A stretch of 48,616 nucleotides of DNA, taken from NCBI GenBank assembly GCA_016342655.1, contig JAEINL010000022.1, forward strand, positions 1 through 48,616. Reading direction: 5' to 3'. How positions within the stretch are numbered: the stretch's first letter is position 1; every line of letters starts with the position of its first letter. The translations under genes were made by a program, and so were the position numbers. Below the pieces are notes generated by a model. The model was given only the letters and a program-made list of their open reading frames with translations. It was not told the DNA's origin and did not search any database. Shown one piece after another: positions 1-48,616 of this stretch. The stretch comes from Sphaerochaeta sp. Lineage in GTDB: Bacteria > Spirochaetota > Spirochaetia > Sphaerochaetales > Sphaerochaetaceae.

Positions 1-51
1 ATAGGTAAACTGTAACACAACTCTTTCAGATCCTTCCATCAGTTTAGGATG

Positions 52-243
52 CTACCCACTCAAAACAGCGAAAGGCCTAAGAATTTGTGCTTCCAACTCT
101 TTGTATTTTTGTATTCCTAATTGTTCACTCAACGCTTCCAACCTCCCTTGCGCATAGGCAACCTTAGTCAACTCAGGAAGCAAGCAAGGGGAATCAAAAG
201 AAAAAAAAGGCCAATCGGAAAGTTGCCAAATATATTCACTCAT
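52..243 (-). pseudogene. Fic-family N-terminal fragment (DUF4172-like)
   Basis: Encodes 63 residues that begin YIWQ, then WPFFSFD, then a helix with AQGRLEAL. This is the layout of the DUF4172 domain at the N terminus of Fic-family AMP-transferases (YIWQ..WP.F.WD...L......QG.L). An intact family member is several times longer and carries an HPFxxGNGR Fic motif. Here a stop follows just after ELEAQI, where the family normally continues toward its IEGE segment, and the 51 bases left before the window edge show no Fic-like reading. I read it as a truncated, dead gene, although a short surviving protein cannot be excluded. It is preceded by an unusual palindromic AT-rich region at 263-335. Confidence 0.55.
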
Positions 244-262
244 AGGCCTATGTTACACAGCA

Positions 263-335
263 TGCGTAGAATACGCAACTAATCTACGCATAATACTATA
301 ATATATAATGTAGATTAGCACCTGTATTCTACGCA
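263..335. promoter_or_regulatory. Nested inverted repeats, probable promoter/operator of the Fic fragment
   Basis: A 12-bp perfect inverted repeat (263-274 with 324-335, core GCGTAGAATA) encloses a second 9-bp perfect pair (279-287 CTAATCTAC with 310-318 GTAGATTAG). TGCGTAGA at 263-270 also pairs with TCTACGCA at 283-290. The centre, 288-309, is almost pure A/T with several TATAAT-like hexamers. It lies just upstream of the minus-strand Fic fragment, as an autoregulatory operator would. Symmetry is seen; the function is inferred. Confidence 0.5.
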
Positions 336-392
336 ACCAGCGTGAAAGCCTCAGCAGGATTAGAAAAAATGGGAAAAGCACACGCAGTCCCC

Positions 393-1475
393 TTAGCTGA
401 TCACATGGGCACTGATGGGGTCAAAGGTCACCCCGACCTCATCGCCTACCTTATAGAAGCCCTCCATCACAGGGTTATAGGAGATTGCTACAATGGGTTC
501 GGTCCTTCCCTTCACTGTAATCTCATACTCCATAGTCGAGCCCAGATAGACGGCTTCAGAAATGGTACCATTAAAGAAGGCATCGGGACTCTGCTTGGTA
601 ATATGCAACCCCTCTGGTCTGATGATAATGGTTGCACGTTTGCCCATCTTCACATCCTTGTTGAAGGTGGGGAAGGAAAAGCCTCTCTTATTGATGGAGA
701 TGGTGACCTCTTTACCTAATCCTGTGACATTACCTGTAAAGAAGTTGGCCCTTCCTATGAAGTCAGCAACAAAATGGTTTACCGGTCTGCTGTAGATCTC
801 AAAGGGCGTTCCAAGCTGTTGGATGGCCCCCCTATCCATCACCATAATCCTGTCACTTACGGTCATAGCCTCTTCCTGGTCATGGGTGACATAGATGCTG
901 GTAATACCGAACTTCTGCTGGATGCGCCTGATCTCAGTGCGCATCTGGTCACGTAGCTTCGCATCAAGGTTGGAGAGGGGCTCGTCAAACAGCAGTACGC
1001 GCGGTTTGTTTACAATAGCCCTGGCCAAGGCAACCCGCTGTTGCTGGCCCCCTGAGAGCTGACTCGGCTGCCGCGTCCCCAAAGCTGATAGACCCATCGT
1101 CTGCATGATCTTGTCCACCTCTACCTTGATCTCCGATTTTTTAAACCTTCGCAACTCAAGTCCAAACCCAATGTTCTGGGCTACGGTAAGGTGTGGGAAG
1201 ATGGCATAGGACTGGAATACCATCGAGGAGTCACGCTTGTTGGCAGGCAGGTCGTTGACCAGCTTGCCATCAATATAGACATCACCCTTGGTCTGCTGCT
1301 CAAACCCGCTGATGATTCTTAAGGTTGTGGTCTTTCCACACCCCGAGGGACCCAGAAAGGTGACCATCTCCCCTTCCCGGATTTCAATGTTCACATTCTT
1401 TACCGCTGTGAACTCTTTGCTCTTATCGTCTTGATCTGTGAAGATCTTAGTCACATTAACCAGTGTTACACTCAT
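393..1475 (-). CDS. ABC transporter ATP-binding protein (iron/polyamine/phosphonate type)
   Basis: ATPase of the importer encoded by this operon; it powers uptake from the cytoplasmic face of the inner membrane. All nucleotide-binding motifs are present: Walker A GPSGCGKTT at 42-50, Q-loop Q88, signature LSGGQQQR at 140-147, Walker B LLFDEP at 161-166, D-loop SNLD at 168-171 and switch His198. The remaining ~130 residues match the TOBE-type regulatory tail of the FbpC/PotA/CysA branch. Length (360) is normal for that branch. The ATG start lies 11 bases after the permease stop, so it is the third gene of the operon. The substrate is not fixed by the ATPase. Confidence 0.93.
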   Translation of the reverse strand: MSVTLVNVTKIFTDQDDKSKEFTAVKNVNIEIREGEMVTFLGPSGCGKTTTLRIISGFEQQTKGDVYIDGKLVNDLPANKRDSSMVFQSYAIFPHLTVAQNIGFGLELRRFKKSEIKVEVDKIMQTMGLSALGTRQPSQLSGGQQQRVALARAIVNKPRVLLFDEPLSNLDAKLRDQMRTEIRRIQQKFGITSIYVTHDQEEAMTVSDRIMVMDRGAIQQLGTPFEIYSRPVNHFVADFIGRANFFTGNVTGLGKEVTISINKRGFSFPTFNKDVKMGKRATIIIRPEGLHITKQSPDAFFNGTISEAVYLGSTMEYEITVKGRTEPIVAISYNPVMEGFYKVGDEVGVTFDPISAHVIS

Positions 1476-1486
1476 GCTTTATACTC

Positions 1487-3181
1487 CTAGCGGGTGAGGA
1501 TGGAACTCTTCGTATGATATTTTAACCGTAAGAACAGCTTTATGGCTGACATGGCCACCAAGATGATGGCAACCAAAATGAGGCTGAAAGCCGCAGCAGA
1601 TCCTATGCGTCCACTCTCTACCTGGCTCATGATCTGCACAGTCATGAGCTTCCATCGTGCTGAAACCAGGAAGATTGCAGCGCTGATAGCTGTCATACTT
1701 CTGACAAATGAGTAGAGCAAGGCGCTGAAGAAGGCTGGAATCATTAGAGGCAGGGCAACCTTTCGGAAGGTCGTGTTTGCATCAGCGCCCAAGTCGATGG
1801 CCGCCTCCTCGATGGAGGGGTCTATCTGGTTAAGTACAGCCACTCCCCCCTGCACCCCTACAGGAAGATAGCGGAAGATGAAGTTCAACAGCAATATGGC
1901 AAGGGTCCCGGTAAGATAGAAAGGTGTCTGGTTGAAGGCAAGGATGTACCCGATACCTACTACTGTCCCAGGGACGGCAAAGCTCAGCATGCTGGAAAAC
2001 TCCATGAACTTCCTTCCCATAAAATTCTTCCGAACCACAAGGAAGGCAATGACCATGCCAAGCACACCAGCTATCGGGGTTGAAAGTCCTGCGATGACTA
2101 TGGTATCGAGCACCGATTCGAAGCCTACCCTGAAAACATACACAAAGTTATCGAGGGTAAGCTTTGTGCTATTTCCCCACGAGGAGGCAAAGGCTCCCCA
2201 CACTATGCTTGCGTATACAAGGATGATAAAAAAAGCGATTACACAGCAGACAGCAAACAAGAACCATCTGGCCTGTTTGCTCACCATGGTATTCGAAGAC
2301 TGGGTAGGTTTTCCGGTAACCGTCACATACTGTTTTTTGCTGACCCAATATTTTTGCAACATATACGCCGACACAGAGGGAACCAAGAGAATGAAAGCCA
2401 ACGCAGAGCCCTTGGCAAAGTTACCCATTCCTGTAATTTCCAAGTAAGCCTGAACAGAAAGAATGGGGAATTGGGCCCCTGCAAGTACCAGAGGGTTACC
2501 AAAGTCAGCAAGGGACTCCACAAACAGTACCAAAACAGAACTGGCGATACCCGGAATCGACAGAGGAAGGGTCACCTTACGGAATATGGTGAAACGGTTG
2601 CCCCCAAGATCCATCGCAGCATCTTCGAGAGTCGGGCTGATCGACTCAAGCACCCCGCGTAGCGTGATATACGCCACAGGAAAAAACGTAAGGACCTGGG
2701 CAAAGAGCAACCCTTTCGGCCCATATGCATTGGCATTTTCCATACCTAGTATGGTTGAGCTGACAAAGCCGTTGCGCCCGAAGAGCATGACCACAGCAAG
2801 AGCTCCGATAAAGGGCGGGCTGATAATGGGGATGGTAGCAATGAGGTTGAAGAACTTATGCCCTCTGATATTCGCACGAGTCAGCGAGTAGGCAAAGATA
2901 TATGCTATGAAGGTACCGATGGTAGCGGTTGCGAACCCCATCCACAGGGAGTTCCAAAGCGCCTTCATATAGTAGCCATTGCTGTAGGTGATTACTGAAG
3001 TGAAGTTCTCAAAAGAAAACCGCCCATTAACCTGAAAACTGACGATACAGACTTTCAACAGAGGGTAGATAATGAAGAGTATGAGGGCAAGCAGCAGAAC
3101 GACTATGACGCACAGCAACAAGGGATCCTTGCTGAGCTTTACCAAGCCATGCCACTTGCGTTTCGCAAAGGTTTTGATCAT
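1487..3181 (-). CDS. ABC transporter permease, two fused membrane domains (FbpB type)
   Basis: Inner-membrane channel of the importer, with two permease halves in one 564-residue chain as in FbpB/AfuB proteins. Each half carries an EAA loop that docks on the ATPase: EDAAMDLGGNRFTIFRK in the first, EEAAIDLGADANTTFRK in the second, each followed by LPL.IP. About twelve hydrophobic segments can be counted. I start at the ATG at 3181 because GAGGT lies four bases upstream; the longer reading from 3244 would use GTG inside the preceding hairpin and adds residues that do not look conserved. It lies between the binding-protein and ATPase genes. Confidence 0.9.
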   Translation of the reverse strand: MIKTFAKRKWHGLVKLSKDPLLLCVIVVLLLALILFIIYPLLKVCIVSFQVNGRFSFENFTSVITYSNGYYMKALWNSLWMGFATATIGTFIAYIFAYSLTRANIRGHKFFNLIATIPIISPPFIGALAVVMLFGRNGFVSSTILGMENANAYGPKGLLFAQVLTFFPVAYITLRGVLESISPTLEDAAMDLGGNRFTIFRKVTLPLSIPGIASSVLVLFVESLADFGNPLVLAGAQFPILSVQAYLEITGMGNFAKGSALAFILLVPSVSAYMLQKYWVSKKQYVTVTGKPTQSSNTMVSKQARWFLFAVCCVIAFFIILVYASIVWGAFASSWGNSTKLTLDNFVYVFRVGFESVLDTIVIAGLSTPIAGVLGMVIAFLVVRKNFMGRKFMEFSSMLSFAVPGTVVGIGYILAFNQTPFYLTGTLAILLLNFIFRYLPVGVQGGVAVLNQIDPSIEEAAIDLGADANTTFRKVALPLMIPAFFSALLYSFVRSMTAISAAIFLVSARWKLMTVQIMSQVESGRIGSAAAFSLILVAIILVAMSAIKLFLRLKYHTKSSILTR

Positions 3182-3223
3182 GGATACCTCATAAAGAAGA
3201 GATGAGAAAACAAAGAGAAGAGA

Positions 3224-3253
3224 ATCGGTGATGTGCAAAAGCACACCACCGAT
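3224..3253 (-). promoter_or_regulatory. Intercistronic hairpin between binding-protein and permease genes
   Basis: A 13-bp stem with one mismatch (3224-3236 with 3241-3253) closes on a 4-base loop. It sits between the solute-binding-protein stop and the permease start. Hairpins here in ABC operons commonly protect the upstream mRNA or attenuate transcription, so that binding protein exceeds permease. That role is inferred; the stem is seen. Confidence 0.6.
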
Positions 3254-3268
3254 ACATATTAATTGGGA

Positions 3269-4294
3269 TTATTTAGCTGCGGAGAGAACTTCGCTGACCC
3301 AACGTTCTACCAACTCTGCCTTACGGGAGCTGTAGAAGGCAAGATCAATCCCAACCACATTCAAGGAAGAGAAAGCTGGCATGACAGGATCAATCTCAGC
3401 ATCATCGGTGACGGGGTAGAAATAGGTCCCGGTCGATTTGAGAACATCCTGACCCTTCTTGCTGATTAGCCAATCCATGAAGATTTTTGCAGCCTCATAG
3501 TTTTTTGCTCCTTTGAGAATTGATGCGGCAGGGAACTCAAAGCCGAAGCCTTCGGTTGGGAAGACGATTTCAACAGGTTGCCCATTGGCCTTCATCTGGA
3601 AAAATGCAGGAGAGAACTGAATGCCAATTGCTGCATCTCCGACATTGACACCCTTTGAAGGCCCGGTACCAGAAGAGGTATAGGTCTGGATGTTGGCATT
3701 GAGCTTGGCCATATAGGCAAAGGCTTCATCTTCACCCATTATTTCAATAAGAGAGTAGACCATAGTGGCGGCAGTCCCTGAGGCCTGGGGCGTCGGGACC
3801 TGGATCAGCCCTTTATACACTGGCTTGAGCAAGTCAGCCCAGCTCTTGGGCATGGGTGCCCCTCTTTTTGCAAGAGAGGTGGTATTGACGCCAAAACATA
3901 GGGGGTTCATGTAGAAGCCTCTCCAATAGCCATCGGCATCCTTGAACTCCTTGCCAAGACCATCAAAGGAAGGCCCCTTGTAGGGGACAGTCAAACCATC
4001 AACCTTGGCTATGACATGGTTGTCACTAGGAGCCCCTAGCCAGACATCAGCCTGGGGTCTGCCGCTCTCAGCCTGGATCCTAGTAAGGGCGGGACCGGAG
4101 GAGAGTTGTACAAAACTTGTCTTGATGCCGGAATCTTTGGTAAAGGCATCGAGAATCTTCACAGCATTCGCTTCATCGACACTTGCGTATACGACCAATT
4201 CCTTGGCAGCGGCCCCATCGTCCTTAGATCCTTGGGCAACAAGCGGTGCGAGAACCATCAACGCTACAAACAACAAAAGCAGAGTCTTTTTCAT
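3269..4294 (-). CDS. Periplasmic solute-binding protein of the ABC importer (FbpA/AfuA-like)
   Basis: Captures the substrate in the periplasm for the permease. It starts MKKTLLLLFVALMVLAP and ends the signal near LVAQG, with no lipobox Cys, so a soluble periplasmic protein is expected. ELVVYASVDE just after the signal, followed by a segment with LTRIQAESGRPQADVWLG, is typical of the COG1840 (ferric iron/2-aminoethylphosphonate) family. The adjacent Tyr pair that ligates iron in classical FbpA is not obvious, so phosphonate or another anion is a real alternative. The start at 4294 is chosen for GGAGGT four bases upstream; the longer TTG start at 4306 would overlap that site. Length 341 is normal. 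Confidence 0.9.
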   Translation of the reverse strand: MKKTLLLLFVALMVLAPLVAQGSKDDGAAAKELVVYASVDEANAVKILDAFTKDSGIKTSFVQLSSGPALTRIQAESGRPQADVWLGAPSDNHVIAKVDGLTVPYKGPSFDGLGKEFKDADGYWRGFYMNPLCFGVNTTSLAKRGAPMPKSWADLLKPVYKGLIQVPTPQASGTAATMVYSLIEIMGEDEAFAYMAKLNANIQTYTSSGTGPSKGVNVGDAAIGIQFSPAFFQMKANGQPVEIVFPTEGFGFEFPAASILKGAKNYEAAKIFMDWLISKKGQDVLKSTGTYFYPVTDDAEIDPVMPAFSSLNVVGIDLAFYSSRKAELVERWVSEVLSAAK

Positions 4295-4326
4295 AGGTAC
4301 CTCCAATAAGGTTATAAGAATACTCT

Positions 4327-4354
4327 ATTTTAGCATTGTTACATGGGATAGCAA
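4327..4354 (-). promoter_or_regulatory. Promoter of the ABC importer operon
   Basis: On the minus strand: TTGCTA (4354-4349), 16-bp spacer, TAAAAT (4332-4327) preceded by TGC, an extended -10. It gives a leader of roughly 25 bases that includes the GGAGGT site. No clear Fur-type palindrome was recognised. Confidence 0.5.
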
Positions 4355-4471
4355 GTGAACGAATTCGATATATTAGAGCAAAACAGTTCCAAATAACACA
4401 TTAGACCTAAGCACAGAGAAAAAACCAACCCTTCAGGCATGCAAATTGAAACTATACATACAAGCTTTGTA

Positions 4472-4915
4472 TTAGGGGTTGAGCGTAATGGAAATCAGGG
4501 TGTATACCCCTTGGGATATCTCTACCCAGACAAAGGTGCCATAGCGCAGTTCCTCGCCATACCTGAAGGGGACAGAGATAGTGTCCTGGCCTTTGATGGC
4601 CTTTCCCAGGAAAAATCTAGCCTGGGGAAGCAGGAGGGAAAGCTCTTTGTCAAAGGTACGGACAAATGAAAACCGAACATCTAGGGAAACATACTTCTCT
4701 ACCCAATCAAGGGAGTAAGGGGTTGTAAGGGCCTGGGCTGTATAAGCCTCACTGGAGAGCGGTTCCGGCTGGACAAGCTGTCCAATTGCGAGATCCTGAC
4801 CAAGTTGGGGATCCTCAGAAGTAAAGGAGAGCTGTGTGGAGAGCGGCAACGCTGCCACCGGTGATATCATCAGCAAACAAACAAGGACAAGACACAAGCC
4901 AGTGTGTTTATTCAT
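4472..4915 (-). CDS. Small secreted protein of unknown function
   Basis: A 147-residue protein with a clear signal peptide (MNKHTGLCLVLVCLLMISPV, probable cleavage after VAALP). The mature part is short, beta-rich and without Cys; phrases such as LDVRFSFVRTF and RYGTFVWVEI suggest alternating strands. No family recognised. It stands alone between the ABC operon and the divergent hppA gene. No Shine-Dalgarno sequence precedes the ATG; instead a strong promoter places transcription start at or next to it (see 4922-4950), so the mRNA is probably leaderless. The signal peptide and the promoter support it being a real gene. Confidence 0.7.
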   Translation of the reverse strand: MNKHTGLCLVLVCLLMISPVAALPLSTQLSFTSEDPQLGQDLAIGQLVQPEPLSSEAYTAQALTTPYSLDWVEKYVSLDVRFSFVRTFDKELSLLLPQARFFLGKAIKGQDTISVPFRYGEELRYGTFVWVEISQGVYTLISITLNP

Positions 4916-4921
4916 ATCTAT

Positions 4922-4950
4922 TGTGTAGACGATGAGATTCTATTTGTCAA
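4922..4950 (-). promoter_or_regulatory. Promoter, predicted leaderless start of the 147-residue secreted protein
   Basis: Minus strand: consensus TTGACA (4950-4945), 17-bp spacer, TACACA (4927-4922), then six bases to the ATG at 4915. Transcription would begin about at the A of ATG. Confidence 0.6.
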
Positions 4951-5074
4951 ATATAATCAGTGATATAAACCAGTTTTAGGTGGTGACTGGATATTTATGA
5001 TGAGTCTGCAATTGCCTAAAGGACACCAAAGAAAGATGTGGATTTTAGGATGCTAAAACAAAGGCCAAAAATTC

Positions 5075-5113
5075 TTGGTTTGTAGCCCTATATACATTAC
5101 AATACCAGTAATG
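5075..5113 (+). promoter_or_regulatory. Promoter and small palindrome upstream of hppA
   Basis: TTGGTT (5075-5080), 17-bp spacer, TACAAT (5098-5103). A CATTAC/GTAATG inverted repeat with a 7-base centre (5095-5113) straddles the -10 and could be an operator. The leader to the hppA ATG would be about 50 bases. Confidence 0.42.
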
Positions 5114-5159
5114 GGTTATAGCACCATATGCATTACATTAATTTTCAGAGGAATACAAT

Positions 5160-7310
5160 ATGATTGGATTTGTTATCATCGTTGCGATAGGAGCCATAGT
5201 ATTTGCCGCAATCAACTACTATGGCGTGAAGAAAAAGAATGCCGGAACTGAAGAGATGCAACAGATTGCTGCTGCTATCCAGGAAGGGGCAAGAGCCTTC
5301 TTGGTGCTCGAGTATTCAGTTATCATCAAGGTTGCTGTCATCATCGCCATTCTCCTTGGGGTCGTCGTTTCCGTATCCAGTGCATTTGCCTTTATCTTAG
5401 GAGCTACCATGAGCGCCAGTGCTGGGTGGATCGGAATGAATATTGCTACGATAAGCAATGTAAGGGTATCCAATGAAGCTCGCCTTACAAAAAGCTTAGG
5501 GCAGACCCTGCGCGTCGCTTTCAGAGGGGGATCGGTCATGGGCCTCTGTGTCGGTGGCTTTGCCCTGCTTGGACTTGCCATTGTCTATGTGGTGTTTGGC
5601 ATACTGCTCAAGCAGGTGTCGCCTGAAAACCTAGTATTCCACACTAACTGGCTGGGCATTTCAGACATCCCCTTCACGATGACCGTCAGCTCCTACGCCC
5701 TAGGGTGTTCCATCATAGCGATGTTCAACCGAGTAGGTGGGGGAATCTTCACCAAAGCAGCTGATATGGGTGCTGACCTGGTAGGAAAGACTGAAGCAGG
5801 TATCCCTGAAGACGACCCGAGGAACCCAGCGACCATAGCTGACAACGTTGGGGACAATGTTGGGGATGTGGCAGGACTCGGATCAGACTTACTGGAAAGT
5901 TATGTTGGGGCCCTTGTGTCTGCGATGATCTTGGCAGCATACATCTTCTTTTCCAACGGGGACATACCCGCTTCCCTAGTTGCAAAGCTAATCTATGTAC
6001 CTCTGCTTATAGCTGCAGTTGGTATCATCTCTTCCATGCTGGGCATTCTCTTCCTGCTGGTAAAGAAAGTCTCTTCCAATCCCCACAAGGAGCTCAATGC
6101 AGCGACCTTCATGGGCGCAGGCCTGACGATTCTTTCTTCAGGAGTCGTATCCTATCTTGTTTTCAGATCAGAGGACCTCAGCCACATTCATTTTGCTATG
6201 GGAGCCCTCTCACCCTGGGCCTGTGCAGTCCTTGGTATAGTAAGTGGTATTGTCATCGGGCAAATTGCCGAATACTACACCAGCTATGACTTCAAACCAA
6301 CCCAGAAAATTGCTGCAAGTTCCCAAGAAGGTGCTGCCCTTACCATTACCGAAGGGATGAGTGTCGGTATGATATCTGTTATCGCACCCGTCCTGGTCCT
6401 TGGCTTTGCCATCATCGCAGCGAATGTCACAGCAGGACTCTACGGAGTCGCGATGGCGGCCATCGGCATGCTTAGCTTTGTGACAGTAACGGTTTCCGTT
6501 GATACGTTCGGTCCCATTGCCGACAATGCCGGAGGCATAAGCGAAATGGCCAAATTGCATCCAGATGTCCGGGGTATTACCGACAAGCTGGATGCAGTGG
6601 GAAATACCACAGCCGCAATCGGAAAAGGATTTGCCATAGGATCGGCAACCCTTGCCGCCCTATCGCTGTTTTCCTCCTATCTCTATGCTCAGGCAGGCGA
6701 GAATGTTGTCCACGGATCAGCGATGATGCTCAATATGGTAAACCCACTTACCCTTGTAGGGGCTTTAATCGGGGCTGCTCTTCCCTATCTGTTCAGTGGT
6801 CTGCTCATTGAAGCTGTTGCAAATGCAGCAAGAAAAATGGTCCAGGAAGTAAGGCGTCAGTTCAAGGCAGACCCGGGTATTATACTCGGGACATCCCTTC
6901 CAGACTACAAGACCTGTATCAGCATCAGCAGTGCAGGGGCCCTCTCTGAGATGAGGCTACCCGCCCTCATCTCCGTTGCAACACCCTTGGTGACCGGCTT
7001 TATCTTTGGTGCTGAGTTTGTTGGTGGACTGCTCATCGGGACAACACTCTCTTCTGTCATGCTTGCCCTCTATACGGCAAATGCCGGAGGAGCATGGGAT
7101 AATGGGAAGAAGTATGTCGAGAACGGGCACTTTGGTGGTAAAGGATCCAATGCCCATAAGGCTGCTGTTGTAGGCGATACGGTAGGTGATCCCCTAAAAG
7201 ATACCGTGGGACCATCCTTGGATATCCTGATCAAGATTATGGCAATTGTGTCATTGATCTCAGTGTCCATTTTCAGCAAATATAACCTGTTTTCCTTTCT
7301 CATGAAGTAA
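5160..7310 (+). CDS. hppA: K+-dependent membrane-bound ion-translocating pyrophosphatase
   Basis: Integral inner-membrane pump that hydrolyses pyrophosphate and exports H+ or Na+, conserving energy from biosynthetic PPi. It has 716 residues and about 16 hydrophobic segments, normal for the family. The substrate site is plain: ADLVGKTEAGIPEDDPRNPA around 206-225, then DNVGDNVGD at 228-236, and a second acidic cluster DPLKDTVGPS near the C terminus. GNTTAAIGKG at 481-490 has Ala485 and Gly488 where K+-independent enzymes have Lys and Thr, so this belongs to the K+-dependent subclass. Whether it pumps Na+ or H+ I cannot decide. AGAGGA is seven bases before the ATG. Confidence 0.97.
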   Translation: MIGFVIIVAIGAIVFAAINYYGVKKKNAGTEEMQQIAAAIQEGARAFLVLEYSVIIKVAVIIAILLGVVVSVSSAFAFILGATMSASAGWIGMNIATISNVRVSNEARLTKSLGQTLRVAFRGGSVMGLCVGGFALLGLAIVYVVFGILLKQVSPENLVFHTNWLGISDIPFTMTVSSYALGCSIIAMFNRVGGGIFTKAADMGADLVGKTEAGIPEDDPRNPATIADNVGDNVGDVAGLGSDLLESYVGALVSAMILAAYIFFSNGDIPASLVAKLIYVPLLIAAVGIISSMLGILFLLVKKVSSNPHKELNAATFMGAGLTILSSGVVSYLVFRSEDLSHIHFAMGALSPWACAVLGIVSGIVIGQIAEYYTSYDFKPTQKIAASSQEGAALTITEGMSVGMISVIAPVLVLGFAIIAANVTAGLYGVAMAAIGMLSFVTVTVSVDTFGPIADNAGGISEMAKLHPDVRGITDKLDAVGNTTAAIGKGFAIGSATLAALSLFSSYLYAQAGENVVHGSAMMLNMVNPLTLVGALIGAALPYLFSGLLIEAVANAARKMVQEVRRQFKADPGIILGTSLPDYKTCISISSAGALSEMRLPALISVATPLVTGFIFGAEFVGGLLIGTTLSSVMLALYTANAGGAWDNGKKYVENGHFGGKGSNAHKAAVVGDTVGDPLKDTVGPSLDILIKIMAIVSLISVSIFSKYNLFSFLMK

Positions 7311-7327
7311 AAAAAAAGGAGTGTGCG

Positions 7328-8101
7328 ATGTTATATTATTATGTAGTGTTTTCTCCTATTGAAGCTCTGATAGCTTCTCAGCTCGAACCTAAGATGTTTG
7401 GCTCCTATATGGCAAGAGGATCGAAGAAAGGCTCTGCAGAGTGGCTCATGTTTGCAGAGATTACTAGCGGGTTTGGTGAGTATTTTGACTGGGACTATGC
7501 AAAGAGAAAATGCGTATCCCGTCCTGATGGCACCCTGAAGCACTCGCTGTACCTTTCAATCTATCGTGTCATTGAGCATATTCCCCTAGACCAGTATAAG
7601 GATATTTATCTGGTCACCAAGGATGGGTCTACGCTCGGCCTCTCCCAAGAGCCCTACAGAAAGCCAACCAACTGGGCTGGGTACGGCCTGTACAAGGAAC
7701 ATTGTCCGGTACACCCGTTCATCGCGAGTTCTCTGGAGCCAAAGGCTTTGGCTGACTACATCATCAACGATACTGAAAAGAAGATAACAGTGCCTGCCAT
7801 CATCTTCAACGATGTCACACGGATAGATTTTGATGAAAAAGAAGAGACCGGCAATATTGGTAGCATGTTCGAACGTGATCTGGAGCACGTAATCGAATGC
7901 ATCAATGAGGTGAAGGATAAAAAGGACAAGATTACCAAGACCATTGACCGCTCTTTTGATTCAAAGTTCACCTTTCAGATAATCGATACTGGCTTTTACA
8001 TTGCAAAAGGAAAAAGCATTCTCTTCTATCCCATGCCCAGTCGGGAGGAACTCAAGGAGCTCAATTATGACTGGGGGAAGAGTGCAAACATCTTTTCCTA
8101 G
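7328..8101 (+). CDS. Unknown protein with an internal two-fold repeat
   Basis: A 257-residue soluble-looking protein without signal peptide; no family recognised. It contains two similar segments: LIASQLEPKMFGSYMARG (residues ~14-31) followed by KKGSAEWLMFAEI, and FIASSLEPKALADYIIND (~137-154) followed by EKKITVPAIIFNDV. This suggests an ancient duplication of a ~120-residue unit. The second half has a charged helix (MFERDLEHVIECINEVKDKKDK). It starts 17 bases after hppA behind AAGGAG, so it may be cotranscribed with the pump. A strong hairpin at 8135-8169 closes the unit. Confidence 0.75.
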   Translation: MLYYYVVFSPIEALIASQLEPKMFGSYMARGSKKGSAEWLMFAEITSGFGEYFDWDYAKRKCVSRPDGTLKHSLYLSIYRVIEHIPLDQYKDIYLVTKDGSTLGLSQEPYRKPTNWAGYGLYKEHCPVHPFIASSLEPKALADYIINDTEKKITVPAIIFNDVTRIDFDEKEETGNIGSMFERDLEHVIECINEVKDKKDKITKTIDRSFDSKFTFQIIDTGFYIAKGKSILFYPMPSREELKELNYDWGKSANIFS

Positions 8102-8134
8102 GATTAGTCTCTGATCAGAGAGCATACCTATTTT

Positions 8135-8169
8135 GGAGGGCCCCTTGCCTTGATGGCAGGGGGCCCTCC
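8135..8169 (+). terminator. Strong hairpin terminator after the hppA unit
   Basis: A 15-bp G/C-rich stem with one G-U type pair (8135-8149 with 8155-8169), 5-base loop TTGAT. The following U-tract is weak (CCATTTCACTACTTT). Confidence 0.65.
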
Positions 8170-8182
8170 CCCATTTCACTAC

Positions 8183-8211
8183 TTTACACAGCTCATGGTT
8201 GACCTTACTAT
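8183..8211 (+). promoter_or_regulatory. Promoter, predicted leaderless start of the HD-domain gene
   Basis: TTTACA (8183-8188), 17-bp spacer, TACTAT (8206-8211), then six bases to the ATG at 8218. The only SD-like bases (CAGGT) touch the ATG too closely to serve as a ribosome site. Confidence 0.55.
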
Positions 8212-8217
8212 GCAGGT

Positions 8218-9492
8218 ATGAATACCGCTGTAGCCAAAAAACTCTCCAGTCTCTATACACACTTCAATGTAAGCATCCGAGACCCCCTATGGAAGGATGT
8301 CCACCTCAGTGAGGAACTCAAGCGCATCTACCTTACTCCTGCTGTGCAGAAGCTGGGCAGGATCAAACAACTCGGTCCCACCTTCCACCTCTATCCAGGG
8401 GCAGTACATACCCGCCTGGACCATAGTCTTGGGGTCTATCATATCAGTTACACCATCCTGACCAACCTGCTCAGGCAATCCTTGAGTAGCGGAGAGGATT
8501 CCATCCTAAGTGAGGAAGGGATGCGCACCTTCCTGTGTGCCTCCCTCCTGCACGATATCGGACACTTCCCCTTTGCCCATTCGCTGAAGGAGCTACCCCT
8601 ACGCTCCCATGAGACGATAGCCACTTCACTCATTGAAAATGACCGTCAACTCCATGATTCCATTGTGGAATGCGGGTGCTCGCCATCCCTGGTAGCTGCC
8701 ATCATCGACGATAGCCTTCCCACAGGAGATACTGAAATACTCTTTTACAGAAGTTTGTTATCAGGAGCCCTTGACCCTGACAAGCTTGACTACCTCAATC
8801 GCGATGCATTTTTCTGTGGGGTTCCCTATGGCATGCAGGATGTCTCCTTCATCACTAACCATCTGATGATTTTCAACGGCAAACCGGCTCTTCCTTTCTC
8901 TGCTGCAGGGTCAGTGGAACACCTCTTGTTCAGCAAATACCTCATGTACAAGAACGTCTACTGGCATACGAGGGTACGTAGTGCTACAGCTATGATCAAG
9001 AAGGCCCTTCTCTGCTCTTTAGAGGAGGGAATTATTGCTCCAGAAGAACTTTATGCCCTTGATGACGAGCAGTTTTTCATGGTCCCTGAGACACGTGCGT
9101 TCAAGCCCTTGACACTTTTCTCGCAAGTAAGGGACAACAACATGCTCAGCTGTCGTTTTGAAGAGGATTTTGACACAACACGCATATTGGACAAACAAGC
9201 CTCATCGTTGCAAGGCCGTCGTGTCATGGAGGAGAGTCTTTGGCAGAAGCTTAGCACTACCTACAAGAGTTTGGAGAGACATCAGGTCATCATAGACATT
9301 CCTGAACCTATCATGTTTGAGTCTGATATTCCCCTTATCCAGAAGGATGATACGCCCATAGCATTCAACAAGGCAGATACGGTTTTTTCACAAGATGTGG
9401 AAAAGGTCTTTACAAAGAACCTAAGAAAAACCAGAATCTTCACACCCTCCTATGTTGCGGCTGAAGTGCTTCTGGAGGCATTGGAGTCCTAA
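8218..9492 (+). CDS. HD-domain phosphohydrolase (dNTPase/SAMHD1-like)
   Basis: Cytoplasmic metal-dependent phosphohydrolase of the YdhJ/SAMHD1-like group, 424 residues. Metal ligands are visible in order: HTRLDHS at 64-70, the LLHDIGH doublet with HD at 112-113, His121, and the late DPDKLDYLNRD at 186-196 that completes the site. The family includes dNTP triphosphohydrolases, but many members have no proven substrate, so nucleotide hydrolysis is an inference. The C-terminal third is family-specific and unassigned. It is followed three bases later by ttcA, so the two genes form an operon expressed from the promoter at 8183-8211. Confidence 0.9.
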   Translation: MNTAVAKKLSSLYTHFNVSIRDPLWKDVHLSEELKRIYLTPAVQKLGRIKQLGPTFHLYPGAVHTRLDHSLGVYHISYTILTNLLRQSLSSGEDSILSEEGMRTFLCASLLHDIGHFPFAHSLKELPLRSHETIATSLIENDRQLHDSIVECGCSPSLVAAIIDDSLPTGDTEILFYRSLLSGALDPDKLDYLNRDAFFCGVPYGMQDVSFITNHLMIFNGKPALPFSAAGSVEHLLFSKYLMYKNVYWHTRVRSATAMIKKALLCSLEEGIIAPEELYALDDEQFFMVPETRAFKPLTLFSQVRDNNMLSCRFEEDFDTTRILDKQASSLQGRRVMEESLWQKLSTTYKSLERHQVIIDIPEPIMFESDIPLIQKDDTPIAFNKADTVFSQDVEKVFTKNLRKTRIFTPSYVAAEVLLEALES

Positions 9493-9495
9493 ACC

Positions 9496-10257
9496 ATGCA
9501 CGAGCTTCCAGAAAAACTCTCCTATACAAAACTCATAGAGGGGGACATTCCCCCTTGGGTGAGGCGTTTCATCAAACATACGGGCAAGGCCATCAACACC
9601 TATTCCATGATCAGAGAGGGGGAGAAGGTTCTTCTATCTGTCTCGGGAGGCAAGGACTCGCTTGGCCTTGCCCTGGCACTCTCTCTCAGAAGGAAGTGGA
9701 TGCCCATAGACTATGAACTGCAGGCTCTGATGATAAATTGGATAGAACACCCCATCCCTGATGAATTTAGGGAAAAACTTGCGCAGTTCTTTGCTTCTCT
9801 CAATATAGAGCTCTCCATAAAAGACGAACACCAATACCCAGAATCTTTCAAAGGGGAGTTCAACTGCTATCTCTGCTCGCGTAATCGTAGGCGTATCCTC
9901 TTTGAGGAGTGTGAAAAGAGAGGAATATCCGTCCTTGCTTTGGGTCATCACCTCGATGACCTGGTGGAGACGAGTCTCATGAACCTCTGTTTTCGTGGCA
10001 ATTTCTCTACGATGCAGCCGGTGCAACCCTTTTTCGATGGGAAAATCCAGATGATCAGGCCAATGATTGAAATCCATGAGAACAACCTAAAACAGCTAGC
10101 AGCACACTATGACTTGCCTGTGGTCAAACCGGTTTGTCCGTTTGACCAGACAAATATTCGCTCCCAAGTGAAACCCCTGGTAAAACAGCTCGTTCACATA
10201 GATAAGTTTGCCAGGGAACATATATACAATGCCCATACATTTGCAGGTCGGTTGTAA
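9496..10257 (+). CDS. ttcA: tRNA 2-thiocytidine synthetase TtcA-like protein
   Basis: ATP-dependent enzyme that activates and thiolates C32 of some tRNAs. The N-type PP-loop SGGKDS is at 50-55. The Fe-S ligands expected for TtcA are present: CYLC at 124-127 and a third Cys at 214 (KPVCPF). The HHLDD motif at 151-155, followed by ETSLMN, is also characteristic. Length 253 is slightly short but complete. GGAGTCC lies just upstream of the ATG inside the end of the HD gene. Other TtcA-like PP-loop enzymes thiolate different positions, so the exact base is not proven. Confidence 0.88.
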   Translation: MHELPEKLSYTKLIEGDIPPWVRRFIKHTGKAINTYSMIREGEKVLLSVSGGKDSLGLALALSLRRKWMPIDYELQALMINWIEHPIPDEFREKLAQFFASLNIELSIKDEHQYPESFKGEFNCYLCSRNRRRILFEECEKRGISVLALGHHLDDLVETSLMNLCFRGNFSTMQPVQPFFDGKIQMIRPMIEIHENNLKQLAAHYDLPVVKPVCPFDQTNIRSQVKPLVKQLVHIDKFAREHIYNAHTFAGRL

Positions 10258-10333
10258 CTTATTTGTCTTGTATTAGGTTTACAATTATAGTTCATATGTG
10301 TGATTATATACAGAGAAGGAGGAGAAAGAGCCT

Positions 10334-11752
10334 GTGAACAAAAGGATTTCACTGTTCCTGTTGGTCATGCTCTTTGTGCTTGTTCTTCTCAACGCAAAAG
10401 ATGCTGCTACAGGAACTGACCTACTACCAAGAAGTGGACAAGCGGAAAGCCAAAACGTTACCACCTCCATTGACCTAGGTCAAGGCCAACTTGAAGATTC
10501 CGTTGGGGGTCTTCTTGAAGGTACCGCTACCTCGGATGGCTTTTTCAGCATCTCGTATGCCCCAGACTTTTCCTTTGACAGACTATCGTTCCAACTCAAT
10601 CTTAAGATACATGGTCGTGCTGTTAACGACCCCTTTGACATCACCTTTGACTTCTCTGACTGGGCTCTCCCCCCAAGAGAGGCTGATCAGAGCATAGGCG
10701 ACTATAGTATTGCAGCACTCCTGCATTACAGTTCATTCATACGGTACATCCAGTGGGGTGATCGGTATGAACCCATATATGTACGGTATGGAAAGCTGGC
10801 AGGCATCACTTTAGGTGATGGAGCTCTGCTCAATGGGTTCTTTGATCTGGAGGTAGAGACACATGCTACCCGACCTGGATTAAACTTCACCCTCGATGGC
10901 ACACTCATCAAGGTCTCCAATGCAGGCTTTGAATTTGTCACCAATAACCTTTTCGAACCAACGCTCTTGGCGTGGAGAGTATACTCACGACCTTTCACCC
11001 TGAAGTACCCTGAATCCTATTTCTCTAACGTAGAACTTGGGGTTAGTTTTGCAGAAAACCCCTCAGTCTCCTTTATTGATAGTGAAAATCCTCACACACG
11101 CAAGCTTATCGCCATAGATATGGGAATCCCCCTGGTAGCCCGTGACTACTTCAACCTTGCCTTCTTTGCTGATCTGCTAATCCAAACTCCAGGGTCCTCC
11201 TCACCTCGACCGGCTCTAGCCACCCGCTATGGCATCTTCGGCCATTCTCAAAGCTTCTTCCTCTTCAATACCAGCCTTACCATTCCCGCCTTCGGTACGT
11301 ACTATACCGATTATTTTGATTCAGGATTCGAACAGCTGACTCAAGCGGATCGAGACAAGTCAATCCTGTCTGTTGGGTCGATGAGGATTGATGCAATGGC
11401 AGGTTTGAACTTCACCAAGTTAGGGGCATATCTCAGAACAAGGATTCGCAGTGATTACTCCAATGGTAATTTCTCCAACTATAAGTTCCAGGCAAATGCA
11501 CGGATTGACAAACGTTTATTCAATATCGTTTCACTGGACTTGAGCTATGAAAAGCTTTATCCTATCCCTACTGGTGACGGTGGTGAAGGGTTTTTTGAAG
11601 GTTTGTACACATTGCGTAATGTTGAAATTACCGCATCGACCATAATAAAAATTAAACCCTACTCATTTACGATTGGGCTCAGCATGGTTTATGATGATTT
11701 GGCCCAATCGACGTTACAAGTAGATACAGCAGTGAGGATTTCAATCCTATAG
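10334..11752 (+). CDS. Secreted, probable outer-membrane beta-barrel protein
   Basis: A 472-residue protein starting at GTG behind GGAGGAG. Signal peptide MNKRISLFLLVMLFVLVLLNA, cleavage probably near NAKDA. The mature chain is rich in aromatic residues with alternating polar/hydrophobic strands (for example FNFTLDGTLIKVSNAGFEF-type patterns, VSLDLSYEKLYP), as expected of an outer-membrane barrel or spirochaetal porin-like protein. No family recognised. It ends nine bases before the FecR-repeat-barrel gene, which ends in a similar style, so the two probably form an envelope operon. No convincing promoter was found in 10258-10333. Confidence 0.72.
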   Translation: MNKRISLFLLVMLFVLVLLNAKDAATGTDLLPRSGQAESQNVTTSIDLGQGQLEDSVGGLLEGTATSDGFFSISYAPDFSFDRLSFQLNLKIHGRAVNDPFDITFDFSDWALPPREADQSIGDYSIAALLHYSSFIRYIQWGDRYEPIYVRYGKLAGITLGDGALLNGFFDLEVETHATRPGLNFTLDGTLIKVSNAGFEFVTNNLFEPTLLAWRVYSRPFTLKYPESYFSNVELGVSFAENPSVSFIDSENPHTRKLIAIDMGIPLVARDYFNLAFFADLLIQTPGSSSPRPALATRYGIFGHSQSFFLFNTSLTIPAFGTYYTDYFDSGFEQLTQADRDKSILSVGSMRIDAMAGLNFTKLGAYLRTRIRSDYSNGNFSNYKFQANARIDKRLFNIVSLDLSYEKLYPIPTGDGGEGFFEGLYTLRNVEITASTIIKIKPYSFTIGLSMVYDDLAQSTLQVDTAVRISIL

Positions 11753-11761
11753 GGAGCAGAT

Positions 11762-14389
11762 ATGAGTCGGGTACGTAAAAGAGTAGTTCTTGCCTTGGTA
11801 GTAGCTTTGGTCTTGTCTAGCGTTGCTGCCGAGGATTCTGTATTCATTGGTGACGGTGACATTGGCAGTATTCGCATGTATGACAGCCAAGGCGTCGCTC
11901 TCGAGGCAACAGTCGAAGTGGCCTCCAATATAGGAGAGGGTTGGATTATTTATAATCCAGACTCCCCTATTCTCATCATCACTCCGAAAGGTTCCATCAA
12001 CCTGTATGAAGATTCCATCCTTATAACAGGGGACCTTATCAGCAACAACCCCAGCCTCTACCTAGTCAAGGGAAAGGCGACCTTCAACACCTATGATATG
12101 AAAGGTGGTACCTTAAGCGTAGCTACTCCCGTATCCCTCTTCAAGCTTACCGATGACGGTGAGATGTTAGTCATCACTGACGATGTTGAAGAATCGGCTA
12201 CTGTATTCAAGGGAGAGGCGACTTCCTACAACTCCATCACCCGTGCTACACGCACTATCGGGAAATTTCAGAAACTGCGTATGCAGGAAAGCCAAGCAAA
12301 ACCCAAGCCCGTTGCTGCCGGCTATTACCTCACGTATGCCACCTATCCTGACCTCATGCTTGCCAAACAGCTAATCAGTGAGATGGCAACAGAAAAAATC
12401 GAGACCCCTTCAGTTCCCAAGTTCTCCTCAATACTGCAAAAACCCCAGAAGGCTGAACCTCCAGTTATGCGGCAGGGGGTAATCATTATGCCTGCGAAGG
12501 CTCCCTCCTTTGCCTCTGTAGAGGTGGCTGAAACAGCCAAACCACCCATTCCATACCGGATATCTGTTACGAGTGAACCCGTCAAGGTACCCTCTATACC
12601 CCAATCTCTTCTCATCTCTTCAATAATCCCCCGACCAGTGGACCGCATTATAATAACTGTACAAGCTATGCCACCTAAGATCCCTTCCCTTGTGAATGTA
12701 ATGACAGAGGTAGAACCCGAAGTAATCACCTCTATTGCAAAACCTTCATTGATCACATCCGTTGTACCGATTGTAGCAGTAATCAAAGCGGTACAGCCTG
12801 AAGCAATTGAAGACCAGCCTGCAACAACAGAACCAGAAGCCGTTGTAGCTGAAGCAGTAATCAAAGCGGTACAGCCAGAAGCACCTGAAGCAATTCAAGA
12901 CCAGCCTGCAACAACAGAACCGGAAGCCGTTGTAGCTGAAGCAGTAATCGAACCGGTACAGCCTGAAGCACCTGAAGCAATTGAAGAGCAGCCTGCAACA
13001 ACAGAACCGGAAGCCGTTGTAGCTGAAGCAGTAATCGAACCGGTACAGCCTGAAGCAATTGAAGACCAGCCTGCAACAACAAAACCAGCAGAGACAACCC
13101 TTAAACAGGAGAAACCCCTAGGTATCATGTTTACCCAGGAAGAGGATAGAAAAACAGGCTCAATAGGACTTCAAACATCCTATAGCTTCCTCTTCGATGG
13201 GACTGATAGCAATACCATGCTACATACCCTTACACTCAGACCCTATGTTACCTACAAGAGTTTTGCCCTGACCCTACAGTCTTCTGTGAGTACCGAAGAT
13301 TTCTCAAGTTTCAGCTCAAACGTAACTACCCTACCAGCAGGAAACCTTGAGACACTTGCCTATGGCTTCAATTTCATCTCATCGGCGCGTGTAGGGTATG
13401 CTACAGCTCCCTTCTTCCTTGCCTTGGACAACAACCAGTACCACGGGGCCTTAACTGACCAGTATTATGCCCCTCGTTTTGATGAGAGCCTCAAGCTGGG
13501 CTTGTACAATAGGATAGAAATGGGGCCTTTCTCTTCTACGCTCTACTTTGATGATCTCTATCTTGCAAATCTCCTAGCTACTCCTAGCACCCATCAGTTC
13601 TCGTCTTTTTCTCTGGAATATGCAAAAGAAGAGGGATATCGTTTCTCGGTTTCCCTAGGTACCCTTGCCAAAATCAAGCAATCTGAAGTCAATCTTTACC
13701 CGAATATAACCTTCCTCTTCCCCCTGATCGATATCCGCACAACCCAGCTCTCCCTGTTGGTATCGGCCAGCGGATATCTTCCAGCATACCCAACCTTTGA
13801 ATTTGACCAATTCCTAGACCTTGGCCTCACCTCCCTGTTCCCAAACTATCAGATGAGTGCTGGCCTATCACTAAAGCAAGGCCCATTCTCAGCAAAGGTA
13901 CTGGGATCGCTTCGCAAGGGTGAAAATAGGAATCTATTGACCAGTGAGCTTCTCGACGTAACGATCAGTACAGCATCCTACAATTCTATTTTTGATATCT
14001 TTGCTGAAACAGGGTTTGCTGGCGAACATTTTGATGCCCACCTGACGGTAAACCTCCCCTTTGCCAGCGACCTCACCCTCGCTGATGGGGTAGGGTCTTA
14101 CAAGGCTGATTTCACCCAGCTCACGCTCTCCTACAAGCAGAAGGCATTCACCTTCTCCTTAGGTCTGCAGGAAGTGGGCATTGGGCAGACTATCTCAGAC
14201 ATCGCCGATGGTAGTAAGAATCTTCTCTCTCTCTTCGGAGGGTCACGCTCAACATCCTTCCTCGCTGTCGGATTTACGAAAGGAGACCTTTCGATCAAGG
14301 CAAAGGCAGCCTACCCGATCAGTGCAACCGAATATACGACACCTAAGATTACCATTACAGCATCCTACAAGTTGGGGATGCAGTTCTAA
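11762..14389 (+). CDS. FecR-like domain, PEA-rich repeat linker and C-terminal beta-barrel
   Basis: An 875-residue exported protein. Signal peptide at 1-24 (ending SSVAAED). Residues ~35-190 resemble a FecR domain: LYLVKGKATFNTYDMKGG, then LSVATPVSLFKLTDDG. Residues ~205-340 are Pro-rich with repeated phrases of the PSFASVE, PSIPQSL, PKIPSLV kind. Residues 340-442 are four tandem copies of a 26-29-residue acidic Pro/Glu/Ala repeat. From ~455 to the C terminus the sequence is beta-rich and aromatic, ending in ITASYKLGMQF with a terminal Phe as in outer-membrane barrels. The likely picture is a barrel with a long periplasm-spanning arm and a FecR-like head. The function is unknown. It is last in its operon. 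Confidence 0.78.
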   Translation: MSRVRKRVVLALVVALVLSSVAAEDSVFIGDGDIGSIRMYDSQGVALEATVEVASNIGEGWIIYNPDSPILIITPKGSINLYEDSILITGDLISNNPSLYLVKGKATFNTYDMKGGTLSVATPVSLFKLTDDGEMLVITDDVEESATVFKGEATSYNSITRATRTIGKFQKLRMQESQAKPKPVAAGYYLTYATYPDLMLAKQLISEMATEKIETPSVPKFSSILQKPQKAEPPVMRQGVIIMPAKAPSFASVEVAETAKPPIPYRISVTSEPVKVPSIPQSLLISSIIPRPVDRIIITVQAMPPKIPSLVNVMTEVEPEVITSIAKPSLITSVVPIVAVIKAVQPEAIEDQPATTEPEAVVAEAVIKAVQPEAPEAIQDQPATTEPEAVVAEAVIEPVQPEAPEAIEEQPATTEPEAVVAEAVIEPVQPEAIEDQPATTKPAETTLKQEKPLGIMFTQEEDRKTGSIGLQTSYSFLFDGTDSNTMLHTLTLRPYVTYKSFALTLQSSVSTEDFSSFSSNVTTLPAGNLETLAYGFNFISSARVGYATAPFFLALDNNQYHGALTDQYYAPRFDESLKLGLYNRIEMGPFSSTLYFDDLYLANLLATPSTHQFSSFSLEYAKEEGYRFSVSLGTLAKIKQSEVNLYPNITFLFPLIDIRTTQLSLLVSASGYLPAYPTFEFDQFLDLGLTSLFPNYQMSAGLSLKQGPFSAKVLGSLRKGENRNLLTSELLDVTISTASYNSIFDIFAETGFAGEHFDAHLTVNLPFASDLTLADGVGSYKADFTQLTLSYKQKAFTFSLGLQEVGIGQTISDIADGSKNLLSLFGGSRSTSFLAVGFTKGDLSIKAKAAYPISATEYTTPKITITASYKLGMQF
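12779..13087 (+). repeat. Tandem in-frame 78-87-bp repeats coding a PEA-rich linker
   Basis: Four copies start at about 12779, 12857, 12944 and 13031. Each encodes VI(K/E)(A/P)VQPEA, an optional PEA insertion, I(E/Q)(D/E)QPATTEP and, in the first three, EAVVAEA. Copies 2 and 3 carry the extra PEA triplet; copy 4 is cut short. Near-identity of the DNA points to recent slippage, and repeat number probably varies between strains. Confidence 0.9.
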
Positions 14390-14395
14390 AGGAGG

Positions 14396-14419
14396 AGGGC
14401 CTACGGGCCCTTTCCTTTT
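14396..14419 (+). terminator. Rho-independent terminator after the FecR-barrel gene
   Basis: AGGGCC (14396-14401), loop TACG, GGCCCT (14406-14411), then TTCCTTTTG. Its T-tract runs into the -35 of the mutL promoter. Confidence 0.75.
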
Positions 14420-14446
14420 GCCCTAACGGCATAAACATGCTACATT
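14418..14446 (+). promoter_or_regulatory. mutL promoter, predicted leaderless
   Basis: TTGCCC (14418-14423), 17-bp spacer, TACATT (14441-14446), then six bases to the mutL ATG. No purine-rich ribosome site lies upstream of the ATG. Confidence 0.6.
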
Positions 14447-14452
14447 GTTCCC

Positions 14453-16261
14453 ATGAATATCAAACGACTCGACCCTTTGGTAGCACAGCGTATTGCTGCC
14501 GGAGAAGTGATAGAACGACCAGCGTCTGTAATGAGGGAACTGATAGACAACGCCCTTGATGCCAACTCAAAGAGCATTACAGCGAGTGTAGTGGAAGGAG
14601 GGTTGGAAGAGATCACCGTCATTGATGATGGGGATGGTATTGCAGAAGAAGACCTTCCCCTGCTTTGTGAGAGTCATGCGACCAGCAAGGTATCTTCCCT
14701 TGATGATCTCTACCAGCTCTCAACTATGGGCTTTCGAGGAGAGGCGCTGTATAGCATAGCTGCTGTCTCCAAAATTACCATTGCCAGTAGGTACAAAGGA
14801 GCATCACCTGCTTCCATTACCATCGACAATGGACATAAGAACCCGGTTATGCCAGGGGGTCCTGACCGAGGAACCAAGGTGTCTGTGGAAAACCTCTTCA
14901 AGGAGATACCGGCACGTAGGCAGTTCCTCAAGCGCCCCTCCACAGAAGCAACCATGTGCAAGAACATACTCCTTGAAAAATCTCTCGCGTTCCCCAAACG
15001 TTCATTCAAGTTCTACACAGACGGAAAACTACGCCTCGACCTGAATGCCACATCACGAAAAGAGCGAGTTCTCGATGCCCTTGCGACAAGCCAGAACATT
15101 ATCCCATCAGAGATGCTCGAACTTCATGAGACTGCCGCCCGATTTAGCCTCTATGCTGTCTGCTCCTCCCCTGCAATATTCCGTAGTGACAGATCGCATA
15201 TCAAGATATACATCAATGACCGCCCTATTGAGGACTATGCCCTGGTCCAAGCCGTGACGTATGGCTATGGCGAGCTTTTGCCAGGGGGTTCCTTCCCCTA
15301 CTGTTATCTCTTCATCACCGTAGACCCTACGCTTGTGGACTTCAACATCCATCCCACCAAACGGGAAGCCAAGCTACGCAATAAGGCAGAGATTCATCAC
15401 CAGATTGTCTCCATGATAGCAAGCCAGATCAAGAGAACCCTACCCCGCCTTATCAAGGAAGTACAAACGAACCTCACAGAGACAGAGCAGAACCTCTTCT
15501 CTTCTCCCAACACTTCAGGCTTCTCTCCTTCTCCTTCATATGATTCGTCAAATTCCCAGGGTCTAGGCTCTTCTTCCCATGAAAAGGGATATTCCTACAC
15601 CCACCAGAACAAACCCTCAGACCCTCTCTGGTTTCAAAAGGCCAAAGAGGCACTGCAAGAGAACAGGATGGAGACGTCGCGAAGAAGCGAAGAGGTCGAT
15701 ATCTGGGCAGAGCAGACACAGGAGGAGAGCTTTGTCTATCTTGGACAAGCCTTCAACCTCTTTCTCATAGCTCAAAAAGGGGATGAACTCTTCTTAGTGG
15801 ACCAACATGCAGCCCATGAACGCATTCTTTTTGATGCTGTGAGGCTTCGTCAGGAGGTTCAGGCTCTGATGATACCCGTAGAGTTTGAAGTGGAGAGGGA
15901 TGTCGATGCCTACCTACAGGAGAGACTTGACGTCTATCTTAACCTAGGCATAAAACTGGAAAGGAAAGAACCGCTAGAGTGGCAACTTCTTGCCATACCA
16001 GCCATGTACAAATCCATTGAAAAAGAGGTGGTCTCATTTATCCAGGGCCATGCTGGCGATGCCAAGGAGATTGAGAAAGGTCTCTATGCCATTGTCGCAT
16101 GCCATGCAGCAATAAAGAGCGGTGACAACGTTGACCGCACTACTGCCATTGAGTTGCTTAAAAAGGTATTTGCCTTGGAAGATCCCACCTGTCCCCATGG
16201 AAGGACCTTCGTAGTGAGACTCAACAAGGATGAGCTTGCAAGGGCTGTAGGAAGGACCTAG
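14453..16261 (+). CDS. mutL: DNA mismatch repair protein MutL
   Basis: GHKL ATPase that couples mismatch recognition by MutS to strand removal. The N-terminal ATPase is complete: IAAGEVIERPASVMRELIDN (11-30), DDGDGI near 58-63, TMGFRGEAL near 89-97 and GTKVSVENLF. The C-terminal dimerisation domain begins near residue 420 (YLGQAFNLFLI, then DQHAAHERILFD). An endonuclease-type motif DQHAAHERI is kept, so it could nick DNA, as in bacteria lacking MutH. Length 602 is normal. Its TAG stop is interleaved with the stop of the converging lipoprotein gene. No mutS is in the window. Confidence 0.97.
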   Translation: MNIKRLDPLVAQRIAAGEVIERPASVMRELIDNALDANSKSITASVVEGGLEEITVIDDGDGIAEEDLPLLCESHATSKVSSLDDLYQLSTMGFRGEALYSIAAVSKITIASRYKGASPASITIDNGHKNPVMPGGPDRGTKVSVENLFKEIPARRQFLKRPSTEATMCKNILLEKSLAFPKRSFKFYTDGKLRLDLNATSRKERVLDALATSQNIIPSEMLELHETAARFSLYAVCSSPAIFRSDRSHIKIYINDRPIEDYALVQAVTYGYGELLPGGSFPYCYLFITVDPTLVDFNIHPTKREAKLRNKAEIHHQIVSMIASQIKRTLPRLIKEVQTNLTETEQNLFSSPNTSGFSPSPSYDSSNSQGLGSSSHEKGYSYTHQNKPSDPLWFQKAKEALQENRMETSRRSEEVDIWAEQTQEESFVYLGQAFNLFLIAQKGDELFLVDQHAAHERILFDAVRLRQEVQALMIPVEFEVERDVDAYLQERLDVYLNLGIKLERKEPLEWQLLAIPAMYKSIEKEVVSFIQGHAGDAKEIEKGLYAIVACHAAIKSGDNVDRTTAIELLKKVFALEDPTCPHGRTFVVRLNKDELARAVGRT

Positions 16262-16905
16262 AGGGCATACCAAGCTATCTGACTCTTCTTGGCTGCCTCA
16301 TCGTACCAGGCAAGCCCAAGAAAGCGCACCCTGTCCCATTGTGGATAGAGTTTTGTGAGATCTATAGTCTGTTCAGTAGTGAGAGTGGCATAGAGTGTCT
16401 TTTTCGTTTCGTCCAGAAGCTGTATGGCACACTCGCCGACCTCCCCATCCAGGACTAGCGTCCCTTTTCCAGCATCAAGGTGATGCTGAAAAGAAGTAGC
16501 CTCTGCACCTTTCTCCAGAGCGAAATGTTCGGTGATCGTACGTCCGTCAGAGCGCAGGACCCGTAGGCTCCACTCTCCACTAGGAAGGCTCATCCACTGC
16601 CCAAGAGAGAGTCCTGCTTTCCCATAGTAGCCTTGCTTGTCTATACTTTTCTTCGGTGCAGGAAACAGCCAGGTGGTAAGCCCATCAGGAGAAGTGACCT
16701 CCATCTGAAGTTCGGCATCCTCTTCGCTCTCAATAAACACACTCAAACTCTCATAACTAGTGGTAAGTTTCCCCTCACTATCAAAATGAGAAACACGACT
16801 AACACCTGTATGTATTCCCATCAGAGTGAAGGGAGGCCTTGTACAAGAGAAACAGAGAAGCAAGGCTAGGATTATCAGAAAGGAGAACCGTAGCCTTACC
16901 TTCAT
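16258..16905 (-). CDS. Putative lipoprotein of unknown function
   Basis: A 215-residue protein whose N terminus (KVRLRFSFLIILALLLCFSC) is a lipoprotein signal with Cys at about position 21, so it should be lipid-anchored. The rest is a beta-rich domain with no recognised family; TSPDGLTTWLFPAPKK and SGEWSLRVLRSDGRT recall carbohydrate- or Ig-like folds, but that is weak. It starts two bases after the acyltransferase stop, with no clear ribosome site, so translation is probably coupled. Its TAG stop shares the tetranucleotide CTAG at 16258-16261 with the mutL stop. Confidence 0.72.
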   Translation of the reverse strand: MKVRLRFSFLIILALLLCFSCTRPPFTLMGIHTGVSRVSHFDSEGKLTTSYESLSVFIESEEDAELQMEVTSPDGLTTWLFPAPKKSIDKQGYYGKAGLSLGQWMSLPSGEWSLRVLRSDGRTITEHFALEKGAEATSFQHHLDAGKGTLVLDGEVGECAIQLLDETKKTLYATLTTEQTIDLTKLYPQWDRVRFLGLAWYDEAAKKSQIAWYAL

Positions 16906-16907
16906 GC

Positions 16908-18047
16908 TTAAAGGGCCTGTGCCTTGAGAAATGATCGAACTGGATTGGCATACGAGTTGAGTGCAAACAATCTCACATCCTCTTTCTGACTCTTGAAGCG
17001 ATCAAGGAAGGCTTCTGTATCAAATGAGGCGTACACATCCTTGTACCTATCGGTATGCTCAAGATAGTCATAGGCAAAACAGTTGGTAGGCCACAGCTTG
17101 TAGGAGAGGTGAATCTGGCGGTCAATCTCGGCCGCCACCTCATCGGAACTGGAAAAGACCCCCTTCAGAGGTTCTCCATACGCAATGTGGATTCTACCCT
17201 TATACCCCTTTAGACCGCGGGTGATGCTGATCAGGTCCTCATACTTCTTCTTGGGCTGCTCACCTCTTCTCAAGCGACCTACCTCTTCTACACTCTTTAT
17301 GATATCACAAGGATCATACTCATAGCTTATGGAGATAGGTACGATATGACATTTGTTGATGACATCACTGAAGGATACCCCTCCCTTTCGCTTTTGCGAA
17401 AGATGGAGCATCTTTATAATGGCAGGGGTGGTCACATCAAGACCATCCTTTGCTCGACCACTTTTCTGGGCTACCCAAATGGAAGTGTTCATCTCAGTGA
17501 TCAGCTCAACAAAATAGCTACTGAGTCTGATGGACTCCATATACTTCTCCCGCATGGGAAGTGTCCGTTTTACCGTTACCCCCCCATTGAGCTTGAAGAT
17601 ATCGGTGATGTACTGGTTGGTCAGAAGGTTGTCCCCGACTGCCATCTCACAATTCACGTGGTCCCCTTTGATGAGGACATAGTTGATGAAGGCAAAATCA
17701 AGGACAATATCACGATGATTGCTTATGAAGAGATAGGCCGTATCCTTATCGATGCCTTCCAAGCCGCTGAAAGAAAATTCATCGGCACTCTTTTGTAGAA
17801 CAGCAGGAAGAAAGAAGTCAACAGAAAGCTTCCGTTGGAAATCATTATAGGAATTGACGGAATGCAACACTCCCATCATATGCTCTGCGTACTGCTCGTT
17901 CTTTGCCCTTTGCTCAGCTGTATCAGTAGGAAGAAAGCCAGCAAGTATCTTCAGGAATGCACTCTTGTCGGCAACTACTCTATGAATAGCTTCCTGCACT
18001 TCTGAACCCCTATACGGTGAGATATCTAGGTACGTATTCAAATCCAT
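16908..18047 (-). CDS. 1-acylglycerol-3-phosphate acyltransferase-like protein (PlsC family)
   Basis: Membrane-associated acyltransferase, probably acting in phospholipid synthesis. The catalytic block reads FISNHRDIVLDFAF, the variant of the NHxxxxD motif used by a Bacteroidetes/spirochaete subgroup, and the glycerol-phosphate-binding block is IWVAQKSGRAKDGLDVTTPA. Length 379 is longer than classical PlsC because of N- and C-terminal helical extensions. I start at ATG 18047: AAAGGA precedes it and it lies two bases after the upstream gene's TGA; a longer reading from 18101 would run back into that gene. Acyl acceptor is not determined by sequence. Confidence 0.85.
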   Translation of the reverse strand: MDLNTYLDISPYRGSEVQEAIHRVVADKSAFLKILAGFLPTDTAEQRAKNEQYAEHMMGVLHSVNSYNDFQRKLSVDFFLPAVLQKSADEFSFSGLEGIDKDTAYLFISNHRDIVLDFAFINYVLIKGDHVNCEMAVGDNLLTNQYITDIFKLNGGVTVKRTLPMREKYMESIRLSSYFVELITEMNTSIWVAQKSGRAKDGLDVTTPAIIKMLHLSQKRKGGVSFSDVINKCHIVPISISYEYDPCDIIKSVEEVGRLRRGEQPKKKYEDLISITRGLKGYKGRIHIAYGEPLKGVFSSSDEVAAEIDRQIHLSYKLWPTNCFAYDYLEHTDRYKDVYASFDTEAFLDRFKSQKEDVRLFALNSYANPVRSFLKAQAL

Positions 18048-18049
18048 GG

Positions 18050-19042
18050 TCAGTCCTTTTTTGCACCCATTAGAGATCGCATGTATTGGGTACGCTCCCA
18101 CCTGGAAGGATCTGCAATCCTCTCCTGGGCAAGCTGTCCATTGAAATCTGCGATCCGGGTGAATTCATGTTCATCCATCCAAGAGGCGACATCGCCTTGC
18201 ATCTTGGAAACTGTAGAAAGCCCTTGTTGCATGAGAACAGAGCAAAGCTGGACAGCCTTTGCTCCAGCGAGAAGCTGCTTCACTATGGTATCACCACAGT
18301 GGATACCTGTAGCGGCACAAATGTCATAGCGCAACTCATCACTCATGAGAGCTGTCCATCTCAGAGACTGAGCATACTCACCCTCTGAACTGAACATGTG
18401 GGCAGAACCAAAGGTCAATTCCTTGGTATTGATATCAGGGCTAAAGAATCGGTTAAAAAGTACGACACCGTCAATCGACAGCTGATCTAGTCTAAAAAGC
18501 AAGTTGGAAAGGGAGGAAAAGGAAGAGCCCATCTTGAGACTCAAGGGAATCTTTACCTTCTTGCGGGCTGCCTTGACCAAGGAAAGATAATTCTTCTCGA
18601 CGGCAGAGCCATCGACTTCACGGTCAGCAGCTACTATGTAGTGGTTCAGCTCGATGGCATCAGCACCACAGGCTACAAAGCGGTTGATGTATTCGATCCA
18701 AGAACCGTTGGTACGACAGTTGATAGAGGCAATGATAGGAATATCCAGTGCCTCCTTGGCATCTTGCAGTAGCCTCAGATGCCCGTCGATGGCCCTTTCC
18801 ATAGAAGAGCCCTTCATGAAACCATAGGCATCGGCATGCACGAGATACTCCCGGGTCTCGTCAACGAGAGCATCACTATCCCCTTCAATCTGCTCTTCAA
18901 AAATGGATTTCAGGACTACCGCCCCTACCCCTGCGTCTTCACATTTCTTCAAGGAATCCAGTGTTGCGGTAAGGGGGCTGCTGCCCACAATGATGGGATT
19001 TTTAAGATTGAGACCCAAATATTTCGTTGACAAGTCTGCCAT
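18050..19042 (-). CDS. Dihydroorotate dehydrogenase-like FMN protein
   Basis: A 330-residue TIM-barrel flavoprotein of the PyrD superfamily. YLGLNLKNPIIVGSSPLT at the N terminus, IIASINCR, AIELNHY, IPLSLKMGS (substrate/FMN Lys) and GVVLFNRFF follow the order of the family barrel, and GIHCGDTIVKQLLAGAKAVQ is the phosphate-binding end. It belongs to the branch usually annotated dihydroorotate dehydrogenase-like, which lacks some residues of true class 1 enzymes, so a pyrimidine role is uncertain. GAGGAG is seven bases before the ATG. First gene of a three-gene operon with the acyltransferase and the lipoprotein. Confidence 0.85.
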   Translation of the reverse strand: MADLSTKYLGLNLKNPIIVGSSPLTATLDSLKKCEDAGVGAVVLKSIFEEQIEGDSDALVDETREYLVHADAYGFMKGSSMERAIDGHLRLLQDAKEALDIPIIASINCRTNGSWIEYINRFVACGADAIELNHYIVAADREVDGSAVEKNYLSLVKAARKKVKIPLSLKMGSSFSSLSNLLFRLDQLSIDGVVLFNRFFSPDINTKELTFGSAHMFSSEGEYAQSLRWTALMSDELRYDICAATGIHCGDTIVKQLLAGAKAVQLCSVLMQQGLSTVSKMQGDVASWMDEHEFTRIADFNGQLAQERIADPSRWERTQYMRSLMGAKKD

Positions 19043-19093
19043 ATGTTACTCCTCAGAACAGATATGCCGCTACACAATAGCCGGCTAAGGGGA

Positions 19094-19122
19094 AGTATAG
19101 CATGAATAAACTGCTTTCTCCA
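19094..19122 (-). promoter_or_regulatory. Promoter of the DHOD-like/acyltransferase/lipoprotein operon
   Basis: Minus strand: TGGAGA (19122-19117), 17-bp spacer, TATACT (19099-19094) preceded by TGC (extended -10). The leader would be about 45 bases. Confidence 0.45.
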
Positions 19123-19162
19123 TATGGATTGGGCAAGTTACACAACAGAAACAACGCAGAAA

Positions 19163-19182
19163 GGTACCGTTTTACCGGTACC
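19163..19182 (-). terminator. Hairpin after the serA-serC-lrp operon
   Basis: GGTACCG (19163-19169) pairs with CGGTACC (19176-19182) around a 6-base loop, 23 bases after the Lrp-type gene. On the minus strand it is followed by TTTCTGCG, a modest U-tract. Confidence 0.5.
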
Positions 19183-19204
19183 CTTCTATACACATGTGTT
19201 GATT

Positions 19205-19663
19205 TTAGAGAATGTAGGGAATTCTGAAATTATGTGACTGATACACTACAAAGGTCTCAACCTCTGAGATGTCAGCAATCTTATCCAACTCCTGTTTGAA
19301 AAAATCCAACAGGGTAAGCCCCTCATCCTCAGCAAGTACTAGCTGGACGATCAGATCATAGCGCCCGGTAACCACAGCAGCAGAGATAACCCCCCGTAGC
19401 TCGGCAAACTCCTTGGCCTTCTTCTCCAGGTCCAAGGTCTTGAGCTTGACGCCCATCATCACCACCTGCAAGCCGGGTATTGTTTCAGGGTTCACCAGAC
19501 CGGAGATTTGAAGGACTCCCTCTTCAATGAGTTTGTTCACCCGAGAGCGTACGGTATTCTCTGTAATGCTCAGCTCTTCTGCAATTGCACTGAAGGGCTT
19601 TCGCCCATCATGCAGTTGCTTGACAATAGCCTTGTTCGTCTCGTCCATCTTTAACTTCATCAT
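19205..19663 (-). CDS. Lrp/AsnC-family transcriptional regulator
   Basis: A 152-residue DNA-binding protein with the Lrp layout: N-terminal helix-turn-helix (AIVKQLHDGRKPFSAIAEEL, then ENTVRSRVNKLIEEGVL) at about 12-55 and a C-terminal RAM/ACT-like effector domain (~70-145, with VVTGRYDLIVQL). Lrp proteins sense amino acids. It starts three bases after serC, so it is made together with serine-biosynthesis enzymes and may respond to serine or a related amino acid and control this operon; that is inference from position. The start could be Met1, Met2 or Met6. Confidence 0.9.
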   Translation of the reverse strand: MMKLKMDETNKAIVKQLHDGRKPFSAIAEELSITENTVRSRVNKLIEEGVLQISGLVNPETIPGLQVVMMGVKLKTLDLEKKAKEFAELRGVISAAVVTGRYDLIVQLVLAEDEGLTLLDFFKQELDKIADISEVETFVVYQSHNFRIPYIL

Positions 19664-19666
19664 TGC

Positions 19667-20749
19667 TTACCCATTCTTCCTCTCAAATTCTTTCATGAAC
19701 TGTGCGAGATAGAGAACATCTTCCTTGGGAAGGGCGTTATACACGCTTGAGCGTAACCCACCTACAGAGCGATGACCCTTCAAGCCAAGCATCCCTTCCT
19801 TGGTTGCTTCAGTGATAAACTGTTTCTCAAGATCTTCACTGGGAAGGCGGAATACAATATTCATCTTGGAACGATACGTAGGATCGACAGGACTGCGGAA
19901 GAAGGGCGAGCCATCAATGACATCATAGATGATGGAACTCTTCTCAAGAGCTCGTTTTTGCATACCTTCAGCCCCACCGTTCTTCTTGATCCAATCAAGT
20001 ACAAGCTTCACACCCCAAATAGAGAATACAGGAGGGGTGTTGAACAGACCCTTATTCTTGCTATGCAGGCTGTAATCCAAATACGCAGTAAGGTTAGGGT
20101 TCTGTTTTTCCAACAGGGACTTTTTCATGATGATAAAAGTAGCCCCTGCAGGACCCAGATTCTTCTGCACTCCGCCATAGATCATGGAGAACTTCTCCAC
20201 TGGCACAGGGCGTGAAAGGATATCACTGGACATGTCACCGATGAGAGGGACGTCCCCCGTATCAGGGAAATCCTGCCATTCGATTCCACCGATGGTCTCA
20301 TTGGAACAGAGATAGAGGTAACTGCTGTTCTTGCTGGGTTTCACTTCAGAAGCTTTTGGCAGGGAGGAGAAATTCGTATCTGTACCATCATAATAGTAGT
20401 TGACCGACCCAAGCTTCTCGGCATCCTCACCAGCCTTGTTGGACCAGGTGCCGCTCTTGATATAATCGGCAACGGTATTTGGGCGTAAGAAGTTCATAGG
20501 AATCATGGAGAACTGCAACGTTGCCCCACCACCAAGAAAATAGAGGTCATAGTCCTCAGGGATTTTGAGCAGTTCCCTGAACAGGGCGAGACACTCGTCA
20601 TACATATCTTCAAAAAGACCACCACGATGGCTAGCCTCAACCATGGACAGGCCTTGGTTATCATACTCCATCATCTGGTCGCGCATTTGCTCAAGCACCT
20701 CAATAGGGAGTACAGAGGGACCTGCAAAAAAGTTTTTCTTCCGTTCCAT
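19667..20749 (-). CDS. serC: Phosphoserine aminotransferase
   Basis: PLP enzyme converting 3-phosphohydroxypyruvate to 3-phosphoserine. MERKKNFFAGPSVLPIEVLE opens the chain as in SerC. PLP Lys is in YGGVQKNLGPAG (about 192), and the substrate-binding GHRSVGGLRSSVYNA is near the C terminus. Length 360 is typical. Its ATG overlaps the serA stop by one base (TAATG), so translation is coupled. With serA it supplies two of the three steps to serine; no serB is in the window. Confidence 0.96.
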   Translation of the reverse strand: MERKKNFFAGPSVLPIEVLEQMRDQMMEYDNQGLSMVEASHRGGLFEDMYDECLALFRELLKIPEDYDLYFLGGGATLQFSMIPMNFLRPNTVADYIKSGTWSNKAGEDAEKLGSVNYYYDGTDTNFSSLPKASEVKPSKNSSYLYLCSNETIGGIEWQDFPDTGDVPLIGDMSSDILSRPVPVEKFSMIYGGVQKNLGPAGATFIIMKKSLLEKQNPNLTAYLDYSLHSKNKGLFNTPPVFSIWGVKLVLDWIKKNGGAEGMQKRALEKSSIIYDVIDGSPFFRSPVDPTYRSKMNIVFRLPSEDLEKQFITEATKEGMLGLKGHRSVGGLRSSVYNALPKEDVLYLAQFMKEFERKNG

Positions 20750-21633
20750 TATAGTTTTTCTCCTTTGATCAACTCACTGATGATATCAAATGTCTCTTCT
20801 CCGATGCGTACCAGGTTTTCAACACTATTTGCCCCAACATGAGGGGTGAGGGTAACGTTGTCAGCCTTGAGGATAGGATAATCCTCAGCAGGAGGGTCAG
20901 TTGGATAGACATCAGTTGCATACCATGCCACAGATCCGTCTTCAAGTAGAGCGACCATATCATCGGCATCCACACACTGGGCGCGACCGGTGTTGATGAT
21001 AACAGGCTTCTTCTTGCAATGGGCGATCAGGGCCTTGTTGACCATACCACGGGTCTCATCGGTGAGGGGCAGGTGAAGGGAGACGTAATCAGCATCTTCG
21101 ACTGCAGCTTCTGGGGTAGCCTTCATCTCTGCATGGGGGGAAGATTGCACGTACTTGTCATAGGCGACCACACTCATGCCAAAGGCCTTGGCAAGGACAG
21201 CAACGCGACTGGCGATGTTGCCGATACCAAAGAGACAGAGTGTCTTGCCATACAGTTCATTGCGCTTGGTGTTCTTGAGCCACAGGCCATGTTTCATACC
21301 ATCATGGTAGGCAGTGAGGTGGCAGGGGGTGCTAATCATCAGGGTAAAGGCAAGTTCTGCAACTGCAATGGAGGAGGACTTGGGGGTATTGCGTACGATG
21401 ATGCCCTTGCTCTCCGCATAGGCTTTGTCAATATTGTCGATACCAACACCACCTCGAATGATCAACTTGAGATTTGGCGCTTCGTCAATATACTCTTTGG
21501 TACATTTGGTCTTGCTGCGTACCAGCACAATATGGGCTTCTTTGAGGCGGCTCTTGTCCGTCGTAACTTCACCAAACGCCTCCAAGCGTGGGCCAAGGGT
21601 GGTATCGAAGGCATCTGAAATAAGAATAAGCAT
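20749..21633 (-). CDS. serA: D-3-phosphoglycerate dehydrogenase, short form
   Basis: NAD-dependent enzyme oxidising 3-phosphoglycerate to 3-phosphohydroxypyruvate, first step of serine synthesis. The D-isomer 2-hydroxyacid dehydrogenase signatures are all there: LFGIGNIASRVAVLAKAFGM (NAD loop near 133-152), active-site Arg in INTGRAQCVD, the Glu/Asp region DVYPTDPPAEDYP and catalytic His in LTPHVGAN. At 294 residues it lacks the ACT and intervening domains that give serine feedback in E. coli SerA, so control may fall to the cotranscribed Lrp regulator. GAGAGGGAAG precedes the ATG. First gene of serA-serC-lrp. Confidence 0.92.
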   Translation of the reverse strand: MLILISDAFDTTLGPRLEAFGEVTTDKSRLKEAHIVLVRSKTKCTKEYIDEAPNLKLIIRGGVGIDNIDKAYAESKGIIVRNTPKSSSIAVAELAFTLMISTPCHLTAYHDGMKHGLWLKNTKRNELYGKTLCLFGIGNIASRVAVLAKAFGMSVVAYDKYVQSSPHAEMKATPEAAVEDADYVSLHLPLTDETRGMVNKALIAHCKKKPVIINTGRAQCVDADDMVALLEDGSVAWYATDVYPTDPPAEDYPILKADNVTLTPHVGANSVENLVRIGEETFDIISELIKGEKL

Positions 21634-21697
21634 TGTTTTCTTCCCTCTCTTTGCATTTCTTCACAGGCATACGCCTATGTTGATAATCTATATTGGG

Positions 21698-21727
21698 ATT
21701 GTACACCAAAAAAAGGGGCTTTGTCTA
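21698..21727 (-). promoter_or_regulatory. Candidate promoter of serA-serC-lrp
   Basis: Minus strand: TAGACA (21727-21722), 18-bp spacer, TACAAT (21703-21698). The ~58-base leader contains a small hairpin (CATAGGC...GCCTGTG) and the ribosome site; an Lrp operator could lie here but none is recognisable. Confidence 0.38.
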
Positions 21728-21810
21728 ATTTTTTTTTGATATTTTTTACGTATTTAGCAAAATCATAGCTATAAGTTGCTGGATAGGCAGAAATAATGGA
21801 ATTGATAACC

Positions 21811-21837
21811 AAATAAAACCGCCGGAGAACCGGCGGC
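21811..21837 (-). terminator. rpsU terminator
   Basis: Perfect 7-bp G/C stem CCGCCGG (21819-21825) with CCGGCGG (21830-21836), 4-base loop, followed on the minus strand by TTTTATTTGG. It lies nine bases after the rpsU stop. Confidence 0.85.
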
Positions 21838-21844
21838 TATATAC

Positions 21845-22054
21845 TTAGTAACTCTTGGAAACGTGCAATTTCCGTACTTTTTTCATCTGCTTGCGTGCTG
21901 CAGCTTTCTTTTTCCGGTTAAGGATGGTGGAGGGCTTCTCAAAGTACTCCCGCTTTTTCCACTCACGGATGATTCCTTCTTTTTCCACCATGCGTTTAAA
22001 ACGCTTGATTGACTTTTCCAAAGGTTCATTGTCATCAACTTTTACATATGCCAT
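21845..22054 (-). CDS. rpsU: Ribosomal protein bS21
   Basis: A 69-residue basic protein of the small ribosomal subunit, which helps mRNA-16S pairing at initiation. It begins [20 protein letters not shown] and carries the family's [20 protein letters not shown] followed by a basic tail. The family member is complete. A strong GGAGGTGA ribosome site lies ahead of the ATG. Single-gene unit with its own promoter and terminator. Because bS21 assists SD-dependent initiation, its presence beside many apparently SD-less genes is worth noting. Confidence 0.96.
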
Positions 22055-22106
22055 ATATTACTACTCACCTCCTCTCCCGATTACTGGGTCTAAACTGCGA
22101 AAACAG

Positions 22107-22134
22107 AATGCATCAAACATAGCTCGCATGTCAA
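22107..22134 (-). promoter_or_regulatory. rpsU promoter
   Basis: Minus strand: consensus TTGACA (22134-22129), 16-bp spacer, TGCATT (22112-22107). It leaves a leader of about 45 bases with GGAGGTGA. Confidence 0.5.
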
Positions 22135-22147
22135 GCATCTGGTTAAG

Positions 22148-22166
22148 ACTCTCTTAACAAGAGAGT
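22148..22166 (-). terminator. Hairpin after recO-recJ
   Basis: Perfect 8-bp stem ACTCTCTT/AAGAGAGT with a 3-base loop, 27 bases after the recJ stop. The U-tract on the minus strand is weak (CTTAACC), so termination may be partial. Confidence 0.5.
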
Positions 22167-22192
22167 TGTTTACGTATCTTTTTTCTCGTCAT

Positions 22193-24346
22193 TTATTTCT
22201 TGAGCTCCGCTTGCTTATCCGCTTCGGTCTTGAGATCGAGAATGGTGATCTGCAAGGATGCCTGGTTGCGGTAGTAATTCCGTCCAAGACGGAATGCTAC
22301 ATCCACCACAGAACCCTTATCAAAATCACGACCAACACGTTCAGCTGCACTCCAATAGAGAGCTGGCCACTTATACTGACCAAAAGAAAGTGTCAGCTTC
22401 AAGTGACGTGGACCTCCCTTATGATTGTTCAAGAACTGGATATCCTCAATCAGGGCTCCCTCCATCATCAGAACTAGAGGGGGATTCTTCTCACCAAACG
22501 GCTCAAAGAACTCAACGACCTTGATAATATCAGGGGTCATATAGGCAACAGGGAGGGTACAATCAATGAGGATAGAGTCATCCACCTCCTGAATGCAATC
22601 CATATGGTCAATCTCATTCATGACACGCTTTTTGAATTCAGGAAGATTCTCCACATCCATGGAAAAACCCGCAGCACAGGCATGCCCTCCAAAATCAAGA
22701 AAAAGATCGTTAAATGCAGAGAGAAACTCCCGTACATTAAACTCCACAGGACTGCGCATGGAAGCTGAGACCCGAGTCCCACCTATGGTGGCAATCACCA
22801 TGGAAGGGGCATTGAACTGTTTCATAAGACGGCTGGCCATAACGCCCGTGATTCCCCTACTCAAAGAGGCATCTTCCACCATTACCAGCTTCGAGCCTGT
22901 TTGCTCAAAGCTCTCTCTCGCCTGGGGGGCCAAGCGTTCCCATGCATCCTCACCCATTTTTTGGCGTTCCTTGTTCAAGGCAAGCAACTCTCCTGCAAGT
23001 CCCTCGGCAACCCCAAGGTTGGGTGCAAGCAGCATATCCACGGCCAAGGAGGGTCTGCCCATCCTTCCCGAAGCGTTGATAACCGGCGATATATGCCAGG
23101 ATATATCGCTGGTGGAAAGGACCTTCCCCAAAAGATTTTGCATCGTAAAGAGAGGAAGCAGGGCTTCTCTCTTGCCTGTTGCGAGCACCTTGAGGCCACG
23201 CTTCACCAACAGACGGTTCTCATCCTCCATCGGCATGAGGTCAGCGATGGTGCCTATGGCAACAAGGTCGAGGATTGCATCGTAGCCACTGTCCAGCAAG
23301 GGGTGTTTTTTTATGGAGTAAGCACTGAACAGAGAAAACAAAACCTGTAGCTCATCTCGGCCATGCACACTGTACTTAAGGGCCCTACTGAGACTTGAAA
23401 GGGCAAAGACACTCTTGCCCTTGATAACAGGCATGACACTCTCCATCTCTGGACGCATATCGACAAGGTGTATCTCTACACTCTTGCCAAAGGCCTGGCG
23501 CAACTGTGCTAGTTCGGAGGCGACATCCAGGACAAGAATTGGTACCCCGGCAGAGAGGAACTTGAGGACTGTGCTCTGCGAGGGAGAAAGAAGCCCTGGA
23601 TTTATCTCTTCAATGACCCGGTCAATAACAACAAGGTTCTCAACCCTCATAGCTTGGATAATAACCGTATCATGACCTGGCTGTGCATGCAGCAGGATGC
23701 ACTCCTCATGGTAGAAATCCGTCTGACTGAAACGTAGAGCCCAGATAACCTTGGCAACAACCCCACATCCAGCAAGATGATCAAAGGGGTAGCCACAGCC
23801 AATGACCTTGGGGTCAATAATTGCCAGGGCAGGGGGAAGGGCCTCCCCTGCGAGGTGGTGATCCAGTACGATGGTGTCGATCCCCAACGTCTTGGCGTGC
23901 GCTATTTCGCTATTGTTGGAAATACCGCAGTCCACGGTAATGATGAGGGTAACATTATCGGCGTAAGCGGTATCGACACCCTCTGTAGTAAGGCCATAGG
24001 GCTCATCGCCCTCTGGGACCCTATAGGAAACCTCAAGGCCAAGACGTTGCAACTCTTGTACAAGAAGGGCTGTGCTGGTGATGCCATCGACATCTCGGTC
24101 GCCGAAGACACGGACAAACTCTCCCTCTGAGACAGCACCATTGATACGATCGACAACCTCTTCCATGTCATCAAACAGGAACGGGTTATGCAAATAAGTC
24201 AGTTCACCCTCAAGATGGAACTTAACCTGGTCGCTGGAGGTCAGTCCCCGTCTGACCATAATCGAAGAACACAAGGGATCCAAACCATACTGCTCATGCA
24301 GATGCTTCACGTCCTGGGACGCTACAGACTTTTTTTTCCATTCCAT
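22193..24346 (-). CDS. recJ: Single-stranded-DNA-specific exonuclease RecJ
   Basis: 5'-3' exonuclease acting on single-stranded DNA in RecFOR recombination and in mismatch and base repair. The DHH phosphoesterase core is intact: FGDRDVDGITSTALL (near 59-73, with the D.D motif), ITVDCGISN, and DHHLAGEALP. The DHHA1 part shows FGGHACAAGFSMD near residue 574. At 717 residues it is longer than E. coli RecJ (577), with an insertion of ~100 residues between DHH and DHHA1 (the LFSLFSAYSIKKHP region) and a longer C-terminal OB-type tail, seen in other spirochaetes. It starts 30 bases after recO and is probably cotranscribed. Confidence 0.95.
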   Translation of the reverse strand: MEWKKKSVASQDVKHLHEQYGLDPLCSSIMVRRGLTSSDQVKFHLEGELTYLHNPFLFDDMEEVVDRINGAVSEGEFVRVFGDRDVDGITSTALLVQELQRLGLEVSYRVPEGDEPYGLTTEGVDTAYADNVTLIITVDCGISNNSEIAHAKTLGIDTIVLDHHLAGEALPPALAIIDPKVIGCGYPFDHLAGCGVVAKVIWALRFSQTDFYHEECILLHAQPGHDTVIIQAMRVENLVVIDRVIEEINPGLLSPSQSTVLKFLSAGVPILVLDVASELAQLRQAFGKSVEIHLVDMRPEMESVMPVIKGKSVFALSSLSRALKYSVHGRDELQVLFSLFSAYSIKKHPLLDSGYDAILDLVAIGTIADLMPMEDENRLLVKRGLKVLATGKREALLPLFTMQNLLGKVLSTSDISWHISPVINASGRMGRPSLAVDMLLAPNLGVAEGLAGELLALNKERQKMGEDAWERLAPQARESFEQTGSKLVMVEDASLSRGITGVMASRLMKQFNAPSMVIATIGGTRVSASMRSPVEFNVREFLSAFNDLFLDFGGHACAAGFSMDVENLPEFKKRVMNEIDHMDCIQEVDDSILIDCTLPVAYMTPDIIKVVEFFEPFGEKNPPLVLMMEGALIEDIQFLNNHKGGPRHLKLTLSFGQYKWPALYWSAAERVGRDFDKGSVVDVAFRLGRNYYRNQASLQITILDLKTEADKQAELKK

Positions 24347-24376
24347 ATGTATTTAACAACCTTACAATAAATATTC

Positions 24377-25126
24377 TCAAAACAGGGTCTGCAACATCCC
24401 CCCTGCGAGGGTCTTCAGCTCCCTACCACTTATAAAGGTGGCATAACGCAACATGTACGCTTTTATGCGAAGAGCTGCACGATCACTAAGCTCTACAGCC
24501 ACAGCTGAAGGAAAGTCCATCCCCTTGGTAAGGGTCAGATACCTTCTGGCTCCCGGGCCGAGGATCATGGCAGTATCCAGGGTGGCACAAGATTCACAAC
24601 AGGGACTTCCCATCTGTGAGTTGAACCGGATGATCTCCTCTGCAGCATAGGGTCTTTCACAAATAGGGCATCTGGTGAAGTCCGCCTGCAAGCCACAAAT
24701 GTCCAAGAGATGCAACACGAACTGGATAAGTATTCGGGCTACAAGGTCTTGGTGGGAACAGAGCATATCAAGGGCCTTGCTCAACAGTCCATACTGGGAT
24801 GTACTATCCCCCCCATTGGTGTTGATAACAAGCTCACAAAAAAACAGGGCGGCATAGTTTGTACCCAGATCGGTGCGAATCTCATCATGGGTAGCGATGA
24901 GCTGGACATCCTTAAGAGTATAGTCACGTTTTACAGGGTTGTAGTATAGAAAGAACTGTCCATCGGAGAACACATCTCCCTTCACAGCCTTAACTGACTT
25001 CCTAGCCCCATAACTGACCACATCAATGAGGCCAAAATCAAGGGTCAACAGCTTGAGCCGGCGGTTCATCTGTCCGTACCGTATGCTATGCAGGACTATT
25101 GCCAAGGACGATACGTTTCGTTCCAT
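24377..25126 (-). CDS. recO: DNA repair protein RecO
   Basis: Loads RecA on SSB-coated DNA together with RecR. The N-terminal OB fold shows SLAIVLHSIRYGQMNRRLKL and VDVVSYGARKS-like text; the zinc site is CPIC and later CCESC (near 165 and 186), which is the RecO pattern of CxxC...CxxC. Length 249 is normal. GGAGGG is three bases before the ATG. It is the first gene of a recO-recJ unit whose two products act in the same recombination pathway. Confidence 0.92.
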   Translation of the reverse strand: MERNVSSLAIVLHSIRYGQMNRRLKLLTLDFGLIDVVSYGARKSVKAVKGDVFSDGQFFLYYNPVKRDYTLKDVQLIATHDEIRTDLGTNYAALFFCELVINTNGGDSTSQYGLLSKALDMLCSHQDLVARILIQFVLHLLDICGLQADFTRCPICERPYAAEEIIRFNSQMGSPCCESCATLDTAMILGPGARRYLTLTKGMDFPSAVAVELSDRAALRIKAYMLRYATFISGRELKTLAGGMLQTLF

Positions 25127-25141
25127 GAACCCTCCAAATCA

Positions 25142-25170
25142 AGAGTAGAACAGTGAAGGTAAAAAATCAA
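25142..25170 (-). promoter_or_regulatory. recO-recJ promoter
   Basis: Minus strand: TTGATT (25170-25165), 17-bp spacer, TACTCT (25147-25142). Its -35 lies four bases from the -35 of the divergent DUF4105 promoter, so RNA polymerase cannot occupy both at once. Confidence 0.5.
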
Positions 25171-25174
25171 CTGG

Positions 25175-25203
25175 TTGGAAGATCAGCTTTCCTGTGATAT
25201 GCT
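25175..25203 (+). promoter_or_regulatory. Promoter, predicted leaderless start of the DUF4105 gene
   Basis: TTGGAA (25175-25180), 17-bp spacer, TATGCT (25198-25203), then seven bases to the ATG at 25211. No ribosome site is present. Confidence 0.52.
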
Positions 25204-25210
25204 TTCCGCT

Positions 25211-26500
25211 ATGAAACGTCTAGTGGTCTCCCTACTTTTTCTAACTGTGACCCTCTGCTCCATCTTCTCCTTCAGTGTGGGCGAAAGACAGGTACAGGAA
25301 CAACCTTTTGACAGCGAACAGGAACTTGCAAAGATAGACTTTTCCAAGGAGCTTGCTCCCAACCAACTCGATTGGGTCAAACTGGCAACCCTCTCCCTGC
25401 TGACAGTTGGAAGCGGAGACCCTCTGTACTCTTGGTTCGGGCACAGTGCACTCATCATAGGCCAACCCTCAGGGGGAGAGGTAATGTATGACTATGGGGT
25501 ATTTGATCCTGACCAGAAAAACTTTTACCTCAATTTCGCCCGAGGCCGCATGTATTACTCGGTCTGGGAAAGTGCCGCAGCATGGAGAATTGAGGAAGCC
25601 TTGAACGAGAAGCGTGATGTGAAGCTCATAGAGCTGGCCCTCACACCCGAGGCAAAACTTGCCACCATCCGATTCCTGCAAAACAATGCCAAAGAAGAGA
25701 ACAGTACCTATCTCTATCATTTCTACTACGACAACTGCGCAACCAGGATCCGCGACATCCTTAATGCTGCAACCGATGGAGCGTTCCGTAGTTGGGCGGA
25801 GGCACAAACCACCACATCCAGTTACCGCCAACTTGTACAGCGTTATCTGAGCCATTCACCGGCAGTATTCTGGGTCCTTGATTTTCTCCAGGGAAAGACA
25901 ATTGACAAAAAACTGAACCGCTATGAAGAGATGTTCCTCCCTGAAAGCCTGTACCAGGCGGTGTTGGACTTCTCCCCCTCCCTCGTGAAAAGCTCAGAAA
26001 TACTCCAGGATACCAGTGCCAGCGACATACGATTTAGAGCCCATACTAAGAATGTGAACCATGATTGGGCATATGCCCTTTTTGGTTGCATGTTGGCACT
26101 GCTGTTGTTCGTGCTGGGAAAACGGTTCAAGAGGACAACATCCCTCTTGTTTGCCCTGTTGCTACTTGCCTTCGGGATTCTAGGAAGCGTTCTGCTGTTC
26201 ATGATGACTTTTTCCGATATGGATATGACGTGGTTCAACGAGACTATCATCCTGGTCAATCCACTGCTCTTCATCGGGATGGGCTCTGCCCTTGTTGCTG
26301 CATTTTCTAAAAAGAAGCAAGGGATACTAGCAAAGAGAACCTTTCAGGGAATGTTTGTTCTGGGAATTGCACTGGTGGTGACGAAGGGTCTGTTACCAAC
26401 AGTGTTGGTGCAGGACAACCTGAAGGTTATCCTGCTACTGTTGCCCCTATCGCTTTCAGGGGCGGCCTTTTATGGCAGGAGCGACCGAAAAGAGCTCTAG
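25211..26500 (+). CDS. DUF4105 (Lnb-like) envelope protein with C-terminal membrane segments
   Basis: A 429-residue exported protein: signal sequence MKRLVVSLLFLTVTLCSIF, a periplasmic DUF4105 domain (~45-270) and five hydrophobic segments from ~285 on. The domain motifs are WFGHSALII, then VMYDYGVFDPDQKNFYLNFA, and FYYDNCATRIRDI; the conserved His and Cys are probably catalytic. Bacteroides Lnb, a lipoprotein N-acyltransferase, has this layout, so lipoprotein acylation is a reasonable guess, not a proof. I use ATG 25211 rather than an upstream TTG at 25175, because the TTG is the -35 of the promoter and would hide the signal peptide. The gene overlaps the converging LemA-like gene by 45 bases. 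Confidence 0.8.
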   Translation: MKRLVVSLLFLTVTLCSIFSFSVGERQVQEQPFDSEQELAKIDFSKELAPNQLDWVKLATLSLLTVGSGDPLYSWFGHSALIIGQPSGGEVMYDYGVFDPDQKNFYLNFARGRMYYSVWESAAAWRIEEALNEKRDVKLIELALTPEAKLATIRFLQNNAKEENSTYLYHFYYDNCATRIRDILNAATDGAFRSWAEAQTTTSSYRQLVQRYLSHSPAVFWVLDFLQGKTIDKKLNRYEEMFLPESLYQAVLDFSPSLVKSSEILQDTSASDIRFRAHTKNVNHDWAYALFGCMLALLLFVLGKRFKRTTSLLFALLLLAFGILGSVLLFMMTFSDMDMTWFNETIILVNPLLFIGMGSALVAAFSKKKQGILAKRTFQGMFVLGIALVVTKGLLPTVLVQDNLKVILLLLPLSLSGAAFYGRSDRKEL

Positions 26501-26998
26501 GGGTTGCATTCCCAGACGCTTTGCGGCAAGGGTTGCAAGGAAACCCCCGATCTGAACATTATAGTAGTGGGCCTTGTCATTGTACTTGTCCAGATGCAGG
26601 GCCATCTCCTGTTCCGCTTCATAGATCTTCTCAAAATAGGCCGCATAAAGCGGATATTGCTTGTGGGTGAAGACCTTTTTCTGAAGCAGGTCTAGTTCCT
26701 TATCCAGTGAAATATAGAGCCCACTCAACAAAGAGGGTGCTTTTTCTCTCGCATACAAGTCTAGCAGAGGCGTGAAAGGCACGGCCAAACCCTTGTCATC
26801 CAGAAGGCCGACAAGGGTTTTCGTGTATCCAAAGCGAGTATCCATCGCATCCAGGCCATCCTGCAGAGAGGCATTCGCTTCCAGCTTGTATCTCTTCAAT
26901 CGGGAGACGTTGTTCTGGTCAATGGCAAAGCCTGCAAAAATGAGCAGGAACACCACCGTCGCAATGCTGATACCAGCACTGCGACGGTTTGGAAACAT
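26456..26998 (-). CDS. LemA-family membrane protein
   Basis: A 180-residue protein with one N-terminal membrane anchor (ISIATVVFLLIFAGFAI) and a coiled, helical periplasmic body, the LemA layout. The most telling piece is the C-terminal YNVQIGGFLATLAAKRLGM, matching the family's YN.....FP..L.A..LGF ending. The rest is diverged. The start at 26998 follows AAAGGTAAG, 11 bases after the arcC stop; the longer reading from 27064 runs into arcC. LemA proteins have no settled function. It is cotranscribed with arcC and its last 45 bases lie over the DUF4105 gene end. Confidence 0.7.
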   Translation of the reverse strand: MFPNRRSAGISIATVVFLLIFAGFAIDQNNVSRLKRYKLEANASLQDGLDAMDTRFGYTKTLVGLLDDKGLAVPFTPLLDLYAREKAPSLLSGLYISLDKELDLLQKKVFTHKQYPLYAAYFEKIYEAEQEMALHLDKYNDKAHYYNVQIGGFLATLAAKRLGMQPLELFSVAPAIKGRP

Positions 26999-27008
26999 TG
27001 GCTTACCT

Positions 27009-27959
27009 TTATTTCTTAAGGACAATCTTGGTCCCTTTCCCCTCGTACAGAGCGCCGTAGACATGAGAAGGGTCTGTTATGAGACCTGTATTGCCAGTAC
27101 TCTCTACAAAGTCAACAATTGCTTGCATCTTAGGAAGCATGCTTCCAGGAGCGAAATGCCCCTCAGCCATGTACTTCCTTGCTTCCTCTACTGTGATAGT
27201 ATCGAGGGTCTGCTGGTTGGGCTTGCCAAAATTCAGACAGACTTTTTCCACTGCAGTGGAGATAACAAAGATGTCAGCCTTCAACTCCTTAGCCATAAGA
27301 GCGGCAGCAAGGTCCTTGTCGATGACAGCTTCCCTACCGCTGATGTAGCCATTTTCATCACGCACTACAGGGATGCCACCACCACCGACTGCAATGACGA
27401 TGACCTTATTATCCAACAGGGTCTTGATAGTGTCGATCTCTACAATCGCCTTGGGCTTGGGACTTGCCACAACACGGCGGTAGCCACGTCCGGCATCTTC
27501 TACACATACCCAACCATCATGCTCTTCACGTCGCTTGGCATCCTCGCTTGTCATGAAGGAACCTATTGGCTTGGAAGGGTTCTGGAAGGAAGGATCACTG
27601 TCAGAAACCTCTACCTGCGTAACGACAGTTGCCACATTAGGCTTGAGGCCCACCTTGTTGAACTCGTTGTTCAAAGCCATCTGCAACTGGTAGCCGATGG
27701 CACCTTGGGTGTCAGCCACGCAACTGTCCAAGGGAACAGTGTGGAGAATGGAACGGGAAAACTCTGCACGAAGCAGAATAAAGCCAACCTGCGGTCCGTT
27801 TCCATGGGCTATAACCACCCTGTGACCTGCTTCAACAAGCTTTACAATATGAGCCGCTGTCTTGCGGGCAGCCTCATACTGGGCAGTTACCGTTACATGT
27901 TTTGCATCTTCAATGAGTGAGTTACCGCCTATGGCGATGACTATCAGTTTACTATCCAT
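27009..27959 (-). CDS. arcC: Carbamate kinase
   Basis: Makes ATP from carbamoyl phosphate and ADP. IVIAIGGNSLI at 6-16, VIAHGNGPQVGFILLR near 48-63, VIAVGGGGIPVVRDENG and the DKDLAAALMA pocket are the amino-acid-kinase signatures of ArcC; length 316 is normal. The arginine deiminase and ornithine transcarbamylase genes are not next to it, so carbamoyl phosphate must come from elsewhere. AAGGAG is eight bases before the ATG. Together with acetate kinase it fits an organism relying on substrate-level phosphorylation. Confidence 0.96.
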   Translation of the reverse strand: MDSKLIVIAIGGNSLIEDAKHVTVTAQYEAARKTAAHIVKLVEAGHRVVIAHGNGPQVGFILLRAEFSRSILHTVPLDSCVADTQGAIGYQLQMALNNEFNKVGLKPNVATVVTQVEVSDSDPSFQNPSKPIGSFMTSEDAKRREEHDGWVCVEDAGRGYRRVVASPKPKAIVEIDTIKTLLDNKVIVIAVGGGGIPVVRDENGYISGREAVIDKDLAAALMAKELKADIFVISTAVEKVCLNFGKPNQQTLDTITVEEARKYMAEGHFAPGSMLPKMQAIVDFVESTGNTGLITDPSHVYGALYEGKGTKIVLKK

Positions 27960-28003
27960 TTAGCTCTCCTTCCTTGTACAAATAATCTCATTCCTGTTCT
28001 TGC

Positions 28004-28031
28004 ATCATACCACGATTGCAACAAATTGCAA
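28004..28031 (-). promoter_or_regulatory. arcC promoter with direct repeats over the -35
   Basis: Minus strand: TTGCAA (28031-28026), 16-bp spacer, TATGAT (28009-28004) preceded by TGG, an extended -10. The plus strand reads ATTGCAACAA then ATTGCAACAT at 28015-28034, a 10-bp repeat that places two TTGCAA boxes on one face of the helix across the -35 region, as an activator or repressor site would. The rest of 27960-28172 shows no gene I can support. Confidence 0.55.
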
Positions 28032-28172
28032 CATATTTACTGCCCGTTCTGCTGGTAAATACAAAGTTGTTAACAACGTCCTTAAAAAGGGTATGCCTTC
28101 CAATCGTCCTCATCATATCAAATGAATATGGGATTGCCCTTATAGCCTTTTCAATCCTGCCTGTGTTCAGTG

Positions 28173-28514
28173 TTACCTTAGGAAAGCTGTATTTTTCACC
28201 TTCCATTTCTTAAGGGCAATATTTAGCCAGAAAGCATAAATCCCAATAGTGATGATCGTTAATACTAGCCACTTAATCCAGTTACCAAACAAACCAACTG
28301 CCGTGCCAGTAAACTTCAATCGATGCCCATTAATTACTGTATGGTTAGTCTCCCAACCATAAACCATGCAAAGTGCCCATGGATAACAAATTCCAAGTGT
28401 AATAACCGTAATAAACAACCCAAGAAGGTTCCATCCGATTAATGACAACAACCCTCCATCAAAATAAGACTTGCCACTCGAGTCTTGATTGATAGTAACA
28501 TTCACTGTCTCCAT
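28173..28514 (-). CDS. Small DUF898-like (YjgN-type) membrane protein
   Basis: A 113-residue protein with two hydrophobic segments (LIGWNLLGLFITVITLGICY at ~25-44 and WLVLTIITIGIYAFWL at ~85-100) joined by a loop with HTVINGHRLKFTGTAVGLFG. Repeated G.C.PW / GIYAFW ends and the HRLKFTG phrase are hallmarks of the DUF898/YjgN group, of which this is the short single-repeat form common in Firmicutes. The function is unknown. GGAGGACAAGG precedes the ATG. It stands alone next to the accessory PD-(D/E)XK gene. Confidence 0.72.
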   Translation of the reverse strand: METVNVTINQDSSGKSYFDGGLLSLIGWNLLGLFITVITLGICYPWALCMVYGWETNHTVINGHRLKFTGTAVGLFGNWIKWLVLTIITIGIYAFWLNIALKKWKVKNTAFLR

Positions 28515-28627
28515 TTTCCCTTGTCCTCCATATATTTTTTTCTAGCGTTCTTTGGTATGATAGTTCTGAGCGTAATCAAGGATGCACATCTAAAACATCT
28601 ACTTCTTCTTGCCCTCACCCTTATATG

Positions 28628-29818
28628 CTAGTCTTCCTCAACATCCCTCAATCTATCAATAGTCTCTCTAATCAAGGCAATCCACTCATCCACATGTTCA
28701 AGGTAGTTGTCGATACTGAAATATTTTCTGCTTCTCTGTCTCACTCCCCAACTGAAGGTTGTGACAGTATCATCGAGATAGCCTCCTACAATAACAGCCA
28801 GTTTCTCTAGGTACTCTCTTCCAATCTCAGGGTGTCCCAATTCGCTTGCTTTGTTTACTATCCCGAAGAACATGACCTCTCCTGTTTCTTGAAGAGAGGC
28901 AAAATTATACGTCTCATCATTGGTCTTCAGGTTCAAAGAAAGCTTCTTCCCTCTTCCAACCACAGGGTATACATCCAACTCCTCCCCAAGCCTCTTGATG
29001 AAGCGGTGGACCCTATCAGATGATTGTTTCCCAATATTCTTTTCCAACCGTTCAAAGAAAACTTTTTCAGTGATAGTCTTGCTTTCTGAATCCTCAACTA
29101 CTCCTCTCTTCTCACCAGTGGTACCATCAGAGATTTGATAGATGATTCGTTCAATTTCCTTTGTTTTTGCGATTATCCTTGGAGTGATGATAAGCTGTCC
29201 AGTGGATGGAATCTTATAAATCGGCAGCTCAACCAGAGATAGTGTGAAATTCATATTTCCATACCGTTGGATGAAATCAGAAAGTCCTTCCATGCTCTCA
29301 CGAATGCCATCCCCAATGACCAGGAGTACGAATCTCCCACGTTGGAGGTTTCTTTGGACAGCATCCACAAAGGAAGCCTCGTCCAATTCAGTATTGCTGT
29401 TTTCTCTTACGATATCGTAAAGACTATTCTTATATGGGTCTTTCCTTGCTTTCAGACAAGCTTTCTCAAACTGATCATAGCCCCAATTGCTCATATCCTT
29501 TGCGTATTCGAGTATCTGCCCAATGACTTTTCTTCGAGCCTCAGGATTTCTCCACAGTTTGCATTCCCCAATTGCAATGAACCCATATTCATTGACATAC
29601 ACCAAGTCCATGCTTCCTGATGGACATGAAAGCTCCCTACAAATGGGAACCATGTCATTGAAGGTTTGTTCAATCTCTGCAATAGGCAGCATCTCAGGAT
29701 GATTGAAACAGATATTCTGAATCCAATCCTCGTTGTACTCATCTGATGAAAAGGAAACTTTGCTGAATAGACTAACTTCTCCTTCAGTGATGCTAATTGG
29801 AAGCGTATGCTGCTTCAT
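28628..29818 (-). CDS. PD-(D/E)XK nuclease-like protein, possible accessory or defence gene
   Basis: A 396-residue soluble protein. The segment SGSMDLVYVNEYGFIAIGECK carries Asp71 and Glu85-Cys86-Lys87, followed by a helix with Gln101 (IGQILEYAKDMS), the spacing of a PD-(D/E)XK nuclease core. Upstream EDWIQNICFNHPEMLP is typical of the N-terminal part of this NucS-like group. The C-terminal half (LSLVELPIYKIP, then RVHRFIKRLGEELDVYP) is unassigned and may bind substrate. Nuclease activity is inferred. It has its own promoter and GAGGAGG, and lies beside a decayed DUF4143 ATPase, so the patch looks horizontally acquired. Confidence 0.72.
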   Translation of the reverse strand: MKQHTLPISITEGEVSLFSKVSFSSDEYNEDWIQNICFNHPEMLPIAEIEQTFNDMVPICRELSCPSGSMDLVYVNEYGFIAIGECKLWRNPEARRKVIGQILEYAKDMSNWGYDQFEKACLKARKDPYKNSLYDIVRENSNTELDEASFVDAVQRNLQRGRFVLLVIGDGIRESMEGLSDFIQRYGNMNFTLSLVELPIYKIPSTGQLIITPRIIAKTKEIERIIYQISDGTTGEKRGVVEDSESKTITEKVFFERLEKNIGKQSSDRVHRFIKRLGEELDVYPVVGRGKKLSLNLKTNDETYNFASLQETGEVMFFGIVNKASELGHPEIGREYLEKLAVIVGGYLDDTVTTFSWGVRQRSRKYFSIDNYLEHVDEWIALIRETIDRLRDVEED

Positions 29819-29848
29819 GGTTGCCTCCTCTAGTCAATTATCGCTTAT

Positions 29849-29877
29849 AGTATAGACAATGGGAGTTGGGGAAGCAA
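29849..29877 (-). promoter_or_regulatory. Promoter of the PD-(D/E)XK gene
   Basis: Minus strand: TTGCTT (29877-29872), 17-bp spacer, TATACT (29854-29849); leader about 25 bases. Confidence 0.5.
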
Positions 29878-29966
29878 TGGACAACAACTACACTCATACA
29901 ATATTTATCAGTAAAATTGACTCCCAGTAATTATTAACCTTAAATCCATGAAAGATTTGTATTGAC

Positions 29967-30218
29967 ATTAGGTCTCACTATAATCTTTTTGAGAATATGC
30001 TTGTTATGGAGGCGGTGAAAGTGCGCTATAATGCAGGTAAGAGCGACCAACTGTACTTTTTCAGGAACAGCAACGGCTTGGAAGTGGATCTCTTGGTCGG
30101 GCAATGAAAATCCTGCCTAGTACCTCGAATCATCAAATCACGTTCTGAATGCCCTATTTTATCGGTTTTTGTGGAAAATATCGGGGTTGTACCTAGCACT
30201 GATAATACCCCCTATTGA
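29967..30218 (+). pseudogene. 3' remnant of a DUF4143 AAA-type ATPase
   Basis: Within the ~480-base gap after the nuclease-like gene, one plus-strand frame reads YNLFENMLVMEAVKVRYNAG, then LYFFRNSNGLEVDLLVGQ, a stop at 30105-30107, then KSCLVPRIIKS. This is the end of the DUF4143 domain that follows an AAA ATPase in a widespread accessory family (LFEN....E..K.RYNAGK, LYF.RDSNG.EVDLL, then PIEIKS). Only the last ~80 codons remain, with an in-frame stop, and the AAA part is gone. It is too short and broken for gene callers. Nothing else could be assigned in the gap. Confidence 0.75.
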
Positions 30219-30256
30219 CCAACAGAAATACGGATGAGCCAGTTCTTTTTCAACGT

Positions 30257-30286
30257 TTGACCCTCCTCCCCCCTTTCTGCTAAACT
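30257..30286 (+). promoter_or_regulatory. Promoter of the queuosine-precursor transporter gene
   Basis: TTGACC (30257-30262), 18-bp spacer, TAAACT (30281-30286). The short leader keeps the GAGGTG ribosome site of the following gene. Confidence 0.5.
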
Positions 30287-30305
30287 CCGGTTCAACGAGG
30301 TGACA

Positions 30306-30944
30306 ATGCAAGATACAGCGAATCTAGATAGAAAAGAGATGTTCCTATTTGCGCTTTACATTACTAGCATGGTCCTGGTAAATACCATAGGATCAAAGAT
30401 TATCACGCTCTTCGGCGTGAGGGTATCTGTAGGTATCTTCTTCATGCCTGTTCTCTTCTTGGTCACCGATATCGTAGGTGAGGTGAAAGGACATAAGGAT
30501 GCATCCCTCTTTGTCCGAATGTCCATCTTCATGCTTGCTATCCTGTTCATCATGACCGGCCTCAGTGTAAAGCTGCCACCCCATCCCACCTGGGATTTAC
30601 AGAGCCAATACCAACAGGTATTCGGCATGAGCATGCGCATGAGCTTGGCCTCCTTGGCAAGCTTCGCAGTAAGCCAGAATATCGACATTAAGGTATTTAT
30701 GCTTTTCAAGAAGATAAGTCGGGGAAAGCACCTCTGGATTCGCAACAACATCAGCACCATGACCAGCCAGTTTGTCGATACGGTGATCTTCATGTTCCTC
30801 GCCTTTTACCAGCTTACCCCGAAATTTACCGTCTCATATGTATTTGCCCTAATTATCCCCTACTGGATATTCAAGGTGCTTTTTGCCCTGATCGATACAC
30901 CACTGTGTTATTTAGGAGTGAAATGGCTTTCCAAAAAGGATTAG
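30306..30944 (+). CDS. yhhQ: Queuosine precursor transporter (YhhQ/VUT family)
   Basis: Inner-membrane importer of queuine or preQ precursors for tRNA modification. The 212-residue chain has six hydrophobic segments. Family marks include LVNTIGSKIITLFG, FMPVLFLVTDIVGEVKG (the acidic VTDIxxE motif in the second helix) and RNNISTMTSQFVDTVIFMFLAF with FDT-type polar residues in the fourth-fifth helices. I prefer ATG 30306, five bases after GAGGTG, over the GTG at 30300, which overlaps that site. No queuosine-biosynthesis gene is nearby. Confidence 0.9.
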   Translation: MQDTANLDRKEMFLFALYITSMVLVNTIGSKIITLFGVRVSVGIFFMPVLFLVTDIVGEVKGHKDASLFVRMSIFMLAILFIMTGLSVKLPPHPTWDLQSQYQQVFGMSMRMSLASLASFAVSQNIDIKVFMLFKKISRGKHLWIRNNISTMTSQFVDTVIFMFLAFYQLTPKFTVSYVFALIIPYWIFKVLFALIDTPLCYLGVKWLSKKD

Positions 30945-30981
30945 TCACTTTCCTTCTTCTGAATGTTTGATTACCTTAAGA

Positions 30982-31007
30982 TTGGGCAGTGTGAAATCCT
31001 GCCCCAA
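30982..31007 (+). promoter_or_regulatory. Inverted repeat in the lon leader
   Basis: GGGCAG (30984-30989) and CTGCCC (30999-31004) are separated by nine bases, with flanking TTG/CAA. It lies 25 bases before the lon ribosome site (GGAGG). It does not match the CIRCE or CtsR consensus. It could be an operator or leader hairpin; a clear promoter was not found. Confidence 0.35.
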
Positions 31008-31030
31008 GTATTTGTATATATGGAGGCTCT

Positions 31031-33502
31031 ATGTCTGACAACGAACTGATGCCAATTGAGCAACTGCTTCCCAATAATTTGTTTATCCTTCCAGTAACGG
31101 GTAATCCCGTCTTCCCTGGATTGTTCACTCCTTTGATGATAACCGACAGCCAAGATGTCGAAATTGTCAACCAGGCCATCAAGCACGGGGGTTTTCTCGG
31201 ACTCTTGCTGGTCAAGGAAGACCTGGACCAGGAAGAGTACTCCAAGGATAACCTATTCACTGTTGGAACCGTTGCAAAGATTGTAAAAAAAATAAAGCTC
31301 CCCGACGGGGGAGTCAGTATCTTCATCTCTACGCTCAAGCGTTTTGAAACCAAGCAATATTACCCGAGTGGCCCGTACCTGGTAGCCGAGGTATCTTACC
31401 TCGAGGATATCGAGGATGAGCCAGAGGAGTTGCGTGCTTGGACCAGGCTCTTGCTTACAGAAATGAAGACTCTTACAAAGAATAACCAGCTCTTCAGTGA
31501 AGAGATGCGTCTGAATATGGTCAATATCGATCATCCGGGAAAGCTTGCCGACTTCATCGCAAGCATCCTCAATGTCGACCGCAAGGAACAGCAGGCAATC
31601 CTTGAGACTCTTGTGGTGCGCAAACGTATCGAAAAGGTGCTGGTATTCATCAAGAACGAGCAGAACATTGCCCAGGTCCAGGCCAAGATCCAGGCCAGGG
31701 TCAATCAGAAGCTCGAGAAGAACCAACGCGATTACTTCTTGCGTGAAGAGCTCAAGTCCATCCAGCAGGAACTTGGCATGACGACCAACCCCAAAGTTGA
31801 ACTTATCAACCGCCTGAAGAAGAAATTTAAGGACCTGCCTCTCTCTTCCGAAGCGAAGGAGACAGTGGATCGTGAGATGTCGCGCCTTGAGGCTATCGAC
31901 CCCAGCAGTCCTGAATACACCATTACCCGCACGTACCTCGAGATTGTGAGCGACCTTCCCTGGAAGGAGCCCAAGAGCGAGAGCTTCAGCATCGAAAGTG
32001 CACGGAAGATTCTTGAGAGGGACCACTATGGGCTCAAGGATGTCAAGGATAGAATCCTTGAGTTCCTTGCAGTGCGAAGAAAGAAAAAGGATACAAAAGG
32101 CTCGATCATCTGTCTTGTCGGCCCTCCTGGAGTCGGAAAGACCAGTGTCGGCATATCCATCGCCCACGCGCTGAAGAAGCAGTATTTCCGTTTCTCCGTC
32201 GGTGGAATGAATGATGAGAGTGAAATCAAGGGCCACAGAAGGACCTATATCGGAGCAATGCCCGGAAAGATCATCCAAGGCCTAAGGATCACCAAAACAA
32301 AAAATCCTGTTTTCCTCATCGACGAGATCGACAAGATGGGTGTCTCTTACCAGGGCGACCCTGCCAGTGCCCTGCTTGAGGTTCTGGACCCTGAGCAGAA
32401 TACCACGTTCAGGGATACCTACCTTGATATTCCCTTCGATGCTTCGGAGATTCTCTTCATCTGTACAGCAAACACCTTGGATACCATTCCACGGCCCTTG
32501 CTGGACCGCATGGAGATCATCAACCTCTCGGGCTATACCAGCGAGGAGAAGCTCGCCATTGGCAAGAAATACCTTGTTCCCAAATCCTTGGAGAAACATG
32601 GACTTTCCAAGAGCGAAATCCGCTATTCCCCTGCCATCCTGCTTAAGATTGCTGAACAGTACGCAAGGGAAGCTGGAGTACGTAACTTCGAGAAGTCCCT
32701 GCATAAGATCAACCGCAAGATAGCCCTCCTCTTGGAAGAGAACCCAGAGACCGAGTTGCCTGTCAAAATTGATGAGGCAAAGCTCATTGAACTTCTGGGA
32801 CAGCCCATATTTGTTGAAGATGATATTCATGTAGCGGACAAGCCTGGTATGGCAATCGGACTCGCCTGGACCAGCATGGGAGGGGACACCCTCATCATCG
32901 AAGCCCAGAACACCCCTGGTAAGGGTGAGATCAAACTCACCGGTCAGCTTGGGGATGTGATGCAGGAGTCTGCCAACATTGCCTACACCTGGCTTAAGGC
33001 CCATGCCATCGAGCACAAGATTGACATGAGCTGGTTTGAGAACAATGCGATCCACCTTCATGTCCCGGAAGGGGCTACACCCAAGGATGGTCCGTCAGCT
33101 GGTATCACCTTGACTGTCGCCCTCTTCTCACTGGTCACTGGCCAGATAATCAAGAAGAACTTGGCGATGACAGGTGAGACGTCCCTCAAGGGTAAGGTAA
33201 TGCCTATCGGAGGCTTGAAGGAGAAGGTGCTTGCGGCAAGGAGGAATAAGATCGATACGATCCTCATCCCTTCCTTCAACAAGCGTGATCTCGATAAGCT
33301 CGATGAGACAGTGACCAAGGGTATAAAGTTCCACCTGGTTTCGACCATGGAGGAGGTTTTGGCCCATGCGTTCCCTGATGACGAGAAGCGAAAGGCTATG
33401 CTACCTATCGTCCCCAAAACACCTCCAAGAGATACCTCAGAAGTGGTGGCGATTTCAGTGGCGGTTGCTCAGGCTGTTAGAGAGGCTATGCGTGAGCGTT
33501 GA
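31031..33502 (+). CDS. lon: ATP-dependent protease Lon (LonA)
   Basis: Cytoplasmic AAA+ protease that unfolds and degrades damaged and regulatory proteins. N-terminal LON domain at ~18-205, coiled region to ~310, Walker A GPPGVGKT at 364-371, Walker B FLIDEID with Asp431-Glu432, and the protease domain from ~600. The Ser-Lys dyad is in place: Ser689 in DGPSAG and Lys732 in GGLKEKV. Length 823 is normal. GGAGG precedes the ATG. First gene of a four-gene run (lon, U32 protein, secreted protein, glycosyltransferase) with overlaps or gaps of a few bases. Confidence 0.97.
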   Translation: MSDNELMPIEQLLPNNLFILPVTGNPVFPGLFTPLMITDSQDVEIVNQAIKHGGFLGLLLVKEDLDQEEYSKDNLFTVGTVAKIVKKIKLPDGGVSIFISTLKRFETKQYYPSGPYLVAEVSYLEDIEDEPEELRAWTRLLLTEMKTLTKNNQLFSEEMRLNMVNIDHPGKLADFIASILNVDRKEQQAILETLVVRKRIEKVLVFIKNEQNIAQVQAKIQARVNQKLEKNQRDYFLREELKSIQQELGMTTNPKVELINRLKKKFKDLPLSSEAKETVDREMSRLEAIDPSSPEYTITRTYLEIVSDLPWKEPKSESFSIESARKILERDHYGLKDVKDRILEFLAVRRKKKDTKGSIICLVGPPGVGKTSVGISIAHALKKQYFRFSVGGMNDESEIKGHRRTYIGAMPGKIIQGLRITKTKNPVFLIDEIDKMGVSYQGDPASALLEVLDPEQNTTFRDTYLDIPFDASEILFICTANTLDTIPRPLLDRMEIINLSGYTSEEKLAIGKKYLVPKSLEKHGLSKSEIRYSPAILLKIAEQYAREAGVRNFEKSLHKINRKIALLLEENPETELPVKIDEAKLIELLGQPIFVEDDIHVADKPGMAIGLAWTSMGGDTLIIEAQNTPGKGEIKLTGQLGDVMQESANIAYTWLKAHAIEHKIDMSWFENNAIHLHVPEGATPKDGPSAGITLTVALFSLVTGQIIKKNLAMTGETSLKGKVMPIGGLKEKVLAARRNKIDTILIPSFNKRDLDKLDETVTKGIKFHLVSTMEEVLAHAFPDDEKRKAMLPIVPKTPPRDTSEVVAISVAVAQAVREAMRER

Positions 33503-34757
33503 GTTATTGAGCCCAGCGGGCAATATGGAGAAACTGAGGGTGGCGTTCGCCTATGGAGCCGACGCAGCCTATATGGGATTCACTGATTTTTCCCTTCGTG
33601 CCAATGCACAGAACTTCAGCGAGAGTGATCTTGCTGAAGTTCAGCTTTTAAAACAGCAGAGTGGGAAAAAAATCTACTGCACCATGAACATCCTCTTTGG
33701 TGAGAGCGAACTCGAGGAACTGAAGGAACAACTGGAAACAATCAAGGGGTGGCCTTTCGATGCCTTCATCATCAGTGACATAGGGCTTGTCCCCATTCTC
33801 AAAGAAGCCTTTGGGAACCACGTGGAACTCCATCTCTCCACACAAGCTAGCTGCATCAACAGCAGCAGTGCAGCCATGTACCACCAGATGGGATTTTCCA
33901 GGGTCATCCTAGGCAGGGAGACCTCCCTCTCTGATATCAGGAAGATTAAAAAAACAGTTCCTACCCTTCAGTTGGAGACTTTTATCCATGGAGCCATGTG
34001 CATGGCCTACTCAGGACGATGCCTGCTTTCCAGCCATCTGACAGGGCGTAGTGCAAACCAGGGTGACTGCTCCCATACCTGCAGGTGGAACTACCGCCTG
34101 ACAGAGAAACTTGCTAGCGGAGAACTTGCCTTGGAAGAGGAACAACGTGAAGGGGTCTACTACCCCATCGCTGAAGAGGATGGGTACACCACCATCCTAT
34201 CCTCCAAGGACCTCTGCATGATAGACCATATCCAAGAGCTTCTCGATGCTGGCATTGACTCGCTGAAGATCGAAGGAAGGATGAAAAGTAGCTACTACGT
34301 TGCGGTCGTCACCCGTGCCTATCGCAAGGCCATCGATGCAGCCTATACCGATGATACATCATGGAAGGCTTATCGCGATGATCTGATGAACATCAGTCAT
34401 CGTGAGTACTCCACAGGTTTCTTCTTTGGACGGGGCCCGATAGACCCAACAAAAGGCACGTCCATTGACAAGAGCACAGAAGAGGGCTACCACCAGCAGT
34501 ATCTCTTCTGTGGCTTCATAGGGGATCAAGTCAAGGAAGGTGTGTACGCTCTTGAACTACGCAACCAGATCAGAGAGACCCAGACATTGGAATATATTGG
34601 CAATGATATCCTCTTTCTTGAAGATTCCACGTTCTCCTTGTTGGATGAACACTTCGAGAAGGTCGAGCAGGCCGACCATGGGAAGACTCAATATCTGGTA
34701 ACTGACAAACCTCTGTCCAAAGGGTATATCATTCGTCGACTTTCTATGATTAAATAA
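33492..34757 (+). CDS. U32 peptidase-family protein, TrhP/YegQ-like
   Basis: Member of the U32 family now linked to RNA hydroxylation (TrhP makes 5-hydroxyuridine at tRNA position 34). SVELLSPAGNMEKLRVAFAY opens the TIM barrel, ETFIHGAMCMAYSGRCLLS and later CSHTCRW carry the four Cys that bind an Fe-S cluster, and DSLKIEGRMKS closes the conserved core. At 421 residues it is complete. The start must be GTG 33492, behind AGAGG, since a longer frame back to 33366 lies inside lon; it overlaps the end of lon by 11 bases. Function follows the family, not direct proof. Confidence 0.88.
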   Translation: MSVELLSPAGNMEKLRVAFAYGADAAYMGFTDFSLRANAQNFSESDLAEVQLLKQQSGKKIYCTMNILFGESELEELKEQLETIKGWPFDAFIISDIGLVPILKEAFGNHVELHLSTQASCINSSSAAMYHQMGFSRVILGRETSLSDIRKIKKTVPTLQLETFIHGAMCMAYSGRCLLSSHLTGRSANQGDCSHTCRWNYRLTEKLASGELALEEEQREGVYYPIAEEDGYTTILSSKDLCMIDHIQELLDAGIDSLKIEGRMKSSYYVAVVTRAYRKAIDAAYTDDTSWKAYRDDLMNISHREYSTGFFFGRGPIDPTKGTSIDKSTEEGYHQQYLFCGFIGDQVKEGVYALELRNQIRETQTLEYIGNDILFLEDSTFSLLDEHFEKVEQADHGKTQYLVTDKPLSKGYIIRRLSMIK

Positions 34758-34762
34758 AGGGT

Positions 34763-35512
34763 ATGTTTAGGCGCACCGCTACAATTCTCTGTATATGTCT
34801 TCTTACCCTCCAGGGAGTTGCGGGTACAGACCTTACTGACGGGTTCTCTTTTTTAGAGAGGAACCCACTTTTTATGGAGTTCATGTCTGCAGTAAGGAGC
34901 GAAGGAAATGTGAAAAAGGCAGAAAACCTTCGTCTTAGGATATATGCCCAAAACGAGGAGGAGCCTGAGTCAACTATCAAGAGGATACGCACCGACACAA
35001 GCCTAGCACGTCTCTATGTAGAAACCAAAAAAGATACTGGACGGGTTGAAGAACTGCTCCAGGAAGCTGAAAAAAAACTTGAGCTCTTGGGGGACAAACA
35101 AGGCTTCTATACCTTAATCCTTGGATCTGAAATTGACGGAATCTGGTACCTGCATAATCCTAGGAACCTAGGCAAGGGGATTTCCAGTTCCAGAAAGATC
35201 AACAAGGCTTTCAAGGAATTTCCTCAGGAAGTCTCTTCACGTCTGTTGAAAGCAAATAGCATGCTCTATGCACCCTCTTTTGCAGGGGGTGATATCAAAG
35301 GGGCATTGAACATGTTTCTTGGCCTCCTGAAGGATGCCGATGCATTGCTTTCTGTATCGGACCGATCGTCGCTCTATAGTGGGATCGGCATCGCCTGCTT
35401 TAAGTTGAAAGACTACCAGAATGCAAGGGGGTACCTTGTTGCAGCCAAGGCAATCTACCCCTTTGATGCTGTTTTGGATGACTATATTGCACAAGTGGAG
35501 AAAGCGTTGTGA
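34763..35512 (+). CDS. Secreted helical (TPR-like) protein of unknown function
   Basis: A 249-residue protein with a signal peptide (MFRRTATILCICLLTLQGVAG). The mature part is helical, with NVKKAENLRLRIYAQ, then TSLARLYVETKKDTGRVEELLQEAEK, and a C-terminal TPR-like pair (LYSGIGIACFKLKDYQNARG, then AAKAIYP). TPR-type helices imply a partner protein in the periplasm. No family named. It is wedged between the U32 gene (five-base gap) and a glycosyltransferase whose GTG overlaps its stop, so it may act with that membrane glycosyltransferase. Confidence 0.75.
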   Translation: MFRRTATILCICLLTLQGVAGTDLTDGFSFLERNPLFMEFMSAVRSEGNVKKAENLRLRIYAQNEEEPESTIKRIRTDTSLARLYVETKKDTGRVEELLQEAEKKLELLGDKQGFYTLILGSEIDGIWYLHNPRNLGKGISSSRKINKAFKEFPQEVSSRLLKANSMLYAPSFAGGDIKGALNMFLGLLKDADALLSVSDRSSLYSGIGIACFKLKDYQNARGYLVAAKAIYPFDAVLDDYIAQVEKAL

Positions 35513-36660
35513 TTCTACTGTATGCCTCATTAATTCTGGTTGTAGGCCTGTGGGCTACCCTACTCTCCATTTCCAATCGGAAGGTAATGGAGAAGCTGAA
35601 AAAGAATGTCCCTCTCACTGAGAAGAGCCTTGTCTCCGTCGCAATTCCCGTACGAAACGAAGAGCATTGTATCGAAGCGTGTGTATCATCTCTTATCGAA
35701 CAGACCTATGGGAATATAGAAATTCTGATTCTGGATGACAACTCCACAGACAACACAGCAAGCGAAGTTCACAAGTTGCAAGACCGAGACCCCCGGGTTC
35801 GGGTCATCAGGGGAAAGGCCCTCAAGCAAGGGTGGAGAGGCAAGCTCTACGCGATGCAACAACTGTATGAGAATAGCAAAGGTGAGTACATTCTCTTCAC
35901 TGATGCGGACACTGTTCATAACCCCAACAGCGTGGAATATGGTCTAGGCATCATCATCAATGAACATGCATCAATGGTAAGCGGCTATCCCAAACAGAAG
36001 GGAAAGCACCTCTGGGTACAGACACTGGTAAGTGCCATGCTCTTCAACACCGTGCTGTATGTACCATTGTGGCTCCAGCAAAAAATGCAACTTGCCACTT
36101 TCTCCATGGCTATCGGGCAGTACCTTTTTCTCAAAAGGACATTCTTGGAAGATATTGACGGGTTCACCTCACTACCCAATGTCATCTGTGATGATGTTAT
36201 ACTGGCCAGAACCTGCACAAGAACCGCTCACAAGTATGTTTTTGCTGATATGAAGGATGCCCTCTCTTGCCAGATGTTCTCTACTTTCAAAGGGGGATTT
36301 GAAGGATTGGAAAGAAGCATCACCGGCGTACTAACATTCAAGGCATACATGGTTCCCCTGATGGTGCTTGTGGCCTCAGTCCTGCTCGCCTGTGCGGTGG
36401 CCCCCCTTGCTACAGTAGCTATGCTTATAGCCGTATTGATTGATCCTGCACTATCAGAGCTTCCTTTCTTACTCATGGCAGGAGGTACTCTCCTGCTTTT
36501 TGGCTCATGGACCGCTACCGGTCTGTACCATGGGTTTCCCCTAAAAGTAGCTATACAAGGGCCAATTGCCTTTGTATTTGTAGTTGCAATGTATCTCCAT
36601 GGCTACTACAGAAAGGTCAGTGGCAAGGGTTTTATGTGGAAAGGACGCACTATTTCCTAA
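35509..36660 (+). CDS. Membrane-bound family 2 glycosyltransferase
   Basis: A 383-residue GT2 enzyme anchored by an N-terminal helix (LYASLILVVGLWATLL) and three or four C-terminal ones from ~265. The catalytic domain has VSVAIPVRNEEHCIE at 44-58, LILDDNSTDNTA (nucleotide-sugar binding), DADTVH (DxD metal site) and CDDVILART (acceptor-side acidic pair). It probably adds a sugar to a lipid or exported acceptor on the cytoplasmic face. GTG at 35509 overlaps the preceding TGA (GTGA), so translation is coupled. Donor and acceptor are unknown. Confidence 0.9.
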   Translation: MILLYASLILVVGLWATLLSISNRKVMEKLKKNVPLTEKSLVSVAIPVRNEEHCIEACVSSLIEQTYGNIEILILDDNSTDNTASEVHKLQDRDPRVRVIRGKALKQGWRGKLYAMQQLYENSKGEYILFTDADTVHNPNSVEYGLGIIINEHASMVSGYPKQKGKHLWVQTLVSAMLFNTVLYVPLWLQQKMQLATFSMAIGQYLFLKRTFLEDIDGFTSLPNVICDDVILARTCTRTAHKYVFADMKDALSCQMFSTFKGGFEGLERSITGVLTFKAYMVPLMVLVASVLLACAVAPLATVAMLIAVLIDPALSELPFLLMAGGTLLLFGSWTATGLYHGFPLKVAIQGPIAFVFVVAMYLHGYYRKVSGKGFMWKGRTIS

Positions 36661-36699
36661 AAATACTACGATTAAGGCGTTTGTTTACTGTTTTTCCTC

Positions 36700-36727
36700 T
36701 TGCAAGTAAGTGAAAGCATGATAGAAT
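36700..36727 (+). promoter_or_regulatory. Promoter of the histone-H1-like gene
   Basis: TTGCAA (36700-36705), 16-bp spacer, TAGAAT (36722-36727) preceded by TGA, an extended -10; leader about 22 bases. Confidence 0.52.
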
Positions 36728-36755
36728 AAGGTAACCTAGACCAATGGAGGAGTCC

Positions 36756-36929
36756 ATGACAATTCACGAGCAAATCGTAGCACAGTATGAGACCTATCTT
36801 GCAGAGAACCAGAAGTTCACTGAGAAAGGCGTAAAAGTATCGGCAGCTAGAGCCCGTAAAGCTTTGGCCGAAATCGCTAAGCTTAGCAAAGAACGCAGAA
36901 AAGAGATTCAGGCAGAAAAAGCAGAATAG
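36756..36929 (+). CDS. Small basic histone-H1-like protein
   Basis: A 57-residue helical protein. The stretch FTEKGVKVSAARARKALAE, then IAKLSKERRKEIQAEKA, follows the Hc1-type pattern of bacterial histone-H1-like proteins of Bacteroidetes (KGNKAAGTRARKA..E..K...E.RK). It probably binds DNA or RNA and helps compact the nucleoid, but this is inferred from a short motif. The ATG at 36756 follows GGAGGA; an upstream ATG at 36744 would sit on that site. It has its own promoter and terminator, as for an abundant protein. Confidence 0.7.
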   Translation: MTIHEQIVAQYETYLAENQKFTEKGVKVSAARARKALAEIAKLSKERRKEIQAEKAE

Positions 36930-36944
36930 TTTCTCTTTTTGCTC

Positions 36945-36980
36945 AAAATGAGGTGTCCTTGAAAGAGGACCCCTTATTTT
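36945..36980 (+). terminator. Terminator of the histone-H1-like gene
   Basis: A 14-bp stem (36945-36958 with 36967-36980) with one mismatch and one wobble, 8-base loop. The right arm ends in TTATTTT, the left in AAAATGAG, so it can work in both directions. Confidence 0.7.
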
Positions 36981-37131
36981 GGCCCTTTAAGAAAGAGTAA
37001 AAATCGCGAACCCCTAGAGATTCGCTTTCAAATGTATGCATCTTATCCAGATAAAACGCATCTCATCCAAACATGATTGTTGCGCCGTACCTTAGTTTCT
37101 ATACTTGGGCAGAAATCAATTTGGGAGGTCT

Positions 37132-37311
37132 ATGTATTGGGGAATTCTTACACTTGTTTTATTACAAGATCTTTTTTCTCACGCTGATGTGATAAGTCTT
37201 CATTGTCCGCTGACTACAGAGAATGTAGGCTTTGTGAACATGGGCTTACTCTCAATGATGAAGAAGACCGCGTTTCTGATCAATACTAGCCGTGGACAGC
37301 TCATCAATGAA
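37132..37311 (+). pseudogene. Fragment of a D-isomer 2-hydroxyacid dehydrogenase
   Basis: Plus-strand reading DLFSHADVISLHCPLTTENV, then MKKTAFLINTSRGQLINE, is the middle of a D-2-hydroxyacid dehydrogenase (hydroxypyruvate/glyoxylate type), including the active-site Arg in NTSRG. The N-terminal ~150 residues and NAD loop are absent, and after LINE the sequence switches to an unrelated hairpin-rich segment. The fragment is ~60 codons of ~320. It is unrelated in origin to the serA in this window, and is clearly dead. Confidence 0.82.
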
Positions 37312-37475
37312 AGGTATCAATACCCCAGGGCAAGCCCTGGAAAGAGGAGGCGTTGCCTACTTTCCCGAGCCAAGGGGCTCACGTATCTCACCTTGCTTTC
37401 CCGCCACTCGCTCGGTAATGGACCCATGGTAATGCTTGTGCTACTCTCGCTTCGTTGGGGAATAAATATAATCAC
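37312..37475. other. Hairpin-rich segment that interrupts the dehydrogenase remnant
   Basis: About 160 bases with no coding sense. It contains CCAGGGC/GCCCTGG around a two-base centre (37325-37340) and GAGCC/GGCTC around AAGG (near 37378-37391), and two TTTCCCG blocks. The boundary with the dehydrogenase frame is sharp, so it may be an inserted repeat element; I cannot see another copy in the window. Confidence 0.4.
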
Positions 37476-37542
37476 GATGAATCTTTAAGAGAAAGTATTT
37501 CTTGCAACTACACAAACCAGGCGTTTCCCTTGGGATACGCCT
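37476..37542. repeat. 67-bp direct repeat, copy A
   Basis: Identical over all 67 bases to 38578-38644. It includes the left part of the hairpin found after valS. In this copy the stem is AAACCAGGCGT (37514-37524) with ACGCCTGGTTT (37537-37547). Beyond 37542 the two copies diverge. Confidence 0.95.
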
Positions 37543-37604
37543 GGTTTACATGTGCATTGCTGGTACTTTTACTAGAATAAGAAAATCATCAAAGGTTCTT
37601 TCAG

Positions 37605-37661
37605 AAGGCTTCAACCGGGTAATGTGCTTTGAGCCTTGCTCAATCTTCTCGTCAAACTCAA
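37605..37661 (-). pseudogene. Duplicated remnant of the 3' end of valS
   Basis: On the minus strand this stretch matches the last ~56 bases of valS (38747-38802) at roughly five bases in six, including the blocks CTTCTCGTCAAACTCA and TTTGAGCC. The 67-bp repeat follows it, as in the true valS end. At its upstream edge it is joined directly to the relE' start at an ACTCAACCT junction. Confidence 0.75.
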
Positions 37662-37735
37662 CCTCCCATCTGCTCATACAAATCCATCTGCCTGGGTTTC
37701 TTCAAGTTCTTTTGCAGAAATCCCCAAGGGTATCC
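37662..37735 (-). pseudogene. Duplicated remnant of the relB antitoxin 3' end and relE start
   Basis: Nearly identical (four to five substitutions and a one-base insertion) to 38123-38195, which holds the last codons of the antitoxin and the first codons of the toxin. Here the toxin reading breaks off after about five codons and runs into the valS-tail remnant, so both genes are dead. 37736-37811, between this and the live relE, has no assignable content. Confidence 0.8.
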
Positions 37736-37811
37736 CTCCTGCCCAATCAAGTATTGGTCACCACTATTTTAGCGCAGTGTACCCCGGAGAACTCATCTAT
37801 TGATGAAATTG

Positions 37812-38138
37812 TCAACAAGACGTCTGCCTGGTATGGGCTATCTTATAGACCTGATTATCATCACGTAGTGCAATAACAATAACTTTCATGGACGCTTCTG
37901 TACGGACCAGTTGATAGACGATACGAATCCCATTAGAGCGCAGTTTACTATTCAACAAACCTGAAAGGTGAGTATTTCCAGTATTTCCCAATGGTTTCCC
38001 ATATCCACCTTCTGTATTGGGTAAAGGATTCTGAGCAACTTTTGCTATATTCTTTAAGATTATCACTTGTACTGAGTGGTCAAATGATCGTAAGTCGTTT
38101 TGGGCGTCTTCAGTGTACTCAACCTTCCATCTGCTCAT
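37812..38138 (-). CDS. relE: RelE/ParE-family toxin (mRNA interferase-like)
   Basis: A 108-residue toxin of the RelE superfamily: RWKVEYTEDAQNDLRSFDHS at the N terminus, NPLPNTEGGYGKPLGN in the middle, the basic LNSKLRSNGIRIVYQLV with the family's RI.Y...  strand, and VIVIALRDDNQVYKIA at the end. It would cleave mRNA on the ribosome unless bound by its antitoxin. Its ATG overlaps the antitoxin stop by four bases, as is standard in these modules. All motifs look intact. The C-terminal SC tail is unusual. Confidence 0.88.
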   Translation of the reverse strand: MSRWKVEYTEDAQNDLRSFDHSVQVIILKNIAKVAQNPLPNTEGGYGKPLGNTGNTHLSGLLNSKLRSNGIRIVYQLVRTEASMKVIVIALRDDNQVYKIAHTRQTSC

Positions 38139-38467
38139 ACAAATTCATCTGCCTGGGTTTCTTCAAGTTCTTTTGCAGAAATTCCAAGGGTATCCATTAC
38201 CTCTTGCATGCTATAGGTGGGTTTATTATGCATTATTCGCTGTACAGCTTCTGCGAGCAAAGCATTGTTCTCAGCTTCCTCAGTTAACTCAGTAAATGCC
38301 TCTATGCTTAAGAGGATCCCTATAGGGTGGTTATTACGAACAATAATTTTCCGATGGGATTCTTCCAAAGTTTTGAAAATTTGGGCAGCCTTCCCGCGGT
38401 TAAAGTCAGAGATTGATACAATATCATTCAAAAACTCTTTTGTCCCTTGTAGCGATTTGGTCATCAT
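38135..38467 (-). CDS. relB: Antitoxin of the relE pair (Phd/YefM or RelB type)
   Basis: A 110-residue antitoxin. The N-terminal half has the Phd/YefM-like DNA-binding text IVSISDFNRGKAAQIFKTLEESHRKIIVRNNHPIGILLSIEAF (quoted in parts: FNRGKAAQIF, KIIVRNNHPIGILLS). The C-terminal acidic tail (LGISAKELEETQADEFV) should wrap the toxin. It probably represses its own promoter through the palindrome at 38503-38514. Two ATG codons lie in tandem; GGGG seven bases upstream suits the first. Confidence 0.85.
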   Translation of the reverse strand: MMTKSLQGTKEFLNDIVSISDFNRGKAAQIFKTLEESHRKIIVRNNHPIGILLSIEAFTELTEEAENNALLAEAVQRIMHNKPTYSMQEVMDTLGISAKELEETQADEFV

Positions 38468-38502
38468 GATGTATCCCCTTACTCGTAGTCTACAAGTATA
38501 GA

Positions 38503-38516
38503 GACAGTACTGTCAA
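38503..38516 (-). promoter_or_regulatory. relBE operator and -35
   Basis: GACAGTACTGTC (38503-38514) is a perfect 12-bp palindrome that overlaps a consensus TTGACA -35 on the minus strand (38516-38511). Candidate -10s are TAGACT or TGTAGA about 16-18 bases downstream. A bound antitoxin here would block RNA polymerase. Confidence 0.6.
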
Positions 38517-38528
38517 TATTCGATATTT

Positions 38529-38563
38529 ATTTATTAGTATATTTATTAGTATATTTATCATAT
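38529..38563. repeat. AT-rich 12-bp tandem repeat upstream of relBE
   Basis: ATTTATTAGTAT occurs at 38529-38540 and 38541-38552, and a partial third copy (ATTTATCATAT) ends at 38563. It lies just upstream of the relBE -35 and may act as an UP-like, bendable element. Confidence 0.8.
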
Positions 38564-38577
38564 AATACAAACAATCA

Positions 38578-38644
38578 GATGAATCTTTAAGAGAAAGTAT
38601 TTCTTGCAACTACACAAACCAGGCGTTTCCCTTGGGATACGCCT
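38578..38644. repeat. 67-bp direct repeat, copy B
   Basis: Second copy of the repeat at 37476-37542, located between relBE and the valS end. Together the copies bracket a ~1.1-kb segment containing the live relBE and the chimeric remnant. Confidence 0.95.
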
Positions 38645-38654
38645 AGTTTGTGTA
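38611..38654 (-). terminator. Long hairpin downstream of valS
   Basis: A 16-bp stem with one mismatch (38611-38626 with 38639-38654) and a 12-base loop that itself pairs (TCCC/GGGA). It lies ~85 bases after valS and could terminate valS or the oppositely approaching transcript. A smaller hairpin AGGGGT/ACCCCT at 38707-38724 is nearer the valS stop. U-tracts are weak for both. Confidence 0.5.
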
Positions 38655-38737
38655 TACATTACTGTTAATTTTTCTAGAACGAGTTATTCATGAAAATTTC
38701 TTCCAGAGGGGTTTATACACCCCTGGACCTCTGATTT

Positions 38738-41392
38738 CTACAAAAAAGACTTCAACAGGGCAATATGTTTTGAGCCCTTCTCAAGCTTCTCGTCAAACTC
38801 AGCCTTCTTGCCCTGTTCCTTCTCGATGGCCTCTTCCTTGGCATTTGCAAGAAACTTCTCATTGAAAAGCTTCTTCAGCACACCCTCAAGGCTACTCTCG
38901 TTCTTCTGCATATCCTTCTCGAGACGGGCGATTTCCTTCTCCAAGTCGATAGCCTCCCTGACAAAGACAAAGCCCTCATAGCCGGTACCTGCCACCGGGA
39001 AGGCCCCGGTCACATCGAGGGAGTCATCTGTGTCGATAATGAGATCAGAAGCGCCAACAAAGGAGGCTATGAGGTCCTTCTCTGCCACAAAGAAATCACT
39101 TGCTATGAAATCCTTATCCACCTTGATGGCGAAGCGAATCTTCTTGTCCACAGGGATGCCCAGTTCGCTCCGTACGGAGCGCAACAGGGTCACAGCCTCC
39201 TGCAACCTGGAAACAAGCTGAGCGTCCTCAGCAAAGGCTCTGTCCTCCTGATAGACAGGATAGGCACTAAGGATGAGGGAGTCACTGACGTTAGGAAGCT
39301 TCTGATAGATTTCCTCTGTTATGAAACTGACAAAAGGGTGCATCAGACGCATAGAGGATGCGAGCAGGTCAAGCAGCAAGGTGACTACCCTATCCTTCTT
39401 CTCTTGTTCCTCTGCATAGAGCCCCCGTTTGGCACTCTCTACATACCAGTCACAGAAATCATTCCAGAAGAAGTCATAGACTGCTTGGGCCCCATCGTTG
39501 AACTTGTAGTTTTCCATGGCAGTTTTGACCTTCAGAGCAGCTAGATTCAGCTGGTTGTAAATCCATTTGTCCATGGTGGAAAGTTCGATGGATGCCATAT
39601 CCAGCAGGGTTGCCCCCTCTAGGTTCATCAGGAGAAAGCGTGCGGCATTCCATATCTTGTTGGCAAAACGCGAGCCCATCTTGAAGGACTCCATATCAAT
39701 GAGGATATCCTGGCCTTGGGTCGCCATATAACTGAGGGTAAACTTCATGGCATCTGCGCCATAACGGTCTACCACTTCCAAGGGATCGAGGCCATTGCCC
39801 AGGCTCTTGGACATCTTGCGGCCCTGCTTGTCGCGAACCAGGCCAGTGATGTAGATGTCCTTGAAGGGGACTTCCCCAAGAAACTCCAGGGAGGCCATTA
39901 TCATGCGGGAAACCCAGAAGAAGATGATGTCATAGCCTGTCACCAGCGTGCTGGTGGGGAAGTAATCTTTCATGTCCTGACTCTTTTCTGGCCAGCCAAG
40001 GGTGCTGAAAGGCCAGAGCCAAGAGCTGAACCAAGTATCGAGGACATCAGTTTCCTGCTCAAGGTGTTCCGAGTTGCATTTAGGACAATGCGTGGGATCC
40101 TCTTTCGCTACAATTACCTCACCACACTCCTGGCACACCCAGACAGGGATCCTATGTCCCCACCAGAGCTGACGGCTGATACACCAGTCATGGATATTCT
40201 CAAGCCAGTGGACATAGGTATTCTCCCAATGTTTGGGAAAGAACTTCACCTCGTCGTTTTTCCACGCCTCTAGGGCCTTCTTGGCCATCCCCTCCATCCT
40301 GACGAACCACTGGTTCGAAAGATAGGGTTCGATGACCGAGTGACAACGATAGCAGTGCCCCACCTCATGGGTATGCACCTTCTCATTGACCAGGACCCCG
40401 AGGGCCTTGAGGTCTTCGACCACAAGCTTTCTGGCATCGGTTGCAGAGAGGTTGCGATATTTTTCAGGACAGTTCTCGTTGAGGGTACCGTCGCCATTGA
40501 GAACATTAATGGCTTCAAGTCCCTGACGCTTGCCACACTGCCAGTCATTAGGGTCGTGGGCTGGGGTAATCTTCACCATCCCTGTTCCAAAACTCATGTC
40601 TACAAAGCTGTCGGCTATGACAGGAATCTTTCTGTCGGTCAGCGGGAGGCTAAGCAGCTTGCCCACAAGAGAGGTATAGCGCTCATCATCAGGGTGCACA
40701 GCAACAGCAACGTCGCCGAACATTGTCTCAGGGCGGGTGGTTGCTACAGTGATATAGCCGTCTTCATCGCTAAAGGGATAGCGAATGTCCCAGAGGTTAC
40801 CTACAAGCTCATGGTGTTCCACCTCGTCATCTGCAAGGGCTGTACCACACTTGGGGCAGTAGTTGACCAGATATTCGCCCTTGTAGATCAAATCCCGTTC
40901 ATAGAGAAGGACAAAGCTTTCCCGTACAGCCTTGCTGAGACCCTCATCCATGGTGAAGCGCTCATGGCTCCAGTCACAGCTGCAACCGATCTTCTCCAGC
41001 TGGCTCTTGATGGTTGCATGGTGCTTGTCCTTTACTTCCCAGGTACGCTCGAGGAACTTCTCGCGCCCGATGTCCTGACGACGCAGACCTTCCTTTGCAA
41101 GCTGGCGTTCCACCACATGCTGGGTGGCAATGCCAGCATGGTCAGTTCCAGGCACCCAAAGGGTGGGTCTCCCATTCATACGGTAATAGCGGGTAAGGAT
41201 ATCCTGTAAGGAGTTGTTCAGGGCGTGGCCCATATGCAAAATCCCGGTAACATTGGGAGGAGGCATAACGACAGTAAAGGGAGAAGCTTCTCCCTTTACA
41301 GGTTTGAACATCCCGTTCTTCATCCAATCTTCATAGATACGGTCTTCAAAATCCTTGGGATCGTAAGCCTTCGGCAATTCTACTGCCTTCAC
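38738..41392 (-). CDS. valS: Valyl-tRNA synthetase
   Basis: Class I synthetase that charges tRNA-Val, 884 residues. The HIGH motif is HMGH at 53-56 (PPPNVTGILHMGH), KMSKS lies near residue 525 (GRKMSKSLGNG), the editing domain shows TTRPETMFGDVAV, and a long C-terminal coiled coil (LEKEIARLEKDMQ) ends the protein. The start is GTG at 41392, seven bases after TAGGAGG. No T-box leader is visible. Its last ~55 bases exist as a degraded second copy at 37605-37661. Confidence 0.97.
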   Translation of the reverse strand: MKAVELPKAYDPKDFEDRIYEDWMKNGMFKPVKGEASPFTVVMPPPNVTGILHMGHALNNSLQDILTRYYRMNGRPTLWVPGTDHAGIATQHVVERQLAKEGLRRQDIGREKFLERTWEVKDKHHATIKSQLEKIGCSCDWSHERFTMDEGLSKAVRESFVLLYERDLIYKGEYLVNYCPKCGTALADDEVEHHELVGNLWDIRYPFSDEDGYITVATTRPETMFGDVAVAVHPDDERYTSLVGKLLSLPLTDRKIPVIADSFVDMSFGTGMVKITPAHDPNDWQCGKRQGLEAINVLNGDGTLNENCPEKYRNLSATDARKLVVEDLKALGVLVNEKVHTHEVGHCYRCHSVIEPYLSNQWFVRMEGMAKKALEAWKNDEVKFFPKHWENTYVHWLENIHDWCISRQLWWGHRIPVWVCQECGEVIVAKEDPTHCPKCNSEHLEQETDVLDTWFSSWLWPFSTLGWPEKSQDMKDYFPTSTLVTGYDIIFFWVSRMIMASLEFLGEVPFKDIYITGLVRDKQGRKMSKSLGNGLDPLEVVDRYGADAMKFTLSYMATQGQDILIDMESFKMGSRFANKIWNAARFLLMNLEGATLLDMASIELSTMDKWIYNQLNLAALKVKTAMENYKFNDGAQAVYDFFWNDFCDWYVESAKRGLYAEEQEKKDRVVTLLLDLLASSMRLMHPFVSFITEEIYQKLPNVSDSLILSAYPVYQEDRAFAEDAQLVSRLQEAVTLLRSVRSELGIPVDKKIRFAIKVDKDFIASDFFVAEKDLIASFVGASDLIIDTDDSLDVTGAFPVAGTGYEGFVFVREAIDLEKEIARLEKDMQKNESSLEGVLKKLFNEKFLANAKEEAIEKEQGKKAEFDEKLEKGSKHIALLKSFL

Positions 41393-41426
41393 AATGGGCC
41401 TCCTACAGCGAGAAAATATTGCGTGT

Positions 41427-41455
41427 ATAGTACCAGAATTGAGAAGGCTCTACAA
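41427..41455 (-). promoter_or_regulatory. valS promoter, nested in a terminator hairpin
   Basis: Minus strand: TTGTAG (41455-41450), 17-bp spacer, TACTAT (41432-41427) preceded by TGG, an extended -10. The -35 lies in the downstream arm of the hairpin at 41443-41472. Confidence 0.58.
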
Positions 41456-41472
41456 GTCAATGTAGAGCCTTC
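41443..41472 (-). terminator. Terminator of the cysS-sigma-anti-sigma operon
   Basis: Perfect 12-bp stem (41443-41454 with 41461-41472), 6-base loop, 28 bases after the anti-sigma stop. The downstream U-tract is poor (TCAATTCT), so read-through into valS is possible. Confidence 0.65.
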
Positions 41473-41499
41473 AGCGAGGGGAAACAAGGAGGCAAAGCA

Positions 41500-42036
41500 C
41501 TATTCTAAAGGCGTAACCGCCTTTACTTCCAGCGTAACTGCATACCCCATTGCATCAAGATGCTGCACTATCTGCTCCAAGGAAAAAGAATCTAGGGTGA
41601 CACTCTGTGTGTCCGAAACCTGACGGACATTAGCACTGTCCATAGGGGTAGCTATGCCAGGAAGGATATCCTGGGCTTGGCTTGCATTGGTGCCGAAAAG
41701 GACAAAAGACCCAATGAACACCACAACAAAAGCAGCAGCAGTTGTCATCAGAGCAGGAACAAGTCTGACTTGAACTTTCTTACGAAAAATATGCATCTTC
41801 TTGTCTTTCATGGGAAACCTGCTTTTTTCAAAAAAGGCAAGAACCCTTTCCTGCCTCAGACTGATATCCTCATCAGAAAGGATAGCAGAAGCTATACGCT
41901 GTTGCAGCTGTCTCAGCTGGTCCAGACGCTGTCTGCACGCATTGCAATATCCTAGATGTTCCTCAACCTGTGTTCTCCATGGCTCATCAAGCTCACCATC
42001 AAGATAGGTATTCAGCAATTCATCATCTACACACAT
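41500..42036 (-). CDS. Anti-sigma factor with zinc-binding domain
   Basis: Membrane-anchored inhibitor of the ECF sigma factor encoded just upstream. Residues ~1-45 are a cytoplasmic zf-HC2 domain with HLGYCNAC (H-x3-C-x2-C). A basic stretch and one membrane helix (LVPALMTTAAAFVVVFIGSFVLF near 91-113) follow, then ~65 periplasmic residues that presumably sense envelope state. Total 178 residues. CAGGAG is six bases before the ATG, three bases after the sigma gene. The signal is unknown. Confidence 0.9.
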   Translation of the reverse strand: MCVDDELLNTYLDGELDEPWRTQVEEHLGYCNACRQRLDQLRQLQQRIASAILSDEDISLRQERVLAFFEKSRFPMKDKKMHIFRKKVQVRLVPALMTTAAAFVVVFIGSFVLFGTNASQAQDILPGIATPMDSANVRQVSDTQSVTLDSFSLEQIVQHLDAMGYAVTLEVKAVTPLE

Positions 42037-42039
42037 AGG

Positions 42040-42558
42040 CTACTCCTGGGTAAGCAGTGACTCAAGCATCTTTCGTGCCCTATACACTCTCACCTTCACA
42101 TTACTTTCGGAAATGTGCAAAACCTGGGCAATCTGTTTGTAGTCCATATCCGTATACTCCTTCATCACTATGACAAGGCGAAACTTCTCTGGAAGCTGGT
42201 CTATCGCATCCTGAACCTGCTTACGGGTCTCTTTTTCAATAAGGACCTGTTCGCCTCCATTTGGATTGGAGTGGGAAGAAGGATACTTCTTCAGCTTGTC
42301 AACCATCATCATCTCACGCGATTTTCGCTTCACCTGATTGATGGCCAAATTCTTCGATACCCTAATGAGCCAATACTTGGCATCATTAAGGGAGGGAAAA
42401 GCCATGCCCTTGTCAAAAAACCTGATAAAAGCTTCTTGGCAAATCTCTTCAGCAAGATCCTGATTATTGGTGACGTGGTATACTACACGCATCAAAACCG
42501 GGAAAACCTGCTCATAAACTTGCTTGAACGCCTGCTCATCGTTGCTCTGTATTTCCAT
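42040..42558 (-). CDS. ECF-type RNA polymerase sigma factor
   Basis: A 172-residue extracytoplasmic-function sigma factor. Region 2 spans ~8-75 (YHVTNNQDLAEEICQEAFIR, then YWLIRVSKNLAINQVKR) and region 4 ~112-168 (LPEKFRLVIVMKEYTDMDY, then ISESNVKVRVYRARKML). It would direct polymerase to envelope-stress-type genes when the adjacent anti-sigma releases it. It starts 27 bases after cysS with no clear ribosome site and ends three bases before the anti-sigma gene. Confidence 0.94.
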   Translation of the reverse strand: MEIQSNDEQAFKQVYEQVFPVLMRVVYHVTNNQDLAEEICQEAFIRFFDKGMAFPSLNDAKYWLIRVSKNLAINQVKRKSREMMMVDKLKKYPSSHSNPNGGEQVLIEKETRKQVQDAIDQLPEKFRLVIVMKEYTDMDYKQIAQVLHISESNVKVRVYRARKMLESLLTQE

Positions 42559-42585
42559 ATCTTTAACAACTCACTGGTAACCAAG

Positions 42586-44007
42586 TTACATCTTTTTTTC
42601 CAAAGAGGGCCCAGAGGCTGTATCTTTGACAAGGTAGCCCAACGCATCCAACTCTTCCCTAATCCTATCTGAAAGGGTCCAGTCTTTTGCCAGTTTGGCT
42701 TCCGTTCGCTTCTTTAGGAGCTCTAGCACCACAGGATCATCAATGACCTCAACGGGGGGGACTTGCAAGGTTGCAAACCCAAGGCCGAAGACCTGATCAA
42801 AGCTTAGGACCAAGGAGTATTTCTCATCAAAGGACAGCCCATCATCCTTGAGAACGCCCCACAGGTCTGCAAGGCATCGTGGGGTGTTGAGGTCATTCTG
42901 AATATGAGTAGTGAAGGCCTCCTGGTAATCGAGAGCCTTTTGGCTCTCCAGTACAACCAAATGAGCACCTTCCCTCTTGAGGGCGATGATGCGGTCACAC
43001 ACATTTTTCCTAGCAGTCTTGGCAGTAACCATGGAGTCAAAGGAGAACTTCAGCTGGCTACGGTAGTGCCCTCCAAGGCAGAAAAACCGGTAGTCCATCG
43101 GGTCATATCCCTTTTTCTTCAGAAACTCAAGAGTAAGGAACTCCCCTTTGCTCTTGCTCATCTTGCCGGTCTCATCAAGCAGGAACTCCCCATGCAACCA
43201 ATATTTCACCCAGGGTTTCTTCCCACTGGCAGCCTCACTCTGGGCTATCTCATTGGTATGGTGGACCGGAATGGCATCGATACCGCCGCAGTGGATGTCA
43301 AATTGCTCGCCAAGATAGTGCATGCTCATCGCCGAGCACTCTATGTGCCAGCCGGGGAAGCCTTTTCCCCAGGGAGAATCCCACATCATTGACTGTGCCC
43401 CAAACTTGCTTTTAGTAAACCAGAGGACGAAGTCCTTGTTGTTCCTCTTATTGCTGTCCTGATCAACATCATCCCGAACTGCAGTGCGTAAACTTTCAAG
43501 GTCAAGCTTTGCAAGCTTGCCGTAGTCATCGATGGAATCGATGCTGAAGTAGACATTGCCACCGCTAACATAGGTATGCCCACGTTTCTCCAGGCGCTCG
43601 ATGAGGGCGATCATCTGGGGGATGTGCTCAGTCGCCTTACAGGTAACCGCAGGGTGTATCATCCCCAGCTGGTCAAAGTCACTGAAGAAAGCCTTGGTGT
43701 AGTATTCAGCAATATCCCAGACTGTCTTCTTGGTCTTGTGGGCCATCTTCTCTAGCTTGTCCTCACCTTCATCACCATCATCGGTAAGGTGTCCGACATC
43801 TGTTATGTTCATGACGTGTCTGACGGAATATCCTGCAAAAAGAAGGGTCCGCTTCAAAAGGTCTTCAAAAAGAAACGTCCTGAGATTCCCGATATGTGCA
43901 TAGTTGTAAACAGTCGGTCCGCATGTATATAATCCAACTTCCTTTTCGTCGATAGGTTCAAATTTTTCTATATTGCGACTCATTGTATTGTATAGGGAAA
44001 CTGGCAT
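42586..44007 (-). CDS. cysS: Cysteinyl-tRNA synthetase
   Basis: Class I synthetase charging tRNA-Cys, 473 residues. VGLYTCGPTVYNYAHIGNLR holds the zinc-ligand Cys and the HIGH-like HIGN; GKMSKSKGEFLTL is the KMSKS loop; GWHIECSAMSMHYLG and HHTNEIAQSEA add the other zinc ligands. I start at ATG 44007 after AAAGGAG; a longer frame from 44085 covers what the promoter at 44068-44096 shows to be untranscribed or leader. It heads an operon with the ECF sigma and anti-sigma genes. Confidence 0.96.
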   Translation of the reverse strand: MPVSLYNTMSRNIEKFEPIDEKEVGLYTCGPTVYNYAHIGNLRTFLFEDLLKRTLLFAGYSVRHVMNITDVGHLTDDGDEGEDKLEKMAHKTKKTVWDIAEYYTKAFFSDFDQLGMIHPAVTCKATEHIPQMIALIERLEKRGHTYVSGGNVYFSIDSIDDYGKLAKLDLESLRTAVRDDVDQDSNKRNNKDFVLWFTKSKFGAQSMMWDSPWGKGFPGWHIECSAMSMHYLGEQFDIHCGGIDAIPVHHTNEIAQSEAASGKKPWVKYWLHGEFLLDETGKMSKSKGEFLTLEFLKKKGYDPMDYRFFCLGGHYRSQLKFSFDSMVTAKTARKNVCDRIIALKREGAHLVVLESQKALDYQEAFTTHIQNDLNTPRCLADLWGVLKDDGLSFDEKYSLVLSFDQVFGLGFATLQVPPVEVIDDPVVLELLKKRTEAKLAKDWTLSDRIREELDALGYLVKDTASGPSLEKKM

Positions 44008-44023
44008 TGAGAGCTCCTTTAGG

Positions 44024-44052
44024 TTGCCCACCCCAGAAAAAGGGGGTAAGAT
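44024..44052 (+). promoter_or_regulatory. murB promoter, predicted leaderless
   Basis: TTGCCC (44024-44029), 17-bp spacer, TAAGAT (44047-44052), six bases to the murB ATG. GGGGG at 44042-44046 is a possible but too distant SD. Confidence 0.52.
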
Positions 44053-44058
44053 ATCTCT

Positions 44059-44976
44059 ATGCCTATCAATGTACGCAATAGCCATGAAAAAATCAACCTT
44101 GAAGAACTGCTGGTTCAGAACCTTTCCCTTTCCCCTTATTCCTCGATCAACACAGGAGGAAAAGCGGATTTGGCGGCCTATCCAACTGATTTTGAAGAAT
44201 TACGGGCTCTGCTCGCCTATGCAAATAGTCAAGGTTTGCCAATTACTGTGCTCGGGGGTATGACCAATTCCTTGATCAGCGACCAGGGAATAGAAGGCCT
44301 TACCATCCTGACCACACACCTGGCTCGCAGACATGTGCAAGGCGAGATGTTCTGCGTACGAACAGGGCTTTCCCTCGATCGTACCATCGACTTTGCCTTG
44401 GAGGCAGGCCTTTCAGGTCTGGAGTTACTCGGAGGCATTCCTGGTAGTGTGGGAGGTGCCATCTATGGCAACGCCGGAGCAAATGGCATGGCAATCGGGG
44501 ACTTGCTCTACTATGTCGACTACATGACCTTCGATGGCAAGCTCCACAGGAAACAGACCCACAATGATGAGTTTTCCTATCGCTGTTCTCCCTTTACAGG
44601 TCTCAAGGACATCATCATCTATGAGGCGGGCTTTAGGCTGAATCCTACCCTACACACCTCTGAAGCCAGAAAGATAAAGGATGAGGTAAAGCACAAACGC
44701 AAAGAGAAGGGGTATTACGAAAATCCAAGCTTAGGAAGCATATTTGCAAACCCCCCAGGCAATTATGCCGGCAAGCTTCTCGAAAGCTGCTCCCTCAGAG
44801 GCAAGAGCGTCGGTGGAGCTATGGTAAGCAACAGGCATTGCAACTTCATCATCAACAGCAATGGCAAAGCAACTTCGCATGATGTCCATGCCTTGCTCAG
44901 TCTCATGCAAAAAGAAGTGTTCCAAAAAACTGGTGTTCAGCTTCGTCCAGAAATCCAGCTCATTGGCCGCTGGTGA
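44059..44976 (+). CDS. murB: UDP-N-acetylenolpyruvoylglucosamine reductase
   Basis: FAD/NADPH enzyme that makes UDP-MurNAc, second committed step of peptidoglycan precursor synthesis. The FAD-binding text YSSINTGGKADLAAYPTDFE, ITVLGGMTNSLIS, and GLELLGGIPGSVGGAIYGNAGANG is classic; the catalytic Ser is in LGSIFANPPG and the late Glu in LRPEIQL. At 305 residues it is complete. The ATG coincides with the predicted transcription start. Its 3' end overlaps the converging envelope gene by 17 bases. Confidence 0.96.
   Translation: MPINVRNSHEKINLEELLVQNLSLSPYSSINTGGKADLAAYPTDFEELRALLAYANSQGLPITVLGGMTNSLISDQGIEGLTILTTHLARRHVQGEMFCVRTGLSLDRTIDFALEAGLSGLELLGGIPGSVGGAIYGNAGANGMAIGDLLYYVDYMTFDGKLHRKQTHNDEFSYRCSPFTGLKDIIIYEAGFRLNPTLHTSEARKIKDEVKHKRKEKGYYENPSLGSIFANPPGNYAGKLLESCSLRGKSVGGAMVSNRHCNFIINSNGKATSHDVHALLSLMQKEVFQKTGVQLRPEIQLIGRW
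44068..44096 (-). promoter_or_regulatory. cysS operon promoter, inside the start of murB
   Basis: Minus strand: TTGATT (44096-44091), 17-bp spacer, TACATT (44073-44068). Transcription would start near 44061, giving a ~54-base leader. The site lies within murB codons 4-13 and faces the murB promoter. Confidence 0.52.
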
Positions 44977-46072
44977 GGGCATACAACAGGGAAAGGGAGA
45001 CTCCCTTGCCCTCACTCTTCTTCAGGCTCCATGTACCTATCCCTTTGCCCATAGCAACCGAATCGCTCAGGGTTATCTCATAGCCCGCCTCAGTATAGGA
45101 TAAGGTTGCCTTGTACAGGACCATCGAGAAGGTGTAAAGCCCTTTCATATCAATCAAAGAATCCCGAATCACCCCGTACCGAGCTGACATTTGGAAAAAA
45201 GAGCCTTTCCACGTTGCCTGCAATATTACAGACCCCACTTCTGTGCCCCTGGACTTGAACTCATAGGTATCGGAGAAGAAAAAGCCCAGGTATCCTGTTC
45301 TCAGAAAAATCTTCACCTCAGAGCTTTGCTTTCTCTTGCGCATGGTAGAGAATCCCCCATAGGTTGGTTTGGGACCAAACCAATCCTCCATCACAAAGGA
45401 GGCTTGCACTGTTTTGCTCTGAAGATTAAGAAAGATTGAATATCTAGAGGGATAAGAATCCTCCCCATAGGCAAAGCTCACTTTTGATGATCCATACGTG
45501 CAGGAGGAAGAGAAAAACACCTCCAGTCCTTTCACAGGGGTAAAGAGCAACTCTGATCGCAGGGCGAGGGTGGAAGATTCCAGAAAGACCTTACCTGCAA
45601 CAGCCCACCTAGAGTGTTGTGCCCCCCACTCTGTCTGGAAAGAAGAGGCCTCCTGTCCCCTCTGTATCCAAGCCAGGGCGGATAGTTTTCCTCTTTTTAG
45701 GGTATGTTCATACCCTATTGCCCACTTTTCATTTTTCCCAAGGACCAAGGCGAAGGCTTGCTCTTTTATTTGGTACAGCAAGCCCTGTTCACGCAAGAAT
45801 AAGGGTAACAAGGCATACCCCTGCCAAAATCCTGCATATCCCAAACTTACAGAAGAGCCACCAAAGACAATCTTGAAACGTGGCGGGAGCATTATGAGTT
45901 GTTCGTCAGAGCCTGAGAAGCTCAGTTGGCCGGAGAAAAAACTTGTCTGCCCGTGTTGATCAAAGGAAAGTGCATAGTGCTTTTCCTGAGGGAACATTGC
46001 AAGAGCAAGATTGCTTGTAGCAGGGAGAGAGCACAGTAACGCTAGGAGATACACGAACAGAAGTTTCCTCAT
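44960..46072 (-). CDS. Secreted beta-rich envelope protein of unknown function
   Basis: A 370-residue protein with a signal peptide (MRKLLFVYLLALLCSLPATS) and a body of alternating strands: AMFPQEKHYALSFDQHGQTS, SVSLGYAGFWQGYALL, GYEHTLKRGKLSALAWIQRG and many Tyr/Phe/Ser pairs. It looks like an outer-membrane barrel, although it ends without the terminal aromatic residue. No family recognised. The start may be Met 46078 or 46072; the second gives the cleaner signal. No ribosome site or promoter is evident. Its 3' end lies over the last 17 bases of murB. Confidence 0.72.
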   Translation of the reverse strand: MRKLLFVYLLALLCSLPATSNLALAMFPQEKHYALSFDQHGQTSFFSGQLSFSGSDEQLIMLPPRFKIVFGGSSVSLGYAGFWQGYALLPLFLREQGLLYQIKEQAFALVLGKNEKWAIGYEHTLKRGKLSALAWIQRGQEASSFQTEWGAQHSRWAVAGKVFLESSTLALRSELLFTPVKGLEVFFSSSCTYGSSKVSFAYGEDSYPSRYSIFLNLQSKTVQASFVMEDWFGPKPTYGGFSTMRKRKQSSEVKIFLRTGYLGFFFSDTYEFKSRGTEVGSVILQATWKGSFFQMSARYGVIRDSLIDMKGLYTFSMVLYKATLSYTEAGYEITLSDSVAMGKGIGTWSLKKSEGKGVSLSLLYALTSGQ

Positions 46073-46131
46073 ATGCATAAAGAAATGGGGCCTAGCCTTT
46101 TGCTTCAGTTGATTAATCCTTGGGTAAGTGG

Positions 46132-46160
46132 TTTACTGTCGTGGGACTTATTTCTTATAA
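46132..46160 (+). promoter_or_regulatory. ackA promoter
   Basis: TTTACT (46132-46137), 17-bp spacer, TTATAA (46155-46160); leader ~28 bases with AGGAG. Confidence 0.48.
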
Positions 46161-46194
46161 AGAGCATAATTTTTAAACAATATAGGAGTCTTTC

Positions 46195-47532
46195 ATGGTA
46201 ATTCTAACCTTGAACTGTGGCAGTTCGTCTGCCAAGTACCAAGTGTATGACTGGGAAAACAAGGATATTCTGGCTGTCGGTGTGGTAGAGCGCATTGGCT
46301 TGGAGTATTCGACCATCGAACACAAAGCAACTGGTAACGGTGAGTACCGTACCAAGTTCTCATCTCCCACCCATAAGGAAGCTATAGAGCTTATCATCAG
46401 GATGCTTCTTGATTCTGACTACGGAGTCATCAAGAGCCTTTCTGAAATCGGGGCAGTTGGTCACCGGGTCCTCCATGGTGGTGAGGTGTTCAAGCAGTCT
46501 GCTCTGATAACCGATGATGTCGTCGAGAAGCTGAAATCCGTCATCGCACTCGGTCCTTTGCACATGCCTGCAAACATCATGGGAATTGAGGCTGCCCGCA
46601 AGGCGATGCCCAATGTTCCTCAGGCAATAGTCCTCGACACCGCTTGGCACCAGACCATGCCACCAGAAGCCTTTATGTATGCGGTCCCTTATGAATGGTA
46701 CACCGACTACAACGTGCGTCGCTACGGCTTCCACGGAACCAGTCACCTCTACTGCGCAAAGCGTGCAGCAGTTCTCTTGGGCAAGGAAAACAAGGATACC
46801 AACGTAATCATCTGTCACATTGGTAACGGTGCTTCAATCTGTGCTGTAAAGAATGGCGTCTGCGTCGATACCTCCATGGGTCTTACCCCTCTGGAAGGTC
46901 TCATCATGGGTTCCCGTTCTGGTGACTTAGACCCTGCCATCATACCCTATATGATGAACAATACCGGTATGTCAGCCCAAGAGATGGATAGCACGCTCAA
47001 CAAGAAAAGCGGACTCATCGGCATTTGTGGCAGAAGTGACCGCCGTGATGTGCGCAAGGCAGCCCATGAAGGCGACCAGAAAGCCCAGCTGAGCATTGAT
47101 ATGGAGTGCCGTCGCCTCGCCAAGTACATCGGTAGCTATGCCACCTTGCTTGAAGGTCGTATAGATGCGATTGTCTTTACTGCAGGAGTCGGTGAGATGG
47201 CTCCCCACATCCGTAAGGGCGCCTGCAAGGGTCTTGAAGTCATCGGAGCAAAGCTAGACCAACACAAGAATGAGGTCAGTTTCTGCCGCAACGGCGAGTT
47301 TGAGATTAGCACTGACGACTCTGCTGTAAAGATCTTTGTCATCCCCACCGATGAGGAGCTGGTCATGACCGAGGATGCCTTCGCCCTGATGGAAGGTACC
47401 TACGACATCCATACCAACTTCCACTACACATTCGAGAATAAGGATTATAAGAATTTGAGCAGGGAACGTGATCTTGTCCTGAACATGCAGAAGGATCCTG
47501 AATTGAAAGATATTCTTGCTCTGCCCCGGTAA
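46195..47532 (+). CDS. ackA: Acetate kinase
   Basis: Converts acetyl phosphate and ADP to acetate and ATP, the last step of acetate fermentation. ILTLNCGSSSAKYQVYD at 3-19, VGHRVLHGGE, FHGTSHLY near 180, ICHIGNGASICAVKNG and VFTAGVGEMAPHIRKG mark the ASKHA fold and active site. At 445 residues it is ~45 longer than the E. coli enzyme, with an extended C terminus (VLNMQKDPELKDILALPR). AGGAG precedes the ATG. No pta is adjacent. It is flanked by its own promoter and terminator. Confidence 0.97.
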   Translation: MVILTLNCGSSSAKYQVYDWENKDILAVGVVERIGLEYSTIEHKATGNGEYRTKFSSPTHKEAIELIIRMLLDSDYGVIKSLSEIGAVGHRVLHGGEVFKQSALITDDVVEKLKSVIALGPLHMPANIMGIEAARKAMPNVPQAIVLDTAWHQTMPPEAFMYAVPYEWYTDYNVRRYGFHGTSHLYCAKRAAVLLGKENKDTNVIICHIGNGASICAVKNGVCVDTSMGLTPLEGLIMGSRSGDLDPAIIPYMMNNTGMSAQEMDSTLNKKSGLIGICGRSDRRDVRKAAHEGDQKAQLSIDMECRRLAKYIGSYATLLEGRIDAIVFTAGVGEMAPHIRKGACKGLEVIGAKLDQHKNEVSFCRNGEFEISTDDSAVKIFVIPTDEELVMTEDAFALMEGTYDIHTNFHYTFENKDYKNLSRERDLVLNMQKDPELKDILALPR

Positions 47533-47599
47533 GGGACACTACGAGAACATAGAAAACCATGCTGTATAGTTTCCAATGTATATAGTAATACTATTGAGG

Positions 47600-47636
47600 G
47601 AGAAAGGACGCTCAGGCGTCCTTTCTCTTTGCTTCT
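47600..47636 (+). terminator. ackA terminator
   Basis: Perfect 12-bp stem GAGAAAGGACGC (47600-47611) with GCGTCCTTTCTC (47616-47627), loop TCAG, then TTTGCTTCTTTG. The strongest terminator in the window. Confidence 0.88.
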
Positions 47637-47702
47637 TTGCTTACTGGAATCTTCAATTTCAGGTTGTGTGTTTACAGCCTTGGAAGTCATACACTCAAAT
47701 AC

Positions 47703-48569
47703 TCATTTTCGCCAAATGGTAGCAACAAATTTGTTTCCTTGTTTGTCATCTGTAAACTCAATATCAGGATATGCTTCAAGAGCACGCATTATCCCGGAGC
47801 CATATCCTCGATACGGGAGAATATGATTGGCGAATGAAGCTAAGACAGGGTTTCTGGCATTTGAATTTCCTGCTTTGATATTTTCAACTGTCAATCGATT
47901 TGGCAGCGACCCCGGGCTGATAATTTCAACACGATTGGAAAAAACAAATACTTTTATCGGAGAAGATAGTAAATAATCGCGATGCACGAGAGCATTTGCA
48001 ACCAACTCTTCTAGGACAATCCTAGGGATCTCGGGATTACCCAGGCTATTGACACCCATATCCTCTTGTATATGTTTGATATTACTCAAAATAAAACTTA
48101 TTGTCTGCTGATATATGTCACCTATCTTTCCTGTGATATCACGGCTATCCAGATAGGTCTGAGAAGTTAGGGAGGTTCCAGGAAAACTCCCTGCTTTCAC
48201 GGTGAACTCTGGATACTTAATCGAAGGATTGCCGCCAAACAATAAGGCACCGGCCAAATTCAACATGCCATTTTTTCCCAGATTCATGTTGGCGATTATC
48301 GAATCCAAAGGCAAAGAAGCATCCATGAGTGAATCACCATACCGTTTTTCAAAAAACTGCTTAAAATAGTCAAAATCCAAGTCAGATATCGTCATGGTAG
48401 GAGTTATGGTTTCGTCGGCATGAATCAAGCCTGAAAATTGGAATAATCTCTGTATTTCTTCGCGGGCAGTTGCCCTTCTCTTATCAGCGCCACTTTTTAC
48501 CCAAAACACCCCTGCATTATCGTGATAGGGTTTATTGACGTGAGCATCAAACCAAATACACCATAACAA
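47703..48569 (-). pseudogene. 5'-truncated AlbA/RecG-like (ATP-binding) regulator
   Basis: 288 residues of a protein family joining an AlbA_2 DNA-binding domain to a GHKL-like C-terminal domain. The reading opens in the last part of AlbA_2 (NKPYHDNAGVFWVKSG, then KRRATAREEI) and continues with RIVLEELVANALVHRDYL, VEIISPGSLPNRLTVENI and the GYGSGIMRALEAYPDIEF box. The first ~120 residues, including the AlbA core, are missing: the frame is closed by TAG at 48579-48581 and neither other frame to the window edge restores it. It may be a decayed accessory gene, or be frameshifted just at the edge. Confidence 0.62.
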
Positions 48570-48616
48570 AATTCTCGACTATCCCCTAGCATGGGTCTAC
48601 GGAGGATAGGAAATGG

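Follow-up and report, generated by a model that had tools for sequence, protein, structure and literature searches.

Promoters placed at the start codon predict leaderless mRNAs in Sphaerochaeta

How is translation begun at genes whose promoter appears to end only six or seven bases before the start codon? The question is raised by five genes in the window, the whole stretch of 48,616 nucleotides of Sphaerochaeta sp. DNA analysed here (contig JAEINL010000022.1). The sequence-only reading had described a -35 box, a 17-bp spacer, a -10 box and an ATG after 6-7 bases at each of them. All five were found at the places it gave, each with -35-like and -10-like boxes exactly 17 bp apart and the ATG 6-7 bases further on, and at all five a pyrimidine immediately precedes the ATG. 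The features are as follows.

4472..4915, minus strand: p147, an open reading frame for 147 residues with ATG at 4915, candidate leaderless gene and weakest of the five (TTGACA-17-TACACA-6-ATG)
4945..4950, minus strand: p147 -35 box TTGACA
4922..4927, minus strand: p147 -10 box TACACA, 6 bases from the ATG
8183..8188, plus strand: HD -35 box TTTACA, the same at 22/23 loci and TTTACT at the remaining one
8206..8211, plus strand: HD -10 box TACTAT; TANNNT 6-8 bases from the start at 23/23 loci
8218..9492, plus strand: HD-domain protein gene (Pfam HD and HD_assoc_2), ATG at 8218, predicted leaderless (TTTACA-17-TACTAT-6-ATG)
14418..14423, plus strand: mutL -35 box TTGCCC
14441..14446, plus strand: mutL -10 box TACATT, preceded by TGC (extended -10 form), 6 bases from the ATG
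14453..16261, plus strand: mutL (TIGR00585, 441.8 bits, above the cut-off of 180), ATG at 14453, predicted leaderless (TTGCCC-17-TACATT-6-ATG)
25175..25180, plus strand: Lnb-like -35 box TTGGAA
25198..25203, plus strand: Lnb-like -10 box TATGCT, preceded by TGA, 7 bases from the ATG; TANNNT at 6-7 bases at 23/23 loci
25211..26500, plus strand: Lnb-like (DUF4105) gene (Pfam Lnb_N), ATG at 25211, predicted leaderless (TTGGAA-17-TATGCT-7-ATG)
44024..44029, plus strand: murB -35 box TTGCCC
44047..44052, plus strand: murB -10 box TAAGAT, 6 bases from the ATG; 25/25 loci have TANNNT at this distance
44059..44976, plus strand: murB (TIGR00179, 205.5 bits, above the cut-off of 144.5), ATG at 44059, predicted leaderless (TTGCCC-17-TAAGAT-6-ATG)

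The HD gene exceeded the Pfam HD cut-off (28.3 against 22) and fell short of that for dGTP triphosphohydrolase (TIGR01353, 31.4 against 152.35 bits). We use the name Lnb-like only, because the gene missed the cut-off for Lnb lipoprotein N-acyltransferase (NF051878, 140 against 550 bits) though it reached that of Pfam Lnb_N (86 against 22.2). No family in Pfam or NCBIfam matched p147, and mutL had no DNA match in E. coli. Same-strand genes lie upstream of HD and mutL. Scans of the window returned no tRNA, and nothing reached the gathering threshold of Rfam.

Taken individually the boxes are weak. The -10 boxes match 3-4 of 6 positions, and a consensus promoter scan found no promoter at mutL. 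The window contains five matches to the strict pattern (TTG, 17, TANNNT, 6-7, ATG), compared with 1.1 for order-2 Markov sequence, where 2 of 200 runs reached five. Three of the matches belong to mutL, the Lnb-like gene and murB; neither HD nor p147 fits the pattern. The other two lie away from any supported gene and were not counted: the ATG at 5111 does not share the reading frame of the pyrophosphatase at 5160, and that at 243 (minus strand) opens a 63-codon reading frame with no relative in the 10 stretches tested. A TANNNT hexamer about 12 bases before the start codon, more often than by chance, was found at HD, mutL, Lnb-like and murB and genome-wide, while the TACACA of p147 does not conform. 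The motif alone thus exceeds chance only modestly; it is conservation that clearly makes the case.

Loci across the genus were scored for TANNNT 5-8 bases before a start, a -35 box matching at least 3 of 6 positions and a spacer of 16-18, the source genome being counted throughout. The layout was kept at 23/23 HD loci whose 5' end could be read (26 in all), at 23/23 Lnb-like loci (25 in all) and at 25/25 murB loci. The murB -10 box varies yet stays TANNNT (TAAGAT, TATGAT, TATAGT, TACTAT or TACGAT). For mutL the layout was present at 16/21 loci and missing from 5/21. GTG serves as the start at 7/23 Lnb-like loci, at a distance of 6 from the -10 box. Down to 48% protein identity, the spacing from layout to start is held within 6-8 bases, and at exactly 6 for murB. 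The p147 layout occurs in its own genome and two close relatives only, with a -10 box matching 3 of 6, which makes p147 the weakly supported candidate among the five.

We found no Shine-Dalgarno sequence at a usable distance from any of the five starts. By contrast, and as the sequence-only reading had it, neighbouring genes whose families were checked for this comparison keep one in 8/8 orthologues each: valS, the amino-acid-kinase gene at 27009-27959 (its arcC) and rpsU, where AGGAGG lies 13 bases away. A stricter rule was applied to the 39 called window genes, of which seven had fewer than two usable orthologues, leaving 32 testable. A Shine-Dalgarno sequence only was kept by 17 (17/32), the leaderless layout only by four (HD, mutL, Lnb-like and murB), both by one and neither by 10, including p147 and rpsU. 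By this rule the candidate window genes lack a Shine-Dalgarno sequence, murB being flagged by the looser word list only; that list scores a motif in 6/7 murB orthologues, where an AAGGGGG run ends about 12 bases upstream, within the promoter. GGAG lies 12 bases from the murB start at 3/25 loci. The Hc1-like gene at 36744 was rejected as leaderless: its upstream ATG has the layout in 6/8 orthologues, but a Shine-Dalgarno start at 36756 is kept in 8/8, which makes it the one gene keeping both, and it was treated as leadered.

The layout, its conservation across the genus, the missing usable Shine-Dalgarno sequence and a genome-wide excess at exactly this spacing before in-frame ATG codons are all read from sequence. 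They suggest, with a probability of roughly 0.88, that at mutL, murB, Lnb-like, HD and probably p147 a main sigma-70-type promoter starts transcription on the start codon, giving leaderless mRNAs that would be read without a Shine-Dalgarno sequence. RNA polymerase would start about 7 bases past the -10 box, on the A of the ATG or one base earlier. Ribosomes, likely 70S particles with initiator tRNA as in other bacteria, would then read these messages.

An unlikely alternative is that the promoters are real but the main transcripts begin further upstream, so that most mRNA is leadered and the ATG-proximal promoter is minor. Read-through from the same-strand genes upstream of HD and mutL is possible. 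Against this, the spacing to the start is constant over the range of identity given above, and no usable Shine-Dalgarno sequence is kept at these starts though over half of the testable window genes keep one, leaving a leader with no known role in initiation. Still less probable is a real start codon downstream behind a Shine-Dalgarno sequence, with the upstream ATG unused. Downstream candidate starts do exist in p147, and for many orthologues of HD and Lnb-like the alignment begins only at an inner residue (up to 34), so that protein alignment fixes the N-terminus less well. On the other hand, 25/25 MurB and 20/21 genus MutL orthologues align from the first residue, and HD, mutL, Lnb-like and murB have no candidate start that keeps a Shine-Dalgarno sequence within 60 bases downstream.

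The leaderless reading also predicts a signal beyond the window. In seven whole Sphaerochaeta genomes summed, the element stands 6-7 bases before an ATG 1112 times, against 578 at 9-10 bases and 465 at 12-13. The identical pattern at these two distances served as the control and preserves coding phase; a reversed-pattern control was dropped because reversal alters codon bias. Of 79 genomes chosen across the class, 78 had an excess at 6-7 bases. It was absent from genome G043 (54 against 58). By family, the signal is weak or lacking in f19, whose genomes are small, and in one genome of f11. No peak at this spacing was found in 200 kb of E. coli K-12.

The species pair G005 and G018 allowed a comparison of 337 orthologues with 447 shared in-frame ATG codons. 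TANNNT stood at equal distance in both species at 35 starts at 6 bases and 11 at 7, against a background of 4.6 per distance (Poisson P 5e-18). Requiring a -35 box of at least 4 of 6 gave 24 against 2.1. Out-of-frame ATG pairs gave 3 and 3 (n = 233), and at 6-7 bases the hexamer was shared at 0/93 GTG and 2/171 TTG codons. These starts are thus AUG, with little GUG or UUG, the exception in the data being the GTG of some Lnb-like loci. Among the 46 pair starts, a shared TTG lay at spacer 17 in 17, at 18 in seven and at any other spacer between 12 and 23 in three. A pyrimidine precedes the ATG in 43/46, compared with 123/190 Shine-Dalgarno-led ATG codons and 97/152 with the hexamer at other distances, a preference that fits expectation for a transcription start point. 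A Shine-Dalgarno-like motif was present at the start itself in 5/46, leaving 41/46 free of one, and a shared motif at some candidate start in 10/46. A divergent neighbour was found for 29/45 candidates against 50/201 Shine-Dalgarno genes, and a same-strand gene within 30 bases for 4/45 against 86/201; judged by gene order only, the candidates are thus single genes or first genes of a unit. Deeper pairs had the hexamer at 6-7 bases in 4/42 (G000/G005), 2/34 (G000/G016) and 9/65 (G016/G005) ATG pairs, counts that are few and partly overlap window genes and chosen stretches.

That common -10-like hexamers merely happen to fall near an ATG is scarcely credible: TANNNT has a background of about 2% per position and 2/5 strict window matches lie away from supported genes, but the 6-7-base excess is restricted to in-frame ATG codons between species, recurs in seven whole genomes and is absent from the E. 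coli sequence and from G043, which refutes chance for the sites as a class, though p147 may still be a chance match. The genome-wide spacing scan proposed by the sequence-only reading has thus shown the excess it called for, in the seven genomes, in the species pair and in nearly all of the class, with E. coli lacking the peak.

We estimate that leaderless starts may account for about 3-6% of Sphaerochaeta genes. The excess per called gene in single genomes was 5.0% in G000 (contigs taken from the match list, window included), 4.5% in G016 (coordinate-defined stretches, with window synteny included), and 9.5% and 10.4% in chosen stretches of G005 and G018. A further 400 kb of G005, selected from the 9-10-base list for its collinearity when the 6-7-base list had already been seen, gave an excess of 2.8%, with 26 sites at 6-7 bases against 16.6 expected and, with a -35 box, 18 against 3.8. 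A genome rate of 11% (46/337 minus background) was rejected as too high, because the G005 and G018 stretches were picked for collinearity visible in the match list.

The functions of the candidates are mixed. A Pfam scan covered 40 of the 46; the others were the orthologues of mutL and the Lnb-like gene, three genes that run past the end of a sequence piece, and one more. It listed DAHP synthase, Lgt, LeuRS, CarD, MnmE, QueH, transporters, regulators and hydrolases, and five of the 40 had no match under 1e-8. The sequence-only reading had proposed a regular class including DNA-repair and cell-wall genes; the excess at this spacing is genome-wide, but no repair or cell-wall class was seen among the scanned candidates.

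Two of the predicted leaderless genes face divergent genes with promoter-like elements of their own.

25165..25170, minus strand: recO -35-like box TTGATT, with 4 bp between it and the Lnb-like -35 box; TTGATT-17-TANNNT at 22/23 loci
25142..25147, minus strand: recO -10-like box TACTCT, from the same 22/23-locus comparison
24377..25126, minus strand: recO (Pfam RecO_C and RecO_N), divergent from the Lnb-like gene, with a short leader carrying GGAGG
44091..44096, minus strand: cysS -35-like box TTGATT, in murB codons 11-13; 25/25 loci
44068..44073, minus strand: cysS -10-like box TACATT, in murB codons 4-5; 25/25 loci
44014..44018, minus strand: cysS Shine-Dalgarno sequence AGGAG, 40 bases from the murB ATG; 25/25 loci
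42586..44007, minus strand: cysS (class I tRNA synthetase of cysteinyl type, Pfam tRNA-synt_1e), leadered

The cysS start and its Shine-Dalgarno sequence are kept in 7/7 orthologues. The putative cysS promoter lies within the first murB codons and is interlocked with the murB promoter in 25/25 genomes, and the cysS 5' region could account for part of the conservation upstream of murB. Tentatively, and with odds somewhat against it, murB and cysS may share one common start point with each promoter inside the transcribed region of the other. Polymerases would then be mutually exclusive, and the locus would act as an either/or switch, serving the synthesis of cell-wall precursor or of cysteinyl-tRNA, which is possible because murB needs no leader. 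Class-wide, leaderless starts might let divergent genes pack without gaps.

Leaderless genes are already known as a kind. The sequence-only reading called them little documented in spirochaetes, which overstates the case, since they were predicted in 6/18 Spirochaetes genomes in 2011 (mean 3.9%, range 1.8-6.9; Zheng et al. 2011 BMC Genomics 12:361, PMC3160421) and mapped in Leptospira in 2017. There, dRNA-seq of Leptospira interrogans gave about 440 genes with 5' ends at most 10 nt from the start, the end lying exactly at the start in 184 genes at 30 C and 170 at 37 C (PMC5243855). Those transcripts are experimental, whereas the Sphaerochaeta ones are predicted; the accessible text of that paper gives sigma-54 as the sole motif, whereas we see a sigma-70-like one. 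The TA-led (TANNNT-led) leaderless genes of PMC3160421 likewise have TANNNT about 12 bases upstream, no Shine-Dalgarno sequence and positions as first genes of operons. Actinobacteria and Deinococcus-Thermus in the same source have a similar architecture but in more than 20% of genes, compared with our estimate for Sphaerochaeta. Its main text does not include Sphaerochaeta, for which orthologue conservation, exact spacing, the pyrimidine at -1 and the class-wide excess are added here. According to a review (PMC9031893), leaderless start codons in E. coli are strongly preferred as AUG, and GUG is efficient in some actinobacteria. In the available text of Nakagawa 2017 (PMC5397173), six Spirochaetes have a negative mean on a component tied to leaderless or S1-type signals, a pattern stated there to be missing in Actinobacteria; we counted the Spirochaetes result against the leaderless reading. 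PMC9581028, in its accessible part, names no spirochaete. Literature searches found no paper joining Sphaerochaeta with leaderless, and the Leptospira paper alone for leaderless, spirochete and transcription start site.

Added here are the conservation across genus and class, the apparent switches of initiation mode and the putative interlocking of the cysS and murB promoters. Taken together, the results suggest that this spirochaete class probably has, in leaderless messages, a second regular way to start translation. If 5'-end mapping agrees, most of the class would regularly use leaderless initiation as a second mode, the trait would not be confined to Actinobacteria, Deinococcus and Leptospira, and the -10 box should be taken into account when start codons are called in these genomes. 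Natural experiments on how one gene passes between leaderless, Shine-Dalgarno-led and probably coupled initiation would come from the orthologues of mutL, of recO, and of the Lnb-like gene, whose start is ATG or GTG.

The sequence-only reading had claimed that a -35-like box, a 17-bp spacer and a -10-like box, followed after 6-7 bases by ATG, precede five window genes: p147 (147 residues), HD (HD-domain protein), mutL, Lnb-like (DUF4105) and murB, which would make their mRNAs leaderless. This layout was present before all five, and box scoring placed the spacer at exactly 17 at each site.

Matches of promoter boxes to consensus
p147: -35 box 6/6, -10 box 3/6
HD: -35 box 5/6, -10 box 4/6
mutL: -35 box 4/6, -10 box 4/6
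Lnb-like: -35 box 4/6, -10 box 4/6
murB: -35 box 4/6, -10 box 4/6

At mutL and Lnb-like, TG also lies one base ahead of the -10 box. The strict pattern (TTG, 17 bases, TANNNT, 6-7 bases, ATG) occurred five times in the window against 1.1 expected, and two of these matches were not at supported genes; the motif alone is thus unconvincing. The host genome is 3.9 Mb, and the closest named relative of the window MutL is from Sphaerochaeta sp. UBA8956 (95% identity), on which basis we assign the host to Sphaerochaeta. The strict pattern also stands ahead of an ORF lacking any relative in ten tested stretches:

window 1-243, minus strand: 63-codon ORF with leaderless-type pattern

We traced the 39 called window genes in the available stretches of ten relatives, finding 0-10 orthologues per gene. 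A -35 box together with a -10 box 5-8 bases upstream of the start was kept by 10/10 orthologues of HD, 9/10 of mutL, 5/5 of Lnb-like and 7/7 of murB. Under a stricter fixed rule, these four were the only genes of the 39 to retain the layout alone, while 17 retained only a Shine-Dalgarno sequence, one (36744) retained both, ten retained neither and seven had too few orthologues. The gene for an Hc1-like (histone H1-like) small protein kept its Shine-Dalgarno start:

window 36756-36929: Hc1-like protein gene

A genus-wide survey, own genome included, covered 26 genomes, or 24 in the case of mutL. The layout (TANNNT 5-8 bases before the start, -35 box at least 3/6, spacer 16-18) was found at 25/25 murB loci, 23/23 HD loci (3 of 26 excluded, 5' end missing), 23/23 Lnb-like loci (2 of 25 excluded) and 16/21 mutL loci. 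One Lnb-like orthologue (L134, genome G021) has a TAG within the match and is possibly a broken or misassembled copy. Beyond the genus, 15 class members had a MutL match and nine had loci, five of which showed the layout. The 23 p147 loci were mixed: TTGACA-17-TACACA or TACATA in the own genome and two close relatives, TTGACA-16-TAGTAT-6-ATG at three others, and varied upstream regions at the remainder, several with a Shine-Dalgarno sequence.

An excess of this spacing genome-wide, the check proposed with the original claim, was borne out in seven Sphaerochaeta genomes, where strict-pattern counts, which disregard reading frame, summed to 1112 at 6-7 bases, 578 at 9-10 and 465 at 12-13.

Strict-pattern counts at 6-7, 9-10 and 12-13 bases before ATG, per genome
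G000: 185, 92, 100
G001: 160, 83, 81
G002: 135, 75, 37
G005: 163, 88, 51
G016: 163, 90, 76
G018: 156, 70, 65
G019: 150, 80, 55

Between collinear stretches of G005 and G018, 337 gene pairs were reciprocal best matches, at a median identity of 90%, and 447 in-frame ATG were shared. Equally distant TANNNT peaked at 6 bases (35, with 11 at 7) against a mean of 4.6 at other distances, a rate inflated by choosing stretches partly from the match list, which leaves position, frame, spacer and -1 base unaffected. Out-of-frame ATG, GTG and TTG in these stretches gave no peak at 6-7 bases. A spacer of 17-18 emerged among the candidates though 12-23 was permitted, and C or T immediately preceded ATG in 43/46, resembling the base preference at transcription start points. 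An additional 400 kb of G005 gave 26 versus 16.6, and 18 versus 3.8 when a -35 box was required. In four 50-kb stretches of E. coli K-12 (156 called genes), five sites fell at 6-7 bases versus 8.4 expected, and none versus 0.9 with a -35 box. Leaderless candidates in G005 and G018 include:

L203:4316-5272: Lgt gene
L204:8133-10646: leucyl-tRNA synthetase gene
L210:16159-16659: CarD-like protein gene

Across the class, 79 genomes were picked to cover families, out of 149 plus G016. Counts at 6-7 bases exceeded those at 12-13 in 78/79 (median ratio 2.2), most strongly in G160 (384 versus 100), and the ratio was at least 1.3 in every member of 37/39 families. The exceptions were f19, a family with ~1 Mb genomes (54 versus 58 and 51 versus 41), and G087, one of three f11 genomes (112 versus 97).

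Most likely, judging from the spacing, the housekeeping polymerase starts transcription on the A of ATG. The resulting message is predicted to have no leader, and ribosomes would initiate on its 5' terminal AUG, as established by work in other bacteria (PMC9031893). Leaderless genes are a known kind, already predicted in Spirochaetes (PMC3160421) and mapped as transcripts in Leptospira (PMC5243855). A 260-prokaryote survey reports that the corresponding signal was not seen on average in six Spirochaetes (PMC5397173). Our literature search found no report of leaderless genes for Sphaerochaeta.

The mode of initiation appears to switch at some loci. In G004, G007, G015, G022 and G023 (L017-L021), the layout is missing from mutL, whose start lies on the apparent stop codon of the upstream gene or slightly beyond it, suggestive of coupling. 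Lnb-like starts with GTG at 7/23 loci, with the -10 box exactly 6 bases away. Divergent from Lnb-like, recO has TTGATT-17-TANNNT at 22/23 loci, and in most cases a short leader carrying GGAGG follows. At L154 and L155 this leader is absent and ATG follows 6 bases after the -10 box; recO itself would therefore be leaderless there.

The murB promoter interlocks with a promoter-like element for cysS:

window 44024-44059: murB promoter region through start
window 44068-44096, minus strand: cysS promoter-like element, inside the first 13 murB codons

The cysS element (TTGATT-17-TACATT) lies within murB codons 4-13 at 25/25 loci, and all 25 have exactly 40 bases between the cysS AGGAG and the murB ATG. 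Third codon positions of murB were 94% identical in codons 2-14 versus 52% in 15-40. Applying the usual 7-base rule to both -10 boxes, we infer that the murB start codon would hold the first bases of both the murB and the cysS transcript, within ~3 bp of each other. Two polymerases, one at each site, would overlap and thus be likely to exclude each other.
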